From: an uncultured Clostridia bacterium
GTDB taxonomy: Bacteria; Bacillota; Clostridia; Christensenellales; Borkfalkiaceae
Direction of reading: 5' to 3'
NCBI GenBank assembly: GCA_944372525.1
Contig: CALVZL010000023.1
Span: 39,031-103,030, forward strand
DNA length: 64,000 bases
Notes under the pieces: model-generated
Database searches by the model: none
Told to the model about the DNA's origin: nothing
What the model saw: only the letters and a program-made list of their open reading frames with translations
Position numbers and translations under genes: made by a program
In this document: in pieces, positions 1 through 64,000 of the stretch
How the letters are laid out: each line of letters opens with the position of its first letter
Numbering within the stretch: the first letter of the stretch is position 1

Positions 1-874
<874 letters not shown>

Positions 875-994
875 CTTTGCTCACCGTCCGGTTTTCTGTT
901 TCGACTTTCAATCCTAATATAATGTAAATTCCGCACAATTAAACGCTTTTGACAAAATTTACCCCCCTTTTTTCAAAAAAAATTCGCCCGCTGC

Positions 995-1023
995 TTTACA
1001 AACGGACGATTTTATACTAAAAT
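995..1023 (+). promoter_or_regulatory. Promoter of the phosphoribosyltransferase-like gene
   Basis: A sigma-A type promoter TTTACA-17 bp-TAAAAT reads toward the gene at 1051. The AGGGGG ribosome binding site follows at about 1038-1043. Confidence 0.55.
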
Positions 1024-1050
1024 GGAAAAAAGAGCTTCAGGGGGAATGGT

Positions 1051-1680
1051 ATGCATACGAGAACGGTAGAACACAGGGCAAAACGAAACGGAAACGTGAA
1101 ACTGCACGCGATCGAAGGCCATTTTGCAACGCAGCATTCGCACGTGACGCACTGCATCGACATGACGCAGGTAAAATCCCAGATGAATATGGCGAAACAG
1201 GCGGCACGGCTGTTCGCGGAAGATTTCGGCGGCACGCCCGTCGACACGATCATTACCCTCGAACGCACAAAGATGATCGGCGCCTTCCTTGCGTCCGAAC
1301 TCTCGCACAGCGGGGTCAATCTGCATCAGGACATCTCTGTCATTTCGCCCGAGATCCGCGACGATAAACTTCTTCTGCGTGACAATTTTCTCTCCTATGT
1401 CGAAGGAAAACACGTCCTTCTTCTGACTGCGACCAGCACGACGGGTCTGACCCTGCGCGGCGTGCTCGACGGGATCCGCTATTACGGAGGCGAGCCCGCC
1501 GGCGTCGCGGCGCTGTTCGGAGGAAATTTTGAACTGGACGTCCCCTTTGCCCGGCTGTTCGGCGTCGAGGACATCGAAGGGTATGCCTCATATTCGGCGG
1601 CGGACTGTCCGCTCTGCCGTGCCAATGTGCGTGTCGATGCCGTCGTCAACTCTTACGGATACAGCAAAATTCCCCAATGA
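1051..1680 (+). CDS. Phosphoribosyltransferase-like protein (orotate PRTase-related)
   Basis: A 209-aa protein resembling the type I phosphoribosyltransferase fold. A hydrophobic strand followed by LLLTATSTTGLT (about residues 123-134) sits where the PRPP loop (consensus hhhDDxxTTG) is expected. The acidic pair of that loop is replaced by Thr/Ala, so catalysis on PRPP is doubtful. The C-terminus carries a single CPLC pair (186-189). It starts at an ATG with SD AGGGGG. It stands alone, divergent from grpE and convergent with the pyr operon, whose own PyrE has an intact PRPP loop. A regulatory or substrate-binding role is inference. Family call moderate, function unknown. Confidence 0.6.
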   Translation: MHTRTVEHRAKRNGNVKLHAIEGHFATQHSHVTHCIDMTQVKSQMNMAKQAARLFAEDFGGTPVDTIITLERTKMIGAFLASELSHSGVNLHQDISVISPEIRDDKLLLRDNFLSYVEGKHVLLLTATSTTGLTLRGVLDGIRYYGGEPAGVAALFGGNFELDVPFARLFGVEDIEGYASYSAADCPLCRANVRVDAVVNSYGYSKIPQ

Positions 1681-1699
1681 CGGTTTGAACACCATCCGG

Positions 1700-1730
1700 A
1701 TCCGCCGGCTCAGCCGGCGGATTTTTCGTT
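1700..1730 (+). terminator. Intrinsic terminator after the PRTase-like gene
   Basis: A 10-bp perfect stem (ATCCGCCGGC / GCCGGCGGAT, 3-nt loop) is followed by TTTTTCGTTT. It is also the first hairpin of repeat copy A. Confidence 0.8.
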
Positions 1731-1950
1731 TCGGGCTGTTTGCTCTCATCCTTTTGGCGGCACGCAAGCCGCGCATAGGACGCTCGGCGACCATGCATTT
1801 GTGATCGGCTGCCCGAAAACAACCCTCTTCCGTGCCTATCGCTCTTCTCCGATTGCCCTATTCCGTTCTTTATTCTTGTTTTTTCCTTTTCTGTGTGCTT
1901 TTCGTTAGGTTCTTTTCTCTCTTTTCCGATCCTTCCGTCCCTCGGCAAAG
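1700..1950 (+). repeat. Dispersed intergenic element, copy A
   Basis: This is the most diverged of four related elements in the window (others near 9850, 20711 and 46532), all in the same orientation. Shared landmarks in order are: the CCGGC...GCCGG hairpin followed by TTTTTCGTTTCGGGCT; a GCGGC-loop-GCCGC hairpin with CGCAA in the loop; an ATGCA block; CCTCTTCCGTGCCTAT; TCTCCGATTGCC; and a long pyrimidine-rich tract. It fills the gap between the convergent PRTase-like gene and pyrE. No coding region is supported here. Confidence 0.65.
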
Positions 1951-1986
1951 CCTTCAAAAAGACGGACCATCCGCACGTTTCAGTAA

Positions 1987-2016
1987 GAAAAAAGGACGGG
2001 TCTGCCGTCCGTTTTT
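1987..2016 (-). terminator. Terminator of the pyr operon
   Basis: Directly after the pyrE stop on the minus strand there is a GGACGG / CCGTCC stem followed by TTTTTTC. Confidence 0.75.
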
Positions 2017-2670
2017 TCATGCGCCGTACTGCGCCCGATATTCCTTCATCGCCTGCAAAAATTCTCTGCCGCCGATCACCCCATCTTCGATCGCTCCGAT
2101 GATATCCTGCATGGTGACGATAGAGCAAACTTTGATGCCGTACTCGTCCGTCGCCTCCTGTGCCGCAGACTTTTCTCCCGTGCCGCGCTCCTGGCGGTCA
2201 ACCGAAAGGAGTATCGCCTCCACCTTCACGTCCGCTTCCCGGCGGAGTTTGGGAAGAATCTCCCGCAGGGCTTTTCCGGAAGTCATGACATCTTCGATGA
2301 TACAGACTTTATCTCCGTCCGCAAGTTTTTGTCCGACAAATAATCCGCCTTCGCCGTGGTCTTTGACTTCCTTTCGGTCAAAACAAAAGCCCACGTCCAC
2401 GCCGTAGCTCTTTGCCAGCGCGATGCTGGCGGAGACGGCGAGCGGAATTCCCTTGTAAGCGGGACCGACGAGCGTCTTTGCCTCAATTCCGTTTTCCATA
2501 TAGCAGGCGGCGTAATATTCGCCGAGCTGCGTGATCTGCGACCCCGTGCGATATTTGCCCGTATTGATGAAATAGGGCGCCCTCCTCCCGCTTTTCAGAA
2601 CGAAATCTCCGAAACAGAGCACCTCGTTCTCCACCATAAACCGAATAAACCGCTGTTTGTAATTCAACAT
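2017..2670 (-). CDS. pyrE: Orotate phosphoribosyltransferase
   Basis: Converts orotate and PRPP to orotidine 5'-phosphate, step five of UMP synthesis. The 217-aa protein has the PRPP-binding loop KVCIIEDVMTSGKALRE (residues 121-137) with its acidic ED pair. The flexible catalytic loop KDHGEGG is at 103-109. It is the last gene of the pyrBCFKDE operon, 9 bp downstream of pyrD, and is followed by a terminator. Length is normal for the family. Confidence 0.96.
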   Translation of the reverse strand: MLNYKQRFIRFMVENEVLCFGDFVLKSGRRAPYFINTGKYRTGSQITQLGEYYAACYMENGIEAKTLVGPAYKGIPLAVSASIALAKSYGVDVGFCFDRKEVKDHGEGGLFVGQKLADGDKVCIIEDVMTSGKALREILPKLRREADVKVEAILLSVDRQERGTGEKSAAQEATDEYGIKVCSIVTMQDIIGAIEDGVIGGREFLQAMKEYRAQYGA

Positions 2671-2679
2671 CTCTTCTCC

Positions 2680-3591
2680 TTATCCGTTCAGCTGCAACGT
2701 CCCCGTCAGGGAAGCGATGCGTCCGATTCCGTAAAAATCGCACCACTCGTTTAGCCCTTCGATGATCTTGGGGCAGGCGAGCGCATCGGTAAAATTCTGC
2801 GTGCCGACCTGTACGGCGGTCGCCCCCGCCATGAGAAACTCGATCGCGTCCTCCGCACAAGTGATCCCTCCCATGCCGATGACGGGCACGGAAACCGCAC
2901 GGCTCGCCTCATAGACCATGCGAACGGCGATCGGACGGATGCCGGCTCCCGATACGCCCCCCGTATTGTTGGCAAGGATCGGTCTCCTGCGGCGGATATC
3001 CACGGCGAGCCCCGTAAAGGTGTTGATGAGAGAAATGCAGTCCGCGCCGCCTTCTTCCGCCGCCGCGGCATTTTTTGCGATGTTCTCCACGTTGGGCGAG
3101 AGTTTGACGATCAGCGGGGTCTTCTGGAGATTTTCCCGCGCAATCTTCGTCACCTCTTTTACGCTCTCGGGACGGATCCCGAACGCCATGCCGCCGCAGC
3201 GGACGTTGGGGCAGGAAATGTTGAGTTCGATGAAATCCGTCTTGCCGTCCAGCAACGCGCAGATCTCCCCGTAATCCCGAAGCGTACTGCCCGCCACGTT
3301 GGCGATCACGCGGGTCTTGGAACGCAGCCATGCGAGATCATGCTCGATGAAATACTCTGCGCCCGGGTTCTGCAATCCCACGGCGTTGAGAATGACGCCG
3401 CGCCCCTCCGCAATGCGGGGGACCGGATTGCCCGCCCGAGGCGCAAGGGTCAGCCCTTTCGTCGCCACTGCTCCCAGACAGGAAATGTCGTATAATTCAT
3501 TGAATTCCCGTCCGAATCCAAAGGTTCCGCTTGCGGGAATGACGGGATTTTTCAGTGTCACGCCGCAGAGCGCAACCGAAAGATCAGCCAT
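2680..3591 (-). CDS. pyrD: Dihydroorotate dehydrogenase, class 1B catalytic subunit
   Basis: FMN-dependent oxidation of dihydroorotate to orotate. In class 1B enzymes it works as a complex with the FAD/2Fe-2S subunit PyrK, which passes electrons to NAD+. The 303-aa protein has N-terminal NPVIPASGTFGFG (15-27) and the catalytic-Cys motif NISCPNVRCGG (124-134, Cys127). A phosphate-binding stretch near the C-terminus contains GGI and VQVGT. The presence of pyrK upstream confirms the 1B type. It begins with ATG after AGAGGAAAA and is separated from pyrK by an unusually long 158-bp gap. Confidence 0.96.
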   Translation of the reverse strand: MADLSVALCGVTLKNPVIPASGTFGFGREFNELYDISCLGAVATKGLTLAPRAGNPVPRIAEGRGVILNAVGLQNPGAEYFIEHDLAWLRSKTRVIANVAGSTLRDYGEICALLDGKTDFIELNISCPNVRCGGMAFGIRPESVKEVTKIARENLQKTPLIVKLSPNVENIAKNAAAAEEGGADCISLINTFTGLAVDIRRRRPILANNTGGVSGAGIRPIAVRMVYEASRAVSVPVIGMGGITCAEDAIEFLMAGATAVQVGTQNFTDALACPKIIEGLNEWCDFYGIGRIASLTGTLQLNG

Positions 3592-3749
3592 AGTTTTTTC
3601 CTCTCATGTTTGTTCATCGGCAGCCGGGAGCGCAGGCGCCGCTGCCGGACAACCCGCTTCCCGCCTTACAGACGGAGATGCGGCCCCCTGCCGCAAACGC
3701 GGCGGCAGCCCTTCGCCTTACAGCTCGCGCAACTCCCCCTCTTGTTCCG
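3592..3749 (-). other. 158-bp pyrK-pyrD spacer with GC-rich hairpin
   Basis: Every other junction in this operon overlaps or is at most 9 bp, so this gap stands out. It contains a 7-bp perfect stem (CTGCCGC / GCGGCAG). On the minus strand CTGTAAGGCG occurs twice, and the first copy echoes the pyrK 3' end (GAGCTGTAA). No gene is evident. It may be a remnant of a duplicated pyrK tail or an mRNA processing site; both are inference. Confidence 0.4.
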
Positions 3750-4502
3750 TTACAGCTCCACTTCGTTGATCTCAAAGACCGGGCCGTCCTTGCAAACCCT
3801 TGCTCGCTGTCCGTCCGTCTTTTTGCAGACGCAGACGAGACATGCCCCGATTCCGCATCCCATGCGCTCTTCGAGCGACACGTAGGCAGGGATCTTTTTC
3901 CCCGTCAGCGCGACTTTGAGCGCGCGAAGCATGGGGGTCGGTCCGCAGGACAGGACGACGTCGGGACGCACCTTGTCGATCTCTCCCATAAACGCCTGTA
4001 CCGCCGTTCCGTGATAGCCGCAGCTGCCGTCGTCCGTCGCAAGCAAAAGCCGTTTTCCCCGACCCATCTCATATTCCATACAGACCGATTCGCGGTCGCG
4101 GAACCCCATGTAGGCATAGATCTCCCGATCGGCGGCATACTGGCGGATCGCCGCAATGAGCGGAAAGATCCCGACGCCGCCGCCGACGACCGCCACCCTC
4201 CGCTGGGAATCCTTCAGAGAAAAGCCGTTGCCGAGCGGAAGCAGGACGGGAAGTTTTTCCCGCGCGCGAAACTCGTTCGCCAGCGAACGCGTTCCCTCCC
4301 CGTTCAGTCGGTAACAGACGGTGATCCGCTCTCCCTCCGCCTTGCAGATCGCAAGCGGACGGCGCAGAGGAAACCCGCGCAGACCGATCATCGCGAATTG
4401 TCCCGCCTGCACGGGGATCGCTTCTTCCGTCGCGAAAGTAAGCGCAAAAATCCCTTCCGCAATCGGCGTGTTTTCCAAAATCGTAGCCGTTATTTCGCGC
4501 AT
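3750..4502 (-). CDS. pyrK: Dihydroorotate dehydrogenase electron-transfer subunit
   Basis: FAD and 2Fe-2S subunit of class 1B dihydroorotate dehydrogenase; moves electrons from PyrD to NAD+. The 250-aa protein has the flavodoxin-reductase FAD part (RRPLAI near 47-52), a nucleotide-binding VGGGVGIFP (106-114), and the cluster motif Cys216-x4-Cys221-x2-Cys224-x12-Cys237. I chose the ATG at 4502 (GGGGGAGAT just upstream) over an upstream in-frame ATG at 4547. That gives a 13-nt overlap with the pyrF stop and a family-like N-terminus (MREITATIL). Confidence 0.95.
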   Translation of the reverse strand: MREITATILENTPIAEGIFALTFATEEAIPVQAGQFAMIGLRGFPLRRPLAICKAEGERITVCYRLNGEGTRSLANEFRAREKLPVLLPLGNGFSLKDSQRRVAVVGGGVGIFPLIAAIRQYAADREIYAYMGFRDRESVCMEYEMGRGKRLLLATDDGSCGYHGTAVQAFMGEIDKVRPDVVLSCGPTPMLRALKVALTGKKIPAYVSLEERMGCGIGACLVCVCKKTDGQRARVCKDGPVFEINEVEL

Positions 4503-5398
4503 ATCTCCCCCAAGACGGCGTGCAGGTCCTCTTTCATCGCCAGACACGCCTTCCGCGCGGCCTCGTCAAACGAGCCTCCGAGTTTGCGATATGCGCACAA
4601 AATCCCCCGCGAGTTGTTGACGATCCCGCCAAGCCCCCGCCCGTCGAAACAGTTCGAAAGCATCTCCGCGCTTCCTCCCTGCGCCCCGTATCCGGGCACG
4701 AGAAAAAAGGTATGCGGCAGACGTGTGCGCAAAATCTTTGCCTCTTCGGGATACGTCGCCCCGACGACCGCCCCGACTGAAGAATATCCGTACGATCCGA
4801 CCGTGTCTGTTCCCCATGCTTCGACCATGTCGCCCATGCATTCATACACCGTCCGTCCGTCTTCAAGCCGCAGGTTCTGCAGCTCTCCCGAGGAAGGATT
4901 GCTCGTCTTGACGAGCACGAAGATCCCGCGATCCCCCTTTCCCTCCTGCACGAAGGGCGCGATCCCGTCCGTCCCGAGATAGCCGTTGACCGTGAGAAAA
5001 TCAGAAGGAAACGCGGAAATCTCCCGATCCCCCGTCGGCGTCTTTCCGAGAAACGCCGCCGCATAGCGGGAAGCGGTCGCGCCGATGTCGTTCCGCTTCG
5101 CGTCCGCGATCACGATCAGCCCTTTTTCCCGCGCGTAGACAAGCGTATCGCGGAATGCGCACAAGCCCTCCGCGCCGTACTGTTCATAATAGGCGATCTG
5201 CACCTTCACGGCGGGGACCAGGTCTGCCACGCTCTCCAAAATACCGCGGTTGAAGGCAAAAATCGCCTTTGCCGCACCCGTAAAATCGCTCACGCCGACG
5301 CGCAGCTCTTCGGGAAGGTAGTCCAGCGAAGTATCCAGCCCCACGCAGGTCGGATTCTGTTTTTCGATGATTTTTTCGATCAAGACGTCTGTAATCAT
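4490..5398 (-). CDS. pyrF: Orotidine 5'-phosphate decarboxylase (long form)
   Basis: Decarboxylates OMP to UMP, the last step of the pathway. At 302 aa it belongs to the longer OMP decarboxylase subfamily, with FCVGLD-like TCVGLDTSLDYLP at residues 17-29. The catalytic D-x-K-x-x-x-D set is in ADAKRNDIGAT (Asp99, Lys101, Asp104). Its ATG overlaps the pyrC stop by 4 nt (ATGA), so translation is coupled, and its end overlaps pyrK. Confidence 0.95.
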   Translation of the reverse strand: MITDVLIEKIIEKQNPTCVGLDTSLDYLPEELRVGVSDFTGAAKAIFAFNRGILESVADLVPAVKVQIAYYEQYGAEGLCAFRDTLVYAREKGLIVIADAKRNDIGATASRYAAAFLGKTPTGDREISAFPSDFLTVNGYLGTDGIAPFVQEGKGDRGIFVLVKTSNPSSGELQNLRLEDGRTVYECMGDMVEAWGTDTVGSYGYSSVGAVVGATYPEEAKILRTRLPHTFFLVPGYGAQGGSAEMLSNCFDGRGLGGIVNNSRGILCAYRKLGGSFDEAARKACLAMKEDLHAVLGEICAK

Positions 5399-6666
5399 TT
5401 TTCCGCCTCCCCTCCCTCTCTGTATTTGATCTCGCCGTCCACAATGGTAAACTTTATCTTTCCGAACACTTTTCTCCCCTTAAACGGCGTATTTTTTCCT
5501 TTGGAAACGAACTGCCCGGGATCGATCGTCCACTCCGCGTTGAGATCGGCGATCGTAAGATCGGCCGGGGCTCCCCTGACGATCCTGCCCCCCTGCAGAG
5601 AGAGGATAGAAGCGGGATTCGCGCTCATAAGGGCGGCCAGTTCGGACAGGGAGAGCGGCCCCTCTTTCGCGAGCATGGTATAGGAGAGCGCAAACGAAGT
5701 TTCCAGTCCGCTGATCCCGAAGGCGGCAAGCGCATATTCCACCCGTTTCTCGTCCTCGTGATGCGGCGCATGATCGGTGACGATACAGTCCAGCGTCCCG
5801 TCGCGCAGACCTTCGATGACGGCGACGCGATCTTTCTCCTCCCGCAGCGGCGGATTGACCTTGCTGTCCGTATCGAAATCGCGGATCGCCTCGTCCGTCA
5901 GCGTAAAGTAATGCGGACAGGTCTCTGCCGTCACCTGCACGCCGCGCGCCTTCGCCTCGCGGATGAGCTGCACGCCGCTGTATGTAGAGACGTGACAGAT
6001 GTGAACGGGAAGGTTGAGGCTCTCCGCGAGGCAGATCTCTCGCGCGATCATAATGTCCTCCGCGGCGCGCATGCTCCCCTTCAGTCCGGTCAGGGTCGAA
6101 TAATACCCCTCGTGGACAACCCCTCCGTCCACGAGAGCTTTGTCCTCGCAATGGCAGAGGCATTTCAATCCGAAATCGGCGGCATACTGCATCGCCTGCG
6201 CCATGATCTTTGCGGACGGAACGGACGTTCCGTCTTCGGAGATCGCCACCGCACCCGCCGCCTTCATCGCGCCGATCGCGGCGAGTTCCTCTCCTCTCTG
6301 TCCCTTGGTGATCGCTCCGATGGGATGCACCTTACACAGTCCCGTCTCCTTCGCGCGCGTTTTGAGATAGGTCACGACGACCTTGTTGTCGACGACAGGG
6401 TCGGTATTCGGCATGCAGCAGATCTGTGTAAACCCGCCCTTTACCGCCGCGCGGCAGCCGCTTGTCATGTCCTCTTTCCGCTCAAATCCCGGTTCGCGCA
6501 GGTGGACGTGCATGTCGATAAGCCCGGGAAAAACGGTGAGTCCGGTCAGATCCAACCCCTCTCCCTCGATCTGCGGAGCGATCTCCGCAATTTTTCCCTC
6601 TTCGATGCGGAGATCGAGAGAGCGCACGCCCTCTTCGGTCACCACGTTCCCGTGTTTCAGTATCAT
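5395..6666 (-). CDS. pyrC: Dihydroorotase
   Basis: Zinc amidohydrolase that cyclises carbamoyl-aspartate to dihydroorotate. The 423-aa length and the GLIDMHVHLREPG motif (His53 and His55 metal ligands) mark the class I bacterial form usual in Firmicutes. Later histidines fit: HCE near 170, HICHVS near 228 and DHAPHH near 304. It overlaps pyrB by 4 nt upstream and pyrF by 4 nt downstream (ATGA junctions). Confidence 0.96.
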   Translation of the reverse strand: MILKHGNVVTEEGVRSLDLRIEEGKIAEIAPQIEGEGLDLTGLTVFPGLIDMHVHLREPGFERKEDMTSGCRAAVKGGFTQICCMPNTDPVVDNKVVVTYLKTRAKETGLCKVHPIGAITKGQRGEELAAIGAMKAAGAVAISEDGTSVPSAKIMAQAMQYAADFGLKCLCHCEDKALVDGGVVHEGYYSTLTGLKGSMRAAEDIMIAREICLAESLNLPVHICHVSTYSGVQLIREAKARGVQVTAETCPHYFTLTDEAIRDFDTDSKVNPPLREEKDRVAVIEGLRDGTLDCIVTDHAPHHEDEKRVEYALAAFGISGLETSFALSYTMLAKEGPLSLSELAALMSANPASILSLQGGRIVRGAPADLTIADLNAEWTIDPGQFVSKGKNTPFKGRKVFGKIKFTIVDGEIKYREGGEAEK

Positions 6667-7577
6667 ACTTCCTCCTTGCAGATGAGAGACAGCACCGCCA
6701 TTCGCACGGCAACGCCGGAGAGTACCTGCTCTTCGATCCGGCTCTGATCGGAATCAATGACGCCGCTCGTAAGCTCCACGCCGCGATTGACGGGACCGGG
6801 ATGCAACACCGCCGCGTTCGGTTTTGCGCCGCGCAGCACCTCTTCGTTTACGCCGTAAAACCGCGCATATTCTCCCAGCGAGGGAAAATTGCCCGCATGC
6901 TGACGTTCGAGCTGAATGCGAAGCCCCATCACGACGTCCGCGCCTTCGACCGCCTCTTCGCGGGAGGCGCAAAGTTTTGCCCCCATCTGCTCGATCCCCG
7001 CGGGAACGAGCGTGCGGGGCGCAAACATGCGCACTTCCGCTCCCATTGCCGTCAGCCCGAACAAATTGCTCTTCGCGACCCGGGAATGAAGGATATCGCC
7101 CAGAATGGCGACGCGCAGTCCCTTGATCGTTCCGAAGCGCTCCTTCATCGTGAGCATATCCAGAAGCGCCTGTGTGGGATGCTCGTTCATTCCGTCGCCC
7201 GCGTTGACGACATGGGCGCACACCGTATCGGCAAGCAGCTTCGGCGCGCCGCTCATGGGATGCCGCATGACGATCGCATCCGTACGCATGGCATCGAGCG
7301 TCTTGCCCGTATCGACCAGAGTTTCCCCCTTTTGCACGGAAGACGACGCCACCGAAATATTGACGACGCGCGCGCCCAGATATTTCGCCGCAAACTCAAA
7401 ACTCGTACGGGTGCGGGTGCTGTTTTCATAAAACAAAATGACGACAGATCTGTCCCGCAACTCGCTAAAACGCTTCTCGCCCCGCCGCAAACGGTCTTTC
7501 ATCCAGGCGGAAAGAGACAGAATTTCCTCGATCTCCTCCGCGGCATAACCATACAAACCCAACAGGTCCTGTCTCAA
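6663..7577 (-). CDS. pyrB: Aspartate carbamoyltransferase catalytic subunit
   Basis: Condenses carbamoyl phosphate with aspartate, the first committed step. The 304-aa protein has the carbamoyl-phosphate loop STRTRTSFE (53-61) and HPTQALLD. I placed the start at the TTG at 7575-7577 because GGGAGGAAGGG lies just upstream and the encoded N-terminus (LRQDLLGLYG) matches the family length. An in-frame ATG at 7688 would add 37 atypical residues encoded across the leader terminator. No pyrI regulatory subunit is present. First gene of pyrBCFKDE. Confidence 0.94.
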   Translation of the reverse strand: MRQDLLGLYGYAAEEIEEILSLSAWMKDRLRRGEKRFSELRDRSVVILFYENSTRTRTSFEFAAKYLGARVVNISVASSSVQKGETLVDTGKTLDAMRTDAIVMRHPMSGAPKLLADTVCAHVVNAGDGMNEHPTQALLDMLTMKERFGTIKGLRVAILGDILHSRVAKSNLFGLTAMGAEVRMFAPRTLVPAGIEQMGAKLCASREEAVEGADVVMGLRIQLERQHAGNFPSLGEYARFYGVNEEVLRGAKPNAAVLHPGPVNRGVELTSGVIDSDQSRIEEQVLSGVAVRMAVLSLICKEEV

Positions 7578-7608
7578 TTCCCTTCCTCCCGTTCTTCGTT
7601 TCCGTATG

Positions 7609-7647
7609 CAAAGAAAAATAAGCCCTGCGGCGTGCGCCACAAGACTT
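7609..7647 (-). terminator. Attenuator terminator in the pyr leader
   Basis: On the minus strand a 12-bp stem with G-U pairs (AAGTCTTGTGGC / GCCGCAGGGCTT, loop GCAC) is followed by ATTTTTCTTT. It lies between the pyr promoter and the pyrB TTG. An upstream GCAAGAC could pair with GTCTTGT to form a competing antiterminator. Confidence 0.75.
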
Positions 7648-7715
7648 CTCCGAAATTGTGTGATCCGATTATGTTGTCTTGCCGACATCGCACTGCCGCA
7701 CCCAGATATCGGTTC

Positions 7716-7744
7716 ATTTTAGCATAATGCGCAGAACTTGTAAA
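7716..7744 (-). promoter_or_regulatory. pyrBCFKDE promoter
   Basis: TTTACA (7739-7744), 17-bp spacer, TAAAAT (7716-7721), reading leftward. The transcription start would be near 7709, giving a leader of about 130 nt that contains the attenuator. Confidence 0.8.
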
Positions 7745-7750
7745 GCGCTT

Positions 7751-8446
7751 TCAATATATTTCAACCAAAGAAAACCGCACTTTGTCGCAGGAAGTGAGAT
7801 AATACTCGATGCCGTTCCGCTTCGTCCGCAAAGGGAAATATGTCCCTCCGTGCAAGTGTCCGAACACCGCCGCGTCGACCGCGTTTTCCTCAAAGAGTTG
7901 CGTGAACAGCGTATCCTCTCCGCGGATCCCGAAGGGAGGATAATGAATGAGCGCGATGAGCTTGTCCCCCTCCCGCCGCATCTTCTTTGCCTCAGCAAAC
8001 GCGAGACGGAACCGTTCCCCCTCGCGCAAATAGAGCACTCTGTCGTGCTCGGTAAAATCCGGGCTTCCGGGACAGGTCCAGCCGCGCGACCCCGCGATCA
8101 CAAAGTTGCCCGCTCTGACGCAATCGTTCTGCAGGAAATGGAAAGACGCATCCGGCGCTGCCGCCCGCACGCGCGTGATCCCGTTCCACCAAAAATCGTG
8201 ATTGCCGCGGACAAAGACCTTTGTTCCGGGCAGCGGAGCAAGCGAACGGACGTCGTACATTCCCTCATCGAGATACATTCCCCAAGAGGTATCGCCTCCG
8301 ATGAGCACGAGATCGTCTTGCGTGACTTTGTTCCGCCAATCCGTCTTGATTTTTTCGAAATGCCCCTCCCATTCCTGTCCGAAGACATTCATCGGTTTGT
8401 TGGACATTCCGGAGAGGTGCAGATCGCTGATCGCGAAAACTTTCAT
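7751..8446 (-). CDS. Metallophosphoesterase
   Basis: A 231-aa calcineurin-like phosphoesterase with all metal-site motifs: ISDLHLSG (Asp8, His10), GGDTSWG (Asp52), GNHDFWW (Asn82, His83), IHYPP (His168) and GHLHGG (His197, His199). The NHDFWWNG and GDTSWG variants resemble a bacterial subgroup typified by DR1119-like proteins (from memory). The substrate is unknown. I chose the ATG at 8446 because the protein must begin at MKVFAISDLH. It has no SD, and its -10 box ends 6 bp before the ATG, so the mRNA looks leaderless. Confidence 0.9.
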   Translation of the reverse strand: MKVFAISDLHLSGMSNKPMNVFGQEWEGHFEKIKTDWRNKVTQDDLVLIGGDTSWGMYLDEGMYDVRSLAPLPGTKVFVRGNHDFWWNGITRVRAAAPDASFHFLQNDCVRAGNFVIAGSRGWTCPGSPDFTEHDRVLYLREGERFRLAFAEAKKMRREGDKLIALIHYPPFGIRGEDTLFTQLFEENAVDAAVFGHLHGGTYFPLRTKRNGIEYYLTSCDKVRFSLVEIY

Positions 8447-8452
8447 ACAAAA

Positions 8453-8481
8453 ATAATAGCATATCCGCTCGGAAAACGCAA
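8453..8481 (-). promoter_or_regulatory. Leaderless-type promoter of the metallophosphoesterase
   Basis: TTGCGT (8476-8481), 17 bp, TATTAT (8453-8458), then only 6 bp to the ATG at 8446. Transcription should begin at or next to the start codon. Confidence 0.7.
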
Positions 8482-8505
8482 GCGATTTTTTCGCCGCGCC
8501 AAACG

Positions 8506-9774
8506 TCACCGAACGATGAGCAGCCTTTTGCGGGCACGTGAAATCGCAGTATAGAGCCAGCTTTTTCCGTCGTCGAAACAACGGCTTTCGTCAAAGACGA
8601 TGACAAAATCGTATTCCGAGCCCTGCGCTTTGTGGCAGGTGACCGCATAGGCAAACTCAAACCGATTGATCATTTCCTCGCGGCGAACTTTGAATCGGCG
8701 CAGCGCGTCGAAATTGTTTTCATGCACGAGCTTTCCGCCCTCCATAAAGCAGGCGCGCTCGGCATAACGGTGAAAATATTCTCCGCGAACAAAAACCCCC
8801 GCGTCGAAAGGCAGCTCTGCGCATCGCCCGCCGCAGACGTCCGGAAGAAAATCGAGCGAGGCAAGTCCGTCCTCTCCCTCCCGAATGTGATAACAGGTCC
8901 CCGCGATTCCGTTGACCAGATGCAGGTCACCCCGCTCCCCCAGCGTCTTTTCCCAGTTGTTCAACGTGCAGACGAGTTTTTCTCCGTCGACGGGAAGCAA
9001 CGCCTCCCGCGGGATCCCGGACAGCTCGCGCATTTCACGGTTGAGCATCGCGCGCGTGCGATTGGTCCCCGCAATCACCTGATCTGCCTCAAGCAAAAGG
9101 CGTCCGCGCCGCTCCCCGCAAAAACTCCGCCGCGGGATTACCGCACACGCTTCGCCGTATTCCCCGTAGGGGATCGCCCTGCCCGTCCGCGCCGCTTCCG
9201 CAAGCCGCAGAATGGGATTCCCCTCCTCCTGTCGCACGATCTGCGTCAGCGTGGCGCAGGGATAGGAAAGCAACGTGTTGGTCCCGCCGACCGGCGGAAG
9301 CTGCGCGGGATCTCCGCAAAAAAGGCACTTGACGCCGAAGGAAAGCAGATCCTTCAGCGTTTCGTCCGAGATCATGGAAGTTTCGTCCACGACGATGAGC
9401 TGAATCTCTTCGGAGATCTTATCTTTGCGCACAAAACGGAGAAACCGTTCGGAAATGACCTCTCCGTTTTCATCCACCTCAATTTCCTCTTCTCTCGTAT
9501 AAATCAGGCTGTGGAGCGTCCCCGCGGGCGTCCCGTTCCGCAACAGGACAGACGCCGCCTTCCCCGTCGGCGTCACAAAGACGGCACTCTTTCCCGCAGC
9601 CAAGCCGAGCCGTTTTACGACGTAGTCCAAAAGATACGTCTTCCCCGTGCCCGCATAGCCGCAGAGGACAAAGATTCGATTGCTGAGATGGAAAAACCAT
9701 TCCTCGATGAGCTGCGCCGCGTCTTCCTGTTCGGAAGTGAGCACGATGTTTTTTTGCAAAGCGGAAGATTCCAT
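8506..9774 (-). CDS. RecD-like superfamily 1 helicase
   Basis: A 422-aa ATP-dependent DNA helicase of the RecD/TraA-like superfamily 1. Motifs in order: Walker A GYAGTGKT (39-46), VTPTGKAA (67-74), Walker B VVDETSMI (128-135) and GDPAQLPPVGG (154-164). C-terminal motifs are VTCHKAQGSEYD and YTAISRARKRL, which ends the protein. It lacks the N-terminal domains of full RecD2 (about 700 aa or more), so it is a short form. A repair or recombination role is inferred. Translation starts at the ATG at 9774, which has no SD; the -10 box is 6 bp away. Confidence 0.88.
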   Translation of the reverse strand: MESSALQKNIVLTSEQEDAAQLIEEWFFHLSNRIFVLCGYAGTGKTYLLDYVVKRLGLAAGKSAVFVTPTGKAASVLLRNGTPAGTLHSLIYTREEEIEVDENGEVISERFLRFVRKDKISEEIQLIVVDETSMISDETLKDLLSFGVKCLFCGDPAQLPPVGGTNTLLSYPCATLTQIVRQEEGNPILRLAEAARTGRAIPYGEYGEACAVIPRRSFCGERRGRLLLEADQVIAGTNRTRAMLNREMRELSGIPREALLPVDGEKLVCTLNNWEKTLGERGDLHLVNGIAGTCYHIREGEDGLASLDFLPDVCGGRCAELPFDAGVFVRGEYFHRYAERACFMEGGKLVHENNFDALRRFKVRREEMINRFEFAYAVTCHKAQGSEYDFVIVFDESRCFDDGKSWLYTAISRARKRLLIVR

Positions 9775-9780
9775 GATTTC

Positions 9781-9809
9781 ATTATATCACTTTGCCTGAT
9801 ATCTTGCAA
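9781..9809 (-). promoter_or_regulatory. Leaderless-type promoter of the helicase gene
   Basis: TTGCAA (9804-9809), 17 bp, TATAAT (9781-9786), then 6 bp to the ATG at 9774. No ribosome binding site fits between them. Confidence 0.75.
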
Positions 9810-9849
9810 ACATTTGTTTTTGCTCTTTTGAAAATTCTTTTTATGAAAT

Positions 9850-10125
9850 TACCATCCGCCGGCTTACCCGATTGCTTTTCGGTTTCGCACTGCCGATTCT
9901 GATTGCCGACGGCGCGCAAGAGCTTCTGCGACGGTCTGCCGCTCATGCGCTTGTTGCTTGTCACCCGTCGTCGGGCCTCTTTTTTGTTTACCGTCTTCGC
10001 TCGCCGATTGCTTCGCTCCGTCTTTCCTTTTCCTTCCTTTTTTCTGCTTGTCTTTTGATCAGGTTCTTCCTCTCTTTTTGCCTTCCTGTCCTACCTTTTT
10101 TCTCCTCTTTTTCTCCATCGGCAAT
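9850..10125 (+). repeat. Dispersed intergenic element, copy B
   Basis: This occupies most of the 432-bp gap between the helicase and the GMP synthase ATP-PPase. It has a degraded first hairpin (CCGCCGGCTTACCCG), TTTTCGGTTTCG, GGCGCGCAAGAG, the highly conserved CGCCGATTGCTTCGCTCCG followed by TCTTTCCTTTTCC, then CAGGTTCTTC, TGCCTTCCTGTCC and TCTCCATCGGCA. This is the only copy lying between two genes of the same direction; it is downstream of the guaA-like gene. No coding region is visible. Confidence 0.75.
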
Positions 10126-10157
10126 GCTGATCTCGCTCCTTTACACGGTGGGGAGCG

Positions 10158-10199
10158 TTATACAAAAAAAGCGCACGTTGTAAAACGCACGCTTTTCTC
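10158..10199 (-). terminator. Terminator of the stand-alone GMP synthase ATP-PPase gene
   Basis: Minus-strand AAAAGCG...CGCTTTT hairpin with a small internal loop, ending in a TTTTTTT run. Confidence 0.65.
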
Positions 10200-10206
10200 T
10201 GAACAT

Positions 10207-11187
10207 TTACTCCCACTCGATGGTTCCCGTAGGTTTCGGCGTCACATCGTAAAGCACACGGTTGACTCCTTTTACCTCGGACGTGATCCGCGCCGTGATC
10301 TTTTTCAGAAGTTCATACGGTATTTCTTCGACGGTCGCCGTCATGGCATCCTTCGTATTCACGGCACGAATGACAACGGGCCACTCGTCGGCACGGACTC
10401 CGTTCCGTACACCCACCGATTTTACATCGGGAACGATGGTGAAGTACTGCCAGACTTTCCCCGCAAGTCCCGCCCCTTCGAACTCTTCGCGCAAAATCGC
10501 ATCCGACTCCCGCACGGCTTCGAGGCGATCGCGCGTGATCGCGCCGAGACAGCGCACCCCCAAGCCGGGACCGGGGAAGGGCTGCCGATACACCATCCCG
10601 TCGGGCAAGCCGAGCGTCTTTCCGACAACGCGCACTTCGTCTTTGTACAAAAATTTCAGCGGCTCGACCAATCCGAATTTGAGATCTTCGGGAAGCCCGC
10701 CCACATTGTGATGGGCCTTCACGGGTCCGCTCTCCAGAATATCGGGATAAATCGTCCCCTGTGCAAGAAATTCGATCCCCTCCTGCTTGCGGGCCTCTTC
10801 TTCGAACACGCGGATGAATTCCGCACCGATGATCTTACGTTTTTGCTCCGGTTCGGAGACGCCCGCAAGCCGATCAAGAAATCGGTCCGCCGCATCCACA
10901 TAGATAAGATTGGCGTTCATCTGATTGCGGAACACTTCCACGACCTGTTCGGGCTCTCCCTTCCGCAAGAGTCCGTGATTGACGTGCACGCAGACAAGAT
11001 TTTTTCCGATCGCCCTGATGAGAAGCGCCGCAACGACGGAGGAATCCACTCCGCCGGAGAGCGCAAGCAGCACTTTCTTGTCTCCCACCTGTTCTTTCAC
11101 CGATGCGATCTGCTCGGCGATAAATTTTTCCGCAAGCACGACACTGTCGATGCGCGCCATGCCTTCGGGCCTTTTGTTGTTTTCCAT
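10207..11187 (-). CDS. GMP synthase ATP-pyrophosphatase domain protein (no amidotransferase domain)
   Basis: A 326-aa protein colinear with the C-terminal two thirds of GuaA: the PP-loop LALSGGVDSS (41-50), [41 protein letters not shown] and the C-terminal dimerisation domain ending TGTIEWE. It has no class I glutamine amidotransferase domain. It could use free ammonia, borrow a separate glutaminase as in archaeal two-subunit enzymes, or act on another substrate. The ATG at 11187 has a strong SD (GGAGG, 7 bp). It sits about 300 bp downstream of a complete guaA on the same strand. Confidence 0.9.
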   Translation of the reverse strand: MENNKRPEGMARIDSVVLAEKFIAEQIASVKEQVGDKKVLLALSGGVDSSVVAALLIRAIGKNLVCVHVNHGLLRKGEPEQVVEVFRNQMNANLIYVDAADRFLDRLAGVSEPEQKRKIIGAEFIRVFEEEARKQEGIEFLAQGTIYPDILESGPVKAHHNVGGLPEDLKFGLVEPLKFLYKDEVRVVGKTLGLPDGMVYRQPFPGPGLGVRCLGAITRDRLEAVRESDAILREEFEGAGLAGKVWQYFTIVPDVKSVGVRNGVRADEWPVVIRAVNTKDAMTATVEEIPYELLKKITARITSEVKGVNRVLYDVTPKPTGTIEWE

Positions 11188-11483
11188 ACGATTTCCTCCG
11201 TAAAACATGATCTGCTTTTTACCCTCGGCAATGCCTGCCGACGGCTTTTCTTCCCGGAAATTTACATATCAAAGAAACTCCGATGCTCTTTGCTACAACG
11301 GATCCGATTTGCACCCGCAGTTCCCGCATTTTTTCTCAGCTTATCGGATCGCAACCGCCAAGTTGTCTTTTTCCTTCTTCCCGCCCGACCGTGCGGAAAG
11401 GCGATCTTCTCCCGATCCGACGAAACAAACTTTTCCAAAATGCCATCCGATTCGTTCGTGCGCTTCGCCTCGACTCCGCATGT
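11188..11483. other. 296-bp intergenic region between the two GMP synthase genes
   Basis: No gene, clear terminator or consensus promoter is recognisable. The minus strand has a small TCGGCA...TGCCGA hairpin near 11225-11250. The purine/pyrimidine bias resembles the dispersed element, but the landmark blocks are missing. Confidence 0.4.
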
Positions 11484-13019
11484 TTATTCCCACTCGATGG
11501 TCGCAGGCGGTTTGGAAGTGATGTCGTAGACGATGCGGTTCGCATGCGGGACCTCGTTGGCTATGCGCCCCGAAACCCGCTCCAGTACTTCGTAGGGAAT
11601 CTTCGCCCAATCTGCCGTCATGGCGTCTACGCTCGTGACGGCGCGCAGCGCAATGACGTTCTCATAGGTGCGGAAATCTCCCTGTACACCCACCGTTCTG
11701 CTGTCCGTGATCACGGCAAAGTACTGCCAGATTTGGCGTTCCAGTCCCGCGCGGGCGATCTCCTCCCGAAAGATGCAATCCGCGTCGCGCAGCGTCTGCA
11801 ATTTTTCGCGCGTCACTTCGCCCATGATGCGGACGGCAAGCCCCGGGCCGGGGAACGGCTGCCGATACACGACGCTGTCCGGAAGACCGAGCTCCGTCCC
11901 CACCCGCCGCACTTCGTCTTTGAACAGATCGCGCAGCGGTTCGACGATCTCTTTGAACTCCACGACGGAGGGAAGCCCGCCCACGTTGTGATGTGATTTG
12001 ATGACCGCGCTCTTCCCTTTTCCGCTCTCGATGACATCGGGGTAGATGGTTCCCTGAATCAGAAAATCCACCGCACCGATCTTTTTGGATTCTTCTTCAA
12101 ACACCCGAATAAATTCTTCTCCGATCGCTTTGCGCTTGCATTCGGGATCCGCCACGCCCGCGAGTTTCTTCAAAAACCGCTCGCCCGCGTCCGCCTTGAT
12201 GAGATTCATGCCCAGCTTTTCCTTAAAAACGGACATGACCTCTTCCGCTTCGTGTTTGCGCAGAAGCCCGTGATCGACAAAGACGCAGGTAAGCCTGTCC
12301 CCCGCTGCCCGATGGACGAGCGTCGCCGCCACCGCCGAGTCCACACCGCCCGACATGGCGCAGAGCACCCGTTTTCCCGCAAGTTTTTCCCTGAGCCGCT
12401 CCGTCTGTTCGGCGACGAAGTTTTTCATCGTCCAGTCTCCTTTCGCCTTGCAGACCCGATAGAGAAAATTCTTCATAAGCACATTTCCGTATTCGGAATG
12501 TACGACTTCCGGATGAAACTGCACTCCGTAGATCTTTCTGACCGAGTCTCCGAATACGGTAACGGGACAGGTCTTTGTCTGCGCGAGTACCTCAAATCCC
12601 GGCGGGACCGCTGTCACATGATCGGTATGGCTCATCCAGCAAATACTTGCAGAGGGGATCCCTTCGGAAAGCGGACTGTCCTTGCAAAACGTAAATTCCC
12701 GCTTTCCGTATTCACTCGCAGCCGCCCGCTCGACTCTCCCGCCCAGCGTATAGGCGATGAGCTGACAGCCGTAGCAGATTCCGAGCACGGGAATGCCCAA
12801 ATGAAAAATTTCTTCGGAAATGTGCGGCGCAGACGCATCGTTGACGCTGTTCGGACCGCCCGTAAATATAATTCCGATCGGCGCATAGTCCCGGATCTGC
12901 TCCGCCGTCATATCGCAGGGCTTGAGATCGCAATAGACTCCGAGATCCCGCACGCGGCGGGCAATGAGCTGATTGTATTGTCCGCCGAAATCCAAAACAA
13001 GCACTTTTTCGTGTTTCAT
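11484..13019 (-). CDS. guaA: GMP synthase (glutamine-hydrolysing)
   Basis: Aminates XMP to GMP using glutamine and ATP. The 511-aa protein has the complete architecture. The N-terminal class I glutamine amidotransferase carries Cys82 in GICYG and His169/Glu171 in FHPEV. The ATP-PPase domain has SGGVDS at 223-228, and the C-terminal dimerisation domain ends in ATIEWE. SD ACGGAGAAT precedes the ATG. It lies just downstream of guaB (65 bp, with a terminator between), so IMP-to-GMP genes cluster here. Confidence 0.97.
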
Positions 13020-13048
13020 ATATTCTCCGTAAAACCTTCCGCAATCGG

Positions 13049-13076
13049 AAAAAACGCCCGATAAAGGGCGTTTTTT
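13049..13076 (-). terminator. Terminator between guaB and guaA (symmetrical)
   Basis: AAAAAACGCCC, 6-nt loop, GGGCGTTTTTT. The stem is flanked by A and T runs, so it can act on both strands; here it ends the guaB transcript. Confidence 0.85.
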
Positions 13077-13083
13077 GCAGTTG

Positions 13084-15190
<2,107 letters not shown>

Positions 15191-15232
15191 TTGCGGTCTG
15201 TGTCGATACCTCCGTACAGCAGACTTTTACAT

Positions 15233-15261
15233 ATTTTAGCATATCGCAAAGAAAAATGCAA
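15233..15261 (-). promoter_or_regulatory. Promoter of the hypothetical-guaB transcript
   Basis: TTGCAT (15256-15261), 17 bp, TAAAAT (15233-15238), reading leftward; leader of about 35 nt. Confidence 0.7.
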
Positions 15262-15305
15262 CGAAAAAAGGTATAATTTTCACCCGCGTTTTCATACGAT
15301 ATGGC

Positions 15306-15968
15306 ATGAAACGTTCCCTTTTGTCCTGTTGTCTGCCCTTCTTCCTTGCTCCCGTGCTCGCAGGATGCGGCTCCTGCAATTACACGGATTACCTCTCGGA
15401 CGTCCGTTCCGATCTCTTTCTCGCCGAAACAGAATATTTTTCTGTTTCTCTCGCCTGTCTCTCGCGGGAAACCCCTTTTCTCACAGACGGCGTCGCCTGC
15501 AGCCGCAGCGATACCGTCGAGATCACGCTCACTCCCCTTTCGGACCTTCCCGAAGGAAACGTCTGCGCCGTGCGGGTCCTCGGAGAGGAGCCGTACGGCG
15601 GAGAAATGTCCTTTCAGAGCGTCACGGGGGACTTCCTCTACACGCAGAGCTGCTCCTCCTTTCCGCAGAAGAGCGTCTCACTGGAAATCGAATGGGGAGA
15701 AAATACGCTGTCGATTACCGCAACGTCCGTGAAAAACGACTCCACGCTCACCGTAGAACAGGCGCTTGGCAAAGCCGTCGAAGCAGAACGGGAACGGGTC
15801 GACGCGCTGACCGACAAAAACGTCTTTTCGGGAGAATTCCACGTCCGGCTTCTGCGCCGGGACAAAAACTACTATTACGTCGGCATCGTCGACACCCGAG
15901 ACAATACGACCGCCCTCCTGCTTGACGCAGACACCGGAGCGGTCCTCGCCCGAAGAAGCACCCCCTGA
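15306..15968 (+). CDS. Putative lipoprotein
   Basis: A 220-aa secreted protein of unknown family. It has a classic lipoprotein signal: positive N-terminus, hydrophobic core and lipobox LAGC with Cys21 as the lipidated residue. The mature part is acidic. Its C-terminal 75 residues resemble a small PepSY-like alpha/beta module (KNYYYVGIVDTRDNTTALLLDADTG), a loose resemblance only. No SD precedes the ATG; a TATAAT sits 29 bp upstream (15272-15277) with a poor -35. It is divergent from the guaB transcript and convergent with the ABC exporter genes. Confidence 0.7.
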   Translation: MKRSLLSCCLPFFLAPVLAGCGSCNYTDYLSDVRSDLFLAETEYFSVSLACLSRETPFLTDGVACSRSDTVEITLTPLSDLPEGNVCAVRVLGEEPYGGEMSFQSVTGDFLYTQSCSSFPQKSVSLEIEWGENTLSITATSVKNDSTLTVEQALGKAVEAERERVDALTDKNVFSGEFHVRLLRRDKNYYYVGIVDTRDNTTALLLDADTGAVLARRSTP

Positions 15969-15974
15969 TCCCGA

Positions 15975-16005
15975 ACGCCCCGCAATATCTGCCCGGGGCG
16001 TCTTT
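15975..16005 (+). terminator. Terminator after the lipoprotein gene
   Basis: Stem ACGCCCCG / CGGGGCGT with an 11-nt loop, followed by CTTTT. Confidence 0.7.
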
Positions 16006-17957
16006 TAATCGAGTTCGAATTTCCCCGTATAAAGTTCGTAATACTTCCCTTTCTGTTCCAAAAGCTGCTCGTGATTGCCCCGTTCAATGATCCTGCCGTG
16101 CTCGAGCACCATGATCGCCTGCGCATTGCGCACCGTAGACAGGCGATGCGCGATGACGAAGACCGTACGGCCCTCCATCAGTTTATCCAGTCCCTGTTCG
16201 ATGATCGCCTCCGTACGGGTATCGACGCTGCTCGTCGCCTCGTCCAATACAAGGACGGGGCAGTGAGACGCCATGGCGCGCGCAATCGAAAGAAGCTGAC
16301 GCTGCCCCTGCGAAAGATTTGCGCCGTCTGCCGTGATGACGGTATCGTAACCCTGCGGAAGGGAACGGATAAACGGATCCGCTCCGGCAAGACGCGCCGC
16401 CTCCACGCATTCTTCCTCCGTCGCATCGAGACGGGAATAGCGGATATTCTCCAGGATCGTCCCCGTGAACAGATGGGTATCTTGCAAGACCGTCCCGAGC
16501 GAATGCCGCAGATCGGCCTTTCGGATGTCCCGAATGTTGATCCCGTCGTACGTGATCGTTCCCGACTGAATGTCGTAGAACCGATTGATGAGGTTGGTGA
16601 TCGTCGTCTTTCCCGCGCCCGTACTGCCGACGAATGCAATCTTCTGTCCGGGTTCCGCATACAGCGAAATGTCATGCAATACGGTCTTTTCTTTTTCATA
16701 GCCGAAGGTCACTCCGTAGAAACGGATCTCCCCGCGCAGCCGTTCATAACGGAATCCGTTCTTACCCGGAATTTTCCATACCCAGATTGTTCCGTCCCTG
16801 CGCTCTTCGAGCACGCCGTCATGCTCCTCCGCCTTGGCGAGGGTCACCGTCCCCCCCTCGTCTTCGGGGACGGCGTCCAATACGGCGAAGATGCGCTCCG
16901 CGCCGGCAAACGCCTGAACGATGGAGTTGAACTGCTGCGTCACCTGCTGAATCGGCATATTGAAGGAGCGGACAAGATTAAGAAAAGAGACGATCGCGCC
17001 GAGCGAAAGCGCACCTCCCAACCCGTTTGCCCACCCGTAGGGCGACAGCGCCAGAACAGAACGGCTCATGGCGAGCAGCGCAGCGACAAAAGCAACGGCA
17101 ATATATTGCAGATAGCCCACTTGGTTGGAAATGGGACCGATGATGTTTGAGAGAGAGTTTGCCTGCGATGCGTTGAAACGAAGCTCCTCATTCAGTTCGC
17201 GAAACCGCGCTTTGGCACGAGCTTCATGACAGAACACTTTGACCACCTTCTGACCGCTCAGCATTTCTTCGATAAACCCGTTCTCTCTTCCGAGCGCACT
17301 CTGCTGTTTTATAAAATACCCGCCGCTCTTCTTCGCGATCTTACGGGTGACGAGAAACATGACGGATACAAAGACGAGCGTCAGAAGCGTGAGCCCGACA
17401 GAATAGAAAACCATCATCGAAAACACGCCGATGACCGAAATCGTCGAAGAAATGATCTGCGGAATGGTCTGCGAGAGCATTTGACGCATCACGTCCGTGT
17501 CGTTCGTATAACAGCTCATGAGATCGCCGTGCGTGTTCGTGTCGAAAAACCGAAGCGGAAGCCGCTGCATGTGCGAAAACATTTCGTTTCTCATGCGTTT
17601 GAGCGTCCCCTGCGCAACGCTTACCATGATTCGATTGTATAAAAAATTGGAGAGCGAACCGACAAAATAAATTCCGCCCAAAAAACAAAGCGCACCGATG
17701 AAGCCCCGATAATCGGGGGCTTCCGCTCCCCTGAGCGGTGTAATAAAGCGATCGACGAAAATCCCGAGGAAAGACGCGATCCCAATGGAAGCAACCGCCG
17801 AAAAGACAATCAGAACGCAGGCAAGACAAAATATCCCCTTGTGATCGGCAAGAAGATAGCGCATGATCCGTTTGAAAATGCCCTTCCCGTCCCCATGATA
17901 GGCTACGGCGAACCTGACTCCTTTTCCCATCCGCATCATATTATTCAGCTGCGCCAT
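16005..17957 (-). CDS. ABC exporter half-transporter, canonical subunit
   Basis: A 650-aa fused permease/ATPase (six membrane helices, then a nucleotide-binding domain from about 410). Motifs are Walker A GSTGAGKTT, signature LSQGQRQ and Walker B VLVLDEATSSVD, with a catalytic Glu. About 40 residues between the membrane part and the ATPase form a non-conserved insert (near 370-410). It pairs with the preceding gene, whose Walker B Glu is replaced, the usual asymmetry of heterodimeric multidrug or peptide exporters. I chose the ATG at 17957 with SD GGAGGG; it overlaps the upstream gene by 17 nt. Substrate unknown. Confidence 0.92.
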   Translation of the reverse strand: MAQLNNMMRMGKGVRFAVAYHGDGKGIFKRIMRYLLADHKGIFCLACVLIVFSAVASIGIASFLGIFVDRFITPLRGAEAPDYRGFIGALCFLGGIYFVGSLSNFLYNRIMVSVAQGTLKRMRNEMFSHMQRLPLRFFDTNTHGDLMSCYTNDTDVMRQMLSQTIPQIISSTISVIGVFSMMVFYSVGLTLLTLVFVSVMFLVTRKIAKKSGGYFIKQQSALGRENGFIEEMLSGQKVVKVFCHEARAKARFRELNEELRFNASQANSLSNIIGPISNQVGYLQYIAVAFVAALLAMSRSVLALSPYGWANGLGGALSLGAIVSFLNLVRSFNMPIQQVTQQFNSIVQAFAGAERIFAVLDAVPEDEGGTVTLAKAEEHDGVLEERRDGTIWVWKIPGKNGFRYERLRGEIRFYGVTFGYEKEKTVLHDISLYAEPGQKIAFVGSTGAGKTTITNLINRFYDIQSGTITYDGINIRDIRKADLRHSLGTVLQDTHLFTGTILENIRYSRLDATEEECVEAARLAGADPFIRSLPQGYDTVITADGANLSQGQRQLLSIARAMASHCPVLVLDEATSSVDTRTEAIIEQGLDKLMEGRTVFVIAHRLSTVRNAQAIMVLEHGRIIERGNHEQLLEQKGKYYELYTGKFELD

Positions 17958-19701
17958 TGCAATTCCCTCCGTTTTGCGTCTCATAGATCGTACGGTAGAT
18001 CTCGCTTTCCCGCAGAAGCTGTTCGTGCCCGCCGAACGCCGTCACCCGCCCGCCGTCGAGCACCAGGATACGATCCGCGTCCTGCACGGAAGCGACCCGC
18101 TGGGCAATGATGATCTTCGTGACTTCGGGCGCATGCTCGCGAAGGGCGCTCCGAATCTTTGCGTCCGTCTTCATGTCCACCGCCGAGGTGGAATCGTCGA
18201 GAATGAGTACTTTGGGATTTTTCAGCAGCGCACGCGCGATGCACAAGCGCTGCTTCTGCCCTCCGGAAACATTGACGCCTCCCTGTCCCAAGTCATAGTC
18301 GTATTGACCGGGCAGCTGGCGGATAAATTCATCTGCGCATGCCAGCCTTGCGGCATTCTCCAACTCTTCCTGCGTGGCGTCCTCCTTCCCCCAGCGCAGG
18401 TTTTCCGCAATCGAACCGGAGAACAGTACGTTCTTTTGCAGCACCATGGCAACGGCATTGCGAAGGGATTCCAAATCGTATTCGCGCACATCCCTTCCGC
18501 CCACCTTCACGCGCCCCTCGGTCACATCATAGAGACGGGGAATAAGCGAGACGAGCGTGCTTTTGGAAGAACCCGTTCCGCCGATGACCCCGATCGTCTC
18601 CCCCGAACGGATATGCAGATCGATGTCGTGCAAGACGCAGTTGTCCTCCCTGCCCGAATAAGAAAACGAAACGCCCTCAAAATCGACGGAACCGTCCGTT
18701 ACCTCAAAGACGGGATCCGCGGGATTTTTGATCGTACTCTCCTCGCGCAAGACTTCGGCGATCCGCTCCATCGCAGGGCGAGACATGGCGATGAAATTGA
18801 GCACCATCGTGACCGTCATGATCCCGGAAAAGATCTGCGTGCAATAAGAAAGCAACCCGGTCAGATCGGAGACCTGCAGTCCGTTCCGGATGATCTGCAC
18901 GCCGCCCACCGCAAGCAAAACAAGGGTCGTCGCATAGATGACCGCCTGTGCAAGCGGCGTGACCACGACCAGAATCTTCTCCGCACGAACGGAATAGTCA
19001 TAGACCGCCTGCGTTGCCTGCCTGTATTTTTCGATCTCCTCGTTTTCCAGCACATACGCCTTGACCACGCGGATCCCGGTAAGGTTTTCCTGCGCGACAG
19101 AATTGAGTTTATCGTACTTCTTGAACATCTGCCTGAAATTCGGCTGTACCTTCTGCATGAGCAGCGCCACGACGACCGCAAGAATGACGGCACCGATGAG
19201 AAAGATCCAGGCGATCTGGGGTGCAATCACGAAGGACATGATCGATGCAAATAAAAACAGGATGGGCGCCCGCACCAGGATACGGATGCACATTTGGAAT
19301 GCCGTCTGAACATTTGTCACGTCCGTCGTCATACGGGTGATGAGAGAAGAGGCGGAAAAGCGATCGATATTCGCAAAGGAATACGTCTGGATCCGCTCGT
19401 ACATATCTTCTCTCAGGTTTGCGGCAAATCCCGCGCTCGCCTGCGAGGCAAACCGCCCGCCGAGTACGCCGCAGGTCAGCGATACGCACGCCATGAGAAA
19501 CATGATCCCGCCGTAACGGGCAATCATGGCAAAGTCGGCGGAAGTCAGACCGGACTCCCCCGCGTTTTCGATGACTCCGATGAGATAAGTCATGACCCAC
19601 GGAATCAGGATCTCCATCGCCGACTCTCCGACCATGATGAGCGGCGTCAGAATCGCGCGCGCTTTATATTGCCGCACGCTTCCGATCAACGTTTTTATCA
19701 T
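17941..19701 (-). CDS. ABC exporter half-transporter, degenerate-site subunit
   Basis: A 586-aa permease/ATPase half. Motifs are Walker A GGTGSSKST, signature VSGGQKQ and Walker B VLILDDSTSAVD. Asp replaces the catalytic Glu, so one ATP site of the heterodimer should be weak. The membrane domain contains the RFSASSLITRMTTDV coupling region. It overlaps the MarR-type gene by 4 nt (ATGA) upstream and its partner by 17 nt, a tightly coupled three-gene operon. A multidrug or toxic-metabolite export role is inferred from the MarR link. Confidence 0.92.
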   Translation of the reverse strand: MIKTLIGSVRQYKARAILTPLIMVGESAMEILIPWVMTYLIGVIENAGESGLTSADFAMIARYGGIMFLMACVSLTCGVLGGRFASQASAGFAANLREDMYERIQTYSFANIDRFSASSLITRMTTDVTNVQTAFQMCIRILVRAPILFLFASIMSFVIAPQIAWIFLIGAVILAVVVALLMQKVQPNFRQMFKKYDKLNSVAQENLTGIRVVKAYVLENEEIEKYRQATQAVYDYSVRAEKILVVVTPLAQAVIYATTLVLLAVGGVQIIRNGLQVSDLTGLLSYCTQIFSGIMTVTMVLNFIAMSRPAMERIAEVLREESTIKNPADPVFEVTDGSVDFEGVSFSYSGREDNCVLHDIDLHIRSGETIGVIGGTGSSKSTLVSLIPRLYDVTEGRVKVGGRDVREYDLESLRNAVAMVLQKNVLFSGSIAENLRWGKEDATQEELENAARLACADEFIRQLPGQYDYDLGQGGVNVSGGQKQRLCIARALLKNPKVLILDDSTSAVDMKTDAKIRSALREHAPEVTKIIIAQRVASVQDADRILVLDGGRVTAFGGHEQLLRESEIYRTIYETQNGGNCNGAAE

Positions 19702-20159
19702 AAAAATTCTCCTTTCCGATCGGGATCCGCAGAAAATTTTTCGAGATTTTCCGCGGCAAGGAGCAGACAGCGTTGAAAGACGCAGAGCTCCTCCTCACTC
19801 ATACCCTCCGTCATGACTTCTTCCGCACGGCTGACAAAATCGCGGCAACGGGCAGCGAGCTCCTCTCCCTTTCGCGTAAGAAATACACTTTTCACGCGCG
19901 CGTCCCGCCCCGCTTCCCGCACGATCAGTCCTTCCTTTTCGAGCGCCTGCAGCAAACTGGTCACCGAAGGCGGTCGGGTATTGCCGCATTCGCGGCAGAT
20001 ATCCGTTTGAGAACAGACCTCGCCGCGCCCCATCTTCCAGTCAAGATATCCGAGCAGGGCGATCCGGGAAAACGTGAGCCCCTCCGCCCGAAGGTTCTCG
20101 TCCAACAGCCGCCTCAGTTCCCGTGCCGCCTGTTCGAGCAGATAACCGATCCTTTCCAT
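19698..20159 (-). CDS. MarR-family transcriptional regulator
   Basis: A 153-aa winged-helix repressor. The recognition helix region (ECGNTRPPSVTSLLQALEKEGLI) is followed by the wing (REAGRDARVKSVFLTRKGEEL), the standard MarR layout. It is the first gene of an operon with two ABC exporter halves and has two TTAG-N4-CTAA palindromes between its promoter and its SD. Autorepression relieved by an exporter substrate is the likely logic, by analogy with other MarR-transporter units. SD AAGGGG, 8 bp. Confidence 0.9.
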   Translation of the reverse strand: MERIGYLLEQAARELRRLLDENLRAEGLTFSRIALLGYLDWKMGRGEVCSQTDICRECGNTRPPSVTSLLQALEKEGLIVREAGRDARVKSVFLTRKGEELAARCRDFVSRAEEVMTEGMSEEELCVFQRCLLLAAENLEKFSADPDRKGEFL

Positions 20160-20176
20160 TCCGCATTCCCCTTCAT

Positions 20177-20236
20177 TTAGGATTCTAACAATTAGGTTCC
20201 TAATAAAATTATAGCGCGAACGGCGCCGCTCGTCAA
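20177..20236 (-). promoter_or_regulatory. MarR-ABC operon promoter with two tandem operators
   Basis: TTGACG (20231-20236), 17 bp, TATAAT (20208-20213), reading leftward. Two near-palindromes, TTAGGTTCCTAA (20192-20203) and TTAGGATTCTAA (20177-20188), lie 3 bp apart over the predicted start site and early leader. Confidence 0.8.
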
Positions 20237-20245
20237 TCCCCGCGC

Positions 20246-20274
20246 AAAAAAAAAGGACCGAAATTTTCGGTCCC
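20246..20274 (-). terminator. Terminator of the 52-aa protein gene
   Basis: Minus-strand GGACCGAAA / TTTCGGTCC hairpin followed by nine T. Confidence 0.85.
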
Positions 20275-20281
20275 TTTTCGA

Positions 20282-20440
20282 TCAGGATTTTTTTTCGACA
20301 GAGAGCGTGAACTTCTGTCCGTTTTCAAACGCCAGCATGAAACGGGTGCCGCTTCGGGCGATGCGGCAATCGAAACAAACGCCGATCATCGCCTCGAATT
20401 CCGACAGAAATTCCTCTAAAGATATCATTGGTTCTTCCAT
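20282..20440 (-). CDS. Small acidic protein, 52 aa, unknown
   Basis: A short ORF with strong support. SD GGAGGTGAAGA precedes the ATG, an extended -10 (TGTTATAAT) lies about 30 bp further up, and a strong terminator follows the stop. The protein (begins MEEPMISLEEFLSEFE) is acidic at the N-terminus. It has a central GVCFDCRIARSG with two Cys three apart, then a short beta-like C-terminus. No family recognised; the two Cys could bind a metal, which is only a guess. Confidence 0.7.
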   Translation of the reverse strand: MEEPMISLEEFLSEFEAMIGVCFDCRIARSGTRFMLAFENGQKFTLSVEKKS

Positions 20441-20586
20441 TCTTCACCTCCGCATTTTCTCTTGCTCCTCTATTATAACAGAGTTTCCGATGTGCTCCGT
20501 GACACATTTTGACGATTCCTGTCGGAAAATGTAAAATCTGACGGCTTTTTCCCGAAAATCGGGGAAAAAAAAGAAAGCATTTCTGC

Positions 20587-20615
20587 TTGACAAAGGGCAG
20601 AAAATACTTTATAAT
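20587..20615 (+). promoter_or_regulatory. tRNA-Gly promoter
   Basis: Perfect consensus TTGACA, 17 bp, TATAAT, ending 11 bp before the tRNA. Confidence 0.9.
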
Positions 20616-20626
20616 ACAAATACGAT

Positions 20627-20701
20627 GCAGGAATCGCCTAGCGGTATGGCGTCAGCTTCCCAAGCTGATTCCGGCGGGTTCGACTCCCGTTTCCTGCTCC
20701 A
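20627..20701 (+). tRNA. tRNA-Gly (anticodon CCC)
   Basis: Cloverleaf by eye. Acceptor GCAGGAA pairs with TTCCTGC, D-stem CGCC/GGCG, anticodon stem TCAGC/GCTGA with loop TTCCCAA (anticodon CCC), and a T-arm with GGTTCGACTCC. The CCA end is encoded (20699-20701). It serves GGG glycine codons. A perfect promoter precedes it and a terminator hairpin follows within 10 bp. Confidence 0.95.
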
Positions 20702-20710
20702 TCAATAAAA

Positions 20711-20738
20711 GACCATCGGCCAAGCCGGTGGTCTTTCC
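20711..20738 (+). terminator. Terminator after tRNA-Gly
   Basis: 10-bp stem GACCATCGGC / GCCGGTGGTC with one G-T pair, 3-nt loop, then TTTCCGTTT. It doubles as the first hairpin of repeat copy C. Confidence 0.75.
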
Positions 20739-20935
20739 GTTTCGGGCTATTAGCCCTAATACCACCAGCGGCGCGCAAGAGCGCATATGACGGCCTTTCT
20801 GCCATGCAATTTCTTGCTTGCGCCTTATCGACGAACCTCTTTCGTGCCTATATGCTTCGCCGATTGCTTCGCTCCCTCTTCCCTTCTTCTTTCTTTTTTG
20901 CCTTCCCGTCGTTCCCCTCTTTTCCCCATCGGAAA
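20711..20935 (+). repeat. Dispersed intergenic element, copy C
   Basis: Fills the 347-bp gap between tRNA-Gly and the convergent protease gene. Landmarks are the CGGC/GCCG hairpin, CTTTCCGTTTCGGGCT, GGCGCGCAAGAGCGC, ATGCAATTT, CCTCTTTCGTGCCTATAT, CGCCGATTGCTTCGCTCC, a C/T-rich tract with TGCCTTCCCGTC, and CCCCATCGG. It is shorter in the pyrimidine tract than copies B and D. No coding potential was found. Confidence 0.8.
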
Positions 20936-20973
20936 CCCCGTCGCAGGCCCGCGTACGATCTGCGGGTTTGAAG

Positions 20974-21017
20974 ATACCAAAAGAGAACAGCCCGATCGGG
21001 CTGTTCTCTTTTGGTAT
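20974..21017 (-). terminator. 44-nt perfect palindrome, terminator of the protease gene
   Basis: The two 22-nt halves are exact reverse complements with no unpaired loop in DNA (centre CCCGATCGGG). It lies just past the protease stop and contains short T and A runs, so it can act in both directions. Confidence 0.8.
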
Positions 21018-21048
21018 GACTGCCGAGAGAGCGGCGATCCGTCTCCGA

Positions 21049-22407
21049 TCAGTCGTAGAGAGTAAAATAAGAATCGCTGTCGAAGACCAGATCGACCGTC
21101 TCCGCCGTACCTTCGCGGGAATAGGTTACCGTTACGGTATCCCCTTTGCGGACATCCATGAGAAAGGTCCCGATCATGTGCCTCCGCGTAATCGTCTTCG
21201 CCTCTCCTCCGTTGAGGGACAACGAGAGGATCACATCTCCCGCCTGCAGTTTTCCCCGCGCAGGCGCTCCGTTGACAGAGGCGATCGCAACCGTTTCGAC
21301 GATATAAGTGCGGCAGGTATTTTCATCGTAAACGCTGTGACTGTCCGTGACTTGTACGTTGACCGCCATTCTCGCACTCAGTGCCCCGCGGGAATCGTTC
21401 ACCCTGCTGTTGTCGATGATATTCTGCGCCACGGAAAACGCAAGATTGACGGGAATCGCATAGCCAAACCCTTCTACCCCGCTCTTTTCCGAACGGGCGT
21501 TGACAATTCCGATAAGGTTTCCGTCCGCATTGAAGAGCCCGCCGCCCGAATTCCCGTGGTTTACGGGAGCATCCGTACGAATCTCGAGCAAAGAAATCTC
21601 ACTCACGTCGTCCGCCGCGACCATCGTAATATATTCCGCGTCGACGGAGACGATCCCCGAAACCGCAGAGATCCCGCGCGTATCGGGATTTCCGATCGCG
21701 TACACCGCCTCTCCCACGGCAACCGCGTCGGAATTTGCCGCCGTCGCCGCACTCGCCGCACTTGCGGCAAGGACCTCGCTGTCTTCCACGCGAAGCACGG
21801 CGATGTCGTATTCCATCGCGCCGCCGACGTAGGTCGCCGCAATTCCTCTCTCCTCCGTCTCTCCTCCGTACAGATAGACCGTAATGTCGTCGCTGACATG
21901 CGGCACCGTCTCCGTTCCGGTACTGGAAGCATAGTAGATGATATGATAGTTCGTGACGATATAGGCGTCTCCCTGCTCTTTGTCCAGCGAATAGATCACG
22001 CCCGAGCCGCTGCTCGTCACCGTCTTGATCGTCGTAGAAGGGAAAAACCCGCCCATGCTGTCGGAAACCGACCTATAATCAAAGTCGGCATAGATGCTCA
22101 CCACCGAAGTAAGTGCGTCGTTTACCCCCGCAGAGTCCTCTTTCCCCGTGAATCCGATTTCTTTCAGAAATTCCACGTAACTTCCCTCGTACCCGTCTGC
22201 CTGCGCATCAAGATACATTTTCCGCATTTCGGCGGAAGCGCCTGTCTCCTGCGCCGCCCATTCGCTCTCCTGCTTTTCTTCGCCCAGCGATTCCGCCACG
22301 TTATAGACGGTCTCGCCGTTTCCCGAGAGCCCGGAACAACCGCTCAGTCCGATCGCCAATACGCCCGCGATCACAAGCGAAAGCACCGCCATTGTCTTTC
22401 TTTTCAT
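21049..22407 (-). CDS. HtrA/DegP-like trypsin-type serine protease, lipoprotein
   Basis: A 452-aa extracytoplasmic quality-control protease. N-terminal lipoprotein signal with lipobox LSGC (Cys24). Trypsin-like domain with His155 (VTNYHII), Asp201 (EYDIAVLRV) and Ser287 (HGNSGGGLF), then one C-terminal PDZ domain (about 350-445). HtrA proteins are usually membrane-anchored; here anchoring is by lipid. A low-complexity Ala stretch (214-224) interrupts the protease domain. I chose the ATG at 22407 (SD GGGAGG) over an upstream frame that lacks a signal peptide. Stands alone with its own terminator. Confidence 0.93.
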   Translation of the reverse strand: MKRKTMAVLSLVIAGVLAIGLSGCSGLSGNGETVYNVAESLGEEKQESEWAAQETGASAEMRKMYLDAQADGYEGSYVEFLKEIGFTGKEDSAGVNDALTSVVSIYADFDYRSVSDSMGGFFPSTTIKTVTSSGSGVIYSLDKEQGDAYIVTNYHIIYYASSTGTETVPHVSDDITVYLYGGETEERGIAATYVGGAMEYDIAVLRVEDSEVLAASAASAATAANSDAVAVGEAVYAIGNPDTRGISAVSGIVSVDAEYITMVAADDVSEISLLEIRTDAPVNHGNSGGGLFNADGNLIGIVNARSEKSGVEGFGYAIPVNLAFSVAQNIIDNSRVNDSRGALSARMAVNVQVTDSHSVYDENTCRTYIVETVAIASVNGAPARGKLQAGDVILSLSLNGGEAKTITRRHMIGTFLMDVRKGDTVTVTYSREGTAETVDLVFDSDSYFTLYD

Positions 22408-22586
22408 AATTGCCTCCCGAATCCCAATCCTTGATACCTGAGATCCCGCGCTTTTCTCTATCATACTGCCGAAACCTGAAATCGGTTTTACAGACAGATG
22501 AAAAAACGGTGAAGATGCGCCCGTGCGCGCCGCACCAAATTTCAATGATATTATACCGCATTTTGAGAAGGAAAAAAACTGTTTTT

Positions 22587-22622
22587 GAAAAAATGCGCCG
22601 CGGACTTTTCGTCCGCGGCGGC
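22587..22622 (-). terminator. Terminator of the broken prepilin gene
   Basis: 10-bp stem CGCCGCGGAC / GTCCGCGGCG, 5-nt loop, then CATTTTTTC on the minus strand. Confidence 0.85.
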
Positions 22623-22652
22623 ATTTCGATTTTTTATGTAACATCTCAATCG

Positions 22653-23816
22653 TTAATAATATCCGAGCGACTTTACATTCTTTGTCAACGTCAATTCGCT
22701 GTTATATGCAATTCCGTTATAAGATCCGCCGGTAATCGTATTTTTCATTCCAACCGACTTAGTATGTCCTACGGCACACAAATTATAATTGAAACTTCCT
22801 CCGGTAATTGACAATTTTCCGCTATTAAAGATATTATATTGATTTTCTCCGGTTGCGTTAAACGTGCCGCCCTCGATCGTCAGGGTAGTATTCGACGAAA
22901 TGCTATAATAATCACCGGGTAAAGTCGTATATGTTCCGCTTTTAATCCTCACTTCGCCTTCAATATCGCTCAAAATGACACATCCGTTCACGTTTACATC
23001 TTCAAAAACGAGATTCGCCCCTTCCCCAAAGTTATAAAAACCAATGGCGGTATTTCCCGCTTTTCCGGTAATCGTCAGATTTTTACAAGTAACCTGAATA
23101 TTTTCGCCTGCTTGAGCAGATACATCCTGTCCATCCACATATAGTAAAATAGTATCTTGGTCTTCTGCTCCTTTGTCAACAATCGTCCCGTTTTTGAGTA
23201 CAAAGTATCCGCTCTCTTGCGGTGCAACATACATCGCCCCGCCAAAATTGCTGTTCAGCGTCAGCGTATTGCCGCCGAGATCGAACGTCACGCTGTTTCT
23301 GAATTCCAAAGGGACCGAACTCAACTCGGAAAGATCGAGATCTTCCGCAAGACGGACGGTAGAACCGAATTCCGCATGGTTAATCGCATTTTGCAAATCG
23401 GCAACGGTGGAGACCGCATTCACGGCGAGATTATATACCGCGCCCTCGTGTTCCGCATATTGCACCGGATAGAGGACCTTGGCCGCGCCGTCGACCACTT
23501 CGTACAGTACGATCACATTCTCCTCTTACAGCCAGCCGAAATAATTGCCCGAACCGACGGGAACATAATTTTCATACCCTCCCCGTTTGAGGATCTCCCG
23601 CACTTCGTCCAGATCGGCGGGCGGCTGAGAGACGCTCTCCGAAACGAGCACCGTGTTCATATTGCTTACTGTCTGTTCGTCGGCAGAGCGCCGCGCCTTT
23701 TCCACCACATAGGCAAAGGTCGGAATCAGCACCGCCGCCAAAATGGCAATGACTGCTATCACGATCACCAGTTCCGTAATCGTAAATGCGCGTTGAATTT
23801 TCCGTCTCATCTGCAT
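22653..23816 (-). pseudogene. Prepilin-like/beta-helix protein interrupted by one in-frame TAA
   Basis: Two open segments in the same frame are separated only by a TAA at 23526-23528. The first (from ATG 23816, SD AAGGAG) starts with a type IV prepilin signal RA|FTITELVIVIAVIAILAAV, a peptidase site with Glu at +5. The second, about 290 residues, has repeated short beta strands such as LTITGKAGNT and LSITGGSF, typical of right-handed beta-helix proteins. Across the stop it reads GWL-stop-EENVIVL, aligning with GWYPEENTVVL in the intact paralogue at 37560-38816. So one substitution probably killed, or is read through in, a gene of about 386 codons. No other pilus genes are in the window. Confidence 0.85.
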
Positions 23817-23883
23817 TTTCTTCTCCTTTTTCACGCTTGGAAAGGCGTGTCGCAAAAAATTCAGCGGCCTTCCATTAAAATTT

Positions 23884-23966
23884 TTTCTTTTCTGTTTGGG
23901 AAAACAGAAAAGAAAGCGGCGCGCCGCTTTACAAAATTATTATATCCCAAATTTTCAATTTTTCAA
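23884..23966 (-). promoter_or_regulatory. Promoter and twin-hairpin leader of the broken prepilin gene
   Basis: TTGAAA (23961-23966), 16 bp, TATAAT (23939-23944). The transcript begins near 23932, right at an 18-nt palindrome (23913-23930, GCGGCGCGCCGC core). A 14-bp A/T-rich hairpin follows (23884-23915) and overlaps the palindrome by 3 nt. The same arrangement precedes the paralogous gene. Confidence 0.6.
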
Positions 23967-23994
23967 GTATTTTTTTTACGGATATTATTTTTAC

Positions 23995-24045
23995 AAAAAA
24001 GACATCCGGCCGCGGACCGAAAGTCCGCGGCCGGATGTCTTTTTT
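23995..24045 (-). terminator. Strong symmetrical terminator after the rubrerythrin genes
   Basis: 23-bp perfect inverted repeat (AAAAAAGACATCCGG... arms) around a CGAAA loop, flanked by A and T runs. Confidence 0.9.
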
Positions 24046-24080
24046 CTTCCCGCACGTCTTCTGCCGCGCGGAAAGAAAAG

Positions 24081-24194
24081 TCAGTCTTCTTGATTTCCGT
24101 TTGTCTTCTTTTTGTTTTCGGAATTCTTCTGTGCTCCGCAATTCTGACGGTCGGAACAGTTCTTCGAACCGCAATTCTTGTTGTTCTGTTTCAT
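24081..24194 (-). CDS. Tiny Cys/Asn/Lys-rich protein coupled to rubrerythrin
   Basis: 37 aa, starting MKQNNKNCGSKN, very hydrophilic, with three Cys each followed closely by Ser, Gly or Asn. Its ATG overlaps the rubrerythrin TGA (ATGA) and has its own SD (AAAAGGAG), so it is very likely translated. Short Asn/Cys-rich proteins of this look occur beside rubrerythrins in other Clostridia as far as I recall. Function unknown; metal or redox buffering is a guess. Confidence 0.75.
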   Translation of the reverse strand: MKQNNKNCGSKNCSDRQNCGAQKNSENKKKTNGNQED

Positions 24195-24787
24195 AAATTC
24201 TCCTTTTGAAAGGGAAGATGCAGCTCGACTTCTCCCTGAGACGCACCGCACAGGGGACAGAGATTCCAAGCCTCCTTGCTCGTATGCATATATCCGCACT
24301 CTCCGCAGATCCAGAGCATCGGCCGTTCCGCCCGATAGAGAGAGCCGTTCTCGAACGCCTCAAACAGATATTCGAAGAGAATCCGATGACGGTTTTCCAC
24401 CTTCGCGACCTGTTCGAATTTGAGCGCGATTTGCCCAAACCCCTCTTCTTTTGCGATTTTTGCAAAGCCGGGATAGATGACTTCGCTCTCCTCTTTCTCA
24501 TCCAGCGCGGCAAAACGCAGTCCTTCCGCGATCGTACCGGCATGAAAAGGATACCCTGCCTCAATGTCGATGTTATCGCAACTTCCGGCATTTTTCTGAA
24601 TCTCTTCGAAAAATACCCGCGCATGGTTGGTTTCATTTTTTGCGACCGTGCGAATCGTATCCGCAAGTGCGTGAAATCCCTGCGCCGTCGCCTCTCTTGC
24701 GATCAGCTGATAGCGCATTCCCGCCTGGCTCTCTCCCGCAAATCCTCTCGCGAGGTTGCGAAAGGTCTTTGTCCCGCTGAAATCCAT
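24191..24787 (-). CDS. rbr: Rubrerythrin
   Basis: A 198-aa non-haem di-iron peroxidase that detoxifies hydrogen peroxide in anaerobes. The ferritin-like four-helix domain has ligands in GES (Glu19), NETNH (Glu52, His55) and ENRH (Glu131, His134). The C-terminal rubredoxin domain binds one iron through Cys161, Cys164, Cys177 and Cys180 (CGECGY...CPLCG). SD AAGGGGGG. The gene is followed with a 4-nt overlap by a tiny Cys-rich protein gene and then a strong terminator. Confidence 0.95.
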   Translation of the reverse strand: MDFSGTKTFRNLARGFAGESQAGMRYQLIAREATAQGFHALADTIRTVAKNETNHARVFFEEIQKNAGSCDNIDIEAGYPFHAGTIAEGLRFAALDEKEESEVIYPGFAKIAKEEGFGQIALKFEQVAKVENRHRILFEYLFEAFENGSLYRAERPMLWICGECGYMHTSKEAWNLCPLCGASQGEVELHLPFQKENL

Positions 24788-24832
24788 ACTTTTCCCCCCT
24801 TACACGGACAGTATGGACGGAACACACGAGAA

Positions 24833-26494
24833 CTATACTCCCGTCGGCGGCAAAATTTCGTCTTTCTTGTCTCTTTCGCGCGGCATCTCCCGTTCGGAAG
24901 AAGAAAGTATGTCGCCCACGCCGGCAGAAAGCATGGTATAAAATTCGTTCCGATCCATCGTCTCCGCCTCGACCGTGATCTCGTCTCCCGCAAACAGCAC
25001 CGTTTTCCCGTCGGGAATGATATGACGCCCTTCCCGCATGAGTGCGGTCACCAACGCATAAGAGGGCCAAAGCACGTCGCGCACGGCGCGGCCGTCCGCA
25101 CCCGCGCCCGCCCGCACCCGAAGATTGGCGGAAATCTTGTAGAAAACTTTATCCTTCTTTTGCTCCTCGAGCAGATCCGCAAGCTGTTTGTCGTAGATCG
25201 GTTCAAGGCGGAACAGATCTCCCACAAGATAGCCGATCCCCACGCCGATGACGACGGGAAGCAGATAGAGATAGTCCCAGGTCAGCTCCATCACCATGAC
25301 GATCCCCGTGATGGGCGCTTTGACGACAGTCGTAAAAAAGACCGCCATGCAGATGAGAATCAGGGCGTCCGCCTGTGCGGGATCCATTCCGATCGATTCA
25401 CTGAAGAGGCTCATCAGCCCCCCCAGACCCGCGCCGATCGCCAGCATGGGGATAAACGCACCGCCCGGAACTCCCGCCCCCATATTGACGGCAGTGAGAA
25501 AAATGCGCACCGCAACGACGATCAGAAGGGTCGCCCAAACCGAAGAGAAAAAGAGCGAATCCAGCCCCTCTGAAAGACTGCCGAGACTCTCGATGAACTC
25601 CCGCCCTCCCCCCATGGCATAGACGGTGAGAAGCCCTCCCGCCCCGCCGAGAAAGAATACGATGATCAGCTTCCCTTTGCGAAGAGAGATGCGGGAAAGG
25701 ACCCGCTTCGCCAAAAACATCAGTTTATAAAAAGCTACGCCTGCCAGCCCGCAGACAAGCGCCGCAAGCAGTACATAGAGATAAAAGCGGAGATCGGTCG
25801 AAGAGAATTCTCCGAAAGAAAAGGAAGAAAAAACGGAAGAGACAGACAGTCCCGCCGCCTCCCGCAGCAGATTTCGGGTGAGCACGCCCACGATCACGGA
25901 GACAAACGAACAGATGACGATCTCGGGCGTGAATCGCTTGTGCGCCTCTTCGAAGGCAAACGCCATTCCGGTGAGCGGCGCATTGAAAGCGACCGCCAAT
26001 CCCGCGCAGGCGCCGCCCGTGATCTGATAGCGCCGCACCATTTCTCCCCGCCGAAGCAGAACGCTCACGCCGTATCCGCACGAGCCGCCGACAAACAAAC
26101 TCGGGCCTTCGCTTCCCACGGGGATCCCGAGGACCATGGAGAACAGGCTCGCCGCAAACATGCCCGTGAGCGCGCGATACCAGGAAAAGCGCATGAGGCC
26201 GCGCGTCGCACCCTCCATCTGCGGAATCCCGCTGCCCCTTACCATGGGGAAAAAGCGCATCAGTCCCCCCGTAATGATTGCGCCGACAAACAGTGCGAGA
26301 AAGAGCAACGGAATAAACGCGGGATTGTCGCGAAAAAAACCGTAATATCCGCGGGCAAATTCCTCCGCCATGCTCGCAAACTGATTGTAAAGCGTCACGA
26401 CGACGCCTGCAAAAAAACCGGTCAACCCTCCCACCGCGACGAGCTGAACGCCGTAGTGGTAAGCCTGACGTTTGAACTTCTTATTCCATCTCAT
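24833..26494 (-). CDS. ClC-family chloride channel/antiporter with TrkA-C domain
   Basis: A 553-aa multi-pass membrane protein. ClC selectivity-filter motifs are GSGIPQ (about 88-93), GSEGPS (with the gating Glu) and GAFIP in GAGVPGGAFIP. The C-terminal cytoplasmic 110 residues resemble an RCK_C/TrkA-C domain (about 445-530), a common bacterial arrangement that may sense ligands. Whether it is an H+/Cl- exchanger or a channel cannot be read reliably here. It stands between rubrerythrin and the ABC pair, in the same direction. Confidence 0.92.
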   Translation of the reverse strand: MRWNKKFKRQAYHYGVQLVAVGGLTGFFAGVVVTLYNQFASMAEEFARGYYGFFRDNPAFIPLLFLALFVGAIITGGLMRFFPMVRGSGIPQMEGATRGLMRFSWYRALTGMFAASLFSMVLGIPVGSEGPSLFVGGSCGYGVSVLLRRGEMVRRYQITGGACAGLAVAFNAPLTGMAFAFEEAHKRFTPEIVICSFVSVIVGVLTRNLLREAAGLSVSSVFSSFSFGEFSSTDLRFYLYVLLAALVCGLAGVAFYKLMFLAKRVLSRISLRKGKLIIVFFLGGAGGLLTVYAMGGGREFIESLGSLSEGLDSLFFSSVWATLLIVVAVRIFLTAVNMGAGVPGGAFIPMLAIGAGLGGLMSLFSESIGMDPAQADALILICMAVFFTTVVKAPITGIVMVMELTWDYLYLLPVVIGVGIGYLVGDLFRLEPIYDKQLADLLEEQKKDKVFYKISANLRVRAGAGADGRAVRDVLWPSYALVTALMREGRHIIPDGKTVLFAGDEITVEAETMDRNEFYTMLSAGVGDILSSSEREMPRERDKKDEILPPTGV

Positions 26495-26544
26495 TCCTCT
26501 TCTCCCGCACCTCCGAATAAACGCATCCGCCTTGCCGTGCGCTC

Positions 26545-28290
26545 TCAGGGCGCGAATTGCGCATAGTAAAGTTCCGCATAAAATCCGCTCTTTTCAAGCA
26601 GTTCCTTGTGTCTGCCCCGTTCCACAATCTTTCCGTCCTTCATCACAAGAATAAGATCGGCATTTTCGATCGTCGAAAGTCGGTGCGCAACAATAAAACA
26701 AGTACGCCCTTCCATCAGTTTTCGGAACGCGTCCTGCACCTTGAGCTCCGTTCTCGTGTCGATGTTGCTCGTCGCTTCATCCAAAATGAGCATGGGCGGA
26801 CGGCAGAGCATGACGCGTGCGATGCACAGCAGCTGTTTCTGCCCCTGCGAGAGCACTCCTTCGTCTCCGATGACGGTATTGTAACCGTAGGGTAGCCGCA
26901 TGATAAAGGAATGCGCATGCGAAGCCTTTGCGGCGGCAACCATCTCCTCTTCCGTACTGTCCGGTTTTCCCATACAGAGATTTTCCCGCACGGTGGCATG
27001 TTTGATCCAGGTCTCCTGCAACACCATCCCGTAATTCGTGCGCAGCGATCGGCGCGTGATATCCCGAATATCCTGCCCGTCTACCGAAATCTTGCCTCCG
27101 TCCACATCGTAAAACCGCATCAAGAGATTGATCAAGGTTGTCTTTCCGCATCCTGTCGGGCCGACGATCGCAATTCGGTTTCCCGCCGTAGCGGTAAACG
27201 ACAGATGCTCGATAAGTTTCTGCTCGGGCCGATAGGAAAAGCTCACATCGCACAGTTCGATCTTCCCTTCCGCCCTTCCCAGCTCGGCATTGCCTTCGTC
27301 CGAAGGCTGTTCCTCCTCATCGATGAGCGCAAAAAGCCGTGCGGCGCAAGCGAGCGCATTCTGGAACTCCGCGATGACTTCCGAGATCTCGTTAAAAGGT
27401 TTGGTATACTGTGTGGAATAGGAAAGCATGGAACTGAGGTTCCCGACCGTAAATGCCGCAGCCGTCCCCGCAGTCGCGATCACCGTAAACGCTCCCACGA
27501 GCGCCACCGCCGCATAGATGACCGAATTGATAAAGCGAGTGGTCGGATTCGGCGTCGCGGAAAAGAAGATCGCGCGGAGAGAACAAGCGCGGAGGCGTTC
27601 GTTGATCTCATCAAAGACGGCTTCGTTCTCCCGCTCGTGCGAAAACGCCTTCACCACCTTGAGGTTTCCGATCACTTCGTCGATCAGCCCCGTCTGCTCG
27701 GCGCGCGTTTCCGATTGTTTGCGAAACATGGCATACGTATGCGAAGCAATGAACCTTGCCGCGAACAGAGACAACGGCGTCGCAAACACGACGACGAGCG
27801 CAAGCTGCCACCGCAACACAAACATGATCACGAGAACCCCCAAAATGGTCGCAATGCCCGTAAAAAGTTGTGTGAATCCGAGCAGCAATCCATCGGAAAA
27901 CTGTTCCGCATCCGTGATGATCACGCTCGCCGTCTCTCCGTAGGCGCGCGCGTCGAGATAGCTGAGCGGCAACACACCGATCTTGCGAAAGGCGTCTGTA
28001 CGCATCTCTCTGAGCATACGGTAGGCGATCTTATTGTTGCAAAGGCTCATCAGCCACTGAGAAAACGCCGTACACCCGACACAGACGCCGATTGCCGCAA
28101 AAAGTTTGAACAGCCGGGGAAAATTCACGTCTCCCGCCCCGACGATGTAGTCTACGCCGAGACCGATAAAATAGGGAACGGCAAGCGTCGTCGCGACGGT
28201 GATGAGCGCGAGCACGATCGTCGCCGCAAGATAAAATCTGTCCCTTCCGAGATAGCGGAGGATCTTCCGTATCGTACCGCTGCGTTTCAT
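26545..28290 (-). CDS. ABC exporter half-transporter, canonical subunit (second pair)
   Basis: 581 aa, six-helix membrane domain plus ATPase. Motifs are Walker A GPTGCGKTT, signature LSQGQKQ and Walker B MLILDEATSNID with a catalytic Glu. It overlaps the preceding half-transporter by 4 nt. Together they make a heterodimeric exporter of the same asymmetric type as the 16005-19701 pair, but with no linked regulator. SD GGGAGG. Confidence 0.92.
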   Translation of the reverse strand: MKRSGTIRKILRYLGRDRFYLAATIVLALITVATTLAVPYFIGLGVDYIVGAGDVNFPRLFKLFAAIGVCVGCTAFSQWLMSLCNNKIAYRMLREMRTDAFRKIGVLPLSYLDARAYGETASVIITDAEQFSDGLLLGFTQLFTGIATILGVLVIMFVLRWQLALVVVFATPLSLFAARFIASHTYAMFRKQSETRAEQTGLIDEVIGNLKVVKAFSHERENEAVFDEINERLRACSLRAIFFSATPNPTTRFINSVIYAAVALVGAFTVIATAGTAAAFTVGNLSSMLSYSTQYTKPFNEISEVIAEFQNALACAARLFALIDEEEQPSDEGNAELGRAEGKIELCDVSFSYRPEQKLIEHLSFTATAGNRIAIVGPTGCGKTTLINLLMRFYDVDGGKISVDGQDIRDITRRSLRTNYGMVLQETWIKHATVRENLCMGKPDSTEEEMVAAAKASHAHSFIMRLPYGYNTVIGDEGVLSQGQKQLLCIARVMLCRPPMLILDEATSNIDTRTELKVQDAFRKLMEGRTCFIVAHRLSTIENADLILVMKDGKIVERGRHKELLEKSGFYAELYYAQFAP

Positions 28291-30005
28291 ACATCCTCCC
28301 GATACTGTGAGTAATAGATTTCCCGATACACCTGGCAGGAGGCGAGCAGCTCTTCATGCCTCCCGATCCCCGCGATCTTTCCGTCGTCGAGCACGATGAC
28401 CTTGTCCGCATGCAGGACGGAAGCCGCGCGCTGAGAGACAAGAAAGACCGTTGCGTCGATCTCCCGCAATGCCGCGCGCAGCCGCGCGTCCGTCGCATAG
28501 TCGAGCGCAGAAGCGGAATCGTCCAAGATCAGGATTTCCGGTTTCCGGACGAGGGCACGCGCAATCGTCAGCCGCTGTCGCTGTCCTCCGGAAAGATTTT
28601 TTCCCTCCTGCGCGACCTCTCCGTCCAATCCGCCTTTCGCCGCCGCTACATCCGCCGCCTGCGCAAGACGGAGCGCCTCATGCAAATCATCATCCGTTGC
28701 GTCCGGATTGCCCCAAAGCAAGTTGCTGCGGATCGTTCCCTGAAAGAGGACGGCCTTTTGCGGAACGACTCCCACGCATGCGCGAAGAGAATTGACGGGG
28801 ACGCTGCCGACGTCTTCGCCGTCGACGAAGACCGTGCCCTCTGTTGCGGAGTAAAACCGCGGAATAAGATTCACCAGTGTGCTCTTCCCCGCGCCCGTGC
28901 CGCCCAAAATGCCCACCGTCTCCCCTTTCCGAACGGAAAAGCTGATGTCCGTCAGGGCGTTCGCTCCGCCGCCCGCATAGGCGAACGAGACGTTGTCGAA
29001 CCTCACTTCCCCTTTTTCCGTTCCCGAAAGTTCCCTGCGGGATTCCGTAAGTACCCGGCGCTCCCCTTCCGCATCCAGCACCTTTTCGATCCGTTTTTCG
29101 CAGGAGACCGCTTTGGTCACGGTGACGACAAGATTGGCAAGCTTGACCAATTCCACCAAAATCTGAGAGAGATATCCGTACAGCGCGATGACGTCTCCCT
29201 GTTCGAGAACTCCCAAATCCACACGGTCGCCGCCGATCCAAAGCAGTGCAATGATGGCAAGATTGATGAGGACGTAGGTGACAGGGTTGTTCAGCGCGGA
29301 AATTCTCCCCGCCTTTTTCTGCGTCTTCTCGAGCGAAGCGTTTCTGCGCCCGAATTCCTCCCGTTCCCGTTCCTCCAAAGAAAACGCGCGGATAACGCGC
29401 GCACCCGCAAGGTTCTCCCTTACGGACAGATAGACATTGTCGAGATTTCCCTGTACCCGCTGATACAGGGGAAGCGAGGCTCCCATGACGGAAAAGACGG
29501 CGATCGCAAGCAGCGGAATGACGACGACAAAAACAAGCGCAACTTGCGCATTTACAAAGAACGCCATGATCATCGCGCCGAAGACAATGATTGGCGCGCG
29601 CAAAAAGAGACGGAGCGCCATATTCACGCCCGTCTGCACCTGATTGACGTCGCTCGTCATACGCGTGATCATCGTCGAGGTCCCGACCGAATCGATCTGC
29701 GTAAAGGAAAAGGACTGCAATTTGCGAAAGAGCCTGCTGCGCAGCTGCGCCGACGTCCCCACCGCCGCCTTGGCGGCAAAGAACTGCGCGGTAAGCGCAA
29801 AAACAAGCCCCGCCACCCCCAGCGCCACCATCAGAAGACAGCGGGTCAGAATATAATTCTTGTCGCGGTTTGCTATCCCGACGTCGACGATGTCGGCCAC
29901 GATCAGCGGCACGATGAGCTCCATCCCCGCCTCAAATAATTTGAAAAGAGGGGCCAAGACCGCCTCTTTCCGATAGGGTTTCATACAGGAAAACAGATGT
30001 TTCAA
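28287..30005 (-). CDS. ABC exporter half-transporter, degenerate-site subunit (second pair)
   Basis: 572 aa. Motifs are Walker A GGTGAGKST, signature LSGGQRQ and Walker B ILILDDSASALD, where Asp replaces the catalytic Glu. The start is a TTG at 30005 with SD AGAGGG 9 bp upstream; a later ATG at 29984 lacks an SD. It lies 64 bp downstream of the PlsC-like gene and is probably in the same transcript. A lipid-related cargo is conceivable from that neighbour but unproven. Confidence 0.9.
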   Translation of the reverse strand: MKHLFSCMKPYRKEAVLAPLFKLFEAGMELIVPLIVADIVDVGIANRDKNYILTRCLLMVALGVAGLVFALTAQFFAAKAAVGTSAQLRSRLFRKLQSFSFTQIDSVGTSTMITRMTSDVNQVQTGVNMALRLFLRAPIIVFGAMIMAFFVNAQVALVFVVVIPLLAIAVFSVMGASLPLYQRVQGNLDNVYLSVRENLAGARVIRAFSLEEREREEFGRRNASLEKTQKKAGRISALNNPVTYVLINLAIIALLWIGGDRVDLGVLEQGDVIALYGYLSQILVELVKLANLVVTVTKAVSCEKRIEKVLDAEGERRVLTESRRELSGTEKGEVRFDNVSFAYAGGGANALTDISFSVRKGETVGILGGTGAGKSTLVNLIPRFYSATEGTVFVDGEDVGSVPVNSLRACVGVVPQKAVLFQGTIRSNLLWGNPDATDDDLHEALRLAQAADVAAAKGGLDGEVAQEGKNLSGGQRQRLTIARALVRKPEILILDDSASALDYATDARLRAALREIDATVFLVSQRAASVLHADKVIVLDDGKIAGIGRHEELLASCQVYREIYYSQYREDV

Positions 30006-30069
30006 AACGTTTTTCCCTCTTTTTGTCTATTCTGCGTTTCCGCAGGCCGGCGCTCTCGGGCAGAAAAGC

Positions 30070-31344
30070 TCAATGGGAGCGCGCCTTTTCCAGCGCGAGA
30101 AAGTATATCTCCTCCGTTGCCATGGAGATCTTCATGAGCCGATCGCGCAGTCCGATCGGGTGCAGCCAATAACTGTCGTCTTTGGTCGAAATATCCAGAC
30201 AGTCTCCGAAAACATTTCTCCAATATTTTTTCTTGCGGAACGGATAATCGAATTCAACGTGAATGCTCTCCAATTCCGTTCCCGCCCAATGAAGGGTACG
30301 CGGTGCTCCATACGCCGTGCAGGTGAGCGTCGTTCCCTCCGGCGTCTGCACGAATCGGCCCTTGCCCTGATCATAAAACCGCTTGGCGTTCGGAAGCGTA
30401 TGTACGGCGACCTCCGCTTCGAAACGATACGTCCCCTCCCGCACTTCCTTCCTTACGTTCTCCCGCTCCCAACGAACCCAATCGGGAATGTGCGGAAATT
30501 CCGTCTCCCCGCTCTGTGCGGAAAGAGAAGAATCCTCGTTCATGGTCCAGCGCTTTCTGCAGGCGCCGCACCAAAGCTCCGTTCCCTCCGAATCCATGAG
30601 ATACTCTTTCTTGCAGTGCGGACACTGATAGAGAATGTTGTGCAAGCCCTTTGCGCGTTGCGGATACGAATTCCGGATGCCGTGCTCTTTCTGATAGGCG
30701 TATTCATCCCGCCACATCGCTTTTCTGATGCGTTCGTTCAGCTCTTCCGCCGGCAGAGTGACCGCCTCCTCTGCTGTCGCGATCAACTCCAGTTCTGCTT
30801 TCAACGGAAGCCTCTGTTCGACTTTGTTCCATTGGGGCGCAGCATAAAAGGGACCGTACATCCGCAACACGACAACGGGAACCTTCATGAGTTTGCACAT
30901 CTTTCCGAGCGAATCCGGAAGAAAGCTTGTCGTCCCGTCGAAGCTGTAACGCGCCTCCGGATAGACGCACACGATGCTGCCGTAATGCTCCGCACAGTAG
31001 CGCATATTTTTGATGAGATAATAATCTTTGACGAATTTCCGCTTGCAGATACAGCCCGCAAGCCGCATGAGCGTATCTCCCACGTCCCGAATGGCGTCGA
31101 TCGCCACCACGTTGTTTGCATTATAGGGCGCGACCGCAAGATACATGAGCGGAAAATCCAGCATACTCGCATGCGTGGCAAAGAGAAGATAAGGCGGTTT
31201 GATCCTCTCCATTCCGATCTTCTCGATCGTCACCTCTCTCCCCTTTGTGCGGGGGCCGATGGCAAATTTTTTTACCACCGCCATCAGAAAACGGTTCGGC
31301 CGCCGCGGGCGGCGGGAAAAATCGTAATGCTTTACCTTTTTCAC
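30070..31344 (-). CDS. PlsC-like acyltransferase with C-terminal zinc-ribbon region
   Basis: A 424-aa protein related to 1-acylglycerol-3-phosphate acyltransferases. It has the H-x4-D catalytic motif in HASMLD and a second motif PEARYSFDG in place of the usual EGTR-type block. About 190 extra C-terminal residues include a zinc ribbon (CPHCKKEYL...CGACRKRW), not standard for PlsC. I chose the GTG at 31344, because the promoter -10 (31382-31387) overlaps the upstream ATG. Role in phospholipid synthesis is likely; the ribbon's role is unknown. Confidence 0.82.
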   Translation of the reverse strand: MKKVKHYDFSRRPRRPNRFLMAVVKKFAIGPRTKGREVTIEKIGMERIKPPYLLFATHASMLDFPLMYLAVAPYNANNVVAIDAIRDVGDTLMRLAGCICKRKFVKDYYLIKNMRYCAEHYGSIVCVYPEARYSFDGTTSFLPDSLGKMCKLMKVPVVVLRMYGPFYAAPQWNKVEQRLPLKAELELIATAEEAVTLPAEELNERIRKAMWRDEYAYQKEHGIRNSYPQRAKGLHNILYQCPHCKKEYLMDSEGTELWCGACRKRWTMNEDSSLSAQSGETEFPHIPDWVRWERENVRKEVREGTYRFEAEVAVHTLPNAKRFYDQGKGRFVQTPEGTTLTCTAYGAPRTLHWAGTELESIHVEFDYPFRKKKYWRNVFGDCLDISTKDDSYWLHPIGLRDRLMKISMATEEIYFLALEKARSH

Positions 31345-31381
31345 TTCTTCCCCTTTTCGGACAACAGCGTCCTTTTTTTTC

Positions 31382-31410
31382 ATTATACCCGACAAAAACC
31401 GCATTGTCAA
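31382..31410 (-). promoter_or_regulatory. Promoter of the PlsC-like/ABC genes
   Basis: TTGACA (31405-31410), 17 bp, TATAAT (31382-31387): full consensus. Start site near 31375, leader of about 30 nt with AAGGGG. Confidence 0.85.
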
Positions 31411-31428
31411 CTGCAAGGACAAAAATTC

Positions 31429-32031
31429 TCAGATCCCCTCAATCAGAAGTTTCCCGCCGATAAAGAGAAGGATCAGTCCTCCGACGACCTCCGCTTGATC
31501 TGACAGCCTGCCCCCTGCCGCTTTCCCCAGGCTCACCGCCGCAAACGAAAGCAAAAAAGTAAGGGCGCCGATAACTGCCGCACAACCCGGCGCGGAAAAA
31601 GGCAGCCCGTTCGACGTTTCCTGCGCCAGCATGGAAACGCCGACCGCAAGCGCGTCGACGCTGGTAGCCACGGCCTGACCGAACAATCTTCCCAAGCCGA
31701 GTTCTCTTCGCTCGGAGAGAAGCATCCCTTTCCCGTGCGGGAAACTGCGCTTCCGCTCCTCCTTCAGCTGTTCCGCAAGCATCTTTCCTCCGATCAGACA
31801 GAGCAGAGCGCAAGAGAGCCAAGGCGCGATCCGTTCCACCAAAACAACAAACGCGGCACTCCCCGCATAACCGAGCAAGGGCATGAAAAACTGAAAGAAT
31901 CCGTAAAACGCGGCAATGAGCAGCATCTTCTTTGTTTTCATGCGAGGTTCTGCCATGCCGTTTGCCATCCCGACGGCAACAGCATCCATCGACAACGCAA
32001 CTCCCGTGAGTAACACATCAAAAACCGTCAT
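31429..32031 (-). CDS. mntP: Manganese efflux pump MntP
   Basis: A 200-aa, six-helix exporter of Mn2+. Two related halves each carry the conserved Asp motif: GVALSMDAVAVGMANG near 9-24 and VATSVDALAVGVS near 110-122. I chose the ATG at 32031 (SD GGAGAAGA); the longer frame would run through the riboswitch. A manganese riboswitch in the leader supports the assignment. Confidence 0.95.
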   Translation of the reverse strand: MTVFDVLLTGVALSMDAVAVGMANGMAEPRMKTKKMLLIAAFYGFFQFFMPLLGYAGSAAFVVLVERIAPWLSCALLCLIGGKMLAEQLKEERKRSFPHGKGMLLSERRELGLGRLFGQAVATSVDALAVGVSMLAQETSNGLPFSAPGCAAVIGALTFLLSFAAVSLGKAAGGRLSDQAEVVGGLILLFIGGKLLIEGI

Positions 32032-32049
32032 ATTCTTCTCCGATCGTCT

Positions 32050-32200
32050 TCCGAACAAAAAGCGAGACTCACGCGCCCTCCTCCGCCTAAGGCGGATCGA
32101 GCGCATAAGTCTCGCCGTATCATGCAAAGCCCGCGGGCATCCCCGCAATGTGTGGACATTTGCCGCCGACGTTTTCGCCGGCCGACTACTCCCTCATGAC
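32050..32200 (-). ncRNA. yybP-ykoY manganese riboswitch with terminator expression platform
   Basis: The mntP leader has the two conserved loops of this class: GGGAGTAG (within 32187-32195) and GCGAGACTT (32107-32115). They are closed by P1 CATGAG / CTTATG. The 3' strand of P1 is shared with a 14-bp terminator (CGAGACTTATGCGC / GCGCGTGAGTCTCG, then CTTTTT) at 32056-32114. Mn2+ binding should stabilise P1 and free transcription, an ON switch for efflux. Confidence 0.9.
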
Positions 32201-32215
32201 CTCTGTTCCTGTTCT

Positions 32216-32243
32216 ATTATACAGATTATTTCTCATCTGTCAA
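32216..32243 (-). promoter_or_regulatory. mntP promoter
   Basis: TTGACA (32238-32243), 16 bp, TATAAT (32216-32221). The -35 lies inside the last codons of the upstream 95-aa gene. Confidence 0.85.
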
Positions 32244-32513
32244 CCCGTTTGCGGGATTTTCCCCGAGAATTTTATAGACCGTCTTTGCCCGCGCGGGAGA
32301 AACCGGTGCGGTTTGTGCGTCTGCCGAAAGCACGCGCAAAACCTGCCCTTCGCGCGGAAGCTCCGCTCTGCCGAAGGGAACGAGCACGAGATCCCCCTCC
32401 CTGACGGAGAGATCGGGGCAGAGATACCAACAGCCCGCCCCGTCCAGCAGAACTTTTACAAACAGATAATTCGATCGGTCGGCGAGAACGCCTCCGCTGA
32501 GAGAATGAATCAT
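32226..32513 (-). CDS. Small conserved-looking protein, 95 aa, PriA N-terminal-like
   Basis: Function not known. The middle (WYLCPDLSVREGDLVLVPFGRAELPREGQV) resembles the beta-rich DNA-binding start of PriA helicase and similar small OB-like proteins, where a GD-VLVPFG turn is typical. SD GAGGAGGGG, 9 bp after the cardiolipin synthase stop, so it is an operon partner. Its 3' end carries the mntP -35 box. Confidence 0.6.
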   Translation of the reverse strand: MIHSLSGGVLADRSNYLFVKVLLDGAGCWYLCPDLSVREGDLVLVPFGRAELPREGQVLRVLSADAQTAPVSPARAKTVYKILGENPANGLTDEK

Positions 32514-32522
32514 AGCCCCTCC

Positions 32523-34106
32523 TCAGAAAAGCGGCGCGAATACTTTGATGAACTCGCATACGCCGCGCCAGACAACATTTTTCTTTGCGTCTTCCTCCGT
32601 CTGGAGGGCGCATTCCGAAAAAGTTTTTTCGTAGTCCCAAAACAGCTGTTCGACCGCACGGGTCCGATACATGAGCACGGCATCTTCAAAATGATGCAGG
32701 AAGGAGCGATAGTCCAAATTGATCGTACCGACTACCGCAATTTCATCGTCCGCGAGGAAGCTCTTCGCATGAATGAAACCGGGCGTATATTCATAAATTT
32801 TCACGCCGCCCTGAATGAGCGCCATATAATTGGAACGAGTGAGCGCAAACGCCGTCTTTTTGTCCGGGATATGCGGCGTGATGATACGCACGTCGACGCC
32901 GCGTGCCGCGGCAGAGAGCAGCGCGGCTTGCATGCGGTAATCGATGATCAGGTACGGCGACATGATCCATACATATTTTTTCGCTCCGTTCAAAATGTTG
33001 ATATATACGTCCTCGCCGAGGTGCCGTCCGTACAAGGGACGAGGTCCGTCTCCATAGGGCTGAACGCATCCTTCTCCTTCAAAACGGGCAACCTCGGGAA
33101 GATAAGGCGAAAAATCTTCCGACGTTTCCTTGCGCAGATTGTACAGACGGAGAAACATAAGCGTAAAACTGCGAACCGCAGGACCTTCCAGGCGCACCGC
33201 CGTATCCTTCCAGTGTCCGTAGAGCTGTTTCACGTTGATGTATTCGTCGGCAAAATTGATCCCGCCCGTATAGCCGATTTTTCCGTCGATGACGGCAATC
33301 TTGCGATGATCGCGATTGTTGTGCATATTTGTGACGATCGGGACGAAGGGATTGAATTTTTCGCAGAGAATGCCCATCTGCCGAAGTTTTTTGTAATATC
33401 CTGCGCGGATCTTATTCTTGCCCATGCTCCCGATATCGTCGTACATGACGCGCACTTCCACACCGGCCCGTACCTTTTCCCGTAAAATTTCCAAGGTGGT
33501 ATCCCACATAACTCCGGACTCAATGACAAAATATTCCAGGAAAATAAATTGCCGCGCTTCTTTCAGATCCTCCAAAAAACGTTCAAAAAAAACTTCGCCT
33601 GTCGGGAAATACTCGGTATGCGTCCCGTCGTACGCCGCAGCAACGCCGTTGACGGAATACAGCGCCTCGCTCACGTCTGCCCATCTTCCCATCTCCCTCG
33701 AAAGGGATTCTCCTTGCAGCGAATTTTGTTCGTGCTGCCGAGAACGCTCATACAATTCCTCATAGCTCTTTCTCTGTTTTCTGGCGGGACGGTTGTGGGA
33801 AAAAATGGCATATATGGCAACCCCGAACACGTTGAATACGACGACGACCAAAATCCAGGGGATCTTTGTCTCCGGCATCATATCTCGGTTGACAATATGG
33901 AGCACGGTCACGACAAGGATCAGCCAATAGATGATATCTGCCGCCAAAGAAATCAAATTCTGCGCAGTCGGGAACAGGTGCGTAAGCGCAAGCTCCAACA
34001 CATAAAACAACCCAAAGACCAATCCTACCGCAAGTGCAAATAACAGAATAATTGTAAGCGTTACGAGAAAAAATCGGCTGAAAAAAATCTTAAAATATCT
34101 TTTCAT
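32523..34106 (-). CDS. cls: Cardiolipin synthase
   Basis: A 527-aa phospholipase-D family enzyme that condenses two phosphatidylglycerols. Two N-terminal membrane helices, with further hydrophobic segments, occupy about 10-105. The first HKD motif is HRKIAVID (His267, Lys269, Asp274) and the second is HAKSFLADDE near 440-450, both intact. I chose the ATG at 34106 (SD CGGAG, 6 bp). The 95-aa gene follows directly. Confidence 0.95.
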   Translation of the reverse strand: MKRYFKIFFSRFFLVTLTIILLFALAVGLVFGLFYVLELALTHLFPTAQNLISLAADIIYWLILVVTVLHIVNRDMMPETKIPWILVVVVFNVFGVAIYAIFSHNRPARKQRKSYEELYERSRQHEQNSLQGESLSREMGRWADVSEALYSVNGVAAAYDGTHTEYFPTGEVFFERFLEDLKEARQFIFLEYFVIESGVMWDTTLEILREKVRAGVEVRVMYDDIGSMGKNKIRAGYYKKLRQMGILCEKFNPFVPIVTNMHNNRDHRKIAVIDGKIGYTGGINFADEYINVKQLYGHWKDTAVRLEGPAVRSFTLMFLRLYNLRKETSEDFSPYLPEVARFEGEGCVQPYGDGPRPLYGRHLGEDVYINILNGAKKYVWIMSPYLIIDYRMQAALLSAAARGVDVRIITPHIPDKKTAFALTRSNYMALIQGGVKIYEYTPGFIHAKSFLADDEIAVVGTINLDYRSFLHHFEDAVLMYRTRAVEQLFWDYEKTFSECALQTEEDAKKNVVWRGVCEFIKVFAPLF

Positions 34107-34179
34107 AAAAAACTCCGAAAACAACTTTCACACCAAACTCGGCACGAAATCGGCTTTGGCTCTGCCGTACCCCGCCGCC

Positions 34180-35265
34180 TCAGTCCGTCCGCTGATACAG
34201 GGCACAGCCGCAGTCCAACGGCGAACACGAAAAATTTCCCGTCAGCATCAGATCATCGCGCGGCGCATGCAGCATACGAAGGGAATCGCACCAAATCAAT
34301 GCATCGCGCGCAACGGATGCAGGGTCTGTCCCGCAAAGATCGATCTCCTCCAATCCGCCGCATCCGTAAAACGCAAACGGACCGATTGCGCCGCCCGTCA
34401 CGCGGACAGCCTTCAGCGAAGGGGGAAGGACAGACTCTCCCGCCCCTTCTCCCCCGAACAGCCAGGATAACCTCCCGACATACTCCTTTCCCTCGGCGTA
34501 ACGGGTATTTCCGACAAAGGGAAGGACCAATGAACAAAGTTGCATACAGGAGGCGAGCGCCCCTTCGTCGCAGAAATCGACCTGCCCGATCTCGAGAAAC
34601 GTCAGTTCCGGAAGCGCCGCAACCAATCGTTTTCCGCCCGCGGTATCGAGATACACGGCGCCCCGTTCGAAAGAATACGGGGCCTCGGCCTCGATCGAAC
34701 GGATCCCGCTTCCCTCCAGCGCATCCGCCGAAAACAAAGCCTCCGGACGCAAAACAAGCCGTTCGGCTCCTGTTTCCGCAAGGTACCCTTCCGGCAATTC
34801 CCCGAAAAGCAGAACGACCGTCTCCGCAGACGAACGGTCCGAGCGGACCACCCGCGTCCCGTCGAGCGCAAACGGCTCTTCTCCGTAAAAGACCGTCTTC
34901 CCGAACGCAATGCCGAGCGCAAAACGTTCCGCGCCGCAAAGAGCGGACAGCGACAGCGCAAGCAATTCGGCAAGGCTCCCGTCACGAAGCGTTCGATAAG
35001 CCTGTATATATTCCCCGGAAACGGAGAGCACGCCTTGCACGCCGTTCCGCTCCAACAGCACCTTCTCTTCCAGAACTTCCGTCACCGCCGCACAGACGTC
35101 GGCGTAACGCTCCGTTGTCTGCGTTCCGTCTTCCCAGAAGCACTCGTAGCTCGCACGCGCAAGACCGATCTGTTCGGAAAACGGAAAAAGCAGCAATCCC
35201 GCGATGACCTCCGTTAACAGTATTGCCGCCGCCAAACATCTGATCTTTCTGCCCCGCCTCACCAT
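34180..35265 (-). CDS. Membrane-anchored leucine-rich-repeat-like protein
   Basis: 361 aa with an N-terminal signal anchor (about 9-28). The C-terminal half has short repeats of the BspA/LRR_5 kind (LTFLEIGQVDFCDEGALASC, LKAVRVTGGAIGPFAFYGCGGLEEIDL), each pairing a strand with a following hxxxAFxxC turn. The N-terminal half is unassigned. It overlaps the trmL stop by 7 nt, a coupling with no obvious functional logic. Probably surface-exposed; ligand unknown. Confidence 0.65.
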   Translation of the reverse strand: MVRRGRKIRCLAAAILLTEVIAGLLLFPFSEQIGLARASYECFWEDGTQTTERYADVCAAVTEVLEEKVLLERNGVQGVLSVSGEYIQAYRTLRDGSLAELLALSLSALCGAERFALGIAFGKTVFYGEEPFALDGTRVVRSDRSSAETVVLLFGELPEGYLAETGAERLVLRPEALFSADALEGSGIRSIEAEAPYSFERGAVYLDTAGGKRLVAALPELTFLEIGQVDFCDEGALASCMQLCSLVLPFVGNTRYAEGKEYVGRLSWLFGGEGAGESVLPPSLKAVRVTGGAIGPFAFYGCGGLEEIDLCGTDPASVARDALIWCDSLRMLHAPRDDLMLTGNFSCSPLDCGCALYQRTD

Positions 35266-35747
35266 TGCAGGCGATGCAGCGCTCCCTGCAAGCGCATTCC
35301 CTCAAACCCGTTTTGCCGAAGCCCTTCATAGATGGCAATCGCCGCCGCATTGCTCAGATTCAGCGACCTTGTTTCCCCGAGCATGGGAATCCGCACACAC
35401 TCTTCCGAATGGCGCACGAGCAATTCCTCTTGCAGCCCCTTCGTCTCTTTCCCGAAGATGAGGGCGTCCCCCTCCCGATAAGTGAGCTCGGTATAGAGGC
35501 GGGGTGCCTTGGTCGTAAACAGCCGCAGCCTTCCCGGGACCTCTTTGAGTGCAAGTTCGAGCGTGTCGTGTATGCGCACATCGACATGCGACCAATAATC
35601 CAATCCCGCACGTTTAAGATATTTATCGGAAATTTCAAATCCGAGCGGTTTCACAAGATGAAGCACGCAGCCCGTTGCCGCGCAGCTTCGGGCAATGTTG
35701 CCCGTGTTCTGAGGAATTTCCGGCTCGACCAATATGACATGGAACAT
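35259..35747 (-). CDS. trmL: tRNA (cytidine(34)-2'-O)-methyltransferase
   Basis: A 162-aa SPOUT-class methyltransferase that modifies the wobble base of certain tRNA-Leu species. N-terminal VEPEIPQNTGNIARSCAATG (8-27), central FGKETKGL, and the C-terminal trefoil-knot SAM site IPMLGETRSLNLSNAAAIAIYE. Length is normal. No SD precedes the ATG at 35747, and the -10 box ends 7 bp before it, so it is probably a leaderless mRNA. It overlaps the LRR-like gene by 7 nt. Confidence 0.94.
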   Translation of the reverse strand: MFHVILVEPEIPQNTGNIARSCAATGCVLHLVKPLGFEISDKYLKRAGLDYWSHVDVRIHDTLELALKEVPGRLRLFTTKAPRLYTELTYREGDALIFGKETKGLQEELLVRHSEECVRIPMLGETRSLNLSNAAAIAIYEGLRQNGFEGMRLQGALHRLQW

Positions 35748-35754
35748 ATTCTTA

Positions 35755-35783
35755 ATTTTACACCAACCGCAAAAAATAAGCAA
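35755..35783 (-). promoter_or_regulatory. Leaderless-type promoter of trmL
   Basis: TTGCTT (35778-35783), 17 bp, TAAAAT (35755-35760), then 7 bp to the ATG at 35747. Confidence 0.7.
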
Positions 35784-35904
35784 GAAATTTCCCTCTGTCT
35801 GCGCAGAATTTCCTATCGATGCACCGCGGGAAAGCGCGGTCGGAAGCCCGTTTCGCTTGAGCGCCTCGAAACCCGTCGGTCTCTGCCTGCGCCTTTTGAC
35901 CCGA

Positions 35905-35936
35905 AATAGCGGGAAGCGGAACTTTGTCCGCTTCCC
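35905..35936 (-). terminator. Terminator of the lipase gene
   Basis: 10-bp stem GGGAAGCGGA / TCCGCTTCCC with a 6-nt loop; the following TATTTC is only moderately T-rich. Confidence 0.6.
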
Positions 35937-35955
35937 CGTTTTCCATGCCGACCAT

Positions 35956-37353
35956 TCAGTTGCTTCCCTTTGCAAACCTTAAAACGCGCACCGCAAGATC
36001 GGTAATCTCTCCGTTCATGCACTCCAGATTGTGCGCAACGGCGGGCTGTTTCGGAGAAGAACGGCTCCCCGAATACTCCTCCGCGGTAAAAATTTTCACG
36101 GCCCTGTCCATTCCTTCGTATCCCGTTCCGTCGGAAAATTTCACCCCGTTCCCCAGTTGAGAATCCAAATCGACAAAAAGATCGTCTGCGACGAGCAGCC
36201 CGTTGCCGGATGGCTTCATGAGCCCGAGAAGCGTCTGCGCTTCCGCATAGGTGACATTCCCGAAGGTGATGCCCGCATAGAGATCGCATCCGCACCAATT
36301 CAGAACGGAGGCAAGCCCGTTCAGCCGCGTGATCGCCTGTTTCGCAAGGGCGGCGTCCTTTTCCAACCGCGCGATCTGCCGCGCCGTTTCCTCGAACACG
36401 AAATCCGGCGCGGAAACATAGGAATAATCGGCAAGCTCGCGCACGAATTCTCCGACGAACCCGAAAGTGACCGCAGCGCCGATCGCAGTTGCGCGGACGG
36501 GCGCGTCGGGACAGGCGGTCCGCATCGCATTCCAGCCGTCCCGCAGACGAAGGGATTCTTCCGCATCGAGAATCGAGTCGACGCCCGCGTTGTTCCACTT
36601 CCCGTTCTCGTCTTTCCGATAGTTCAGCATCTCCATAATCGCGTCGATACAGGAGATCGAAGCGCCGCAGTACGGAGTGCCGATGCTGACGAGCGCCGCC
36701 ACGTTGTAGGGATGATGGATCGCATATTCCAGATTTGTCAGACCGCCGCGGCTGTGCCCGATGAGATTATAAAACGGAAGTTCCCCCGCGATCGCCTTGT
36801 ATTGCAGCGACAGAAGGTCCAGCGTCCTGTCAAACTCCTCGTAGACCTGCGCGTTCGAACCGTTCGGGCACCCGCTTTCGTAGAGAACGACGATATGACG
36901 GCTGACGTCTGTGAGTGCGCCCGAATTCTGCACGTCCGCGTAATTTTTGAGATCGAGTTTCTGAAGCACCAACCCGTCCTCTTCCGGCCGCGCGAGATAG
37001 AGATCGTACTCCTCCTGCAGCGACTGTCCGATCTTGGCGATCACGGAATCGCCGCAATAGGCAAAAGACGCGCCGTCGTTGCTCCAGGCAGACGCGTTCC
37101 CTGCCAATCCGTGCGTCAAAACCGTGATAGAAGCCGCACAATCCTCTTGCACGGAATAAATCTCGCAGCCTTCGTACCCCTCTTCGCCGTAATCCGCGCT
37201 GTACCGTTTCGTCTGTTCGTGAAGACTGCGCCCGCCCGCGCGTTCCGCATCCGCGCAAAACGCCGCCCCCCGCGCGGAAACGCACAGCAGTCCCGCGCAG
37301 ATCACGACGCACAATCCCGTTGCAAACGATGCGATCTTTCTTCCGCGCTCCAT
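35956..37353 (-). CDS. Secreted alpha/beta-hydrolase (lipase/esterase)
   Basis: 465 aa with an N-terminal signal peptide (hydrophobic 9-25, Ala-rich end). The nucleophile elbow GHSRGG lies near residue 195, the oxyanion-side LTHGLAGNASAW near 80, and a late VAHNLEC could hold the catalytic His. The triacylglycerol-lipase-like fold is recognised; the substrate is unknown. I chose the ATG at 37353, 6 bp after GGGGAGG. It lies downstream of the intact prepilin gene, beyond that gene's terminator. Confidence 0.82.
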   Translation of the reverse strand: MERGRKIASFATGLCVVICAGLLCVSARGAAFCADAERAGGRSLHEQTKRYSADYGEEGYEGCEIYSVQEDCAASITVLTHGLAGNASAWSNDGASFAYCGDSVIAKIGQSLQEEYDLYLARPEEDGLVLQKLDLKNYADVQNSGALTDVSRHIVVLYESGCPNGSNAQVYEEFDRTLDLLSLQYKAIAGELPFYNLIGHSRGGLTNLEYAIHHPYNVAALVSIGTPYCGASISCIDAIMEMLNYRKDENGKWNNAGVDSILDAEESLRLRDGWNAMRTACPDAPVRATAIGAAVTFGFVGEFVRELADYSYVSAPDFVFEETARQIARLEKDAALAKQAITRLNGLASVLNWCGCDLYAGITFGNVTYAEAQTLLGLMKPSGNGLLVADDLFVDLDSQLGNGVKFSDGTGYEGMDRAVKIFTAEEYSGSRSSPKQPAVAHNLECMNGEITDLAVRVLRFAKGSN

Positions 37354-37513
37354 TTTCATCCTCCCCGTCCGTCGGCTCCGCAGGGCTCGGCCCCGCGGCG
37401 CGTTTCAGACCGAAAAATCCGTCTCTTTCCTCCCCATTATACTCCTGCTTTGCGGTAAAATCCATACCTTCCGCATAAATTTCATCTTCTTTCTTCGGAA
37501 ATCTCCCTCCGAA

Positions 37514-37546
37514 AAGAAAAACGGCGCACAGACGCGCCGTTTTCTC
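37514..37546 (-). terminator. Terminator of the intact prepilin-like gene
   Basis: 10-bp stem AAAACGGCGC / GCGCCGTTTT with a 6-nt loop, ending TTTTTC on the minus strand. Confidence 0.85.
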
Positions 37547-37559
37547 TCGCTCGTTCGGT

Positions 37560-38816
37560 TCAGGCTTTGATGATCTTCAGCCCATCCTCGCCGCTCTTGC
37601 TGCCATATTCGTTGTTCTCCAGACGGACCGACGAAACGGACACGCCCGAATCGGGTTTCATATCGACGATCCTCAGCCCGAAAGCCTTGTTCTCCTCCGA
37701 GACGCCGGAAGCATAACAAAATACCGTATCCGAAATGGACGCGCTGACAGCCTGATAGTTGCCGCGGTCGAGGATGATCAGCAGAGGATCCCCGAACGTA
37801 ATGGCTCCGGAGGTATTATCTTTGATAAACGTGACGGTTTTCCCCTCCTGACTCGTCTTCTCCAAATACTTGGCAGCTTCCGTCGAACCCGTGCTTTCAA
37901 ACGTGCAATTTTTGCAGGTAAAGGTGCCTCCGGAAACCACGGAGCGACCGATTACCTTCGTATTCTCCAGCGTCCAATTTCCCGCCGGAGCATAGATCGG
38001 ATAGGCCCCGCTTCCGTTTACGATACAGTTGCGCAGCACGATCTCGCTCTCGAGCGATTGACTCCCGTTCGTGGTCACGGCATATTCTTGGGATACGGGA
38101 GCATTGATCGTAACGTTTTCGGCGACAAATTTTGCGCTTCCCACGATGAAAAATGCAGTCGTCTCTGTTGTCTCGGCGGTTCCGTTTCTCAAATATAGAT
38201 TTCCCCCATCCTGCACCGTAATCGCATAGTCGGCCTCTCCCCCATAAGACAGCGTATGTCCGTTGAGATCGAGTTCAAGACTGCCGCCGGCAATCTTCAA
38301 AAATTGAGCAGACGTTCCCATGTCGATATCTGCGGAGAGGACAACGGAACGGTATTCGCCTTGTCCGATTTCTCCGATCATGGAGCGGAACGCGTCTTCG
38401 GAGGAAACGACGGAGACTTCAAAGAACTGTATGGCGTCGACGGAGACATCTTTGCAGTTTTCCGGGAAGACGACCGTGGTGCTCTCCTTTTCCACCAATA
38501 CGACCGTGTTCTCCTCCGGATACCAGCCCAAGAGATACCCGTCGTAATAGGTCGTGAAGTCGCTGTTATATCCGTTTTCGGACAGAATTTCCTTCACCTC
38601 AAAGATATCCTTCGGCTTTTCTTCTGTTGCCGAATCGATCTGCAAGATCTTGTTCATCTGCGTCACCGCCTGAATGTCTGCGGATACGTTCGCCTTTTCC
38701 ACGACATAGATGAACGTGGGCACCAACACCGCCGCCAGAACGGCGATCACGGCGATCACGATCACCAGCTCGACGATCGTAAACGCCTTATGAAGTTTTT
38801 GCATAGACCTCTTCAT
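37560..38816 (-). CDS. Type IV prepilin-like protein with beta-helix passenger
   Basis: 418 aa. N-terminal prepilin signal KA|FTIVELVIVIAVIAVLAAV (cleavage before Phe, Glu at +5), a helical stalk to about residue 60, then GWYPEENTVVLVEKE. About 280 residues of short repeated strands (LELDLNGHTLSYGG, NLYLRNGTAE, FTCKNCTFESTG) look like a right-handed beta helix. It is the intact paralogue of the interrupted gene at 22653-23816. No pilus assembly ATPase, peptidase or platform gene is in the window. Likely a pseudopilin-anchored surface protein; ligand unknown. Confidence 0.85.
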   Translation of the reverse strand: MKRSMQKLHKAFTIVELVIVIAVIAVLAAVLVPTFIYVVEKANVSADIQAVTQMNKILQIDSATEEKPKDIFEVKEILSENGYNSDFTTYYDGYLLGWYPEENTVVLVEKESTTVVFPENCKDVSVDAIQFFEVSVVSSEDAFRSMIGEIGQGEYRSVVLSADIDMGTSAQFLKIAGGSLELDLNGHTLSYGGEADYAITVQDGGNLYLRNGTAETTETTAFFIVGSAKFVAENVTINAPVSQEYAVTTNGSQSLESEIVLRNCIVNGSGAYPIYAPAGNWTLENTKVIGRSVVSGGTFTCKNCTFESTGSTEAAKYLEKTSQEGKTVTFIKDNTSGAITFGDPLLIILDRGNYQAVSASISDTVFCYASGVSEENKAFGLRIVDMKPDSGVSVSSVRLENNEYGSKSGEDGLKIIKA

Positions 38817-38886
38817 TTCATATCCTCGCTTATTATGATTTCATGATCGGCGATCCGCCCGTTCCGACAGAGATTTCCCAATAATA

Positions 38887-38990
38887 TTTTCCGTGTGCAA
38901 GCCTTTTGCACACGGAAAAGGGATATCCCTTTTCGAACAGCTGTCCCGATCTTATGTATTCATTTTATTTTAATTCAAATCTTTTGTCAA
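38887..38990 (-). promoter_or_regulatory. Promoter and twin-hairpin leader of the intact prepilin-like gene
   Basis: TTGACA (38985-38990), 17 bp, TAAAAT (38962-38967). The leader holds an 18-nt palindrome (38916-38933, GGGATATCCC core). It overlaps by 4 nt a 14-bp hairpin (38887-38919, CCGTGTGCAA / TTGCACACGG). This is the same plan as at 23884-23930, with unrelated sequence. Confidence 0.65.
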
Positions 38991-39011
38991 GCTTTTGAAT
39001 AAGACCAAAAT

Positions 39012-39039
39012 AAAAAAACCTGCTTCCGCAGGTTTTTTT
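39012..39039 (-). terminator. Terminator of the APH-like gene
   Basis: AAAAAACCTGC, TTCC loop, GCAGGTTTTTTT; symmetrical. Confidence 0.88.
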
Positions 39040-39045
39040 CGGATT

Positions 39046-39786
39046 TTACTGCCAATCGCAGACGTTGACCCATTTTGCGAGGAATTCCGCCTCACCGGGT
39101 TTCTTCTTCACGGACTGAGAAGCCGCAACGATGGGCAGCACTCTCTGCACATACTGGATCGCAGTGTCTGTCTTGACGCAGAAGAGCTTGAGATATTTCT
39201 CTGCCAATTCGTCCTTTCCGTGCAGTTTGAAGAGCAGATACGTCCTCGCCGCGTCTGCCGAGCCGTTGCCCTGCGTCGCGTGCGACCAGTCGATGATATA
39301 CGGCGTTCCGTCCGCCTTGACGATGATGTTGCTCGGTTGGAAATCGCCGTGGCAGAGCTTGTTGTGGCGGGGCAGTCCGTCGAGACGGACATGCAGATCG
39401 TAGCGCACGGATGCGGGGTAAGAGCTTGCGGAGATCTTCGCGTGCATCTTGTCGCGCAAATGTCCCAGAAGGGGCACCTTCTCCTTGCTCATGCGAATCT
39501 GCAGATCGACAAAAAATTCAAGATATTCGTCCTCTTTCTCGGGGTGTTTTTCCATGAGCGCTTCCAACGTCTCGCCCTCGATGAACTCCCAGGTGAGAGA
39601 CCACTGTCCCTCGATCACGGACACGCCGAGAATCTTGGGGATGTTCAGGGAAGTTTCTTCCACGCGCGCCTGGTTGAGCGCCTCGTTGAGAATTCCCGCT
39701 TTGGAATACGTCTCGTCAAACGACTTCACGAGCCGATCGCCGTCGCGGTAGACTTTTTTGCCTACTCCTGTGTAAATCAGTTCCAT
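39046..39786 (-). CDS. APH-family (aminoglycoside phosphotransferase-like) kinase
   Basis: A 246-aa protein-kinase-like small-molecule kinase. The Brenner motif is CHGDFQPSNIIV and the metal-binding motif YIIDWSHATQG, both complete; the N-lobe has WEFIEGETLEALM. APH-fold proteins of this size in gut Firmicutes are mostly of unknown substrate, so resistance should not be assumed. SD AGGAGG before the ATG at 39786. Monocistronic, with its own terminator. Confidence 0.85.
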   Translation of the reverse strand: MELIYTGVGKKVYRDGDRLVKSFDETYSKAGILNEALNQARVEETSLNIPKILGVSVIEGQWSLTWEFIEGETLEALMEKHPEKEDEYLEFFVDLQIRMSKEKVPLLGHLRDKMHAKISASSYPASVRYDLHVRLDGLPRHNKLCHGDFQPSNIIVKADGTPYIIDWSHATQGNGSADAARTYLLFKLHGKDELAEKYLKLFCVKTDTAIQYVQRVLPIVAASQSVKKKPGEAEFLAKWVNVCDWQ

Positions 39787-39901
39787 ATAATATCCTCCTA
39801 ATCCGCGGGGATCTATCCCGCAATATTTTTCCGCCTTCATTATAGCGCAATTTTTTTGCAAAGTAAATACCCTTTTTCAAAATTTGTCTGTAATTTTGAA
39901 C

Positions 39902-39936
39902 GAAAAAGAGCGCCTTGCCGTGCAAAGCGCTCTTAA
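39902..39936 (-). terminator. Terminator of the ispE operon
   Basis: 8-bp stem AAGAGCGC / GCGCTCTT with a long loop, ending TTTTTCG on the minus strand. Confidence 0.75.
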
Positions 39937-39943
39937 ACTCTGC

Positions 39944-40897
39944 TTATTCGAACCGATCGGATACCGCTTCCGCCGCGCCCTCTTCCGTCCCTTCCAGAAT
40001 CAAAGTCGCACATCGGATCCGTCTGCGCAACGTTTCAAGCCGCGCGCCGTCCTCGGTGGAGGCGAGGCGCTCGTTTTCTCGGCAAAGCCTGTCTGCGACC
40101 AACCACTTGCGGAGGAAAAAGAACGTCACTCCCAAAAAGACGAGCGCAAGCGCTCCGAACCCAACCGTGAAGAAGAGCGGAACGGACGTCGTCGTGCGAA
40201 CGATGAAGTTGGCGCTGACCGCCGCTCCGATCCCCATCAGAACAAAGACGGCGGCAACCGCGACCAAACGGAACAGATAATACTTCCTGTTCTCTCCGAA
40301 TGCCGCGCGCCTCTTTTCCTGTTCGGATCCGAATTTTTCCGCAAGAGGCGCCTCTTCCGCGACGTCCTCCTCTCTCGCGCGCCTCAGCCGCTCGCTCACC
40401 CGTGCAAGCACATAAGCGCGCACCTCTTCTTTAGATTCGGAGAGTTGCTGCGCATACTTTTCCAGGTAGAGCGGTTCGTCGTCCTGAAAGTTTTTCGTCC
40501 TGGCAAGCCAAAGTTTCTGTGCCGCCGCGACAGACTCTCCGTCGTAGACCAACGCGTCGCCGCACAGCTGTTCCGCCTGCGCATATTCGCCCTTCTCGAT
40601 CCACATCTCGGCGGAGGCGAGCAGTTTATCCCGTTCGGCATATGCCTCTTGCCGAATTTTTTCCCTCCGCTCCAGTTCCTTCTGAAGCTGCGAAGGCGTA
40701 AGTCCGACGAGGTTCTCGTCGTACTCTTCGGTCTCCTCCTCGGGAAAATCTACCGTGATCTCCTCTTCCGCGATCGGCTCCTCCGATTCATCCTGTTCGG
40801 GGACAAGTTCGTCCTCCACGCGCTCGATATTGCCGTCTGCCGTGCGTTTGACCCTGATTTTCCGTTCATTCTCGCGATCGATGATCCTTTCTTCCAT
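39944..40897 (-). CDS. Hypothetical two-helix membrane protein downstream of ispE
   Basis: 317 aa, family not recognised. A very acidic N-terminal 60 residues is followed by a helical, TPR-like stretch (about 65-150: AEMWIEKGEYAQAEQLCGDALVYDG), two membrane helices (about 210-230 and 240-262), and a basic C-terminal helix. SD AAGGAGACGG, 11 bp after ispE, so it is co-transcribed. Topology suggests a cytoplasmic N-terminal scaffold held at the membrane. Confidence 0.7.
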   Translation of the reverse strand: MEERIIDRENERKIRVKRTADGNIERVEDELVPEQDESEEPIAEEEITVDFPEEETEEYDENLVGLTPSQLQKELERREKIRQEAYAERDKLLASAEMWIEKGEYAQAEQLCGDALVYDGESVAAAQKLWLARTKNFQDDEPLYLEKYAQQLSESKEEVRAYVLARVSERLRRAREEDVAEEAPLAEKFGSEQEKRRAAFGENRKYYLFRLVAVAAVFVLMGIGAAVSANFIVRTTTSVPLFFTVGFGALALVFLGVTFFFLRKWLVADRLCRENERLASTEDGARLETLRRRIRCATLILEGTEEGAAEAVSDRFE

Positions 40898-40908
40898 GCC
40901 GTCTCCTT

Positions 40909-41826
40909 TTATTCACCGGAAATTTTTTCCTCCGCGCTCAGCACGAAAGGATTTTTCCACTGCCTCTGTTCCTCCGACGGAACAATGCTGTCCGCGCATA
41001 TCGCGCGGAATTTGCCCCGATAGCGGCTCTTTGCCCACTCACAGAGCTCTCTCGTTTCGAAGATCGCAAACGACGCGCTTCCCGAACCGGTCATGCTTGC
41101 TCCCGCGGGCGAAAAACTCTGCGCCGCGCGATACGCCTCTTCCGCTTCTCTGTTCAGCGCGACCGCCGCAGGATAGAGGTCGTTGGAAAAGAGCTTCGCC
41201 GCCCACATCGGATGCTCTCCGAGCAATTCCGCCGCCCGTTCCGTTCGTCCCGCTCCGGGCGCGGGAAGTTCGTCGAACTTGGCATAACACGCCGCCGCAG
41301 AGACCCCGCTTCGCGGACAAAGAATCAGAAAATGCAATTTCGGGATCTTTTGCAGGAATTCCAGCCGATCCCCCCGTCCGCGCATCCTCGCAAATCCTCC
41401 GCGAAGCAGAAACCCAGTATCGCTGCCCAGTCCGTCCGCCAGCGCTTTGAGCTCCTCTTCCGTTCCAACGCCGTACAGCAGAGAAAGCGCGCGCAGGACG
41501 CCTGCCGCGTCCGCGGAGGATCCGCCCAGCCCTGCACCGACGGGAATATTCTTATAAATAACGAGCTCCGCGCCCTTTGTTCCGAACGCCGAAACGAATG
41601 CCTCTCCCGCAATCTGTGCATTGTTGCGCTCGGGCGGGATCTCTTCGCTCCCCATTCCGTACATCTGCACGCAGATCAATCCGTCCCGCCGCCGTCTTGC
41701 CACGACGCGGTCGCTGAGGCCGACGGTGCAGACGATCGAGTCGATGAGGTGATATCCCTCTGCGCGCCCCGTAACGTCGAGTGTAAGGTTGAGCTTGGCA
41801 TAGGCATTGACTTTCGCCGTGTTCAT
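40909..41826 (-). CDS. ispE: 4-diphosphocytidyl-2-C-methyl-D-erythritol kinase
   Basis: GHMP kinase of the non-mevalonate isoprenoid pathway. The 305-aa protein has YAKLNLTLDV (9-18), the ATP loop PVGAGLGGSSADAAG (95-109) and MTGSGSASFA near 265. I chose the ATG at 41826 (MNTAKVNAYAKLNL). It has no SD, and the -10 box ends 7 bp before it. The link with veg, two genes away, recalls the B. subtilis yabG-veg-sspF-ispE neighbourhood. Confidence 0.95.
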   Translation of the reverse strand: MNTAKVNAYAKLNLTLDVTGRAEGYHLIDSIVCTVGLSDRVVARRRRDGLICVQMYGMGSEEIPPERNNAQIAGEAFVSAFGTKGAELVIYKNIPVGAGLGGSSADAAGVLRALSLLYGVGTEEELKALADGLGSDTGFLLRGGFARMRGRGDRLEFLQKIPKLHFLILCPRSGVSAAACYAKFDELPAPGAGRTERAAELLGEHPMWAAKLFSNDLYPAAVALNREAEEAYRAAQSFSPAGASMTGSGSASFAIFETRELCEWAKSRYRGKFRAICADSIVPSEEQRQWKNPFVLSAEEKISGE

Positions 41827-41833
41827 AGCAGCG

Positions 41834-41862
41834 ATTATAGCACATTTGCTCTCTTTTGGCAA
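41834..41862 (-). promoter_or_regulatory. Leaderless-type promoter of ispE
   Basis: TTGCCA (41857-41862), 17 bp, TATAAT (41834-41839), then 7 bp to the ATG at 41826. Confidence 0.78.
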
Positions 41863-41871
41863 TAAAAATCA

Positions 41872-41911
41872 CGAAAAAACACGCCGCCCGAACAAGAATC
41901 GGCGCGGCGTG
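41872..41911 (-). terminator. Terminator of the SPOCS/LysM gene
   Basis: Stem ACGCCGC...GCGGCGT with inner CCGA/TCGG pairing, then GTTTTTTC on the minus strand. Confidence 0.78.
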
Positions 41912-41924
41912 CAGTCTTTTCCTT

Positions 41925-43406
41925 TTAGTTTCCGAAACTTTTTTTCCGATAAATGATGACTCTCTGCCCCTCTTTGACGGGAAAAACGAGGTCAGGATTG
42001 CTGGCGGTCACGTCTTCGGGCGATTTTTTGAGCGACTTGGAGAGCTCCCACAGCCCATCTCCCGCGCGAGGCAGGCAGACGCTCACGGCGCTGTCGCATA
42101 CGGGCAGTTTTTCGCCCTCTTCTGCAGACGAGAGAGCGCGCGCATATGTCTTGCGTTCCCTGCGATAGGTGAGCTTGAGCGTGGCCTCCGCATCGATCTC
42201 CCCCTCCTGTTTTTGCCGCGCCGACATCCCGCACACAAACGCCGACACTTCACTCACTCCCTCTTCGCGCACGGGAACGGAGAAAGGCAGACTGATTTCA
42301 ATCCCGCGGTGCGCTCCGTCCGCGCCGAGCACGAGCAGCGTTGCCGCGGCGACCCCTTCCGCGCGCCTGCCGTCCGGGGAAGAAACAAGATTTGCCTCCG
42401 CGCGCTGCAGTGTGACCGCCATGAAGACATCGGAGAAATCGACGGGCGCGGAAAGCGCCGCTTTCCCGGAGATCCTTTCGGTTGCGGATACCGTCTCTTC
42501 CGCCACACTTCCCGCCAATTCCGCAAACGTGAGTTTGAGTTCGCATTCGGTGGAAAATGCATCGGCGACGGCGTCGGCTGCGGTCTCTTCGTAGACGCAT
42601 CCTTCGGCGAGCAGTGTAAGTTCCGCCGCAATGCGGCATTTTCCCGCCTCCTCGTCCGAATCGGCGTGGAGCACCGCATCGGAAACGCTTACATGCGCTT
42701 CGCCCGTCCGCCCGGAAAGCGCCGCTTCGCAGGGGATCTCCGCCCGAAAAGGGATCAGACGCTCAAAGGAGACGAGCCGATCTTCTTTCGTCGCAAGAAT
42801 GCAGAGATTGACCTCGCCTTCCGCAAGGAGCACGCCTTCCTGCACGGAGACGGAGGAAATGCCCGCCGTCTCGGCATGCAAAAGAATATCGCCGAGCGCT
42901 TCCGTCTCAAACTCGTCCTCCGCCTCGGTCACTCCTCCGCACAGATGGGCAATCGGCAGCGTCACTGTCTCCCGTTTTGCCACAAATTCCCCGTCGGTCA
43001 AATAAGGAAACACCTGTTCGCAAAACAGCTCGATCTCCGCACCGAACAGCGCCGTAAGATAGACGCTTGCTCCCTCCCGGCGTACGGAGATATTCTCTGC
43101 CGTCAGGCAAATGCGCGCGGTACAGGCGGGGCAGCATCCCTCATCCTGCGCCTTTGCAGAAAACTCCACTCCTTTTTCCGCACGGCAGACTTTTTTGTCC
43201 GCGTCTTCATACACGATAAAAAAACGTGCCCTGCCGCGATAGCGGACTTCTCCGCTGTCTGCCTCGGCCTCTGCCGCCGTCGCGCTTGCGCTCACGGCAA
43301 GCACCGTTTCCACTTCTCCGCCGAATCGGCATTCCACCGCAGTCTGGGCGCCGAACGAACGGACTTTGCCGTATCCGCGAAAAGTCTCCGTCTGCGTTTT
43401 GATCAT
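41925..43406 (-). CDS. DUF3794 (SPOCS) protein with C-terminal LysM domain
   Basis: A 493-aa protein with repeated beta-rich SPOCS modules (segments such as VSVQEGVLLAEGEVNLCILATKEDRLVSFERLIPF). A C-terminal LysM follows (about 440-490: LWELSKSLKKSPEDVTASNPDL...GQRVIIY). SPOCS/LysM proteins are linked to spore coat or cortex assembly in Clostridia, which suggests an endospore former. I chose the ATG at 43406 with GGGAG, 6 bp. Divergent from veg. Confidence 0.88.
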   Translation of the reverse strand: MIKTQTETFRGYGKVRSFGAQTAVECRFGGEVETVLAVSASATAAEAEADSGEVRYRGRARFFIVYEDADKKVCRAEKGVEFSAKAQDEGCCPACTARICLTAENISVRREGASVYLTALFGAEIELFCEQVFPYLTDGEFVAKRETVTLPIAHLCGGVTEAEDEFETEALGDILLHAETAGISSVSVQEGVLLAEGEVNLCILATKEDRLVSFERLIPFRAEIPCEAALSGRTGEAHVSVSDAVLHADSDEEAGKCRIAAELTLLAEGCVYEETAADAVADAFSTECELKLTFAELAGSVAEETVSATERISGKAALSAPVDFSDVFMAVTLQRAEANLVSSPDGRRAEGVAAATLLVLGADGAHRGIEISLPFSVPVREEGVSEVSAFVCGMSARQKQEGEIDAEATLKLTYRRERKTYARALSSAEEGEKLPVCDSAVSVCLPRAGDGLWELSKSLKKSPEDVTASNPDLVFPVKEGQRVIIYRKKSFGN

Positions 43407-43504
43407 ATCACACTCCCGATAATGTTTTCCCTCCATTGTATGCGCCCTCAGAGCACCGTATGCAGGGAAAAACGCAGCGCGAAGAAGTATTTTTTGAGGT
43501 GCGG

Positions 43505-43525
43505 ATGTCCATCATAACAACATGA
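43505..43525 (+). CDS. Possible six-codon upstream ORF coupled to veg
   Basis: ATG-TCC-ATC-ATA-ACA-ACA-TGA (MSIITT) has GAGGTG just upstream, and its TGA overlaps the veg ATG (ATGA). veg itself has no SD, so this mini-ORF may deliver ribosomes to it. Conservation would be needed to be sure. Confidence 0.4.
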   Translation: MSIITT

Positions 43526-43773
43526 TCAAACCCAACTGCGACATTCAATCGGTCAAAAAAACGATCGCGGACTATTTTCGCCAACAAGTGGACGTCACCG
43601 TCAATTTGGGCAGAAACAAACGTCTGCGTTATTGCGGAGAACTTTCGGGGATCTATCCCGCGCTCTTTACCGTTCGCCCCAACGACAAGAGTTTTCTGGG
43701 AAAGACCTCTTATTCTTATGCGGAGGTGCTCTGCGGAAGCGTGCTCATCCGACCGGCGAAAAAGAGCAAATAA
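43522..43773 (+). CDS. veg: Veg family protein
   Basis: 83 aa. Matches the small Veg family (KKTIADYFRQQVDVTVNLGRNKR, then GELSGIYPALFTVRPND and SYSYAEVL). In B. subtilis Veg is highly transcribed and has been tied to biofilm control and spore outgrowth; its mechanism is unclear. It lies near ispE, as in Bacillus, with the SPOCS/LysM gene in between. No SD before the ATG; see the upstream mini-ORF. Confidence 0.88.
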   Translation: MIKPNCDIQSVKKTIADYFRQQVDVTVNLGRNKRLRYCGELSGIYPALFTVRPNDKSFLGKTSYSYAEVLCGSVLIRPAKKSK

Positions 43774-43800
43774 AAACGCGCCTTCCTTGCGGAAAGCGCG
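43774..43800 (-). terminator. Terminator of the YcxB-like gene
   Basis: CGCGC...GCGCG stem with inner TTCC/GGAA pairing, then TTTTTATTT on the minus strand. Confidence 0.7.
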
Positions 43801-43807
43801 AATATGC

Positions 43808-44341
43808 TCAGCTTGTCTTCTTTTTCTTTACTTTATTTTTATAAAGGCTGCCCATTTTTACGCCGAGGAACACAGACAGATCTTCTGCCCTTCCCTCCGT
43901 CATCCCGTCTTTGCGAAGAATATACATCAGATAACGATTGTAATAAAGTAGCCAAAATTCATCGTATTCGACGACGGAAGTAAAATCGGAATACGCCCCT
44001 TGCGCGTGTTCCGACATGCCTGTCTCCGTCATGCCGTCGATTTCAAAGTGATCTTCATAAAAAGAGTACTTCACCTCCGCCTCTTTTCCCTTCAGGTGCT
44101 TCTTCAGATTTCTGCGGACAAGCCAATCGAAAAAATACAGACTGAACGCCAAAAAAAACGCGGCCATAACAAACAGAAACACAGAAAATCCGATGTCTTC
44201 GGGAAAGAACGCGATCCACAGGATTCCCAGAACAATAAAGACCGCACCCGCGAGCGCCATCCACATCCGGATCTTTTTCCCGATGGTACGCGACACCTGC
44301 AAATTGTTTTCGTAATCGTTTTTCGTTTCGTTAATAAACAT
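43808..44341 (-). CDS. YcxB-like membrane protein
   Basis: 177 aa with two adjacent membrane helices (about 28-50 and 53-73), then a cytoplasmic part of the YcxB-like type (VKYSFYEDHFEIDG...YSDFTSVVEYDEFWLLYYNRYLMYILRKD). Role unknown across the family. SD GGAGGATCC. A TTGACA-18-TAGAAT promoter lies directly upstream. Confidence 0.8.
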   Translation of the reverse strand: MFINETKNDYENNLQVSRTIGKKIRMWMALAGAVFIVLGILWIAFFPEDIGFSVFLFVMAAFFLAFSLYFFDWLVRRNLKKHLKGKEAEVKYSFYEDHFEIDGMTETGMSEHAQGAYSDFTSVVEYDEFWLLYYNRYLMYILRKDGMTEGRAEDLSVFLGVKMGSLYKNKVKKKKTS

Positions 44342-44364
44342 TCGGATCCTCCGCCGTTTTTTTT

Positions 44365-44394
44365 ATTCTACCACAAATAACAGATCCCTGTCAA
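44365..44394 (-). promoter_or_regulatory. Promoter of the YcxB-like gene
   Basis: TTGACA (44389-44394), 18 bp, TAGAAT (44365-44370), leftward. Confidence 0.65.
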
Positions 44395-44419
44395 GCGCCT
44401 TCGCGATACGAAACCCGCG

Positions 44420-45817
44420 TTAGGCTCCCGCGAGCGCTTTGCGCCTCATCCTCCTTTTTCTGTTTTCGCCGAACACAACGACAGCACAATACGTGCCGAT
44501 CAAAAAAAGATCTGCCGCTAACCATGCGATAGGGTTGGACATGCACGCCCCCGTAAATCCCCACAGACGCACGAACACAAACGCGGTGAGCACCCGCCCG
44601 CCCAACTCCGTCACGCCCGCAAGCGTCGTCACGGCGCTCTTTCCGATTCCCTGCAGCGTATTCCGGAAGACAAAAATCGTCCCAAGAAGCAGATACCCGG
44701 CGCTCTGGAAGAGTAAATACTGTCTCCCGTACGCCATGACCTCCTCATAATACAACGCGGCGGCTCCTCCCTTTTCGGTGTCGAGAAAGAGCCCCATGAG
44801 CGGCGTATAAAGCCCCATGCAAAAGGCAAATCCCAACACGGCGGAAATCACCGTGCACAACATGCTCGCCGCCACGCCGCGCTTCACGCGGTCCATTCTT
44901 CCCGCGCCGTAATTCTGCCCCGCATACGTCGCCATTGCCGTCCCGAGCGCGGGAAAGGTCTGATTGGCAAGATTGTCGATTTTCGACGCCGCCGTATACG
45001 CCGTCGCGACGCCCGGATAATCCGTCTCAAGCCCGTTCAGAGCCGTCTGCTGAACAATGCATCCGATCGCGGTGATAGAGAACTGCAGTGCCATGGGGAG
45101 CCCGATGACGATCTGTGCCCGCGCCTCTGCAAAACTCCATTTCCAGTCTGCCCGTTTTAACCGCAGCTCCGGATAGCGTTTGAGCATATAGACAAGGCAA
45201 GCCACGCCCGAAAGAAATTGAGAGAGAATGGTTGCGGTCGCCGCCCCGCGGTAATGCATGCCGAATCCGACGATGAAGAGAAAATCCAGTCCGACGTTGA
45301 GCACGGCCGCCACAATGAGAAAGACGAGCGGCGTTTTGCTGTCGCCGATCGCGCGCAGCACGCTCGCGAGTATGTTGTAAAACGCCGTCGCGGCAATGCC
45401 GGAGAAAATGACAACCAGATAGCTGTACGCGTAGTCGTAATACTGCGCGGGCGTATTCATCAGACGAAGCAGCGGTCCCGCGAGCGGGACGGCGACCGCC
45501 GAGACGGCGACCGCGATCACGGCGGCAAGCAAAAAGCTCATCGCGACGGATTTGCGCACGCCCTCCGCGTCGTTGGCGCCGAACCGCTGCGCGACGCGCA
45601 CGCCGAATCCCGCGGTGAGTCCGTTGATAAAGCCGAGGACAAGGAAAGAGACCGATCCGGTCAGTCCGACCCCCGTGAAGGCGTCGGAATTCACCGTATG
45701 CCCGACGATGACGGTATCCGCCATATTGTAGAGCTGCTGGAAGATGTTTCCCAAAAAAACGGGAAGCACAAACGTGAGAATGAGCTTTAAGGGATTTCCC
45801 TTCGTCAGATCTTTCAT
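44420..45817 (-). CDS. MATE-family efflux transporter
   Basis: A 465-aa, 12-helix cation-coupled multidrug/toxin exporter. N-terminal GNPLKLILTFVLPVFLGNIFQQLYNMADTVIVG is typical. Two homologous halves; the second begins near 235 with QIVIGLPMALQFSITAIG. The ATG at 45817 has no SD, and an in-frame TGA two codons before it rules out an upstream start. A 19-codon ORF ends 12 bp upstream and may couple translation. No linked regulator. Confidence 0.93.
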   Translation of the reverse strand: MKDLTKGNPLKLILTFVLPVFLGNIFQQLYNMADTVIVGHTVNSDAFTGVGLTGSVSFLVLGFINGLTAGFGVRVAQRFGANDAEGVRKSVAMSFLLAAVIAVAVSAVAVPLAGPLLRLMNTPAQYYDYAYSYLVVIFSGIAATAFYNILASVLRAIGDSKTPLVFLIVAAVLNVGLDFLFIVGFGMHYRGAATATILSQFLSGVACLVYMLKRYPELRLKRADWKWSFAEARAQIVIGLPMALQFSITAIGCIVQQTALNGLETDYPGVATAYTAASKIDNLANQTFPALGTAMATYAGQNYGAGRMDRVKRGVAASMLCTVISAVLGFAFCMGLYTPLMGLFLDTEKGGAAALYYEEVMAYGRQYLLFQSAGYLLLGTIFVFRNTLQGIGKSAVTTLAGVTELGGRVLTAFVFVRLWGFTGACMSNPIAWLAADLFLIGTYCAVVVFGENRKRRMRRKALAGA

Positions 45818-45828
45818 ATTTCAGGCCA

Positions 45829-45888
45829 TTATCCCGCGGCGATTCCGCCGCCAAAGATGCTCCGTAACCATTTCAAAAATCCTGTCAT
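45829..45888 (-). CDS. Possible 19-aa hydrophobic peptide upstream of the MATE gene
   Basis: MTGFLKWLRSIFGGGIAAG, stop TAA. It begins about 9 nt after the predicted transcript start and ends 12 bp before the MATE start codon. The sequence could form an amphipathic membrane helix. There is no SD. It could be a leader peptide, a small membrane protein or chance. Confidence 0.35.
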   Translation of the reverse strand: MTGFLKWLRSIFGGGIAAG

Positions 45889-45903
45889 TTTCAGATGCAC
45901 TAT

Positions 45904-45931
45904 ATCATACTCACGGCAAAAAAAAATGCAA
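45904..45931 (-). promoter_or_regulatory. Promoter of the MATE transcript
   Basis: TTGCAT (45926-45931), 16 bp, TATGAT (45904-45909), leftward. Confidence 0.6.
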
Positions 45932-46062
45932 CTGTTTTCCGTCACTTTTTTCCCTTTTGCAAAAAATAAAAAAATTTGTAAAAAATCGCGCTTTTTTCGA
46001 TTGACTGCCCCCGCCGCGTGGTATAAAAATACAAAACGCTGACAAAGCGACCGAGGTGAAAC

Positions 46063-46512
46063 ATGATCCAATATTCTCTGAAAGCGCTCACCGCAGACGA
46101 GCTTTCCTTCAAAGTAAATCCCATCAAGACAAAGCCGGATACGAAGTTTGAGATCAAGCCCCTTTTTTCCCGCCAGATCAGACAGGCAAACGAAAATCCC
46201 AAGATCAACATTGTCATTCTTGAATGCAAAATCGAGAGCACGGAAGAAGCTCCCAAGCCTTTCAATCTGCTCGCGCGTTTCGTGGGCGTATTCGAAGTGG
46301 AAAATATGGAGACAGACGAAGACAAACGCATCTTTGCGATCAACGCAACGGAGACAATCTTCCCCTATCTGCGCGCAAGCGTGAGCAATCTGACGGCGGA
46401 TGCGCTCATCAATCCGCTTACGCTGCCCGTCGTCTCCGGAGCGACCCTTTTCCCGGATGACCGGGGCCCCGACCGCTACACGCTCAATTTCGATCCGACC
46501 GTCCTCAACTGA
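46063..46512 (+). CDS. SecB-like chaperone protein
   Basis: 149 aa resembling the SecB fold family: beta-rich core (FEIKPLFSRQIRQ, INIVILECKIES), then FAINATETIFPYLRASVSNLTADALINPLTLPVVS. That block corresponds to the conserved SecB stretch with F-PY-R-x-V-S and NP. In Proteobacteria SecB guides preproteins to SecA; in Firmicutes such proteins are sporadic and may act differently. SD GAGGTG, with a weak promoter upstream (TTGACT, TATAAA). Followed by a terminator and repeat D. Confidence 0.75.
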   Translation: MIQYSLKALTADELSFKVNPIKTKPDTKFEIKPLFSRQIRQANENPKINIVILECKIESTEEAPKPFNLLARFVGVFEVENMETDEDKRIFAINATETIFPYLRASVSNLTADALINPLTLPVVSGATLFPDDRGPDRYTLNFDPTVLN

Positions 46513-46531
46513 ATGACGAAGGAAGATACAC

Positions 46532-46560
46532 AATCCACCGGTTAGACCGGTGGATTTTCC
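46532..46560 (+). terminator. Terminator of the SecB-like gene
   Basis: 11-bp perfect stem AATCCACCGGT / ACCGGTGGATT, 3-nt loop, then TTCCGTTT. It is also the first hairpin of repeat copy D. Confidence 0.75.
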
Positions 46561-46785
46561 GTTTCCGGCTCAAGGACTTGATGGCCGAAGGCGCGCAAGA
46601 GCGCCTGTGACAGCCTTCGGTGATGCAATTTTTGCTCCCTGTCAGCAAGTCTCTTTCGTGCATATTGTTCTCCGCCGATTGCTTCGTTCCGTCTTTCCTT
46701 TTCCGTTTCTTTTCTGCTGCCTTTTCAGCAAGTTGCTCTTATTCTGCCTTCCTGTTATTCTTCTCTCTTTCTCCATCGGCACCGC
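46532..46785 (+). repeat. Dispersed intergenic element, copy D
   Basis: Occupies the 352-bp gap between the convergent SecB-like and hydrolase genes. It has the CCGG hairpin, TTTTCCGTTTCCGGCT, a long stem built on GGCGC-GCAAGA-GCGCC enclosed by CCGAAGG/CCTTCGG, ATGCAATTTTTGCT, CTCTTTCGTGCATAT, CGCCGATTGCTTCGTTCCG, TCTTTCCTTTTCCGTTTC, CAGCAAGTTGCTC, TGCCTTCCTGTTATTC and TCTCCATCGGCA. It is the best-preserved copy together with B. Confidence 0.8.
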
Positions 46786-46817
46786 GGATCCCCGCAGACG
46801 CGCGGGTTTGCTATATA

Positions 46818-46848
46818 ATAAAGAGCCGTCTTTCTGCCAGACGGCTCT
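46818..46848 (-). terminator. Terminator of the hydrolase gene
   Basis: 10-bp stem AGAGCCGTCT / AGACGGCTCT with a 7-nt loop, then TTATTATAT on the minus strand. Confidence 0.78.
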
Positions 46849-46864
46849 CGTACTTTCATTTGGG

Positions 46865-47761
46865 CTATTGCGCACAGTTTTCGTTGAAAAAAGCGAGCAG
46901 TTCCCCCCACTTTTCGGCGCGCCGATCTGCCTCATTGAGAAACTCATGCCGAGAATTCTCAAACAGCGTCAGGGCGATCTTTTTCATGCCCGCCCGTTCG
47001 CGGTAAAAGCTCGCCAGCTTTTTTGTCCCCTTCCCCATGTTGCCGACTGCATCTTCCGCACCCGAAACAATGAGAACGGGCAAATCCCGACGCAATTTTT
47101 TTCGGTATGAGGCGGTATAGAGCTTTCTCAGGCCGCGAAAGAAATCTGCATAAAAGCGGAAGGAACAGACAAATCCGCACAACGGATCCCGACGGTAGCC
47201 GCGATTGTTCCCCGCATCGTTGCTCAACCATTCCCCGTCGCCGAATTTTTTTGCATAGGCCCCGAACGACGCCTTTTCGATCAGCTTTGCAGGTTTTTTC
47301 TCCCCGCAAAACAATTTTCCGAAAAAAGCGACCAGCGAACCGAAATACACTTCGAAATCTTTCTTGTAACTGCTTCCCGCAATGACCGCGCCGTCGATCT
47401 TTTCCCCGTATCGGGCAATATAGCTCTGCGCGAGAAAAGACCCGTAAGAAAACCCGAGGATAAAATAGGGAAGCCCCGCATATTTTTTCTGATAATAGTC
47501 TGTGAGCGCACCTTCGTCCCGCAGCGTATCCGCGTACATGTCTCCCTTGCAATATCCGAGCGAACCGCGGTCTGTTTTGCCGTGGCCGCGATGATCGTCC
47601 GCGACGACATAATATCCGTTTCCGTTGAGGAACTTCGCAAACCTCTCATATCTTCCCGCGTGCTCCGCCATGCCGTGTATGATCTGTACGATCCCCTTCG
47701 GATTTTCAATCCCCCACTCCCATACGTGGATTTTTTTTCCGTCGAAACTCTCGAAAAACAT
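46865..47761 (-). CDS. Alpha/beta hydrolase (monoacylglycerol-lipase-like)
   Basis: A 298-aa cytoplasmic hydrolase of the serine-aminopeptidase-S33/monoglyceride lipase group. Oxyanion region QIIHGMAEHAGRYERFA (27-43), DHRGHGKTD (57-65), nucleophile elbow GFSYGS (Ser near 105), late Asp in VSGAEDAVGNMG, and His in ENSRHEFLNE. The substrate is unknown. SD GGAGGAAATC, promoter TTGAGA-16-TATAAT just upstream. Confidence 0.9.
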   Translation of the reverse strand: MFFESFDGKKIHVWEWGIENPKGIVQIIHGMAEHAGRYERFAKFLNGNGYYVVADDHRGHGKTDRGSLGYCKGDMYADTLRDEGALTDYYQKKYAGLPYFILGFSYGSFLAQSYIARYGEKIDGAVIAGSSYKKDFEVYFGSLVAFFGKLFCGEKKPAKLIEKASFGAYAKKFGDGEWLSNDAGNNRGYRRDPLCGFVCSFRFYADFFRGLRKLYTASYRKKLRRDLPVLIVSGAEDAVGNMGKGTKKLASFYRERAGMKKIALTLFENSRHEFLNEADRRAEKWGELLAFFNENCAQ

Positions 47762-47784
47762 GATTTCCTCCGCCGTTTTTCTCC

Positions 47785-47812
47785 ATTATATCAGATTTTA
47801 CAAAAATCTCAA
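47785..47812 (-). promoter_or_regulatory. Promoter of the alpha/beta hydrolase
   Basis: TTGAGA (47807-47812), 16 bp, TATAAT (47785-47790), leftward, with a normal SD-containing leader. Confidence 0.7.
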
Positions 47813-47894
47813 TGTCATTTTGCGCTTTTTTCCGGATTTGCCCCGACTTTTCCCGGCAAAAAAGCCTGTCTTCCGCAGAACTCGCGGCGAACGC

Positions 47895-47923
47895 TTGCCA
47901 AATTCCCCGTCGGAGAGTATAAT
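47895..47923 (+). promoter_or_regulatory. Leaderless-type promoter of the PHP phosphatase
   Basis: TTGCCA (47895-47900), 17 bp, TATAAT (47918-47923), then 6 bp (GTTGGC) to the ATG at 47930. Confidence 0.78.
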
Positions 47924-47929
47924 GTTGGC

Positions 47930-48754
47930 ATGATTTTCACCGATGTCCACACACACTCTCTCTATTCGGCAGACGGAATTTCTCCTCTTCGGGAAATGGT
48001 CGGCAGGGCGAAGGCCCTCGGACTGCGCTGTTACGGCGTCTCCGATCATTTCGACTACGACTATCTCGCCGAAGGCGTTCCGACAGAGCCCGGATTCCGC
48101 TACATCGACGAGACGGAATATTTCCGCGAACTGCGCACCTTGCAAAAAGAAAGCTCCGACAGCGGCTTCCGCCTGCTTGCCGGAGGAGAATTCGGGTTCT
48201 CCCCGAAGCGGCAATGCGCAGAACTCTATGCGCAGACGATCGAGCGGCATCGCCCCGATTTTATCGTGAACAGCGTGCACTCGGTCGAGGGACATGACGT
48301 GTATTTTTCGGCATACTTTGACGGGAAAACCAAACGCGACGCATACGCCCGCTATCTCGACCGCGTGAGGGAAAGTCTCGACGCGCCCTACCGCTATGAG
48401 ATCGTCGGCCATTTGGGCTATGTGTCCCGCAACGCTCCCTATGCGGACCGCACGCTTCGCTATGAAGAATTTCCGGAACTTCTCGACGAGATCCTGCGCA
48501 CCGTGATCGCAAAGGGCAAGATCCTCGAAGTCAATTCTTCGGCGCGCGGTTCGGGCGGAGCGTTCCTGCCCGATTGCGACATTCTTGCGCGTTACCGTGC
48601 TCTCGGCGGAGAAAAAGTTTCCTATGGTTCGGATGCACACCGCATCGATCGGATCGGCGAAGGTCGGGAGGAGATCGCCCGCAAACTCAAGGGACTTGGT
48701 TTTTGCGCAATCACCGTCCCCGAAGGAAACGAAGAACACGCCTTTCCGCTGTAA
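47930..48754 (+). CDS. PHP-domain histidinol-phosphatase-like protein
   Basis: A 274-aa HisK-type PHP phosphoesterase. Metal-site motifs are DVHTHSLYSADG (His7, His9), GVSDHFDYDY, GGEFGF, NSVHSVEG, GHLGYV and YGSDAHRI. No his operon surrounds it, so it may act on other phosphate esters. The ATG at 47930 fits the family N-terminus (MIFTDVHTHS). There is no SD, and the TATAAT box is 6 bp away, so the transcript is probably leaderless. A terminator follows. Confidence 0.9.
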   Translation: MIFTDVHTHSLYSADGISPLREMVGRAKALGLRCYGVSDHFDYDYLAEGVPTEPGFRYIDETEYFRELRTLQKESSDSGFRLLAGGEFGFSPKRQCAELYAQTIERHRPDFIVNSVHSVEGHDVYFSAYFDGKTKRDAYARYLDRVRESLDAPYRYEIVGHLGYVSRNAPYADRTLRYEEFPELLDEILRTVIAKGKILEVNSSARGSGGAFLPDCDILARYRALGGEKVSYGSDAHRIDRIGEGREEIARKLKGLGFCAITVPEGNEEHAFPL

Positions 48755-48785
48755 GCCTCGCATCCCTTGCGAGGCTTATTTTTTC
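48752..48785 (+). terminator. Terminator between the PHP and LysM genes (bidirectional)
   Basis: 10-bp stem TAAGCCTCGC / GCGAGGCTTA, 7-nt loop, then TTTTTT. Confidence 0.88.
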
Positions 48786-48787
48786 TG

Positions 48788-49072
48788 TCACAGCAGCACA
48801 ATCTGACCGGGATAGAGGCAGCGTGTGGCATTGCGCTGCTCGAACCGTTCGGGCGACCCGCAGAGCGAACTCTTGCTTTCTCCTCCGCGCACACGGTACA
48901 GATTTCCCTTCTGCCCGGGAATGATGAGGACCTGCCCCTCCTGCGGCGGTCCGCTCAGTTGATTCGCAGAGGCAAGCAGACGGGGCGGAACGGAAAACGC
49001 CGCCGCGATTTCCCGGAGCGTCTGCCCGCGTTTGACACGGAAAAATTTTTGCTCGCAAAACTTCAATTCCAT
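48788..49072 (-). CDS. Small LysM-domain protein
   Basis: 94 aa with one LysM motif (FFRVKRGQTLREIAAAFSVPPRLLASANQL...GQVLIIPG, about 10-53). A shorter second half may be a degenerate LysM (YRVRGGESKSSLCGSPERFEQRN...YPGQIVLL). There is no signal peptide, so it may act inside the cell or mother cell during sporulation. No SD; a TAGAAT lies 5 bp before the ATG but with a poor -35. Divergent from the SpoVB-like gene by 56 bp. Confidence 0.8.
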   Translation of the reverse strand: MELKFCEQKFFRVKRGQTLREIAAAFSVPPRLLASANQLSGPPQEGQVLIIPGQKGNLYRVRGGESKSSLCGSPERFEQRNATRCLYPGQIVLL

Positions 49073-49128
49073 GGGACATTCTATGCGGCCCGCTCATAAA
49101 AGAGTACCTGGAGCGAATAAAATATGCC

Positions 49129-50649
49129 ATGCAAAATCTCTACCGCACCGCCGCTTTGGTCACCATGTTCTCCGCGCTCGAACACTGCCTCGGCTTTCTC
49201 TATCGCATCATCCTCTCCCGCGTACTCGGCCCGGTCGGACTGGGAATTTATCAGGTTTCCCTTACGATGTTCGCCGTTTTTCTCACGGCAACGGCAAGCG
49301 GACTTCCCATCACCCTCTCCCGTACCATCGCAAAATACCGCACCCGCCGCAGCAAATACGGGGAAGCCGCGGCGACTTCCGCGGCGATCGCAATCGCCTT
49401 CGCGTTCGGCTCTTGCGTTTTGATCGTCCTCTTTCTCTTCCGCGCTCCGTTTTCCTCCGTCTTTTCCGATCCCCGCAGCGCAGATCTGTTCTATATCTTC
49501 CTGCTCGGACTTCCCTTTACCGCCGTATATGCCATCCTTCGCGGCAGCTTTTGGGGAAACAAACGCTTCCTCGCCTATTCTCTCATCGAGCTCGCGGAAG
49601 AGATCGTCATGATCGCGGCGGGCGTCTTTCTTCTGGTCGTCGTCTCCTCTTCTCTGCCCTCGGAACATCGCGCGGCGATCGCGGTAATCGTCTCTTACTT
49701 CTTTTCTTTTGCGGCGGCATCCGTCTGCTTTTTCGTGCGCGGCGGAACCCTCCGCAACCCGCGCGGAGAATTTCTCCCCTTAATCAAGTCTTCCCTTCCC
49801 GTTACGGCGATGCGCACCTCTTCCTCGCTCGTCAACTCCCTCGTCTCCGTCCTCTTTCCCCTTCGTCTGCGAGCGGCGGGAGCTTCTTCTGCCGAGGCGA
49901 TGGGCGCATACGGCATTGTATGCGGCATGGTGATGCCGGTGCTCATGATCCCCTCGACGCTGATCGGTTCCATCGCCCTTGTACTCGTTCCCGACCTTTC
50001 CGAAGCCTATTACCGCGGCGATCGCGAAGCGCTTGCCTCCCTTGTCGAGAAGGCGCTGAACGCGACTCTGCTCATTGCCGCGCTTCTCATCCCCTTCTTT
50101 CTCGTCTGCGGGCAGGACGTGGGGCTGCTGCTCTACTCCAACGCAAAAAGCGGGGCACTCATTGCCGCAAGCGCCTTTCTCCTTCTCCCCATGAGCGTGA
50201 CGATGATCTCGGGAAGCTTGCTCAATTCCATGAATTGCGAACGGAATACCTTGCTCTACTTTCTGTTCGGCGCGGCGGCAATGCTGCTGTGCGTTTGGAT
50301 TCTTCCGCAATATCTTTCAGACGGCGCCCTGCTCGTCGGCATGGCGTGCGACTATTCCGTTTCCGCCTTCTGCTCCCTCCGCCTGCTGCGAAAAAAGACG
50401 GGGAACCTGCGCTCCGGACGGTATTTCCTGCGACTTGTTCTCGCAGCGGTCCCTGTCGTTGCCGCCGGACTGATCGCACGCAACTGTTTCCTGCTCTGGT
50501 TCAGCGACATCCCCGCGCTCGCACTCACCCTGCTCGTCGTGGGAGGAGGAGAACTGCTGTTCTTTTCCTGTCTCAAAACCCTCTCCGTTCCCGCGCTTTT
50601 CCGCCGTTTTTTCGGGAAAAACCGCAAAAAAATCCCCGCCCGCCCTTGA
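49129..50649 (+). CDS. SpoVB/MurJ-like polysaccharide flippase
   Basis: 506 aa, about 14 membrane helices, MOP exporter superfamily. The N-terminus (ALEHCLGFLYRIILSRVLGPVGLGIYQVSLTMF) is typical of the SpoVB/YkvU/MurJ-like branch that flips lipid-linked wall precursors, in sporulating species often for cortex synthesis. The ATG at 49129 has no clear SD; GGAG 17 bp upstream is too far. A weak TAAAAT sits 5 bp before it. Confidence 0.88.
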   Translation: MQNLYRTAALVTMFSALEHCLGFLYRIILSRVLGPVGLGIYQVSLTMFAVFLTATASGLPITLSRTIAKYRTRRSKYGEAAATSAAIAIAFAFGSCVLIVLFLFRAPFSSVFSDPRSADLFYIFLLGLPFTAVYAILRGSFWGNKRFLAYSLIELAEEIVMIAAGVFLLVVVSSSLPSEHRAAIAVIVSYFFSFAAASVCFFVRGGTLRNPRGEFLPLIKSSLPVTAMRTSSSLVNSLVSVLFPLRLRAAGASSAEAMGAYGIVCGMVMPVLMIPSTLIGSIALVLVPDLSEAYYRGDREALASLVEKALNATLLIAALLIPFFLVCGQDVGLLLYSNAKSGALIAASAFLLLPMSVTMISGSLLNSMNCERNTLLYFLFGAAAMLLCVWILPQYLSDGALLVGMACDYSVSAFCSLRLLRKKTGNLRSGRYFLRLVLAAVPVVAAGLIARNCFLLWFSDIPALALTLLVVGGGELLFFSCLKTLSVPALFRRFFGKNRKKIPARP

Positions 50650-50674
50650 CAATCTTCTGAAAGTGGTTTACAAT
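50646..50674 (+). promoter_or_regulatory. pgi promoter
   Basis: TTGACA (50646-50651), 17 bp, TACAAT (50669-50674). The -35 overlaps the SpoVB-like stop codon region. Confidence 0.85.
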
Positions 50675-50710
50675 ATTTCCAGAATCAAACATGTGTAACG
50701 GAGGAAAGAA

Positions 50711-52138
50711 ATGAGACTGACAGACGAGTTGCGTAAATCCCTGCGCGTCAGAGTGGACTACACCAACATGACGGATAAGTACCTCGGCGACAAGGGGTTT
50801 TCCGCAAAAAAACTTGATTACTACAAGGCGGCGGCAAAGAGAGCACACGCGTATGTGGCGGAAAACCGCGGCAAAGACGAATTGTTCATGGGATGGACGG
50901 AACTTCCCTATAATCAGGATGCGATCGTAGCGGACATTCTCGAGACCGCAAAGAAGATCCGAAAAAAATTTGAAAACTTTGTCGTGCTCGGGATCGGCGG
51001 AAGCGCGCTCGGTCCTTCCATGATGTTCACCGCCCTTTGCCATCTTCATTACAACGATCTTCCCAAGTCCAAGCGCAAGGGTCCCCGCTTCTTTGTGGAA
51101 GACAACGTAGACCCCGTTCGCATGAAGGAACTGCTCGACATCATCGACGTGACCAAGACCTGCTTCAACGTCATTTCGAAATCCGGCGCAACGAGCGAAA
51201 CGATGACCCAATACCTCATCATTTCGGATCTTTTGCAGAAAGCGGGCGCTGACGTAAAAGAACACGTCGTCTTCACCACGGACGCAAGCCGAGGCAATCT
51301 CGTGAAAATTTCCAAAGAGCTCGGCGGCGTAAAGTCCTACGTTTTGCCCGACGGCGTCGGCGGACGCTTTTCCGAACTCTGCCCCGTGGGACTGCTGCCC
51401 GCGGCGGTGCTCGGCATCGACATCAAACTGCTCCTCAAGGGAGCGGCGTATATGGACAAGATCTGCAAGAGTGCGGACTTCAGAAAGAACCCCGCCCTTT
51501 TGTGCGCCACCTTGCAATATGCCGCCATGAACGACGGAAAGAACATCGGTGTGCTCATGCCCTATTCCGACAATCTGCGCTACGTCTCCGATTGGTATGC
51601 GCAGCTCTGGGCGGAATCCCTCGGCAAGAACGAGACGCTCAGCGGAACGCCCTGCAACGTAGGGCAGACTCCCGTCAAAGCGCTCGGCGTGACCGACCAG
51701 CATTCGCAGGTTCAGCTCTATACCGAAGGACCCTATGATAAGGTCGTCACCTTCCTGTCCGTCGAAAGCTATAAAGAAAAGTCTCCCATCCCGCACGGCT
51801 GCGAGGACATTCCCGATGTCTCCTTCCTCGGCGGACACACGATGGAAGAACTCATCCGGGCAGAAAATAAGGCAACTGCCTATGCGCTCACCAAAGCGGG
51901 ACGGCTTAACTACACAATCGTTCTGCCCGAAGTCAATGAGTTTACGATGGGACAGTTGCTCTTCCTCTTTGAATTGCAGACCGCCTATGCCGGTGCCATG
52001 TTCAACATCAACACCTTCAACCAGCCCGGCGTCGAAGCGGGCAAGAAAGCGACGTTTGCGCTTTTGGGCAAACCCGGTTATGACGAAAAGAAAAAAGAAC
52101 TTGACCAGGCGGATTCCGATCCCGCATATGTGGTCTGA
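50711..52138 (+). CDS. pgi: Glucose-6-phosphate isomerase
   Basis: Interconverts glucose-6-phosphate and fructose-6-phosphate. The 475-aa protein has VVLGIGGSALGP (92-103) and SKSGATSETMTQ, the first PGI signature region. Catalytic-region blocks include GGRFSELCPVGLLP, DQHSQVQLYTEGP and the C-terminal NQPGVEAGKK. SD GGAGGAAAG. Monocistronic, with its own promoter and terminator. Confidence 0.96.
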   Translation: MRLTDELRKSLRVRVDYTNMTDKYLGDKGFSAKKLDYYKAAAKRAHAYVAENRGKDELFMGWTELPYNQDAIVADILETAKKIRKKFENFVVLGIGGSALGPSMMFTALCHLHYNDLPKSKRKGPRFFVEDNVDPVRMKELLDIIDVTKTCFNVISKSGATSETMTQYLIISDLLQKAGADVKEHVVFTTDASRGNLVKISKELGGVKSYVLPDGVGGRFSELCPVGLLPAAVLGIDIKLLLKGAAYMDKICKSADFRKNPALLCATLQYAAMNDGKNIGVLMPYSDNLRYVSDWYAQLWAESLGKNETLSGTPCNVGQTPVKALGVTDQHSQVQLYTEGPYDKVVTFLSVESYKEKSPIPHGCEDIPDVSFLGGHTMEELIRAENKATAYALTKAGRLNYTIVLPEVNEFTMGQLLFLFELQTAYAGAMFNINTFNQPGVEAGKKATFALLGKPGYDEKKKELDQADSDPAYVV

Positions 52139-52178
52139 ATCCCCCCTTTTTTGAACGGTGCAACCGCATAAAAACTTT

Positions 52179-52211
52179 GAGCGGTCGCATGCGTGCGACC
52201 GCTCTCGTTTC
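52179..52211 (+). terminator. Terminator of pgi
   Basis: 11-bp stem GAGCGGTCGCA / TGCGACCGCTC, TGCG loop, then TCGTTTCTT. Confidence 0.75.
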
Positions 52212-52250
52212 TTCCCGAAACGGGACGGAAACAACCCTTCGGAGGACACC

Positions 52251-52721
52251 ATGAAAACTCTCGTCGCTTATTTTACTTATTCCGGAAATACCGAGCGCGC
52301 GGCAAAAGCGATTGCCTCTGCCGTCGGCGCGGATCTTTTCCGGATTCGGCCCGTAGTCTCTTATCCCGCCGAATATGCCTCCTGCACGCGCGTAGCTAAG
52401 ACGGAAAAAAATACTGACGCCCGCCCGGCGCTGATGAAGATCCCGACCCGGGAAGAGTTCGACCGTTACGACGCGGTCTTTCTCGGCTATCCCATTTGGT
52501 GGTACGACGCGCCGATGCCCGTCTACACCTTCCTGGAAAACGTCGATCTGTGCGGAAAACTTCTCGTCCCCTTTGCACTGAGCGGCGGAAGCGGACTGTG
52601 CGGCTCCGATCAAGCCGTTGCACGGGCAGCAAAGGGCGCGACCGTGCGCGCGGGAACGCTGCTCAACGGGTTTTCCGACGCAGAGATCGCGGCATGGGCG
52701 AAAAAACATCTGAACATGTGA
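52251..52721 (+). CDS. Flavodoxin-like protein
   Basis: 156 aa. FMN phosphate loop YFTYSGNTERAA (8-19), then GYPIWWYDAPMPVYTFLENVD and FALSGGSGL, the pattern of the flavodoxin_4 type used as NAD(P)H-linked or low-potential electron carriers. I chose the ATG at 52251, 5-6 bp after GGAGGAC. Partner enzymes are not apparent nearby. Confidence 0.9.
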   Translation: MKTLVAYFTYSGNTERAAKAIASAVGADLFRIRPVVSYPAEYASCTRVAKTEKNTDARPALMKIPTREEFDRYDAVFLGYPIWWYDAPMPVYTFLENVDLCGKLLVPFALSGGSGLCGSDQAVARAAKGATVRAGTLLNGFSDAEIAAWAKKHLNM

Positions 52722-52741
52722 ACTTTGCAGAACCGTTTGGC

Positions 52742-52784
52742 AAAATCGGACCCCCCGAATGATACATTCGGGGGGTCCGATTTT
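52742..52784. terminator. Bidirectional terminator between flavodoxin and khpA
   Basis: 20-bp perfect inverted repeat with a 3-nt loop (AAAATCGGACCCCCCG arms), ending in T runs on both strands. It closes the SRP/S16 operon as well as the flavodoxin gene. Confidence 0.9.
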
Positions 52785-52802
52785 CCGAGCGCGGAACCGC
52801 CT

Positions 52803-53057
52803 TTAACCCTTTGCGGAATATTCTCCGCGCTCTTTGATCTCGACGTTGTACTTCTTCGATCCCTTGGGCGTTGCGGAGCGCACAATGGTACGCAGCGCCT
52901 TTGCGATCTTGCCCTGTTTGCCGATGACCTTTCCCATATCCGAATCGGAAAGCAACACGGTCACCGTGATGGCGTCCTCCGCTTCTTCCACCCGATATTC
53001 GATATGCTCCCTGTCCTCCGCAAATTGTTCCACGATATACTTGATCAGATCCAACAT
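52803..53057 (-). CDS. khpA: KH-domain RNA-binding protein KhpA
   Basis: 84 aa, a single KH domain with the GxxG-type loop VIGKQGKIAKALRTIV (44-59). KhpA pairs with KhpB/Jag to bind many small RNAs and influence cell division in Gram-positive bacteria. It follows rpsP as usual, but here a terminator comes next, so rimM, trmD and rplS are not attached. Confidence 0.93.
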   Translation of the reverse strand: MLDLIKYIVEQFAEDREHIEYRVEEAEDAITVTVLLSDSDMGKVIGKQGKIAKALRTIVRSATPKGSKKYNVEIKERGEYSAKG

Positions 53058-53115
53058 AACTGTTTCCTCCCTGTAAGCAGCTGTTTGGGAAAAGGGCTCT
53101 GCCGTTCCGGCGAAA

Positions 53116-53409
53116 TCACTTCTTCGACTTCTTGCCCTTGGTCTTGGACGGGCTGAGTTTCTCGGACTTTTCCAGCGCGCCCGCCTTTACGAGCAGATTT
53201 TTCACCGTCTCGGTCGGCTGCACGCCTTTCGCAAGCCATTCCTTCGCCTTTTCGACGTCTACCGTAAGCACGGCCGGATCGGTCTTGGGATCGTAAAATC
53301 CGATCTTTTCGATATATTCGCCCGTTGCAGCTTTCCTCGCGTCGACGACGACGATGCGGTAAACGGGAGACTTCTTGTCGCCCATTCTCACCAGTCTCAT
53401 TTTAACCAT
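53116..53409 (-). CDS. rpsP: 30S ribosomal protein S16
   Basis: 97 aa with the family start [25 protein letters not shown] and [10 protein letters not shown] basic Lys/Ser-rich tail extends past residue 80, somewhat longer than the common 80-90 aa. It sits between ffh and khpA, the usual Firmicutes order. Confidence 0.96.
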
Positions 53410-53442
53410 AATTTTTTACCTCCAAAACGTTTGGCTTTATTT

Positions 53443-54762
53443 TCAGAACGGAAGGCGCATCTTGCCTTTGCCGCCTTTCATCTGTTTCATCAGTTGTTTT
53501 GTCTGTTCGTATTGTTTGAGCAATTGGTTGACTTCCTGTACGCTCGTCCCCGATCCCGCCGCGATCCGCTTCTTGCGGCGGCTTTCGATGATCTGAGGAT
53601 TCTCCCGTTCGGCGGGCGTCATGGAGAGAATGATCGCCTTCACCCGTTCGATGTGCTTCTCGTTTACCGCATCGTCGTCGATCTTAAATTTCCCCGCGCC
53701 GGGGAGCATGCTCATGAGAGCGCTTGCCCCGCCCATCTTCTTGAGTGCCTCAAATTGCGCCAGATAATCGGAGAGAGTAAAGGAATTTTCGCGCATCTTG
53801 CGCTCCATTTCCTTTGCCTGCTGCTCGGAGATGGCGTCCTGCGCCTTTTCGATCAGCGACAGTACATCCCCCATGCCGAGAATGCGCGATGCCATGCGAT
53901 CGGGATAAAAGGGCTCCAGATCGCCGAGCTTTTCTCCCACGCCTACAAATTTGATGGGTTTGCCCGTCACCGCCTTGATGGAAAGGCAGGCGCCGCCGCG
54001 CGTATCGCCGTCCAATTTGGTGAGAATGATCCCCGTGATCGCAAGTCGATTGTTGAAGGTCTCCGCAACGTTGACGGCATCCTGTCCCGTCATCGCGTCT
54101 ACTGTGAGCAGGATCTCCGTGACGTTGACCTCTTTTTTGATCTCTTCCAGCTCCTGCATGAGCTTTTCGTCGATGTGCAGCCGACCCGCGGTATCGATCA
54201 CAACGGTGTCGTACCCCATCCGCTTCGCATAGTCGACGGCCTGTTTCGCCGTCTTGGAGGGCGTCTGCGTCCCTTTTTCGAACACTTCCGCTCCCGCCTT
54301 TCCTCCGACCACTTTGAGCTGATCGATCGCCGCGGGGCGATAGATGTCGCACGCGACAAGCAACGGCTTCTTGCCTTGTTTTTTGAGATAACAGGCAAGT
54401 TTTCCGCAAAGCGTCGTCTTGCCTGCCCCCTGCAATCCGCACATCATGATGACGGTCGGAGGATTCGGCGCGACTTCAAGTTTCGCATTCCCCGAGCCCA
54501 TGAGCGCGATCAGTTCTTCGTTGACGATCTTGATGACCTGCTGCGCAGGATTGAGCGACTGCAGAACTTCCTGCCCCACCGCCTTTTCGGAGACGGCGGC
54601 AATAAACTGCTTTGCGACACGAAGATTGACGTCGGCTTCCAGCAATGCGACGCGCACCTCCCGCATCGCCGTGCGGATCTCCAGCTCGGTAAGTCTGCCG
54701 CGCTTGGTGAGTTTGGAAAAGATATGATTGAGCCGTTCGGACAACGAACCGAATAACGCCAT
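53443..54762 (-). CDS. ffh: Signal recognition particle protein Ffh
   Basis: GTPase subunit of SRP that targets membrane proteins co-translationally. The 439-aa protein has G1 GLQGAGKTT (about 107-115), DTAGRLHID, TKLDGDTRGG, and a Met-rich M domain (about 310-435) with LSLSMTPAER-type signal-sequence groove residues. It ends in GKGKMRLPF. SD AGAGGAG. It lies 18 bp after ylxM. Confidence 0.97.
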   Translation of the reverse strand: MALFGSLSERLNHIFSKLTKRGRLTELEIRTAMREVRVALLEADVNLRVAKQFIAAVSEKAVGQEVLQSLNPAQQVIKIVNEELIALMGSGNAKLEVAPNPPTVIMMCGLQGAGKTTLCGKLACYLKKQGKKPLLVACDIYRPAAIDQLKVVGGKAGAEVFEKGTQTPSKTAKQAVDYAKRMGYDTVVIDTAGRLHIDEKLMQELEEIKKEVNVTEILLTVDAMTGQDAVNVAETFNNRLAITGIILTKLDGDTRGGACLSIKAVTGKPIKFVGVGEKLGDLEPFYPDRMASRILGMGDVLSLIEKAQDAISEQQAKEMERKMRENSFTLSDYLAQFEALKKMGGASALMSMLPGAGKFKIDDDAVNEKHIERVKAIILSMTPAERENPQIIESRRKKRIAAGSGTSVQEVNQLLKQYEQTKQLMKQMKGGKGKMRLPF

Positions 54763-54780
54763 TCTGTTTTCTCCTCTGAT

Positions 54781-55179
54781 TTATAACAGAATCTTCCTGT
54801 TTGCTTCAACCGCCTTTTTTGCCTCTTCGGAAAAATCGCTCTGCAGGATCTCCTCCAGCGAATCGAGCTGCTCCTTTGCCTGCGGAAGCTGTTCTTTGAG
54901 CGTTTCGAGCTGCCGTACAAGCCGCTCCTTCAAAAAAAACCGTTCGAGCAAAAGTTCATCGATCGCATGGCACAGCTGCAATTTTTCTTCGTATTCCTCC
55001 AGCTGATGCCTGCACGTCTTGAGGCAATCGGAGACGCTTTGCCGCGAAACCCCTTTCTGCTCCGCAATCTCCCCCAGAGAAAGATCGCAGTTGAAATACA
55101 GATCGGCGATCTCCTGCTGATGCTCGGTGAGCAGAGGATGATAGATGTCCCAAAGCCGTAAAAAATGCCGATCGATCAT
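54781..55179 (-). CDS. ylxM: YlxM-type helix-turn-helix protein
   Basis: 132 aa. N-terminal sigma-70 region-4-like HTH (about 14-60: LLTEHQQEIADLYFNCDLSLGEIAEQKGVSRQSVSDCLKTCRHQLEEYE), then a long coiled-coil tail (65-130). YlxM almost always precedes ffh in Firmicutes and is proposed to assist the SRP pathway. Its HTH and the palindromes at its own promoter invite an autoregulatory role (inference). SD CCGGAGGCGG. Confidence 0.93.
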   Translation of the reverse strand: MIDRHFLRLWDIYHPLLTEHQQEIADLYFNCDLSLGEIAEQKGVSRQSVSDCLKTCRHQLEEYEEKLQLCHAIDELLLERFFLKERLVRQLETLKEQLPQAKEQLDSLEEILQSDFSEEAKKAVEANRKILL

Positions 55180-55195
55180 GCCGCCTCCGGATTTC

Positions 55196-55273
55196 GCCTG
55201 TCAAGGCTTTTTGCTTGACAGGCGAATTATAACGTAAAAAAAAATGCTTGTCAAGCATTTTTGCCTGACAAGC
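55196..55273 (-). promoter_or_regulatory. ylxM-ffh promoter flanked by two 28-bp palindromes
   Basis: TTGACA (55249-55254), 17 bp, TATAAT (55226-55231). One palindrome (55246-55273, half-sites GCTTGTCAGG / CTTGACAAGC) contains the -35. The other (55196-55223, GCCTGTCAAG / CTTGACAGGC) covers the start site and leader just before the SD. Centres are 50 bp apart. Confidence 0.75.
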
Positions 55274-55288
55274 AAAATTTTTTCTCCG

Positions 55289-55790
55289 TCATGCATCATT
55301 GGCGAGCACCGCCATCAGACGCATCGCCAAAAAAAAGGAATCCGCCATCACGCCGAACATGTTGCGGCGGTCGAGCAGATAGAACATCATCGACATCGGA
55401 GTCATCAAAACAGCGCCGTGCCCACCGCCGCGTTGAGTACGCCGAACAGATAAAACAGTAACGCAATATACTCGCATCCCAAAAATATGAGAGCGACTGT
55501 GATGAACGGAGAAGAGAGCGCGGGCTTTTCGTCACGGCTGATGAGAAATCCCATCGGAATTATCGTGACCACCAGAAAAATCGACGCCAACGAGTCATAC
55601 AGAGGACAGAGACAGCACTTCAAATACCCTGCGGAACCCGCAGGAACAAAGAAACGAATGATCTCCGGCAAAACGGCAACCGCAAGAAAAATCAGCGCAG
55701 TATTCGCTGCCGATACTGTAATTTTTGTAAAAGGGCGCGCGTTAGCAAATCGGTTTTTTGTCTTCCGATTTTTATCCTATTGATAGTATC
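55289..55790 (-). pseudogene. Degraded small membrane protein gene
   Basis: Hydrophobic reading frames suggest a membrane protein of roughly 150 residues. Segments TALIFLAVAVLPEIIRFFV, LASIFLVVTIIPMGFLI, FITVALIFLGCEYIALLFYLF and MTPMSMMFYLLD...FFLAMRLMAVL lie in different frames. The main frame (55405 to about 55780) has no ATG and ends in a TGA that overlaps the ATG of the next frame by one base. The natural start after AAGGGGGG near ftsY is out of frame. At least one frameshift is likely; overlapping tiny genes are the alternative. Confidence 0.5.
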
Positions 55791-55795
55791 CCCCC

Positions 55796-56692
55796 TTAAA
55801 AAAATCCTTCCACAAATTGTTCCGCATCGAAGGGAACAAGATCGTCGATTTTTTCGCCGACTCCCGCAAACACGACGGGAATTCCCAATTCGCCGCAAAG
55901 AGAAAAAACAAACCCTCCCTTTGCCGTGCCGTCCAATTTGGTAAGAACGATTCCGTCCAGATCCACTGCTTCGTCGAAGACGCGCGCCTGCGCAACGGCA
56001 TTCTGTCCCGTTGTGGCGTCGAGCACGAGCAATTTGAGAAACTGTGCCTGCGGATACTCTCTCGAGACAACGCGATCCATTTTCTTCAGCTCGTTCATGA
56101 GATTCTCTTTGACGTGCAGCCGCCCCGCGGTATCGACGAGCACGACGTCCGTTCCGCGCGCCCGCGCGGAAGTGAGCGCATCGAAGATGACCGCCGCGGG
56201 ATCGCTCCCCTCCTCATGTCGGATCACCCGCACCTTTGCGCGATCCGCCCAAACGGAAAGCTGATCCCCCGCCGCCGCGCGGAAAGTATCCGCCGCCGCC
56301 AGCAAGACGCTCTTGCCCTGCGAGACAAAATACTGCGCGACTTTTCCGATCGTCGTCGTCTTCCCGACCCCGTTTACTCCCACGAACATGATGACGCAGG
56401 GATATGAGATCGGAGGGATTTCCGCTTCATTGAGCGTATCTTCCAAGATATCTTTGAGCAGATCGGTGACGTACTGTTCGTCTTTCACCCGATTGCCGAT
56501 CGCCTCTTCCCGCACCTGTCCGACCACCTCTTCCGCAGTCGTCACAGAGACGTCGGAAGAGATGAGGATCTCTTCCAGTTCGTCGTAAAACTCATCGCCG
56601 AGCTTGTTTTTTGCAAACAGCAGACGCATTTTTTCGGAAACGCCCGCCTTGGTTTTTTTCAGTGCGTCTCTGATTTTTCCGAACAGTCCCAT
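55796..56692 (-). CDS. ftsY: Signal recognition particle receptor FtsY
   Basis: A 298-aa SRP receptor GTPase. Short N domain (no long acidic A domain, as in many Firmicutes), G1 FVGVNGVGKTTTIGK (about 103-117), DTAGRLHVKENLMNEL, TKLDGTAKGG, and the end GVGEKIDDLVPFDAEQFVEGFF. It follows smc by 36 bp (SD GGAGGGG). With ffh in the next operon, the SRP genes are nearly complete; the 4.5S RNA gene was not seen. Confidence 0.97.
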   Translation of the reverse strand: MGLFGKIRDALKKTKAGVSEKMRLLFAKNKLGDEFYDELEEILISSDVSVTTAEEVVGQVREEAIGNRVKDEQYVTDLLKDILEDTLNEAEIPPISYPCVIMFVGVNGVGKTTTIGKVAQYFVSQGKSVLLAAADTFRAAAGDQLSVWADRAKVRVIRHEEGSDPAAVIFDALTSARARGTDVVLVDTAGRLHVKENLMNELKKMDRVVSREYPQAQFLKLLVLDATTGQNAVAQARVFDEAVDLDGIVLTKLDGTAKGGFVFSLCGELGIPVVFAGVGEKIDDLVPFDAEQFVEGFF

Positions 56693-56728
56693 GGATCTCC
56701 CCTCCCCGCATCGGCACGGAATGCCGTT

Positions 56729-59700
56729 TCAGGCGATGATCGTATCTCCGCCGAGTTTTTCTTCCACCTCGGACAATTTCACCGAAACGATCTTGCTCAC
56801 GCCCTTTTCCTCCATCGTCACGCCGAAGAGGATGTCTGCATAATTCATCGTCGGCTTTCTGTGCGTGATGACGATGAACTGCGTTTCATTTGAAAACTTT
56901 TTCAGATAACGGGCAAAGCGGTCGACGTTGGACTCGTCGAGCGCCGCCTCGATTTCATCAAGAATACAAAACGGCATGGGGCGGGAGCGAAGGATCGCAA
57001 AGAGAATGGCGATTGCCGTAAATGCCCGTTCTCCGCCCGAGAGCAGAGAAATCTTGGTGAGTTTCTTGCCCGGAGGACATGCCACAATGTCGATCCCCGC
57101 GTTCAACGGGTCGTCGCAATCGGTGTAATCGAGCTGCATCTCCGCCTTTCCGCCGCCGAACAGCTCCTTGAAGATCTGCGAGAAGTTTTTATTGATCTCC
57201 CGGAATCCCTCGTCGAACTGCTTCTGCATCTGTTCCTTTAAATCTCCCAGCACGGTGGAGAGATCGGCGATCCCCTTTTCAAGATCCTGCTTCTGCGTCT
57301 GCATCTCGCTGTAACGCACAAAGAGATTGTCGTAATCCTCTTCCGCGTTCTGATTGACGGGACCGAGCGCGGAGATCTTGCGTTTGAGACTGCCGATGTT
57401 GGCGGCAGACTGCGACAGATCGTAATGTTCGTCCCGCAGGGACTGCGCGGTCTCGTAAGTCAGGCCGTACGCCTCGTCGATGCGCTGTTTCATGTTTTCC
57501 AGCGAGACTTCCATGCGGGAGATCTCCAGTTCCGCGGCATGACGGCGGTCAAGCGCCGTCTGCCGTTCGGCAAGAAGCGTTCTCTGCCGCTCGGCGCGCA
57601 CCTCCTGCTGTTCGCTCTTTTCCCGTTTTTTCGTCTCCGTCTCTGCGATCTGACTGCGAAGCCCCTCGACGGCACTGCGCTCCTCTTCGGTGAGCGCCAC
57701 CTTCTCCGCCTCCTCTTTCAGCTGCCTGAGAACGTTCTGCAGCCGAAGCGTCTCTGCGCGCGCATTCGAGGTCTTTTCCAACAACTCCTCCCGCTCCGCA
57801 CGCAGGCGGGTCTGTTCCTCTTCGTTTGCGGAATAGGCAGACGAAATCTCCGCGCTCTCCACGCGCAACCCGGAAAGCTCTGCGCTCTGTCTGTCGCGCT
57901 CGGCCTTGAGTGCAGACGCCTGCTCCTGCCGCATCGCGGTCTCCGCCGCCGCCTCGGCGCGGATCTTGTTGAGGACGCCCTCGTTTTCGGCAAAGGTAAG
58001 CGCCGCGCTCTCGAGATCGTCCGCCCGTTTTTCGAGTTTTTCAAGCAACGCGCCGTACTCCGCCAGATCATGTTCGGCATTTGCCACCAGATCGGAGAGC
58101 GCGAGCTCTTTCTGAGAAAGCGCCGCAAAGGACGCCGTCTGTTCCTGCACTCTGACGCGGAAGGCGTCGTACTCCGCCTCCGTCTCCCTGTGCAGCCGTT
58201 CGCTCTCTTCGATGGCAAGACGGAGCTTCTCCGCCGCCGCCCGTTTCTTTGCGATCGCCTCTTCGCATTCCTGGATATGCCGCTCCCCCGCAAGCAGATT
58301 TCCGCTCTCCCTGCGCTTGGATCCGCCCGTCATCGCGCCGCTCGTAGCGATGATGTCGCCGTCCAGCGTCACGATGCGGAACATCCGCGGATATTTTTTT
58401 GCGACGGCGGTCGCGTTTGCGATCGTATCGCAGATGAGGGTATTGCCGAGCAGATTTCCGATGACGTTTTCGTAATAGCGGTCGTAGCGCACGAGATCTT
58501 CCGCCAGCCCGATCGCCCCCCGCTCGGAGAGCGCCCTGCGGATCTCTCCCATGCTCGGACGCGCGCGCATCCCGTCGACGGGCAAAAACGTCACAATGCC
58601 GCTGCCCGTCTTCTTTAAGTATTCGATCAGAAACCGCGCGTCGTCCGACGTCGCCGTCACGAGATTCTGCATCGCGCCGCCGAACGCCGTCTCGATCGCC
58701 ACCTCATATTTTTGTTCCGTGCGTACGATATCTGCGATTGCGCCCTTGATTTTAGAGCCGATCTCCGCATTTTTTTTGGCAAGGATCTGCAGATTGCGGA
58801 CGGAATCGCGATAACCGTCGAATCGGTTTTTGAGATTTCTGTAAAACTCTAAATTGTTGGTATAATTGGCGATGGAGGTATTGCAGTCGACCAGCTCCTG
58901 CGAGAGCTGTTGACCCGCCCGCGCATAATCGCGCAGATTTTCCTGCAGTTCCTCTTCGCGCGCGGGTTTCCCGTCCAGAAACGCCTCGACGTCTGCCTTT
59001 TCGCCGCGGCATGCGGCAAGGCGCTCGGAAAACTCCTTCCTGCGCGCTTCCGCTTTCTCCATCGCCTCGCGCACTTCCCCAATTCGTTCGGTAACTGCCG
59101 TTTTCTGCGCCGAAAGGCTGCCCGCCCCCGCACGCACGTCGGCAAGGTTTTCCACCGAACTGAGTTCGCTCGCCCGCGTCTTGGAGGACAGTTCCTCATA
59201 ATGCGCGAGCTGTTCGTCCGACGCGCGGACCTGTTCGGCAAGCGCCGTGCACCGCCTTTCGACCTCTGCCGCCCGCGCGACGAACTGCCGTCCTTTTTCC
59301 TCGTCCCGCAGGAGCGTCTCTCCGATCGCCGTTATGCGCTCCGTCGCCTCCCGAATGCCTGCGGAAACGCTCTCCATCTCTCTGCGGCAGGTCGAGATCT
59401 TCTCGCCCACGAGTTTCGCCTCTCCGCTCTTGTGCTCCAGCCCCACTTCAAACCCGCGCAGCTCTTCGTTCATCTCCCGCAGGTGCTCGTCGAAGGAGGC
59501 AATGGCTTCCCGCGCCAGGCGCTCTTCTTCCTCGATGACGGACAGCTCTTCCTCGATCTTCACGATCCGCCCCGAAGCCGTCTCGATGCGCGTTCGCTGG
59601 GATCGCGTCTCCTCGGCAAAGCTGTCGCAGCGGTTGAGATAGGTATTGACTTCCTCATATTTGAGCTGCTCGGAGAAAAGACGGAACTTCCTTGCGGTCT

Positions 59701-60328
59701 CTGCCTGTTTTTCCAGCGGCTTGAGCTGTTTTTCCGCTTCGTCCATGCGCTGTGCATAGATGACGAGATTGTCGTTCGCGCTCTCGAGCTTGCGCTCGAT
59801 CTCGCCCTTCTGTTCCTTGAAGCGCATGACACCCGTCGCCTCTTCGAAGATGGCGCGCCGATCCTCCGGCTTGGCGTTCATGATCTGTTCGACTTTTCCC
59901 TGCCCGATGATGGAATACCCTTCTCTGCCGATTCCCACGCCGTGCAAAAGAGAAACGATGTCCTTGCGCCGGCAGGTCTGCTTGTTGAGCAGATATTCGC
60001 TCTCACCGGAACGATACAGTCGACGCGTGACGGCGACCTCTTCGTAATCGATGTCGAACATGCGATTGGAATTGTCAAAGATGAGCGTCACCTCACAGAA
60101 AGAGAGCGCACGGCGGGTCTGCGTGCCGTTAAAGATGACATCCTGCATACTGGAACCGCGCAGGGTCTTGGCAGACTGTTCTCCCAACACCCAGCGGACC
60201 GCATCTGCCACGTTGCTCTTTCCGCACCCGTTCGGCCCCACGATACAAGTGACGCCGTCCTCAAATTTGACGAAAGTCTTATCGGCAAACGATTTGAAAC
60301 CGACAAGCTGGATCTCTTTAAAATTCAA
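56729..60328 (-). CDS. smc: Chromosome partition protein SMC
   Basis: A 1199-aa condensin ATPase. N-terminal head has Walker A GPNGCGKSN (31-39), followed by a long coiled coil, the hinge domain (about 510-640, with GSGIVTFLPVDGM and DGDIIATSGAMTGGS), a second coiled coil, and a C-terminal head with signature LLSGGERAFTAIA and Walker B FCILDEIEAALDE. The start is a TTG at 60328 that overlaps the rnc stop (TTGA); MNFKEIQLVGFKSF is the family N-terminus. ScpA/ScpB are not in the window. Confidence 0.96.
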   Translation of the reverse strand: MNFKEIQLVGFKSFADKTFVKFEDGVTCIVGPNGCGKSNVADAVRWVLGEQSAKTLRGSSMQDVIFNGTQTRRALSFCEVTLIFDNSNRMFDIDYEEVAVTRRLYRSGESEYLLNKQTCRRKDIVSLLHGVGIGREGYSIIGQGKVEQIMNAKPEDRRAIFEEATGVMRFKEQKGEIERKLESANDNLVIYAQRMDEAEKQLKPLEKQAETARKFRLFSEQLKYEEVNTYLNRCDSFAEETRSQRTRIETASGRIVKIEEELSVIEEEERLAREAIASFDEHLREMNEELRGFEVGLEHKSGEAKLVGEKISTCRREMESVSAGIREATERITAIGETLLRDEEKGRQFVARAAEVERRCTALAEQVRASDEQLAHYEELSSKTRASELSSVENLADVRAGAGSLSAQKTAVTERIGEVREAMEKAEARRKEFSERLAACRGEKADVEAFLDGKPAREEELQENLRDYARAGQQLSQELVDCNTSIANYTNNLEFYRNLKNRFDGYRDSVRNLQILAKKNAEIGSKIKGAIADIVRTEQKYEVAIETAFGGAMQNLVTATSDDARFLIEYLKKTGSGIVTFLPVDGMRARPSMGEIRRALSERGAIGLAEDLVRYDRYYENVIGNLLGNTLICDTIANATAVAKKYPRMFRIVTLDGDIIATSGAMTGGSKRRESGNLLAGERHIQECEEAIAKKRAAAEKLRLAIEESERLHRETEAEYDAFRVRVQEQTASFAALSQKELALSDLVANAEHDLAEYGALLEKLEKRADDLESAALTFAENEGVLNKIRAEAAAETAMRQEQASALKAERDRQSAELSGLRVESAEISSAYSANEEEQTRLRAEREELLEKTSNARAETLRLQNVLRQLKEEAEKVALTEEERSAVEGLRSQIAETETKKREKSEQQEVRAERQRTLLAERQTALDRRHAAELEISRMEVSLENMKQRIDEAYGLTYETAQSLRDEHYDLSQSAANIGSLKRKISALGPVNQNAEEDYDNLFVRYSEMQTQKQDLEKGIADLSTVLGDLKEQMQKQFDEGFREINKNFSQIFKELFGGGKAEMQLDYTDCDDPLNAGIDIVACPPGKKLTKISLLSGGERAFTAIAILFAILRSRPMPFCILDEIEAALDESNVDRFARYLKKFSNETQFIVITHRKPTMNYADILFGVTMEEKGVSKIVSVKLSEVEEKLGGDTIIA

Positions 60329-60984
60329 TGTTTCTGCCTCGTTGATAAAATTTGATAGAGTTCTTTCGCCGCCGCGGTCTCCGCCGCCTTCTTGCTTTCG
60401 CCTCTGCCGCACGCCTCCTCTCCGAGTGCGCGCACCAGACAGCAATAGCCCCCGTCCTCTTCCCTGACGGAATAGTCGGGAATGTGCTTGGTCCGCTCCT
60501 GCACATATTCCTGCAACAGCGTCTTATAATTGCGGTCTGTCGTAACTTCGAGGAACCGATGAAGAAAGTCCCGAACCGGTTCGATGCCGCCGTCCAGATA
60601 GATCCCACCGACGACTGCCTCGAAAAGATTGGACGCTGTTTTCCCCCCCACGTTATGTTCGCTTCCCATATAGCGCAGAAACCGCTTGATCCCCGCGCGT
60701 TCTGCCGCCTGTTCGAGCGCTGCCTGCGAGACAAGTTTCTGACGATATTCGGTGAGCGCGCCCTCGTCTGCCGAGCTGCGGAGATAGAGTTCCTCCGTCA
60801 CGCAAAATTCAAGCACCGCGTCGCCCAAAAACTCCAAACGTTCGTTGTTTTCGCCGCCAAAGAGATTCGTATACGATTTATGCGTAAAGCAGGCGGAGAG
60901 AAGCTGCTTGTCCCGAAAGACATAGCCGATCGCCGCTTCCGCTTTTTCTCCCGCAAAGGGGATCGGTTCCTGTCCTTTACGCAT
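60325..60984 (-). CDS. rnc: Ribonuclease III
   Basis: Cleaves double-stranded RNA in rRNA and mRNA processing. The 219-aa protein has the nuclease signature ERLEFLGDAVLEF (48-60), a second acidic region with FEAVVGGIYLDGG, and a C-terminal dsRNA-binding domain (about 150-215, ending GESKKAAETAAAKELYQIL). Overlaps plsX by 8 nt and smc by 4 nt. Confidence 0.97.
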   Translation of the reverse strand: MRKGQEPIPFAGEKAEAAIGYVFRDKQLLSACFTHKSYTNLFGGENNERLEFLGDAVLEFCVTEELYLRSSADEGALTEYRQKLVSQAALEQAAERAGIKRFLRYMGSEHNVGGKTASNLFEAVVGGIYLDGGIEPVRDFLHRFLEVTTDRNYKTLLQEYVQERTKHIPDYSVREEDGGYCCLVRALGEEACGRGESKKAAETAAAKELYQILSTRQKH

Positions 60985-62002
60985 CCTGCTCTCCGAACGT
61001 CATTTCTCCGAGCATCTGCTCGATCGTCTCGATGAGATGATTGGAATAGGCGTCGACCGCCTGAAGCACGGAAGGACGGATCGCATTGGCTTTGGAAGAG
61101 CCGTGCGATTTCACGACTACTTTCTTGAGCCCCAAAAAGACCGAACCGCCGAGCTTTGCGTAATCCAGCATGGAAGCAAGTTTCCCAATCTGCTTTCTGG
61201 CGCACAGATAGGCGATTTTGGAAGCAAAATTCTTTTTGAATTCCTCTTTGAGGATTCGGGAGACCGTCTTTCCGCAGCCTTCGACAGACTTGAGCGCAAT
61301 GTTTCCCGAGAACCCGTCCGAAACCGCAACGTCGATGTCGCCGTACATGATGTCGCGGCCCTCGACATTGCCCGCAAATTCGATCCCTTTCATCTCCTTG
61401 AGAAGCTTGTACGCCTCCTGATGGAGCGTGTCGCCCTTGTGCTCCTCCGTTCCGTTGCTGAGCAACCCCACCCGCGGGCGTTCCATGCCGAACGCCGCCT
61501 TGCCGTAGGCGCTCGCCATCACCGCAAACTGCGCGAGATATGCGGGCTTGCATTCTGCGTTGGCGCCGCAATCGCACAGAAGCGTCCTGCCGCCGCGGAC
61601 GTTGGGGATCCCCGGACAGAGCGCGGGGCGAAGCACTCCCTTGATCCGCCCGATGAGCATGATCCCTCCCGTGAGCACCGCTCCCGTAGAACCTGCGGAG
61701 ACAACGCCTCCCACATCGTCCCGCTCCCGCAGCATCCGCATGCCGACGACGAGCGAACTGTCCTTCTTCGCGCGGATCGCATGCGTGGGAACGTCATCGT
61801 TCGTTATCACTTCCGAACAATGTACCAATTCCACGCGTGACGCATCATAATTGTATTTTTTGAGCTCGGGCGCAACGATCGATTCGTCTCCCGTCAGAAT
61901 GAGCTGAAAATTATCCCGTTCCGCGAGCGCTTCCAGCGCTCCTTTCACGATTTCGCCGGGCGCGTTGTCGCCGCCCATTGCATCTACGACAATTTTGATC
62001 AT
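60977..62002 (-). CDS. plsX: Phosphate acyltransferase PlsX
   Basis: Makes acyl-phosphate from acyl-ACP, feeding PlsY and then phosphatidic acid synthesis. The 341-aa protein has VDAMGGDNAP (6-15), GSTGAVLTGG, and a C-terminal SVFLGLKKVVVKSHGSS. I chose the ATG at 62002 (SD GGGAG, 6 bp). It directly precedes rnc; fab genes and acpP, often inserted here in other bacteria, are missing. Confidence 0.96.
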   Translation of the reverse strand: MIKIVVDAMGGDNAPGEIVKGALEALAERDNFQLILTGDESIVAPELKKYNYDASRVELVHCSEVITNDDVPTHAIRAKKDSSLVVGMRMLRERDDVGGVVSAGSTGAVLTGGIMLIGRIKGVLRPALCPGIPNVRGGRTLLCDCGANAECKPAYLAQFAVMASAYGKAAFGMERPRVGLLSNGTEEHKGDTLHQEAYKLLKEMKGIEFAGNVEGRDIMYGDIDVAVSDGFSGNIALKSVEGCGKTVSRILKEEFKKNFASKIAYLCARKQIGKLASMLDYAKLGGSVFLGLKKVVVKSHGSSKANAIRPSVLQAVDAYSNHLIETIEQMLGEMTFGEQDA

Positions 62003-62039
62003 GTGATTCTCCCTGTCCTTCCCTTCTCTCATCGCCAAC

Positions 62040-62068
62040 ATTATATCATTTTTTTCTGCAGATGACAA
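62040..62068 (-). promoter_or_regulatory. Promoter of plsX-rnc-smc-ftsY
   Basis: TTGTCA (62063-62068), 17 bp, TATAAT (62040-62045), leftward. Confidence 0.8.
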
Positions 62069-62107
62069 CAATTTCCCGCGTATTCGCACAAATCCCTCTT
62101 CCGTCCA

Positions 62108-63211
62108 TCACATCCGTTCCACCGTGACGACGATATCCCAGTCTCCCAAAAGCCGCACGGCGCGGCAGACGTTGTTCTCGATCTCGGCGTCTTTCTCTTT
62201 GCAGTCAAAGGGGACCCCCACTTCAAAGACGACCTTGTTCTTGGCGCCGTGCACCAGCCGAAAATCGTGCACATTCATCCCCTCATACATTCCTTCGATC
62301 GCCCCGCGCACCCGTTTTTCCGCCTCCGTTCTCTCCTCGTCGCCCGGATCGATCGGGTCGAGATGCGCCGTCAATGCAACACCCGTCTGTTCGGCGATCT
62401 TCCGCTCCAGCCCGTCGAGAATCTCATGCAATGCGAGAACGGGACGATTGGCGTCCATCTCCACGTGCACGGTCGCAAACATATGTCCCTCTCCGTAATT
62501 ATAGAGCCGCAGGTCATGACACCCGAGCACCCCTTCTCCTTCCGCGATCATGGTACGGATCTTGTCGAGCAACGCGGGATCCGGGGCACGCCCGAGCAGT
62601 TTGGAACTCTCTTCCCTTATGATCCCGATCCCCTCCCACACGATAAAGAGAGCGACAAGGACTCCGAGATAGGCATCCAGAGAGAAGGAAAATAAATTCG
62701 AGCAGAGCAAGCCCGCCATGACGATGGACGTTGCCAGCACATCGCAGCCGCTGTCCTTTGCCGCGGCGAGCAAGACGTCCGATCCGATCCGTTTTCCTAT
62801 GGCACGATAATAAAAGAACATTCCGCCTTTGACCGCGACGGAGAGCGCGAGGAGGCCGTACACCCAGAGCGCGGCGCCCGTATTTGTCCCTTTTATGATG
62901 TTTTCCGCGGAGGTGATCAAAAGTTCCGCAGCGAGCGCAAGCACGAGAAATCCGACGATCATGGAAGCGATATATTCGGCGCGGCGGTGTCCGTAAGGAT
63001 GCTCCTTGTCCGCCGGCTTGTGCGAGACGTGCATGGAGACGAGCGCGACCAATCCGCTCCCGCAATCGCTCAGATTGTTGATCCCGTCTGCCACGACCGA
63101 AACCAGCATGCTCAATCCCCCCGCCGCGATCTTAATGGCCGCGAGCAAAAAATTGCAGACGATCCCGACGATCGCCGCCCGCATTCCCGTTTCTTTCCGA
63201 TCTTTCCGCAT
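62108..63211 (-). CDS. Cation diffusion facilitator family transporter
   Basis: A 367-aa divalent-metal/H+ antiporter. Membrane domain of six helices (about 10-215) with the metal-site Asp in DGINNLSDCGS and the diagnostic HPYGHRRAEY. The C-terminal cytoplasmic part (about 220-367) is longer than usual and includes a second ferredoxin-like stretch after EERTEAEKRVRG. The metal (Mn, Fe, Zn or Co) cannot be told by eye. SD GGAG, 7 bp. Confidence 0.92.
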   Translation of the reverse strand: MRKDRKETGMRAAIVGIVCNFLLAAIKIAAGGLSMLVSVVADGINNLSDCGSGLVALVSMHVSHKPADKEHPYGHRRAEYIASMIVGFLVLALAAELLITSAENIIKGTNTGAALWVYGLLALSVAVKGGMFFYYRAIGKRIGSDVLLAAAKDSGCDVLATSIVMAGLLCSNLFSFSLDAYLGVLVALFIVWEGIGIIREESSKLLGRAPDPALLDKIRTMIAEGEGVLGCHDLRLYNYGEGHMFATVHVEMDANRPVLALHEILDGLERKIAEQTGVALTAHLDPIDPGDEERTEAEKRVRGAIEGMYEGMNVHDFRLVHGAKNKVVFEVGVPFDCKEKDAEIENNVCRAVRLLGDWDIVVTVERM

Positions 63212-63419
63212 AACCGCGCTCCGTTTCTGTTTCTCGTCCGATTATTATAGCGCAAAGCTCCCCGTTTGTCAACCGAGGCGCCGGAAGAAGATTCGCCTTG
63301 TCCCGTATAAACCGAACGAGAGCGGTCAACAATGGGAGAGAAGGACAGCGCGGGCAAATTCTTCCGCCGCTACATACTATGATATCGGAGGAAGTTTTGT
63401 CTGCAAAAGAAGGTGAACG

Positions 63420-63782
63420 ATGAACGTCAAACGAGGAGAACTCTACTATGCCGACCTTTCCCCCGTCGTGGGGAGCGAACAGGGCGGCGTGCGTCCCGTT
63501 CTGGTGGTGCAAAACGACACGGGCAACCGCTATTCCCCCACCGTGATTGCCGCCGCCGTGACGAGCAAGATCCACAAGGCGCGACTTCCGACCCATATTG
63601 AACTGCCGCAGGCATTCGGATTACAAAAGGACTCGGTGATCCTGCTCGAGCAAATCCGCACCATCGACAAAAGGCGGCTCATGTCGCGGATCGGTGAACT
63701 TCCCCCCTCTACCATGTCCCGCGTCAACCGCGCCATTCTGATCAGCCTTGGCTTTTCGGACAGCCGGAACGAAACACATTGA
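63420..63782 (+). CDS. MazF/PemK-type mRNA interferase (EndoA-like)
   Basis: A 120-aa sequence-specific endoribonuclease toxin. The start VKRGELYYADLSPVVGSEQGGVRPVLVVQND (3-33) and TVIAAAVTSKIHKARLPTHIEL are typical, with a conserved Arg near 24 and Thr near 48. SD AAGAAGGTG. No MazE/EndoAI antitoxin ORF with SD is visible in the 200 bp upstream; only a 14-codon ORF (MISEEVLSAKEGER) overlaps its start. Two terminator hairpins follow. Confidence 0.92.
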   Translation: MNVKRGELYYADLSPVVGSEQGGVRPVLVVQNDTGNRYSPTVIAAAVTSKIHKARLPTHIELPQAFGLQKDSVILLEQIRTIDKRRLMSRIGELPPSTMSRVNRAILISLGFSDSRNETH

Positions 63783-63786
63783 AACA

Positions 63787-63852
63787 CGAAGCCGCCCGTT
63801 CGGGCGCTTCGTTCAGAAAAACGCCGTACGGCACAGCCGTACGGCGTTTGAT
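63787..63852 (+). terminator. Two consecutive hairpins after mazF
   Basis: CGAAGCCGCCCG / CGGGCGCTTCG (63787-63812), then a 13-bp stem AACGCCGTACGGC / GCCGTACGGCGTT (63820-63848) followed by TTGATTTTA. Confidence 0.75.
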
Positions 63853-63857
63853 TTTAT

Positions 63858-64000
63858 GGTGAATTATACTATGAAGTGCAACAGTAGAAGAAAAAAAGGA
63901 GTTCATACAAATCTGTGGTAAAATAGAGTTGCAAAACCAAAATTTACTACAAAGGAGATCTGTATGAACTACCACCATTTTACCATAGAAGAGCGCTGTT
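63858..64000 (+). mobile_element. Left end of an IS30-family insertion sequence (cut by window edge)
   Basis: GTGAATTATACTATGAAGTG near 63859 looks like an IS30-type terminal inverted repeat. It is followed by an A/G-rich leader and a transposase start. The right end is outside the window, so the exact boundary and target duplication cannot be checked here. Confidence 0.65.
63964..64000 (+). CDS. IS30-family transposase, first 12 codons
   Basis: MNYHHFTIEERC matches the usual N-terminus of IS30-type DDE transposases in Clostridia. SD AAAGGAG lies 8 bp before the ATG. The rest lies beyond the window. Confidence 0.75.
   Translation, partial: MNYHHFTIEERC

Follow-up and report, generated by a model that had tools for sequence, protein, structure and literature searches.

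The four intergenic repeats A–D of the window, the 64,000-nucleotide stretch of DNA from an uncultured Clostridia bacterium analysed here, are, as judged from their sequence, non-autonomous, decayed copies of an IS200-group element (IS200/IS605, Y1 transposase) and not an unnamed RNA family. Elements of this group are positioned right behind a hairpin and a T-rich tract, usually those of an intrinsic terminator, and point the same way as the gene whose transcript ends there. We hold it very likely that both parts of this explanation are correct: A–D are non-autonomous (PATE/MITE-type) IS200-group descendants, and elements of the group settle behind a hairpin plus T-rich tract. A complete copy on contig C22 of the same genome has both ends as in A–D, placed around an intact tnpA. 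Its TnpA matches Pfam Y1_Tnp (PF01797, E = 8.5e-40), identifying it as a Y1 HUH transposase, and is 62–68% identical to the TnpA proteins of IS200C (Escherichia coli) and ISSep3 (Staphylococcus epidermidis). A preliminary description of the window knew of no named family that fits and had named a match to IS/MITE ends as grounds for rejecting its reading; both ends do match those of an IS200-group IS in the same genome.

Read in the tnpA sense, the element opens with LE (a GTATA-like start, an A-rich stretch and a hairpin), continues through a purine-rich spacer and the tnpA 3′ UTR to another A-rich stretch, and closes with the RE hairpin. The blocks first noted in the copies correspond to the RE hairpin, a stretch rich in A that resembles a guide (and was read as TTTTC), the tnpA 3′ UTR, the purine-rich spacer and LE. 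In A–D, the spacer replaces most of tnpA; no counterpart of it occurs in C22, apart from chance matches no longer than 10 nt. The transposase gene is absent and the ends are those of the autonomous element, the RE module being matched and LE seen. IS200-group ends carry subterminal hairpins on both sides without terminal inverted repeats, and these hairpins are degenerate in some window copies. A-rich stretches are visible by eye at both element ends, their pairing as guides with cleavage sites being putative.

Copies A–D are 275–314 nt long and all lie on the minus strand (tnpA sense), at 1690–1987 (A, left limit uncertain by about 10 nt), 9850–10163 (B, left limit uncertain), 20704–20978 (C, beginning about 5 nt past a tRNA gene) and 46526–46816 (D, left limit uncertain). 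The right ends had originally been placed 31–43 nt short; the true ends, at about 1987, 10163, 20978 and 46816, add the second (LE) hairpin. The RE module (end of the tnpA reading region, 3′ UTR and RE) matches its model on the minus strand at 1701–1822 (A), 9855–9974 (B), 20713–20834 (C) and 46534–46648 (D). The RE hairpins at 1698–1724 (A), 20713–20731 (C) and 46532–46556 (D) are terminator-like on the plus strand; that of B is largely broken, contrary to the preliminary description, in which the first hairpin still paired in every copy. LE hairpins lie at 1962–1974 in A (minus strand, degenerate), 20948–20966 in C (plus strand, read from the sequence) and 46791–46806 in D (terminator-like on the plus strand). 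The single block order and orientation of the four copies were confirmed, and neither terminal inverted repeats nor an ORF or obvious gene was seen in them.

Further copies exist in the genome: with copy A as query, 11 places were found, itself included, with copy D 13, and with a model of the 125-nt RE module that uses sequence alone 27. Within the window, this model returned exactly four matches, A–D (E up to 1). BLAST identities between copies in this genome are mostly 68–88%, and those in the window have decayed too far to give evidence of mobility. Another genome (G004) holds four near-identical copies of 330 nt.

Each window copy abuts a candidate target on the minus strand: a hairpin and T tract at 1988–2010 (A) and 10164–10190 (B), a long palindrome with a T run at 20979–21016 (C), missed by a simple hairpin scan, and a hairpin with a T-rich tail at 46817–46849 (D). 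The genes flanking A and D converge, C has a plus-strand tRNA on one side and a minus-strand gene on the other, and both neighbours of B are minus-strand genes, in agreement with the gene context first reported (three convergent, one co-directional). The shared orientation and the convergent-gene setting follow from the elements lying behind a terminator in the sense of the gene ended.

Across related elements, to which all scored sites belong, IS200-group insertions directly follow, on the 3′ side, a terminator-like hairpin with its T tract in nearly all cases examined. Sites were scored by requiring a T-rich tail directly preceded by a hairpin of −8 kcal/mol or lower, and by this energy rule, which cannot separate hairpin recognition from selection, 72/76 TnpA relatives were positive. 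Among T4+ runs outside called ORFs at the same loci, 114/849 had such a hairpin (Fisher p = 1e-50 versus 72/76); a second control (39/350) was unevenly sampled and is given no weight. The set of relatives derives from an LE model run on 111 loci, with 84 matches at E up to 1e-3 (the other 27 were left out), less 2 duplicates and 6 loci with <50 nt of flank. The misses L046, L058, L104 and L146 fail the rule and have an upstream hairpin by eye. TTNTT was present at the insertion point in 66/72 relatives, a count in which only the first three bases are independent, as a TT ahead of the cut and a G behind it were preconditions for locating it.

The picture was similar in a set of elements gathered through Rfam STnc490, of which 25/28 follow such a hairpin and tail (misses L207, L220 and L222); this set comprised 29 loci, excluding our own C22 copy and three listed matches without a locus, and L214 was too short to score. 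Some loci represent several copies of one element in one genome. Within the window's own genome, 17/19 copies were positive under scoring looser than that for relatives, the boundary being free over 45 positions. The hairpin chosen for the copy at C23:33555 is poor, and copies C2 and C9 adjoin another repeat and so fall outside the test. All three scored copies in G004 were positive, as were 6/7 additional copies from the genus in which LE was found and the flank sufficed (L297 fails); these came from 20 genus stretches, 11 of them without an LE match and 2 with too little flank. Four distant Y1 elements were fetched as an outgroup, from which little was gained: by eye, L299 follows a hairpin and T tract, no clear hairpin was seen at L300, and L301 and L302 lie outside the scoring. 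A Hafnia element (L228) looks positive by eye; three Bacilli plasmid elements (L225–L227) are outside the scored set.

For E. coli IS200C, all 21 sampled loci (16 sites) lie behind a hairpin and T tract, with TTNTT at 13/16 sites and TT at 16/16, counts that are free of the cut-locating bias. At glcA, the joined flanks of the insertion are 200/200 identical to the empty site in two strains, with no target duplication or loss there; at ahpF and pqqU, the joined flanks are 99.5% identical to empty sites at best. As these empty sites already carry the hairpin, it was present before insertion. The glcA/sslE palindrome has been used on both strands (L242 and L246).

These positions could also reflect survivorship: TnpA would insert at any suitable T-rich pentamer, and insertions away from terminators would be lost by selection. 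We regard this as possible but doubtful. Terminators do offer T tracts at harmless places, 15 of the 16 E. coli sites are outside annotated genes, and hairpins near T runs are not rare, 54/209 TTNTT sites in the E. coli flanks passing the −8 rule. Selection alone fits less well with the 114/849 frequency of such hairpins at T4+ runs outside called ORFs, or with L223, which apparently lies within a split gene and is still behind a strong palindrome.

We consider it probable that the IS200 group consists of terminator-homing single-strand transposons whose TnpA selects a folded DNA hairpin plus a T-rich cut site mimicking the element's own RE, and whose guides leave opposite-strand T-rich tails behind hairpins, such that insertions come to rest at the ends of genes, across phyla, at little cost. 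A single-strand circular intermediate is a trait of the IS200/IS605 family (described in PMC6006769). By analogy with the family, TnpA supplied in trans would excise the element as a single strand, which would then be joined 3′ of a T-rich target pairing with the A-rich guide. The hairpin, folded in single-stranded DNA, may be part of what is selected; this is suggested by the likeness of the element's own RE to a hairpin followed by a T-rich cut site, and we infer that TnpA itself recognises the hairpin. Insertion would do little harm, since the old hairpin and T tract stay in place and, on the other strand, the guides of the element provide its hairpins with T-rich tails.

The hairpins of A–D invite a second explanation, that A–D have come to work for the host, terminating or insulating the plus-strand gene, and that the hairpins persist for this reason. 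The terminator-like plus-strand hairpins that A, C and D have at RE, and D at LE as well, are consistent with it, as is an RE stem paired in 86% of cells with changes on both sides in 4/8 pairs. Transposition needs the same features, though, the RE hairpin of B is largely broken and relatives lack the element at site D, making such a service improbable as the cause of persistence. The 3′-end insulator initially suggested may hold in effect, in that A–D are located in terminators and themselves contain hairpins resembling terminators.

The compensated stems reported earlier are weakly supported. RNAalifold gave a weak consensus for 21 copies (−4.55 kcal/mol); with four hairpins imposed on the alignment, 84.4% of cells pair compared with 82.7% in shuffles (3/500 as high), and 11 cells are changed on both sides (30/500 shuffles as high). 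The tnpA leader and 3′ UTR are joined by a covarying helix (0/2000 permutations; L075 and L097 dropped from 64 loci), and the inner blocks of the copies derive from this structured 3′ UTR. A host family of structured non-coding RNAs is highly improbable despite the conserved block order and a hairpin 2 that pairs in 95% of cells, being largely refuted by the presence of the same ends and 3′ UTR in an element that encodes a transposase. The weak covariation, and an Rfam search of the whole window at gathering scores that matched only a tRNA, also speak against it.

Two other candidates were dropped: a group IIC intron, given that Rfam result and the length of just 275–314 nt, and a REP, whose palindromic unit of 21–65 nt is far shorter than these elements. 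A REP-like element was nonetheless the nearest of the original candidates, as REPs, like IS200, are hairpin systems of Y1 transposases (PMC6006769); the ends of C22 and the similarity of its enzyme to annotated IS200C place that enzyme with IS200 rather than REP.

In the literature searched, which did not extend to the main IS200/IS605 reviews, we found no report of terminator targeting by IS200, and an earlier description is possible. A plain target rule would explain the benign positions of IS200 and fits the reported excess of insertions between convergent genes, for which IS200 is one of ten families named (PMC9208149). Hairpin-rich repeats near gene ends may accordingly be decayed IS200 ends rather than RNAs.

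Among known systems, the IS200 group (IS200C and ISSep3 as annotated) resembles A–D and C22 in its LE and RE hairpins and A-rich stretches, and its leader is related to Rfam STnc490; A–D differ in lacking tnpA and in having the purine-rich spacer. PATEs are short elements with only IS200/IS605 ends, such as a 271-nt Halanaerobium example in which LE, RE and the final 58 nt of tnpB remain (PMC7290912), whereas A–D come from an element with tnpA alone and occupy terminators. REP/RAYT systems and REP-targeting ISs pair a Y1 enzyme with guide-plus-hairpin DNA and use palindromes as insertion targets (as described in PMC6006769 and PMC1525189); REPs measure 21–65 nt in one description, whereas the targets here differ in sequence and share structure. 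Finally, group IIC introns insert behind Rho-independent terminator or attC stem-loops (PMC7923331). If our account is true, the IS200 group would be a DNA transposon that homes to terminators as these introns do, the introns being ribozyme-bearing retroelements and the IS200 group a putative single-strand DNA counterpart.

Copies A–D (window about 1690–1987, 9850–10163, 20704–20978 and 46526–46816; 275–314 nt, with the tnpA sense on the minus strand) are firmly identified as IS200-derived elements. Contig C22 of the same genome carries a full IS200-group element with the same ends, and its 152-residue tnpA product matches Pfam Y1_Tnp (E = 8.5e-40). In the tnpA sense, this element is composed of a left-end (LE) hairpin, a leader, tnpA, 3′ UTR hairpins, an A-rich stretch and a right-end (RE) hairpin. 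Most blocks of the unnamed element proposed in the preliminary description can be assigned to these parts, on the strand opposite to the tnpA sense: the CCGG hairpin is the RE, the TTTTCCGTTTCGGGCT block the A-rich stretch with the GGGCT/AGCCC hairpin, GCGCGCAAGAGCGC a 3′ UTR hairpin, ATGCAATTT the sequence directly past the tnpA stop and TCTCCATCGG the inner LE. The long C/T tract, a spacer that is purine-rich in the tnpA sense (window about 1820–1935, 9985–10100, 20845–20920 and 46655–46765 in copies A–D), is without counterpart in C22, BLAST giving no match longer than 10 nt. The spacer of the window copies contains a repeated GCCGATTGCTTCGCTCCG block.

Further genomic copies were found: copy A matches 11 places in the 1.375-Mb genome and copy D 13 (queries included), and a model of the 125-nt RE module built from sequence alone matches 27. 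The count of four in the window stands, A–D being the only matches to this model there at E values up to 1. The module is matched in 46 of 101 genus genomes, most often in G100 (34 matches), the window's genome (27) and G114 (12); the amplifications in G100 and G114 (sister species) are apparently separate. Genome G004 has four near-identical 330-nt copies that begin with AATAAATATCC and end with TTATAC, followed by an A run in the three with flank present. The region of site D, where copy D lies, was matched in 96 of the 101 genomes, and 9 of 19 relative loci were inspected. Eight have no element, and their flanking genes are 60–130 nt apart (window genome, 375 nt). At the G094 locus, the last of the nine, the genes are 324 nt apart and no element is present within the 175 nt inspected. 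A minus-strand T tract is seen beside the hairpin at three site-D loci (L166, L169 and L172).

The right end of each of copies A–D adjoins the T tract (seen as an A run) of a minus-strand hairpin; at copy C, the palindrome is visible in the sequence and absent from the list of a simple hairpin scan. The tRNA gene adjoining copy C is preceded by a sigma-70 consensus promoter (window 20587–20615, 12/12). Targets were scored for one hairpin of at least four pairs and at most −8 kcal/mol, with a T-rich tail directly past the hairpin foot, at the LE boundary. TnpA relatives (the best 80 of at least 556 from GTDB genomes, plus relatives from the genus) gave 84 LE matches and 76 usable loci, of which 72 pass; at these loci, runs of four or more T that lie outside called ORFs pass in 114 of 849 cases (Fisher p = 1e-50). 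Judged from crude ORF calls, 58 of the 76 loci have a co-directional upstream neighbour (median stop-to-element distance 51.5 nt), 10 have one in the opposite direction and 8 have none. The rule is also passed by 25 of 28 loci of an STnc490-derived set (299 genomes of the phylum), 17 of 19 own-genome copies and all three G004 copies scored; 20 further genus copies yielded nine with a recognizable LE and seven with enough flank, six of which pass. The two own-genome copies that do not pass, L021 (contig C9, 3′ of 52520) and L036 (contig C2, 3′ of 17980), both lie close to contig ends and adjoin a different repeat (TGTCAAACTAAGTGCAACAGTTG...), which they have in common and which is probably another IS.

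IS200C matches occur in 3,068 of 5,426 E. coli genomes, and in 2,035 of them the match covers 80% or more of the element. The 21 loci sampled (18 chromosomal copies from among the matches listed and 3 plasmid-collection loci; 16 distinct sites) all show a hairpin at least as stable as −12.5 kcal/mol. For comparison, 209 TTNTT sites flanking 12 of these loci were scored, of which 54 pass with the cut-off at −8 kcal/mol and 23 with it at −12 kcal/mol. IS200C lies behind brnQ, uhpT, pqqU, yfeX, htpX, gndA, emrB, luxS, plaP, potE, ahpF and a prophage gene, and occupies the glcA/sslE intergenic palindrome on opposite strands in two strains (L242 and L246). At plasmid locus L223, two minus-strand hypothetical CDSs annotated on either side are apparently one split gene; a strong palindrome still precedes IS200C there, despite this apparent position inside a coding sequence. 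Joined flanks used as queries were matched along 80% or more of their length in 5,344 (ahpF), 4,165 (pqqU) and 4,037 (glcA) of the 5,426 genomes; the hairpin is therefore older than the insertion. The glcA join is identical over 200/200 positions in two strains, so no bases were gained or lost there; ahpF and pqqU reach 99.5% at best.

The association with terminator-like hairpins is strong in every sample scored, although the samples consist of related elements taken from among the matches listed. That TnpA recognizes the hairpin is the best reading, short of proof, and its main rival is survivorship. IS200 is listed in PMC9208149 among families over-represented between convergent genes, which fits the association. 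Our literature searches, whose reach did not include the main IS200/IS605 reviews, found no earlier report of terminator targeting.

The compensated stems of the preliminary description are borne out as stems, with weak covariation, as expected of decaying copies. When 21 copies are constrained to four hairpins, pairing holds in 84.4% of cells (80, 95, 77 and 86% for single helices), and the stems are real because pairing falls to 28–46% once partners are slid. Both-side changes number 11 cells, a value reached in 30 of 500 shuffles. Covariation does mark another helix, conserved and highly variable in sequence (for example, CCTGCCAG, CGACCGCCA, TTGCGACTGAC and GGTTTACCA), in which the tnpA leader forms 8–16 pairs with the first 60 nt past the stop in 62 full elements (L034 and relatives L043–L122); in L072 the best helix is at another position. 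Its mean score is 27.8, compared with 19.4 (s.d. 0.56) with leaders and UTRs re-dealt (0/2,000 reach 27.8), a test inflated by relatedness, although the register is common to many sequence types. By eye, the 5′ arm lies directly behind a TATAAT-like box, and we therefore read the helix as a feature of tnpA mRNA; alternatively, it may unite both ends of the single-stranded DNA. Of this helix, copies A–D keep just the 3′ arm.

Rfam STnc490 matches the leader in 5 of 9 loci searched, always under the gathering score. These matches are on the tnpA sense strand, whereas its naming paper describes STnc490 as antisense to the IS200 transposase start (PMC2515195). The five bases before IS200C at the 16 E. 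coli sites are TTTTT (9), TTATT (2), TTGTT (2), TAATT, TCGTT and TCATT, that is, TTNTT in 13 and TT in all 16. In the relatives, the cut position was required to be TT/G, found in 72 of 76 loci; TTNTT precedes 66 of the 72, just its first three bases being independent of that requirement. The cut lies 2–9 nt from the stem foot in 71 loci, and TTTATT is frequent as the last bases of the RE. In IS608, the target is described as paired by guides 5′ of each hairpin (PMC5934647); the A-rich stretches of the present elements may pair with the target in this way.
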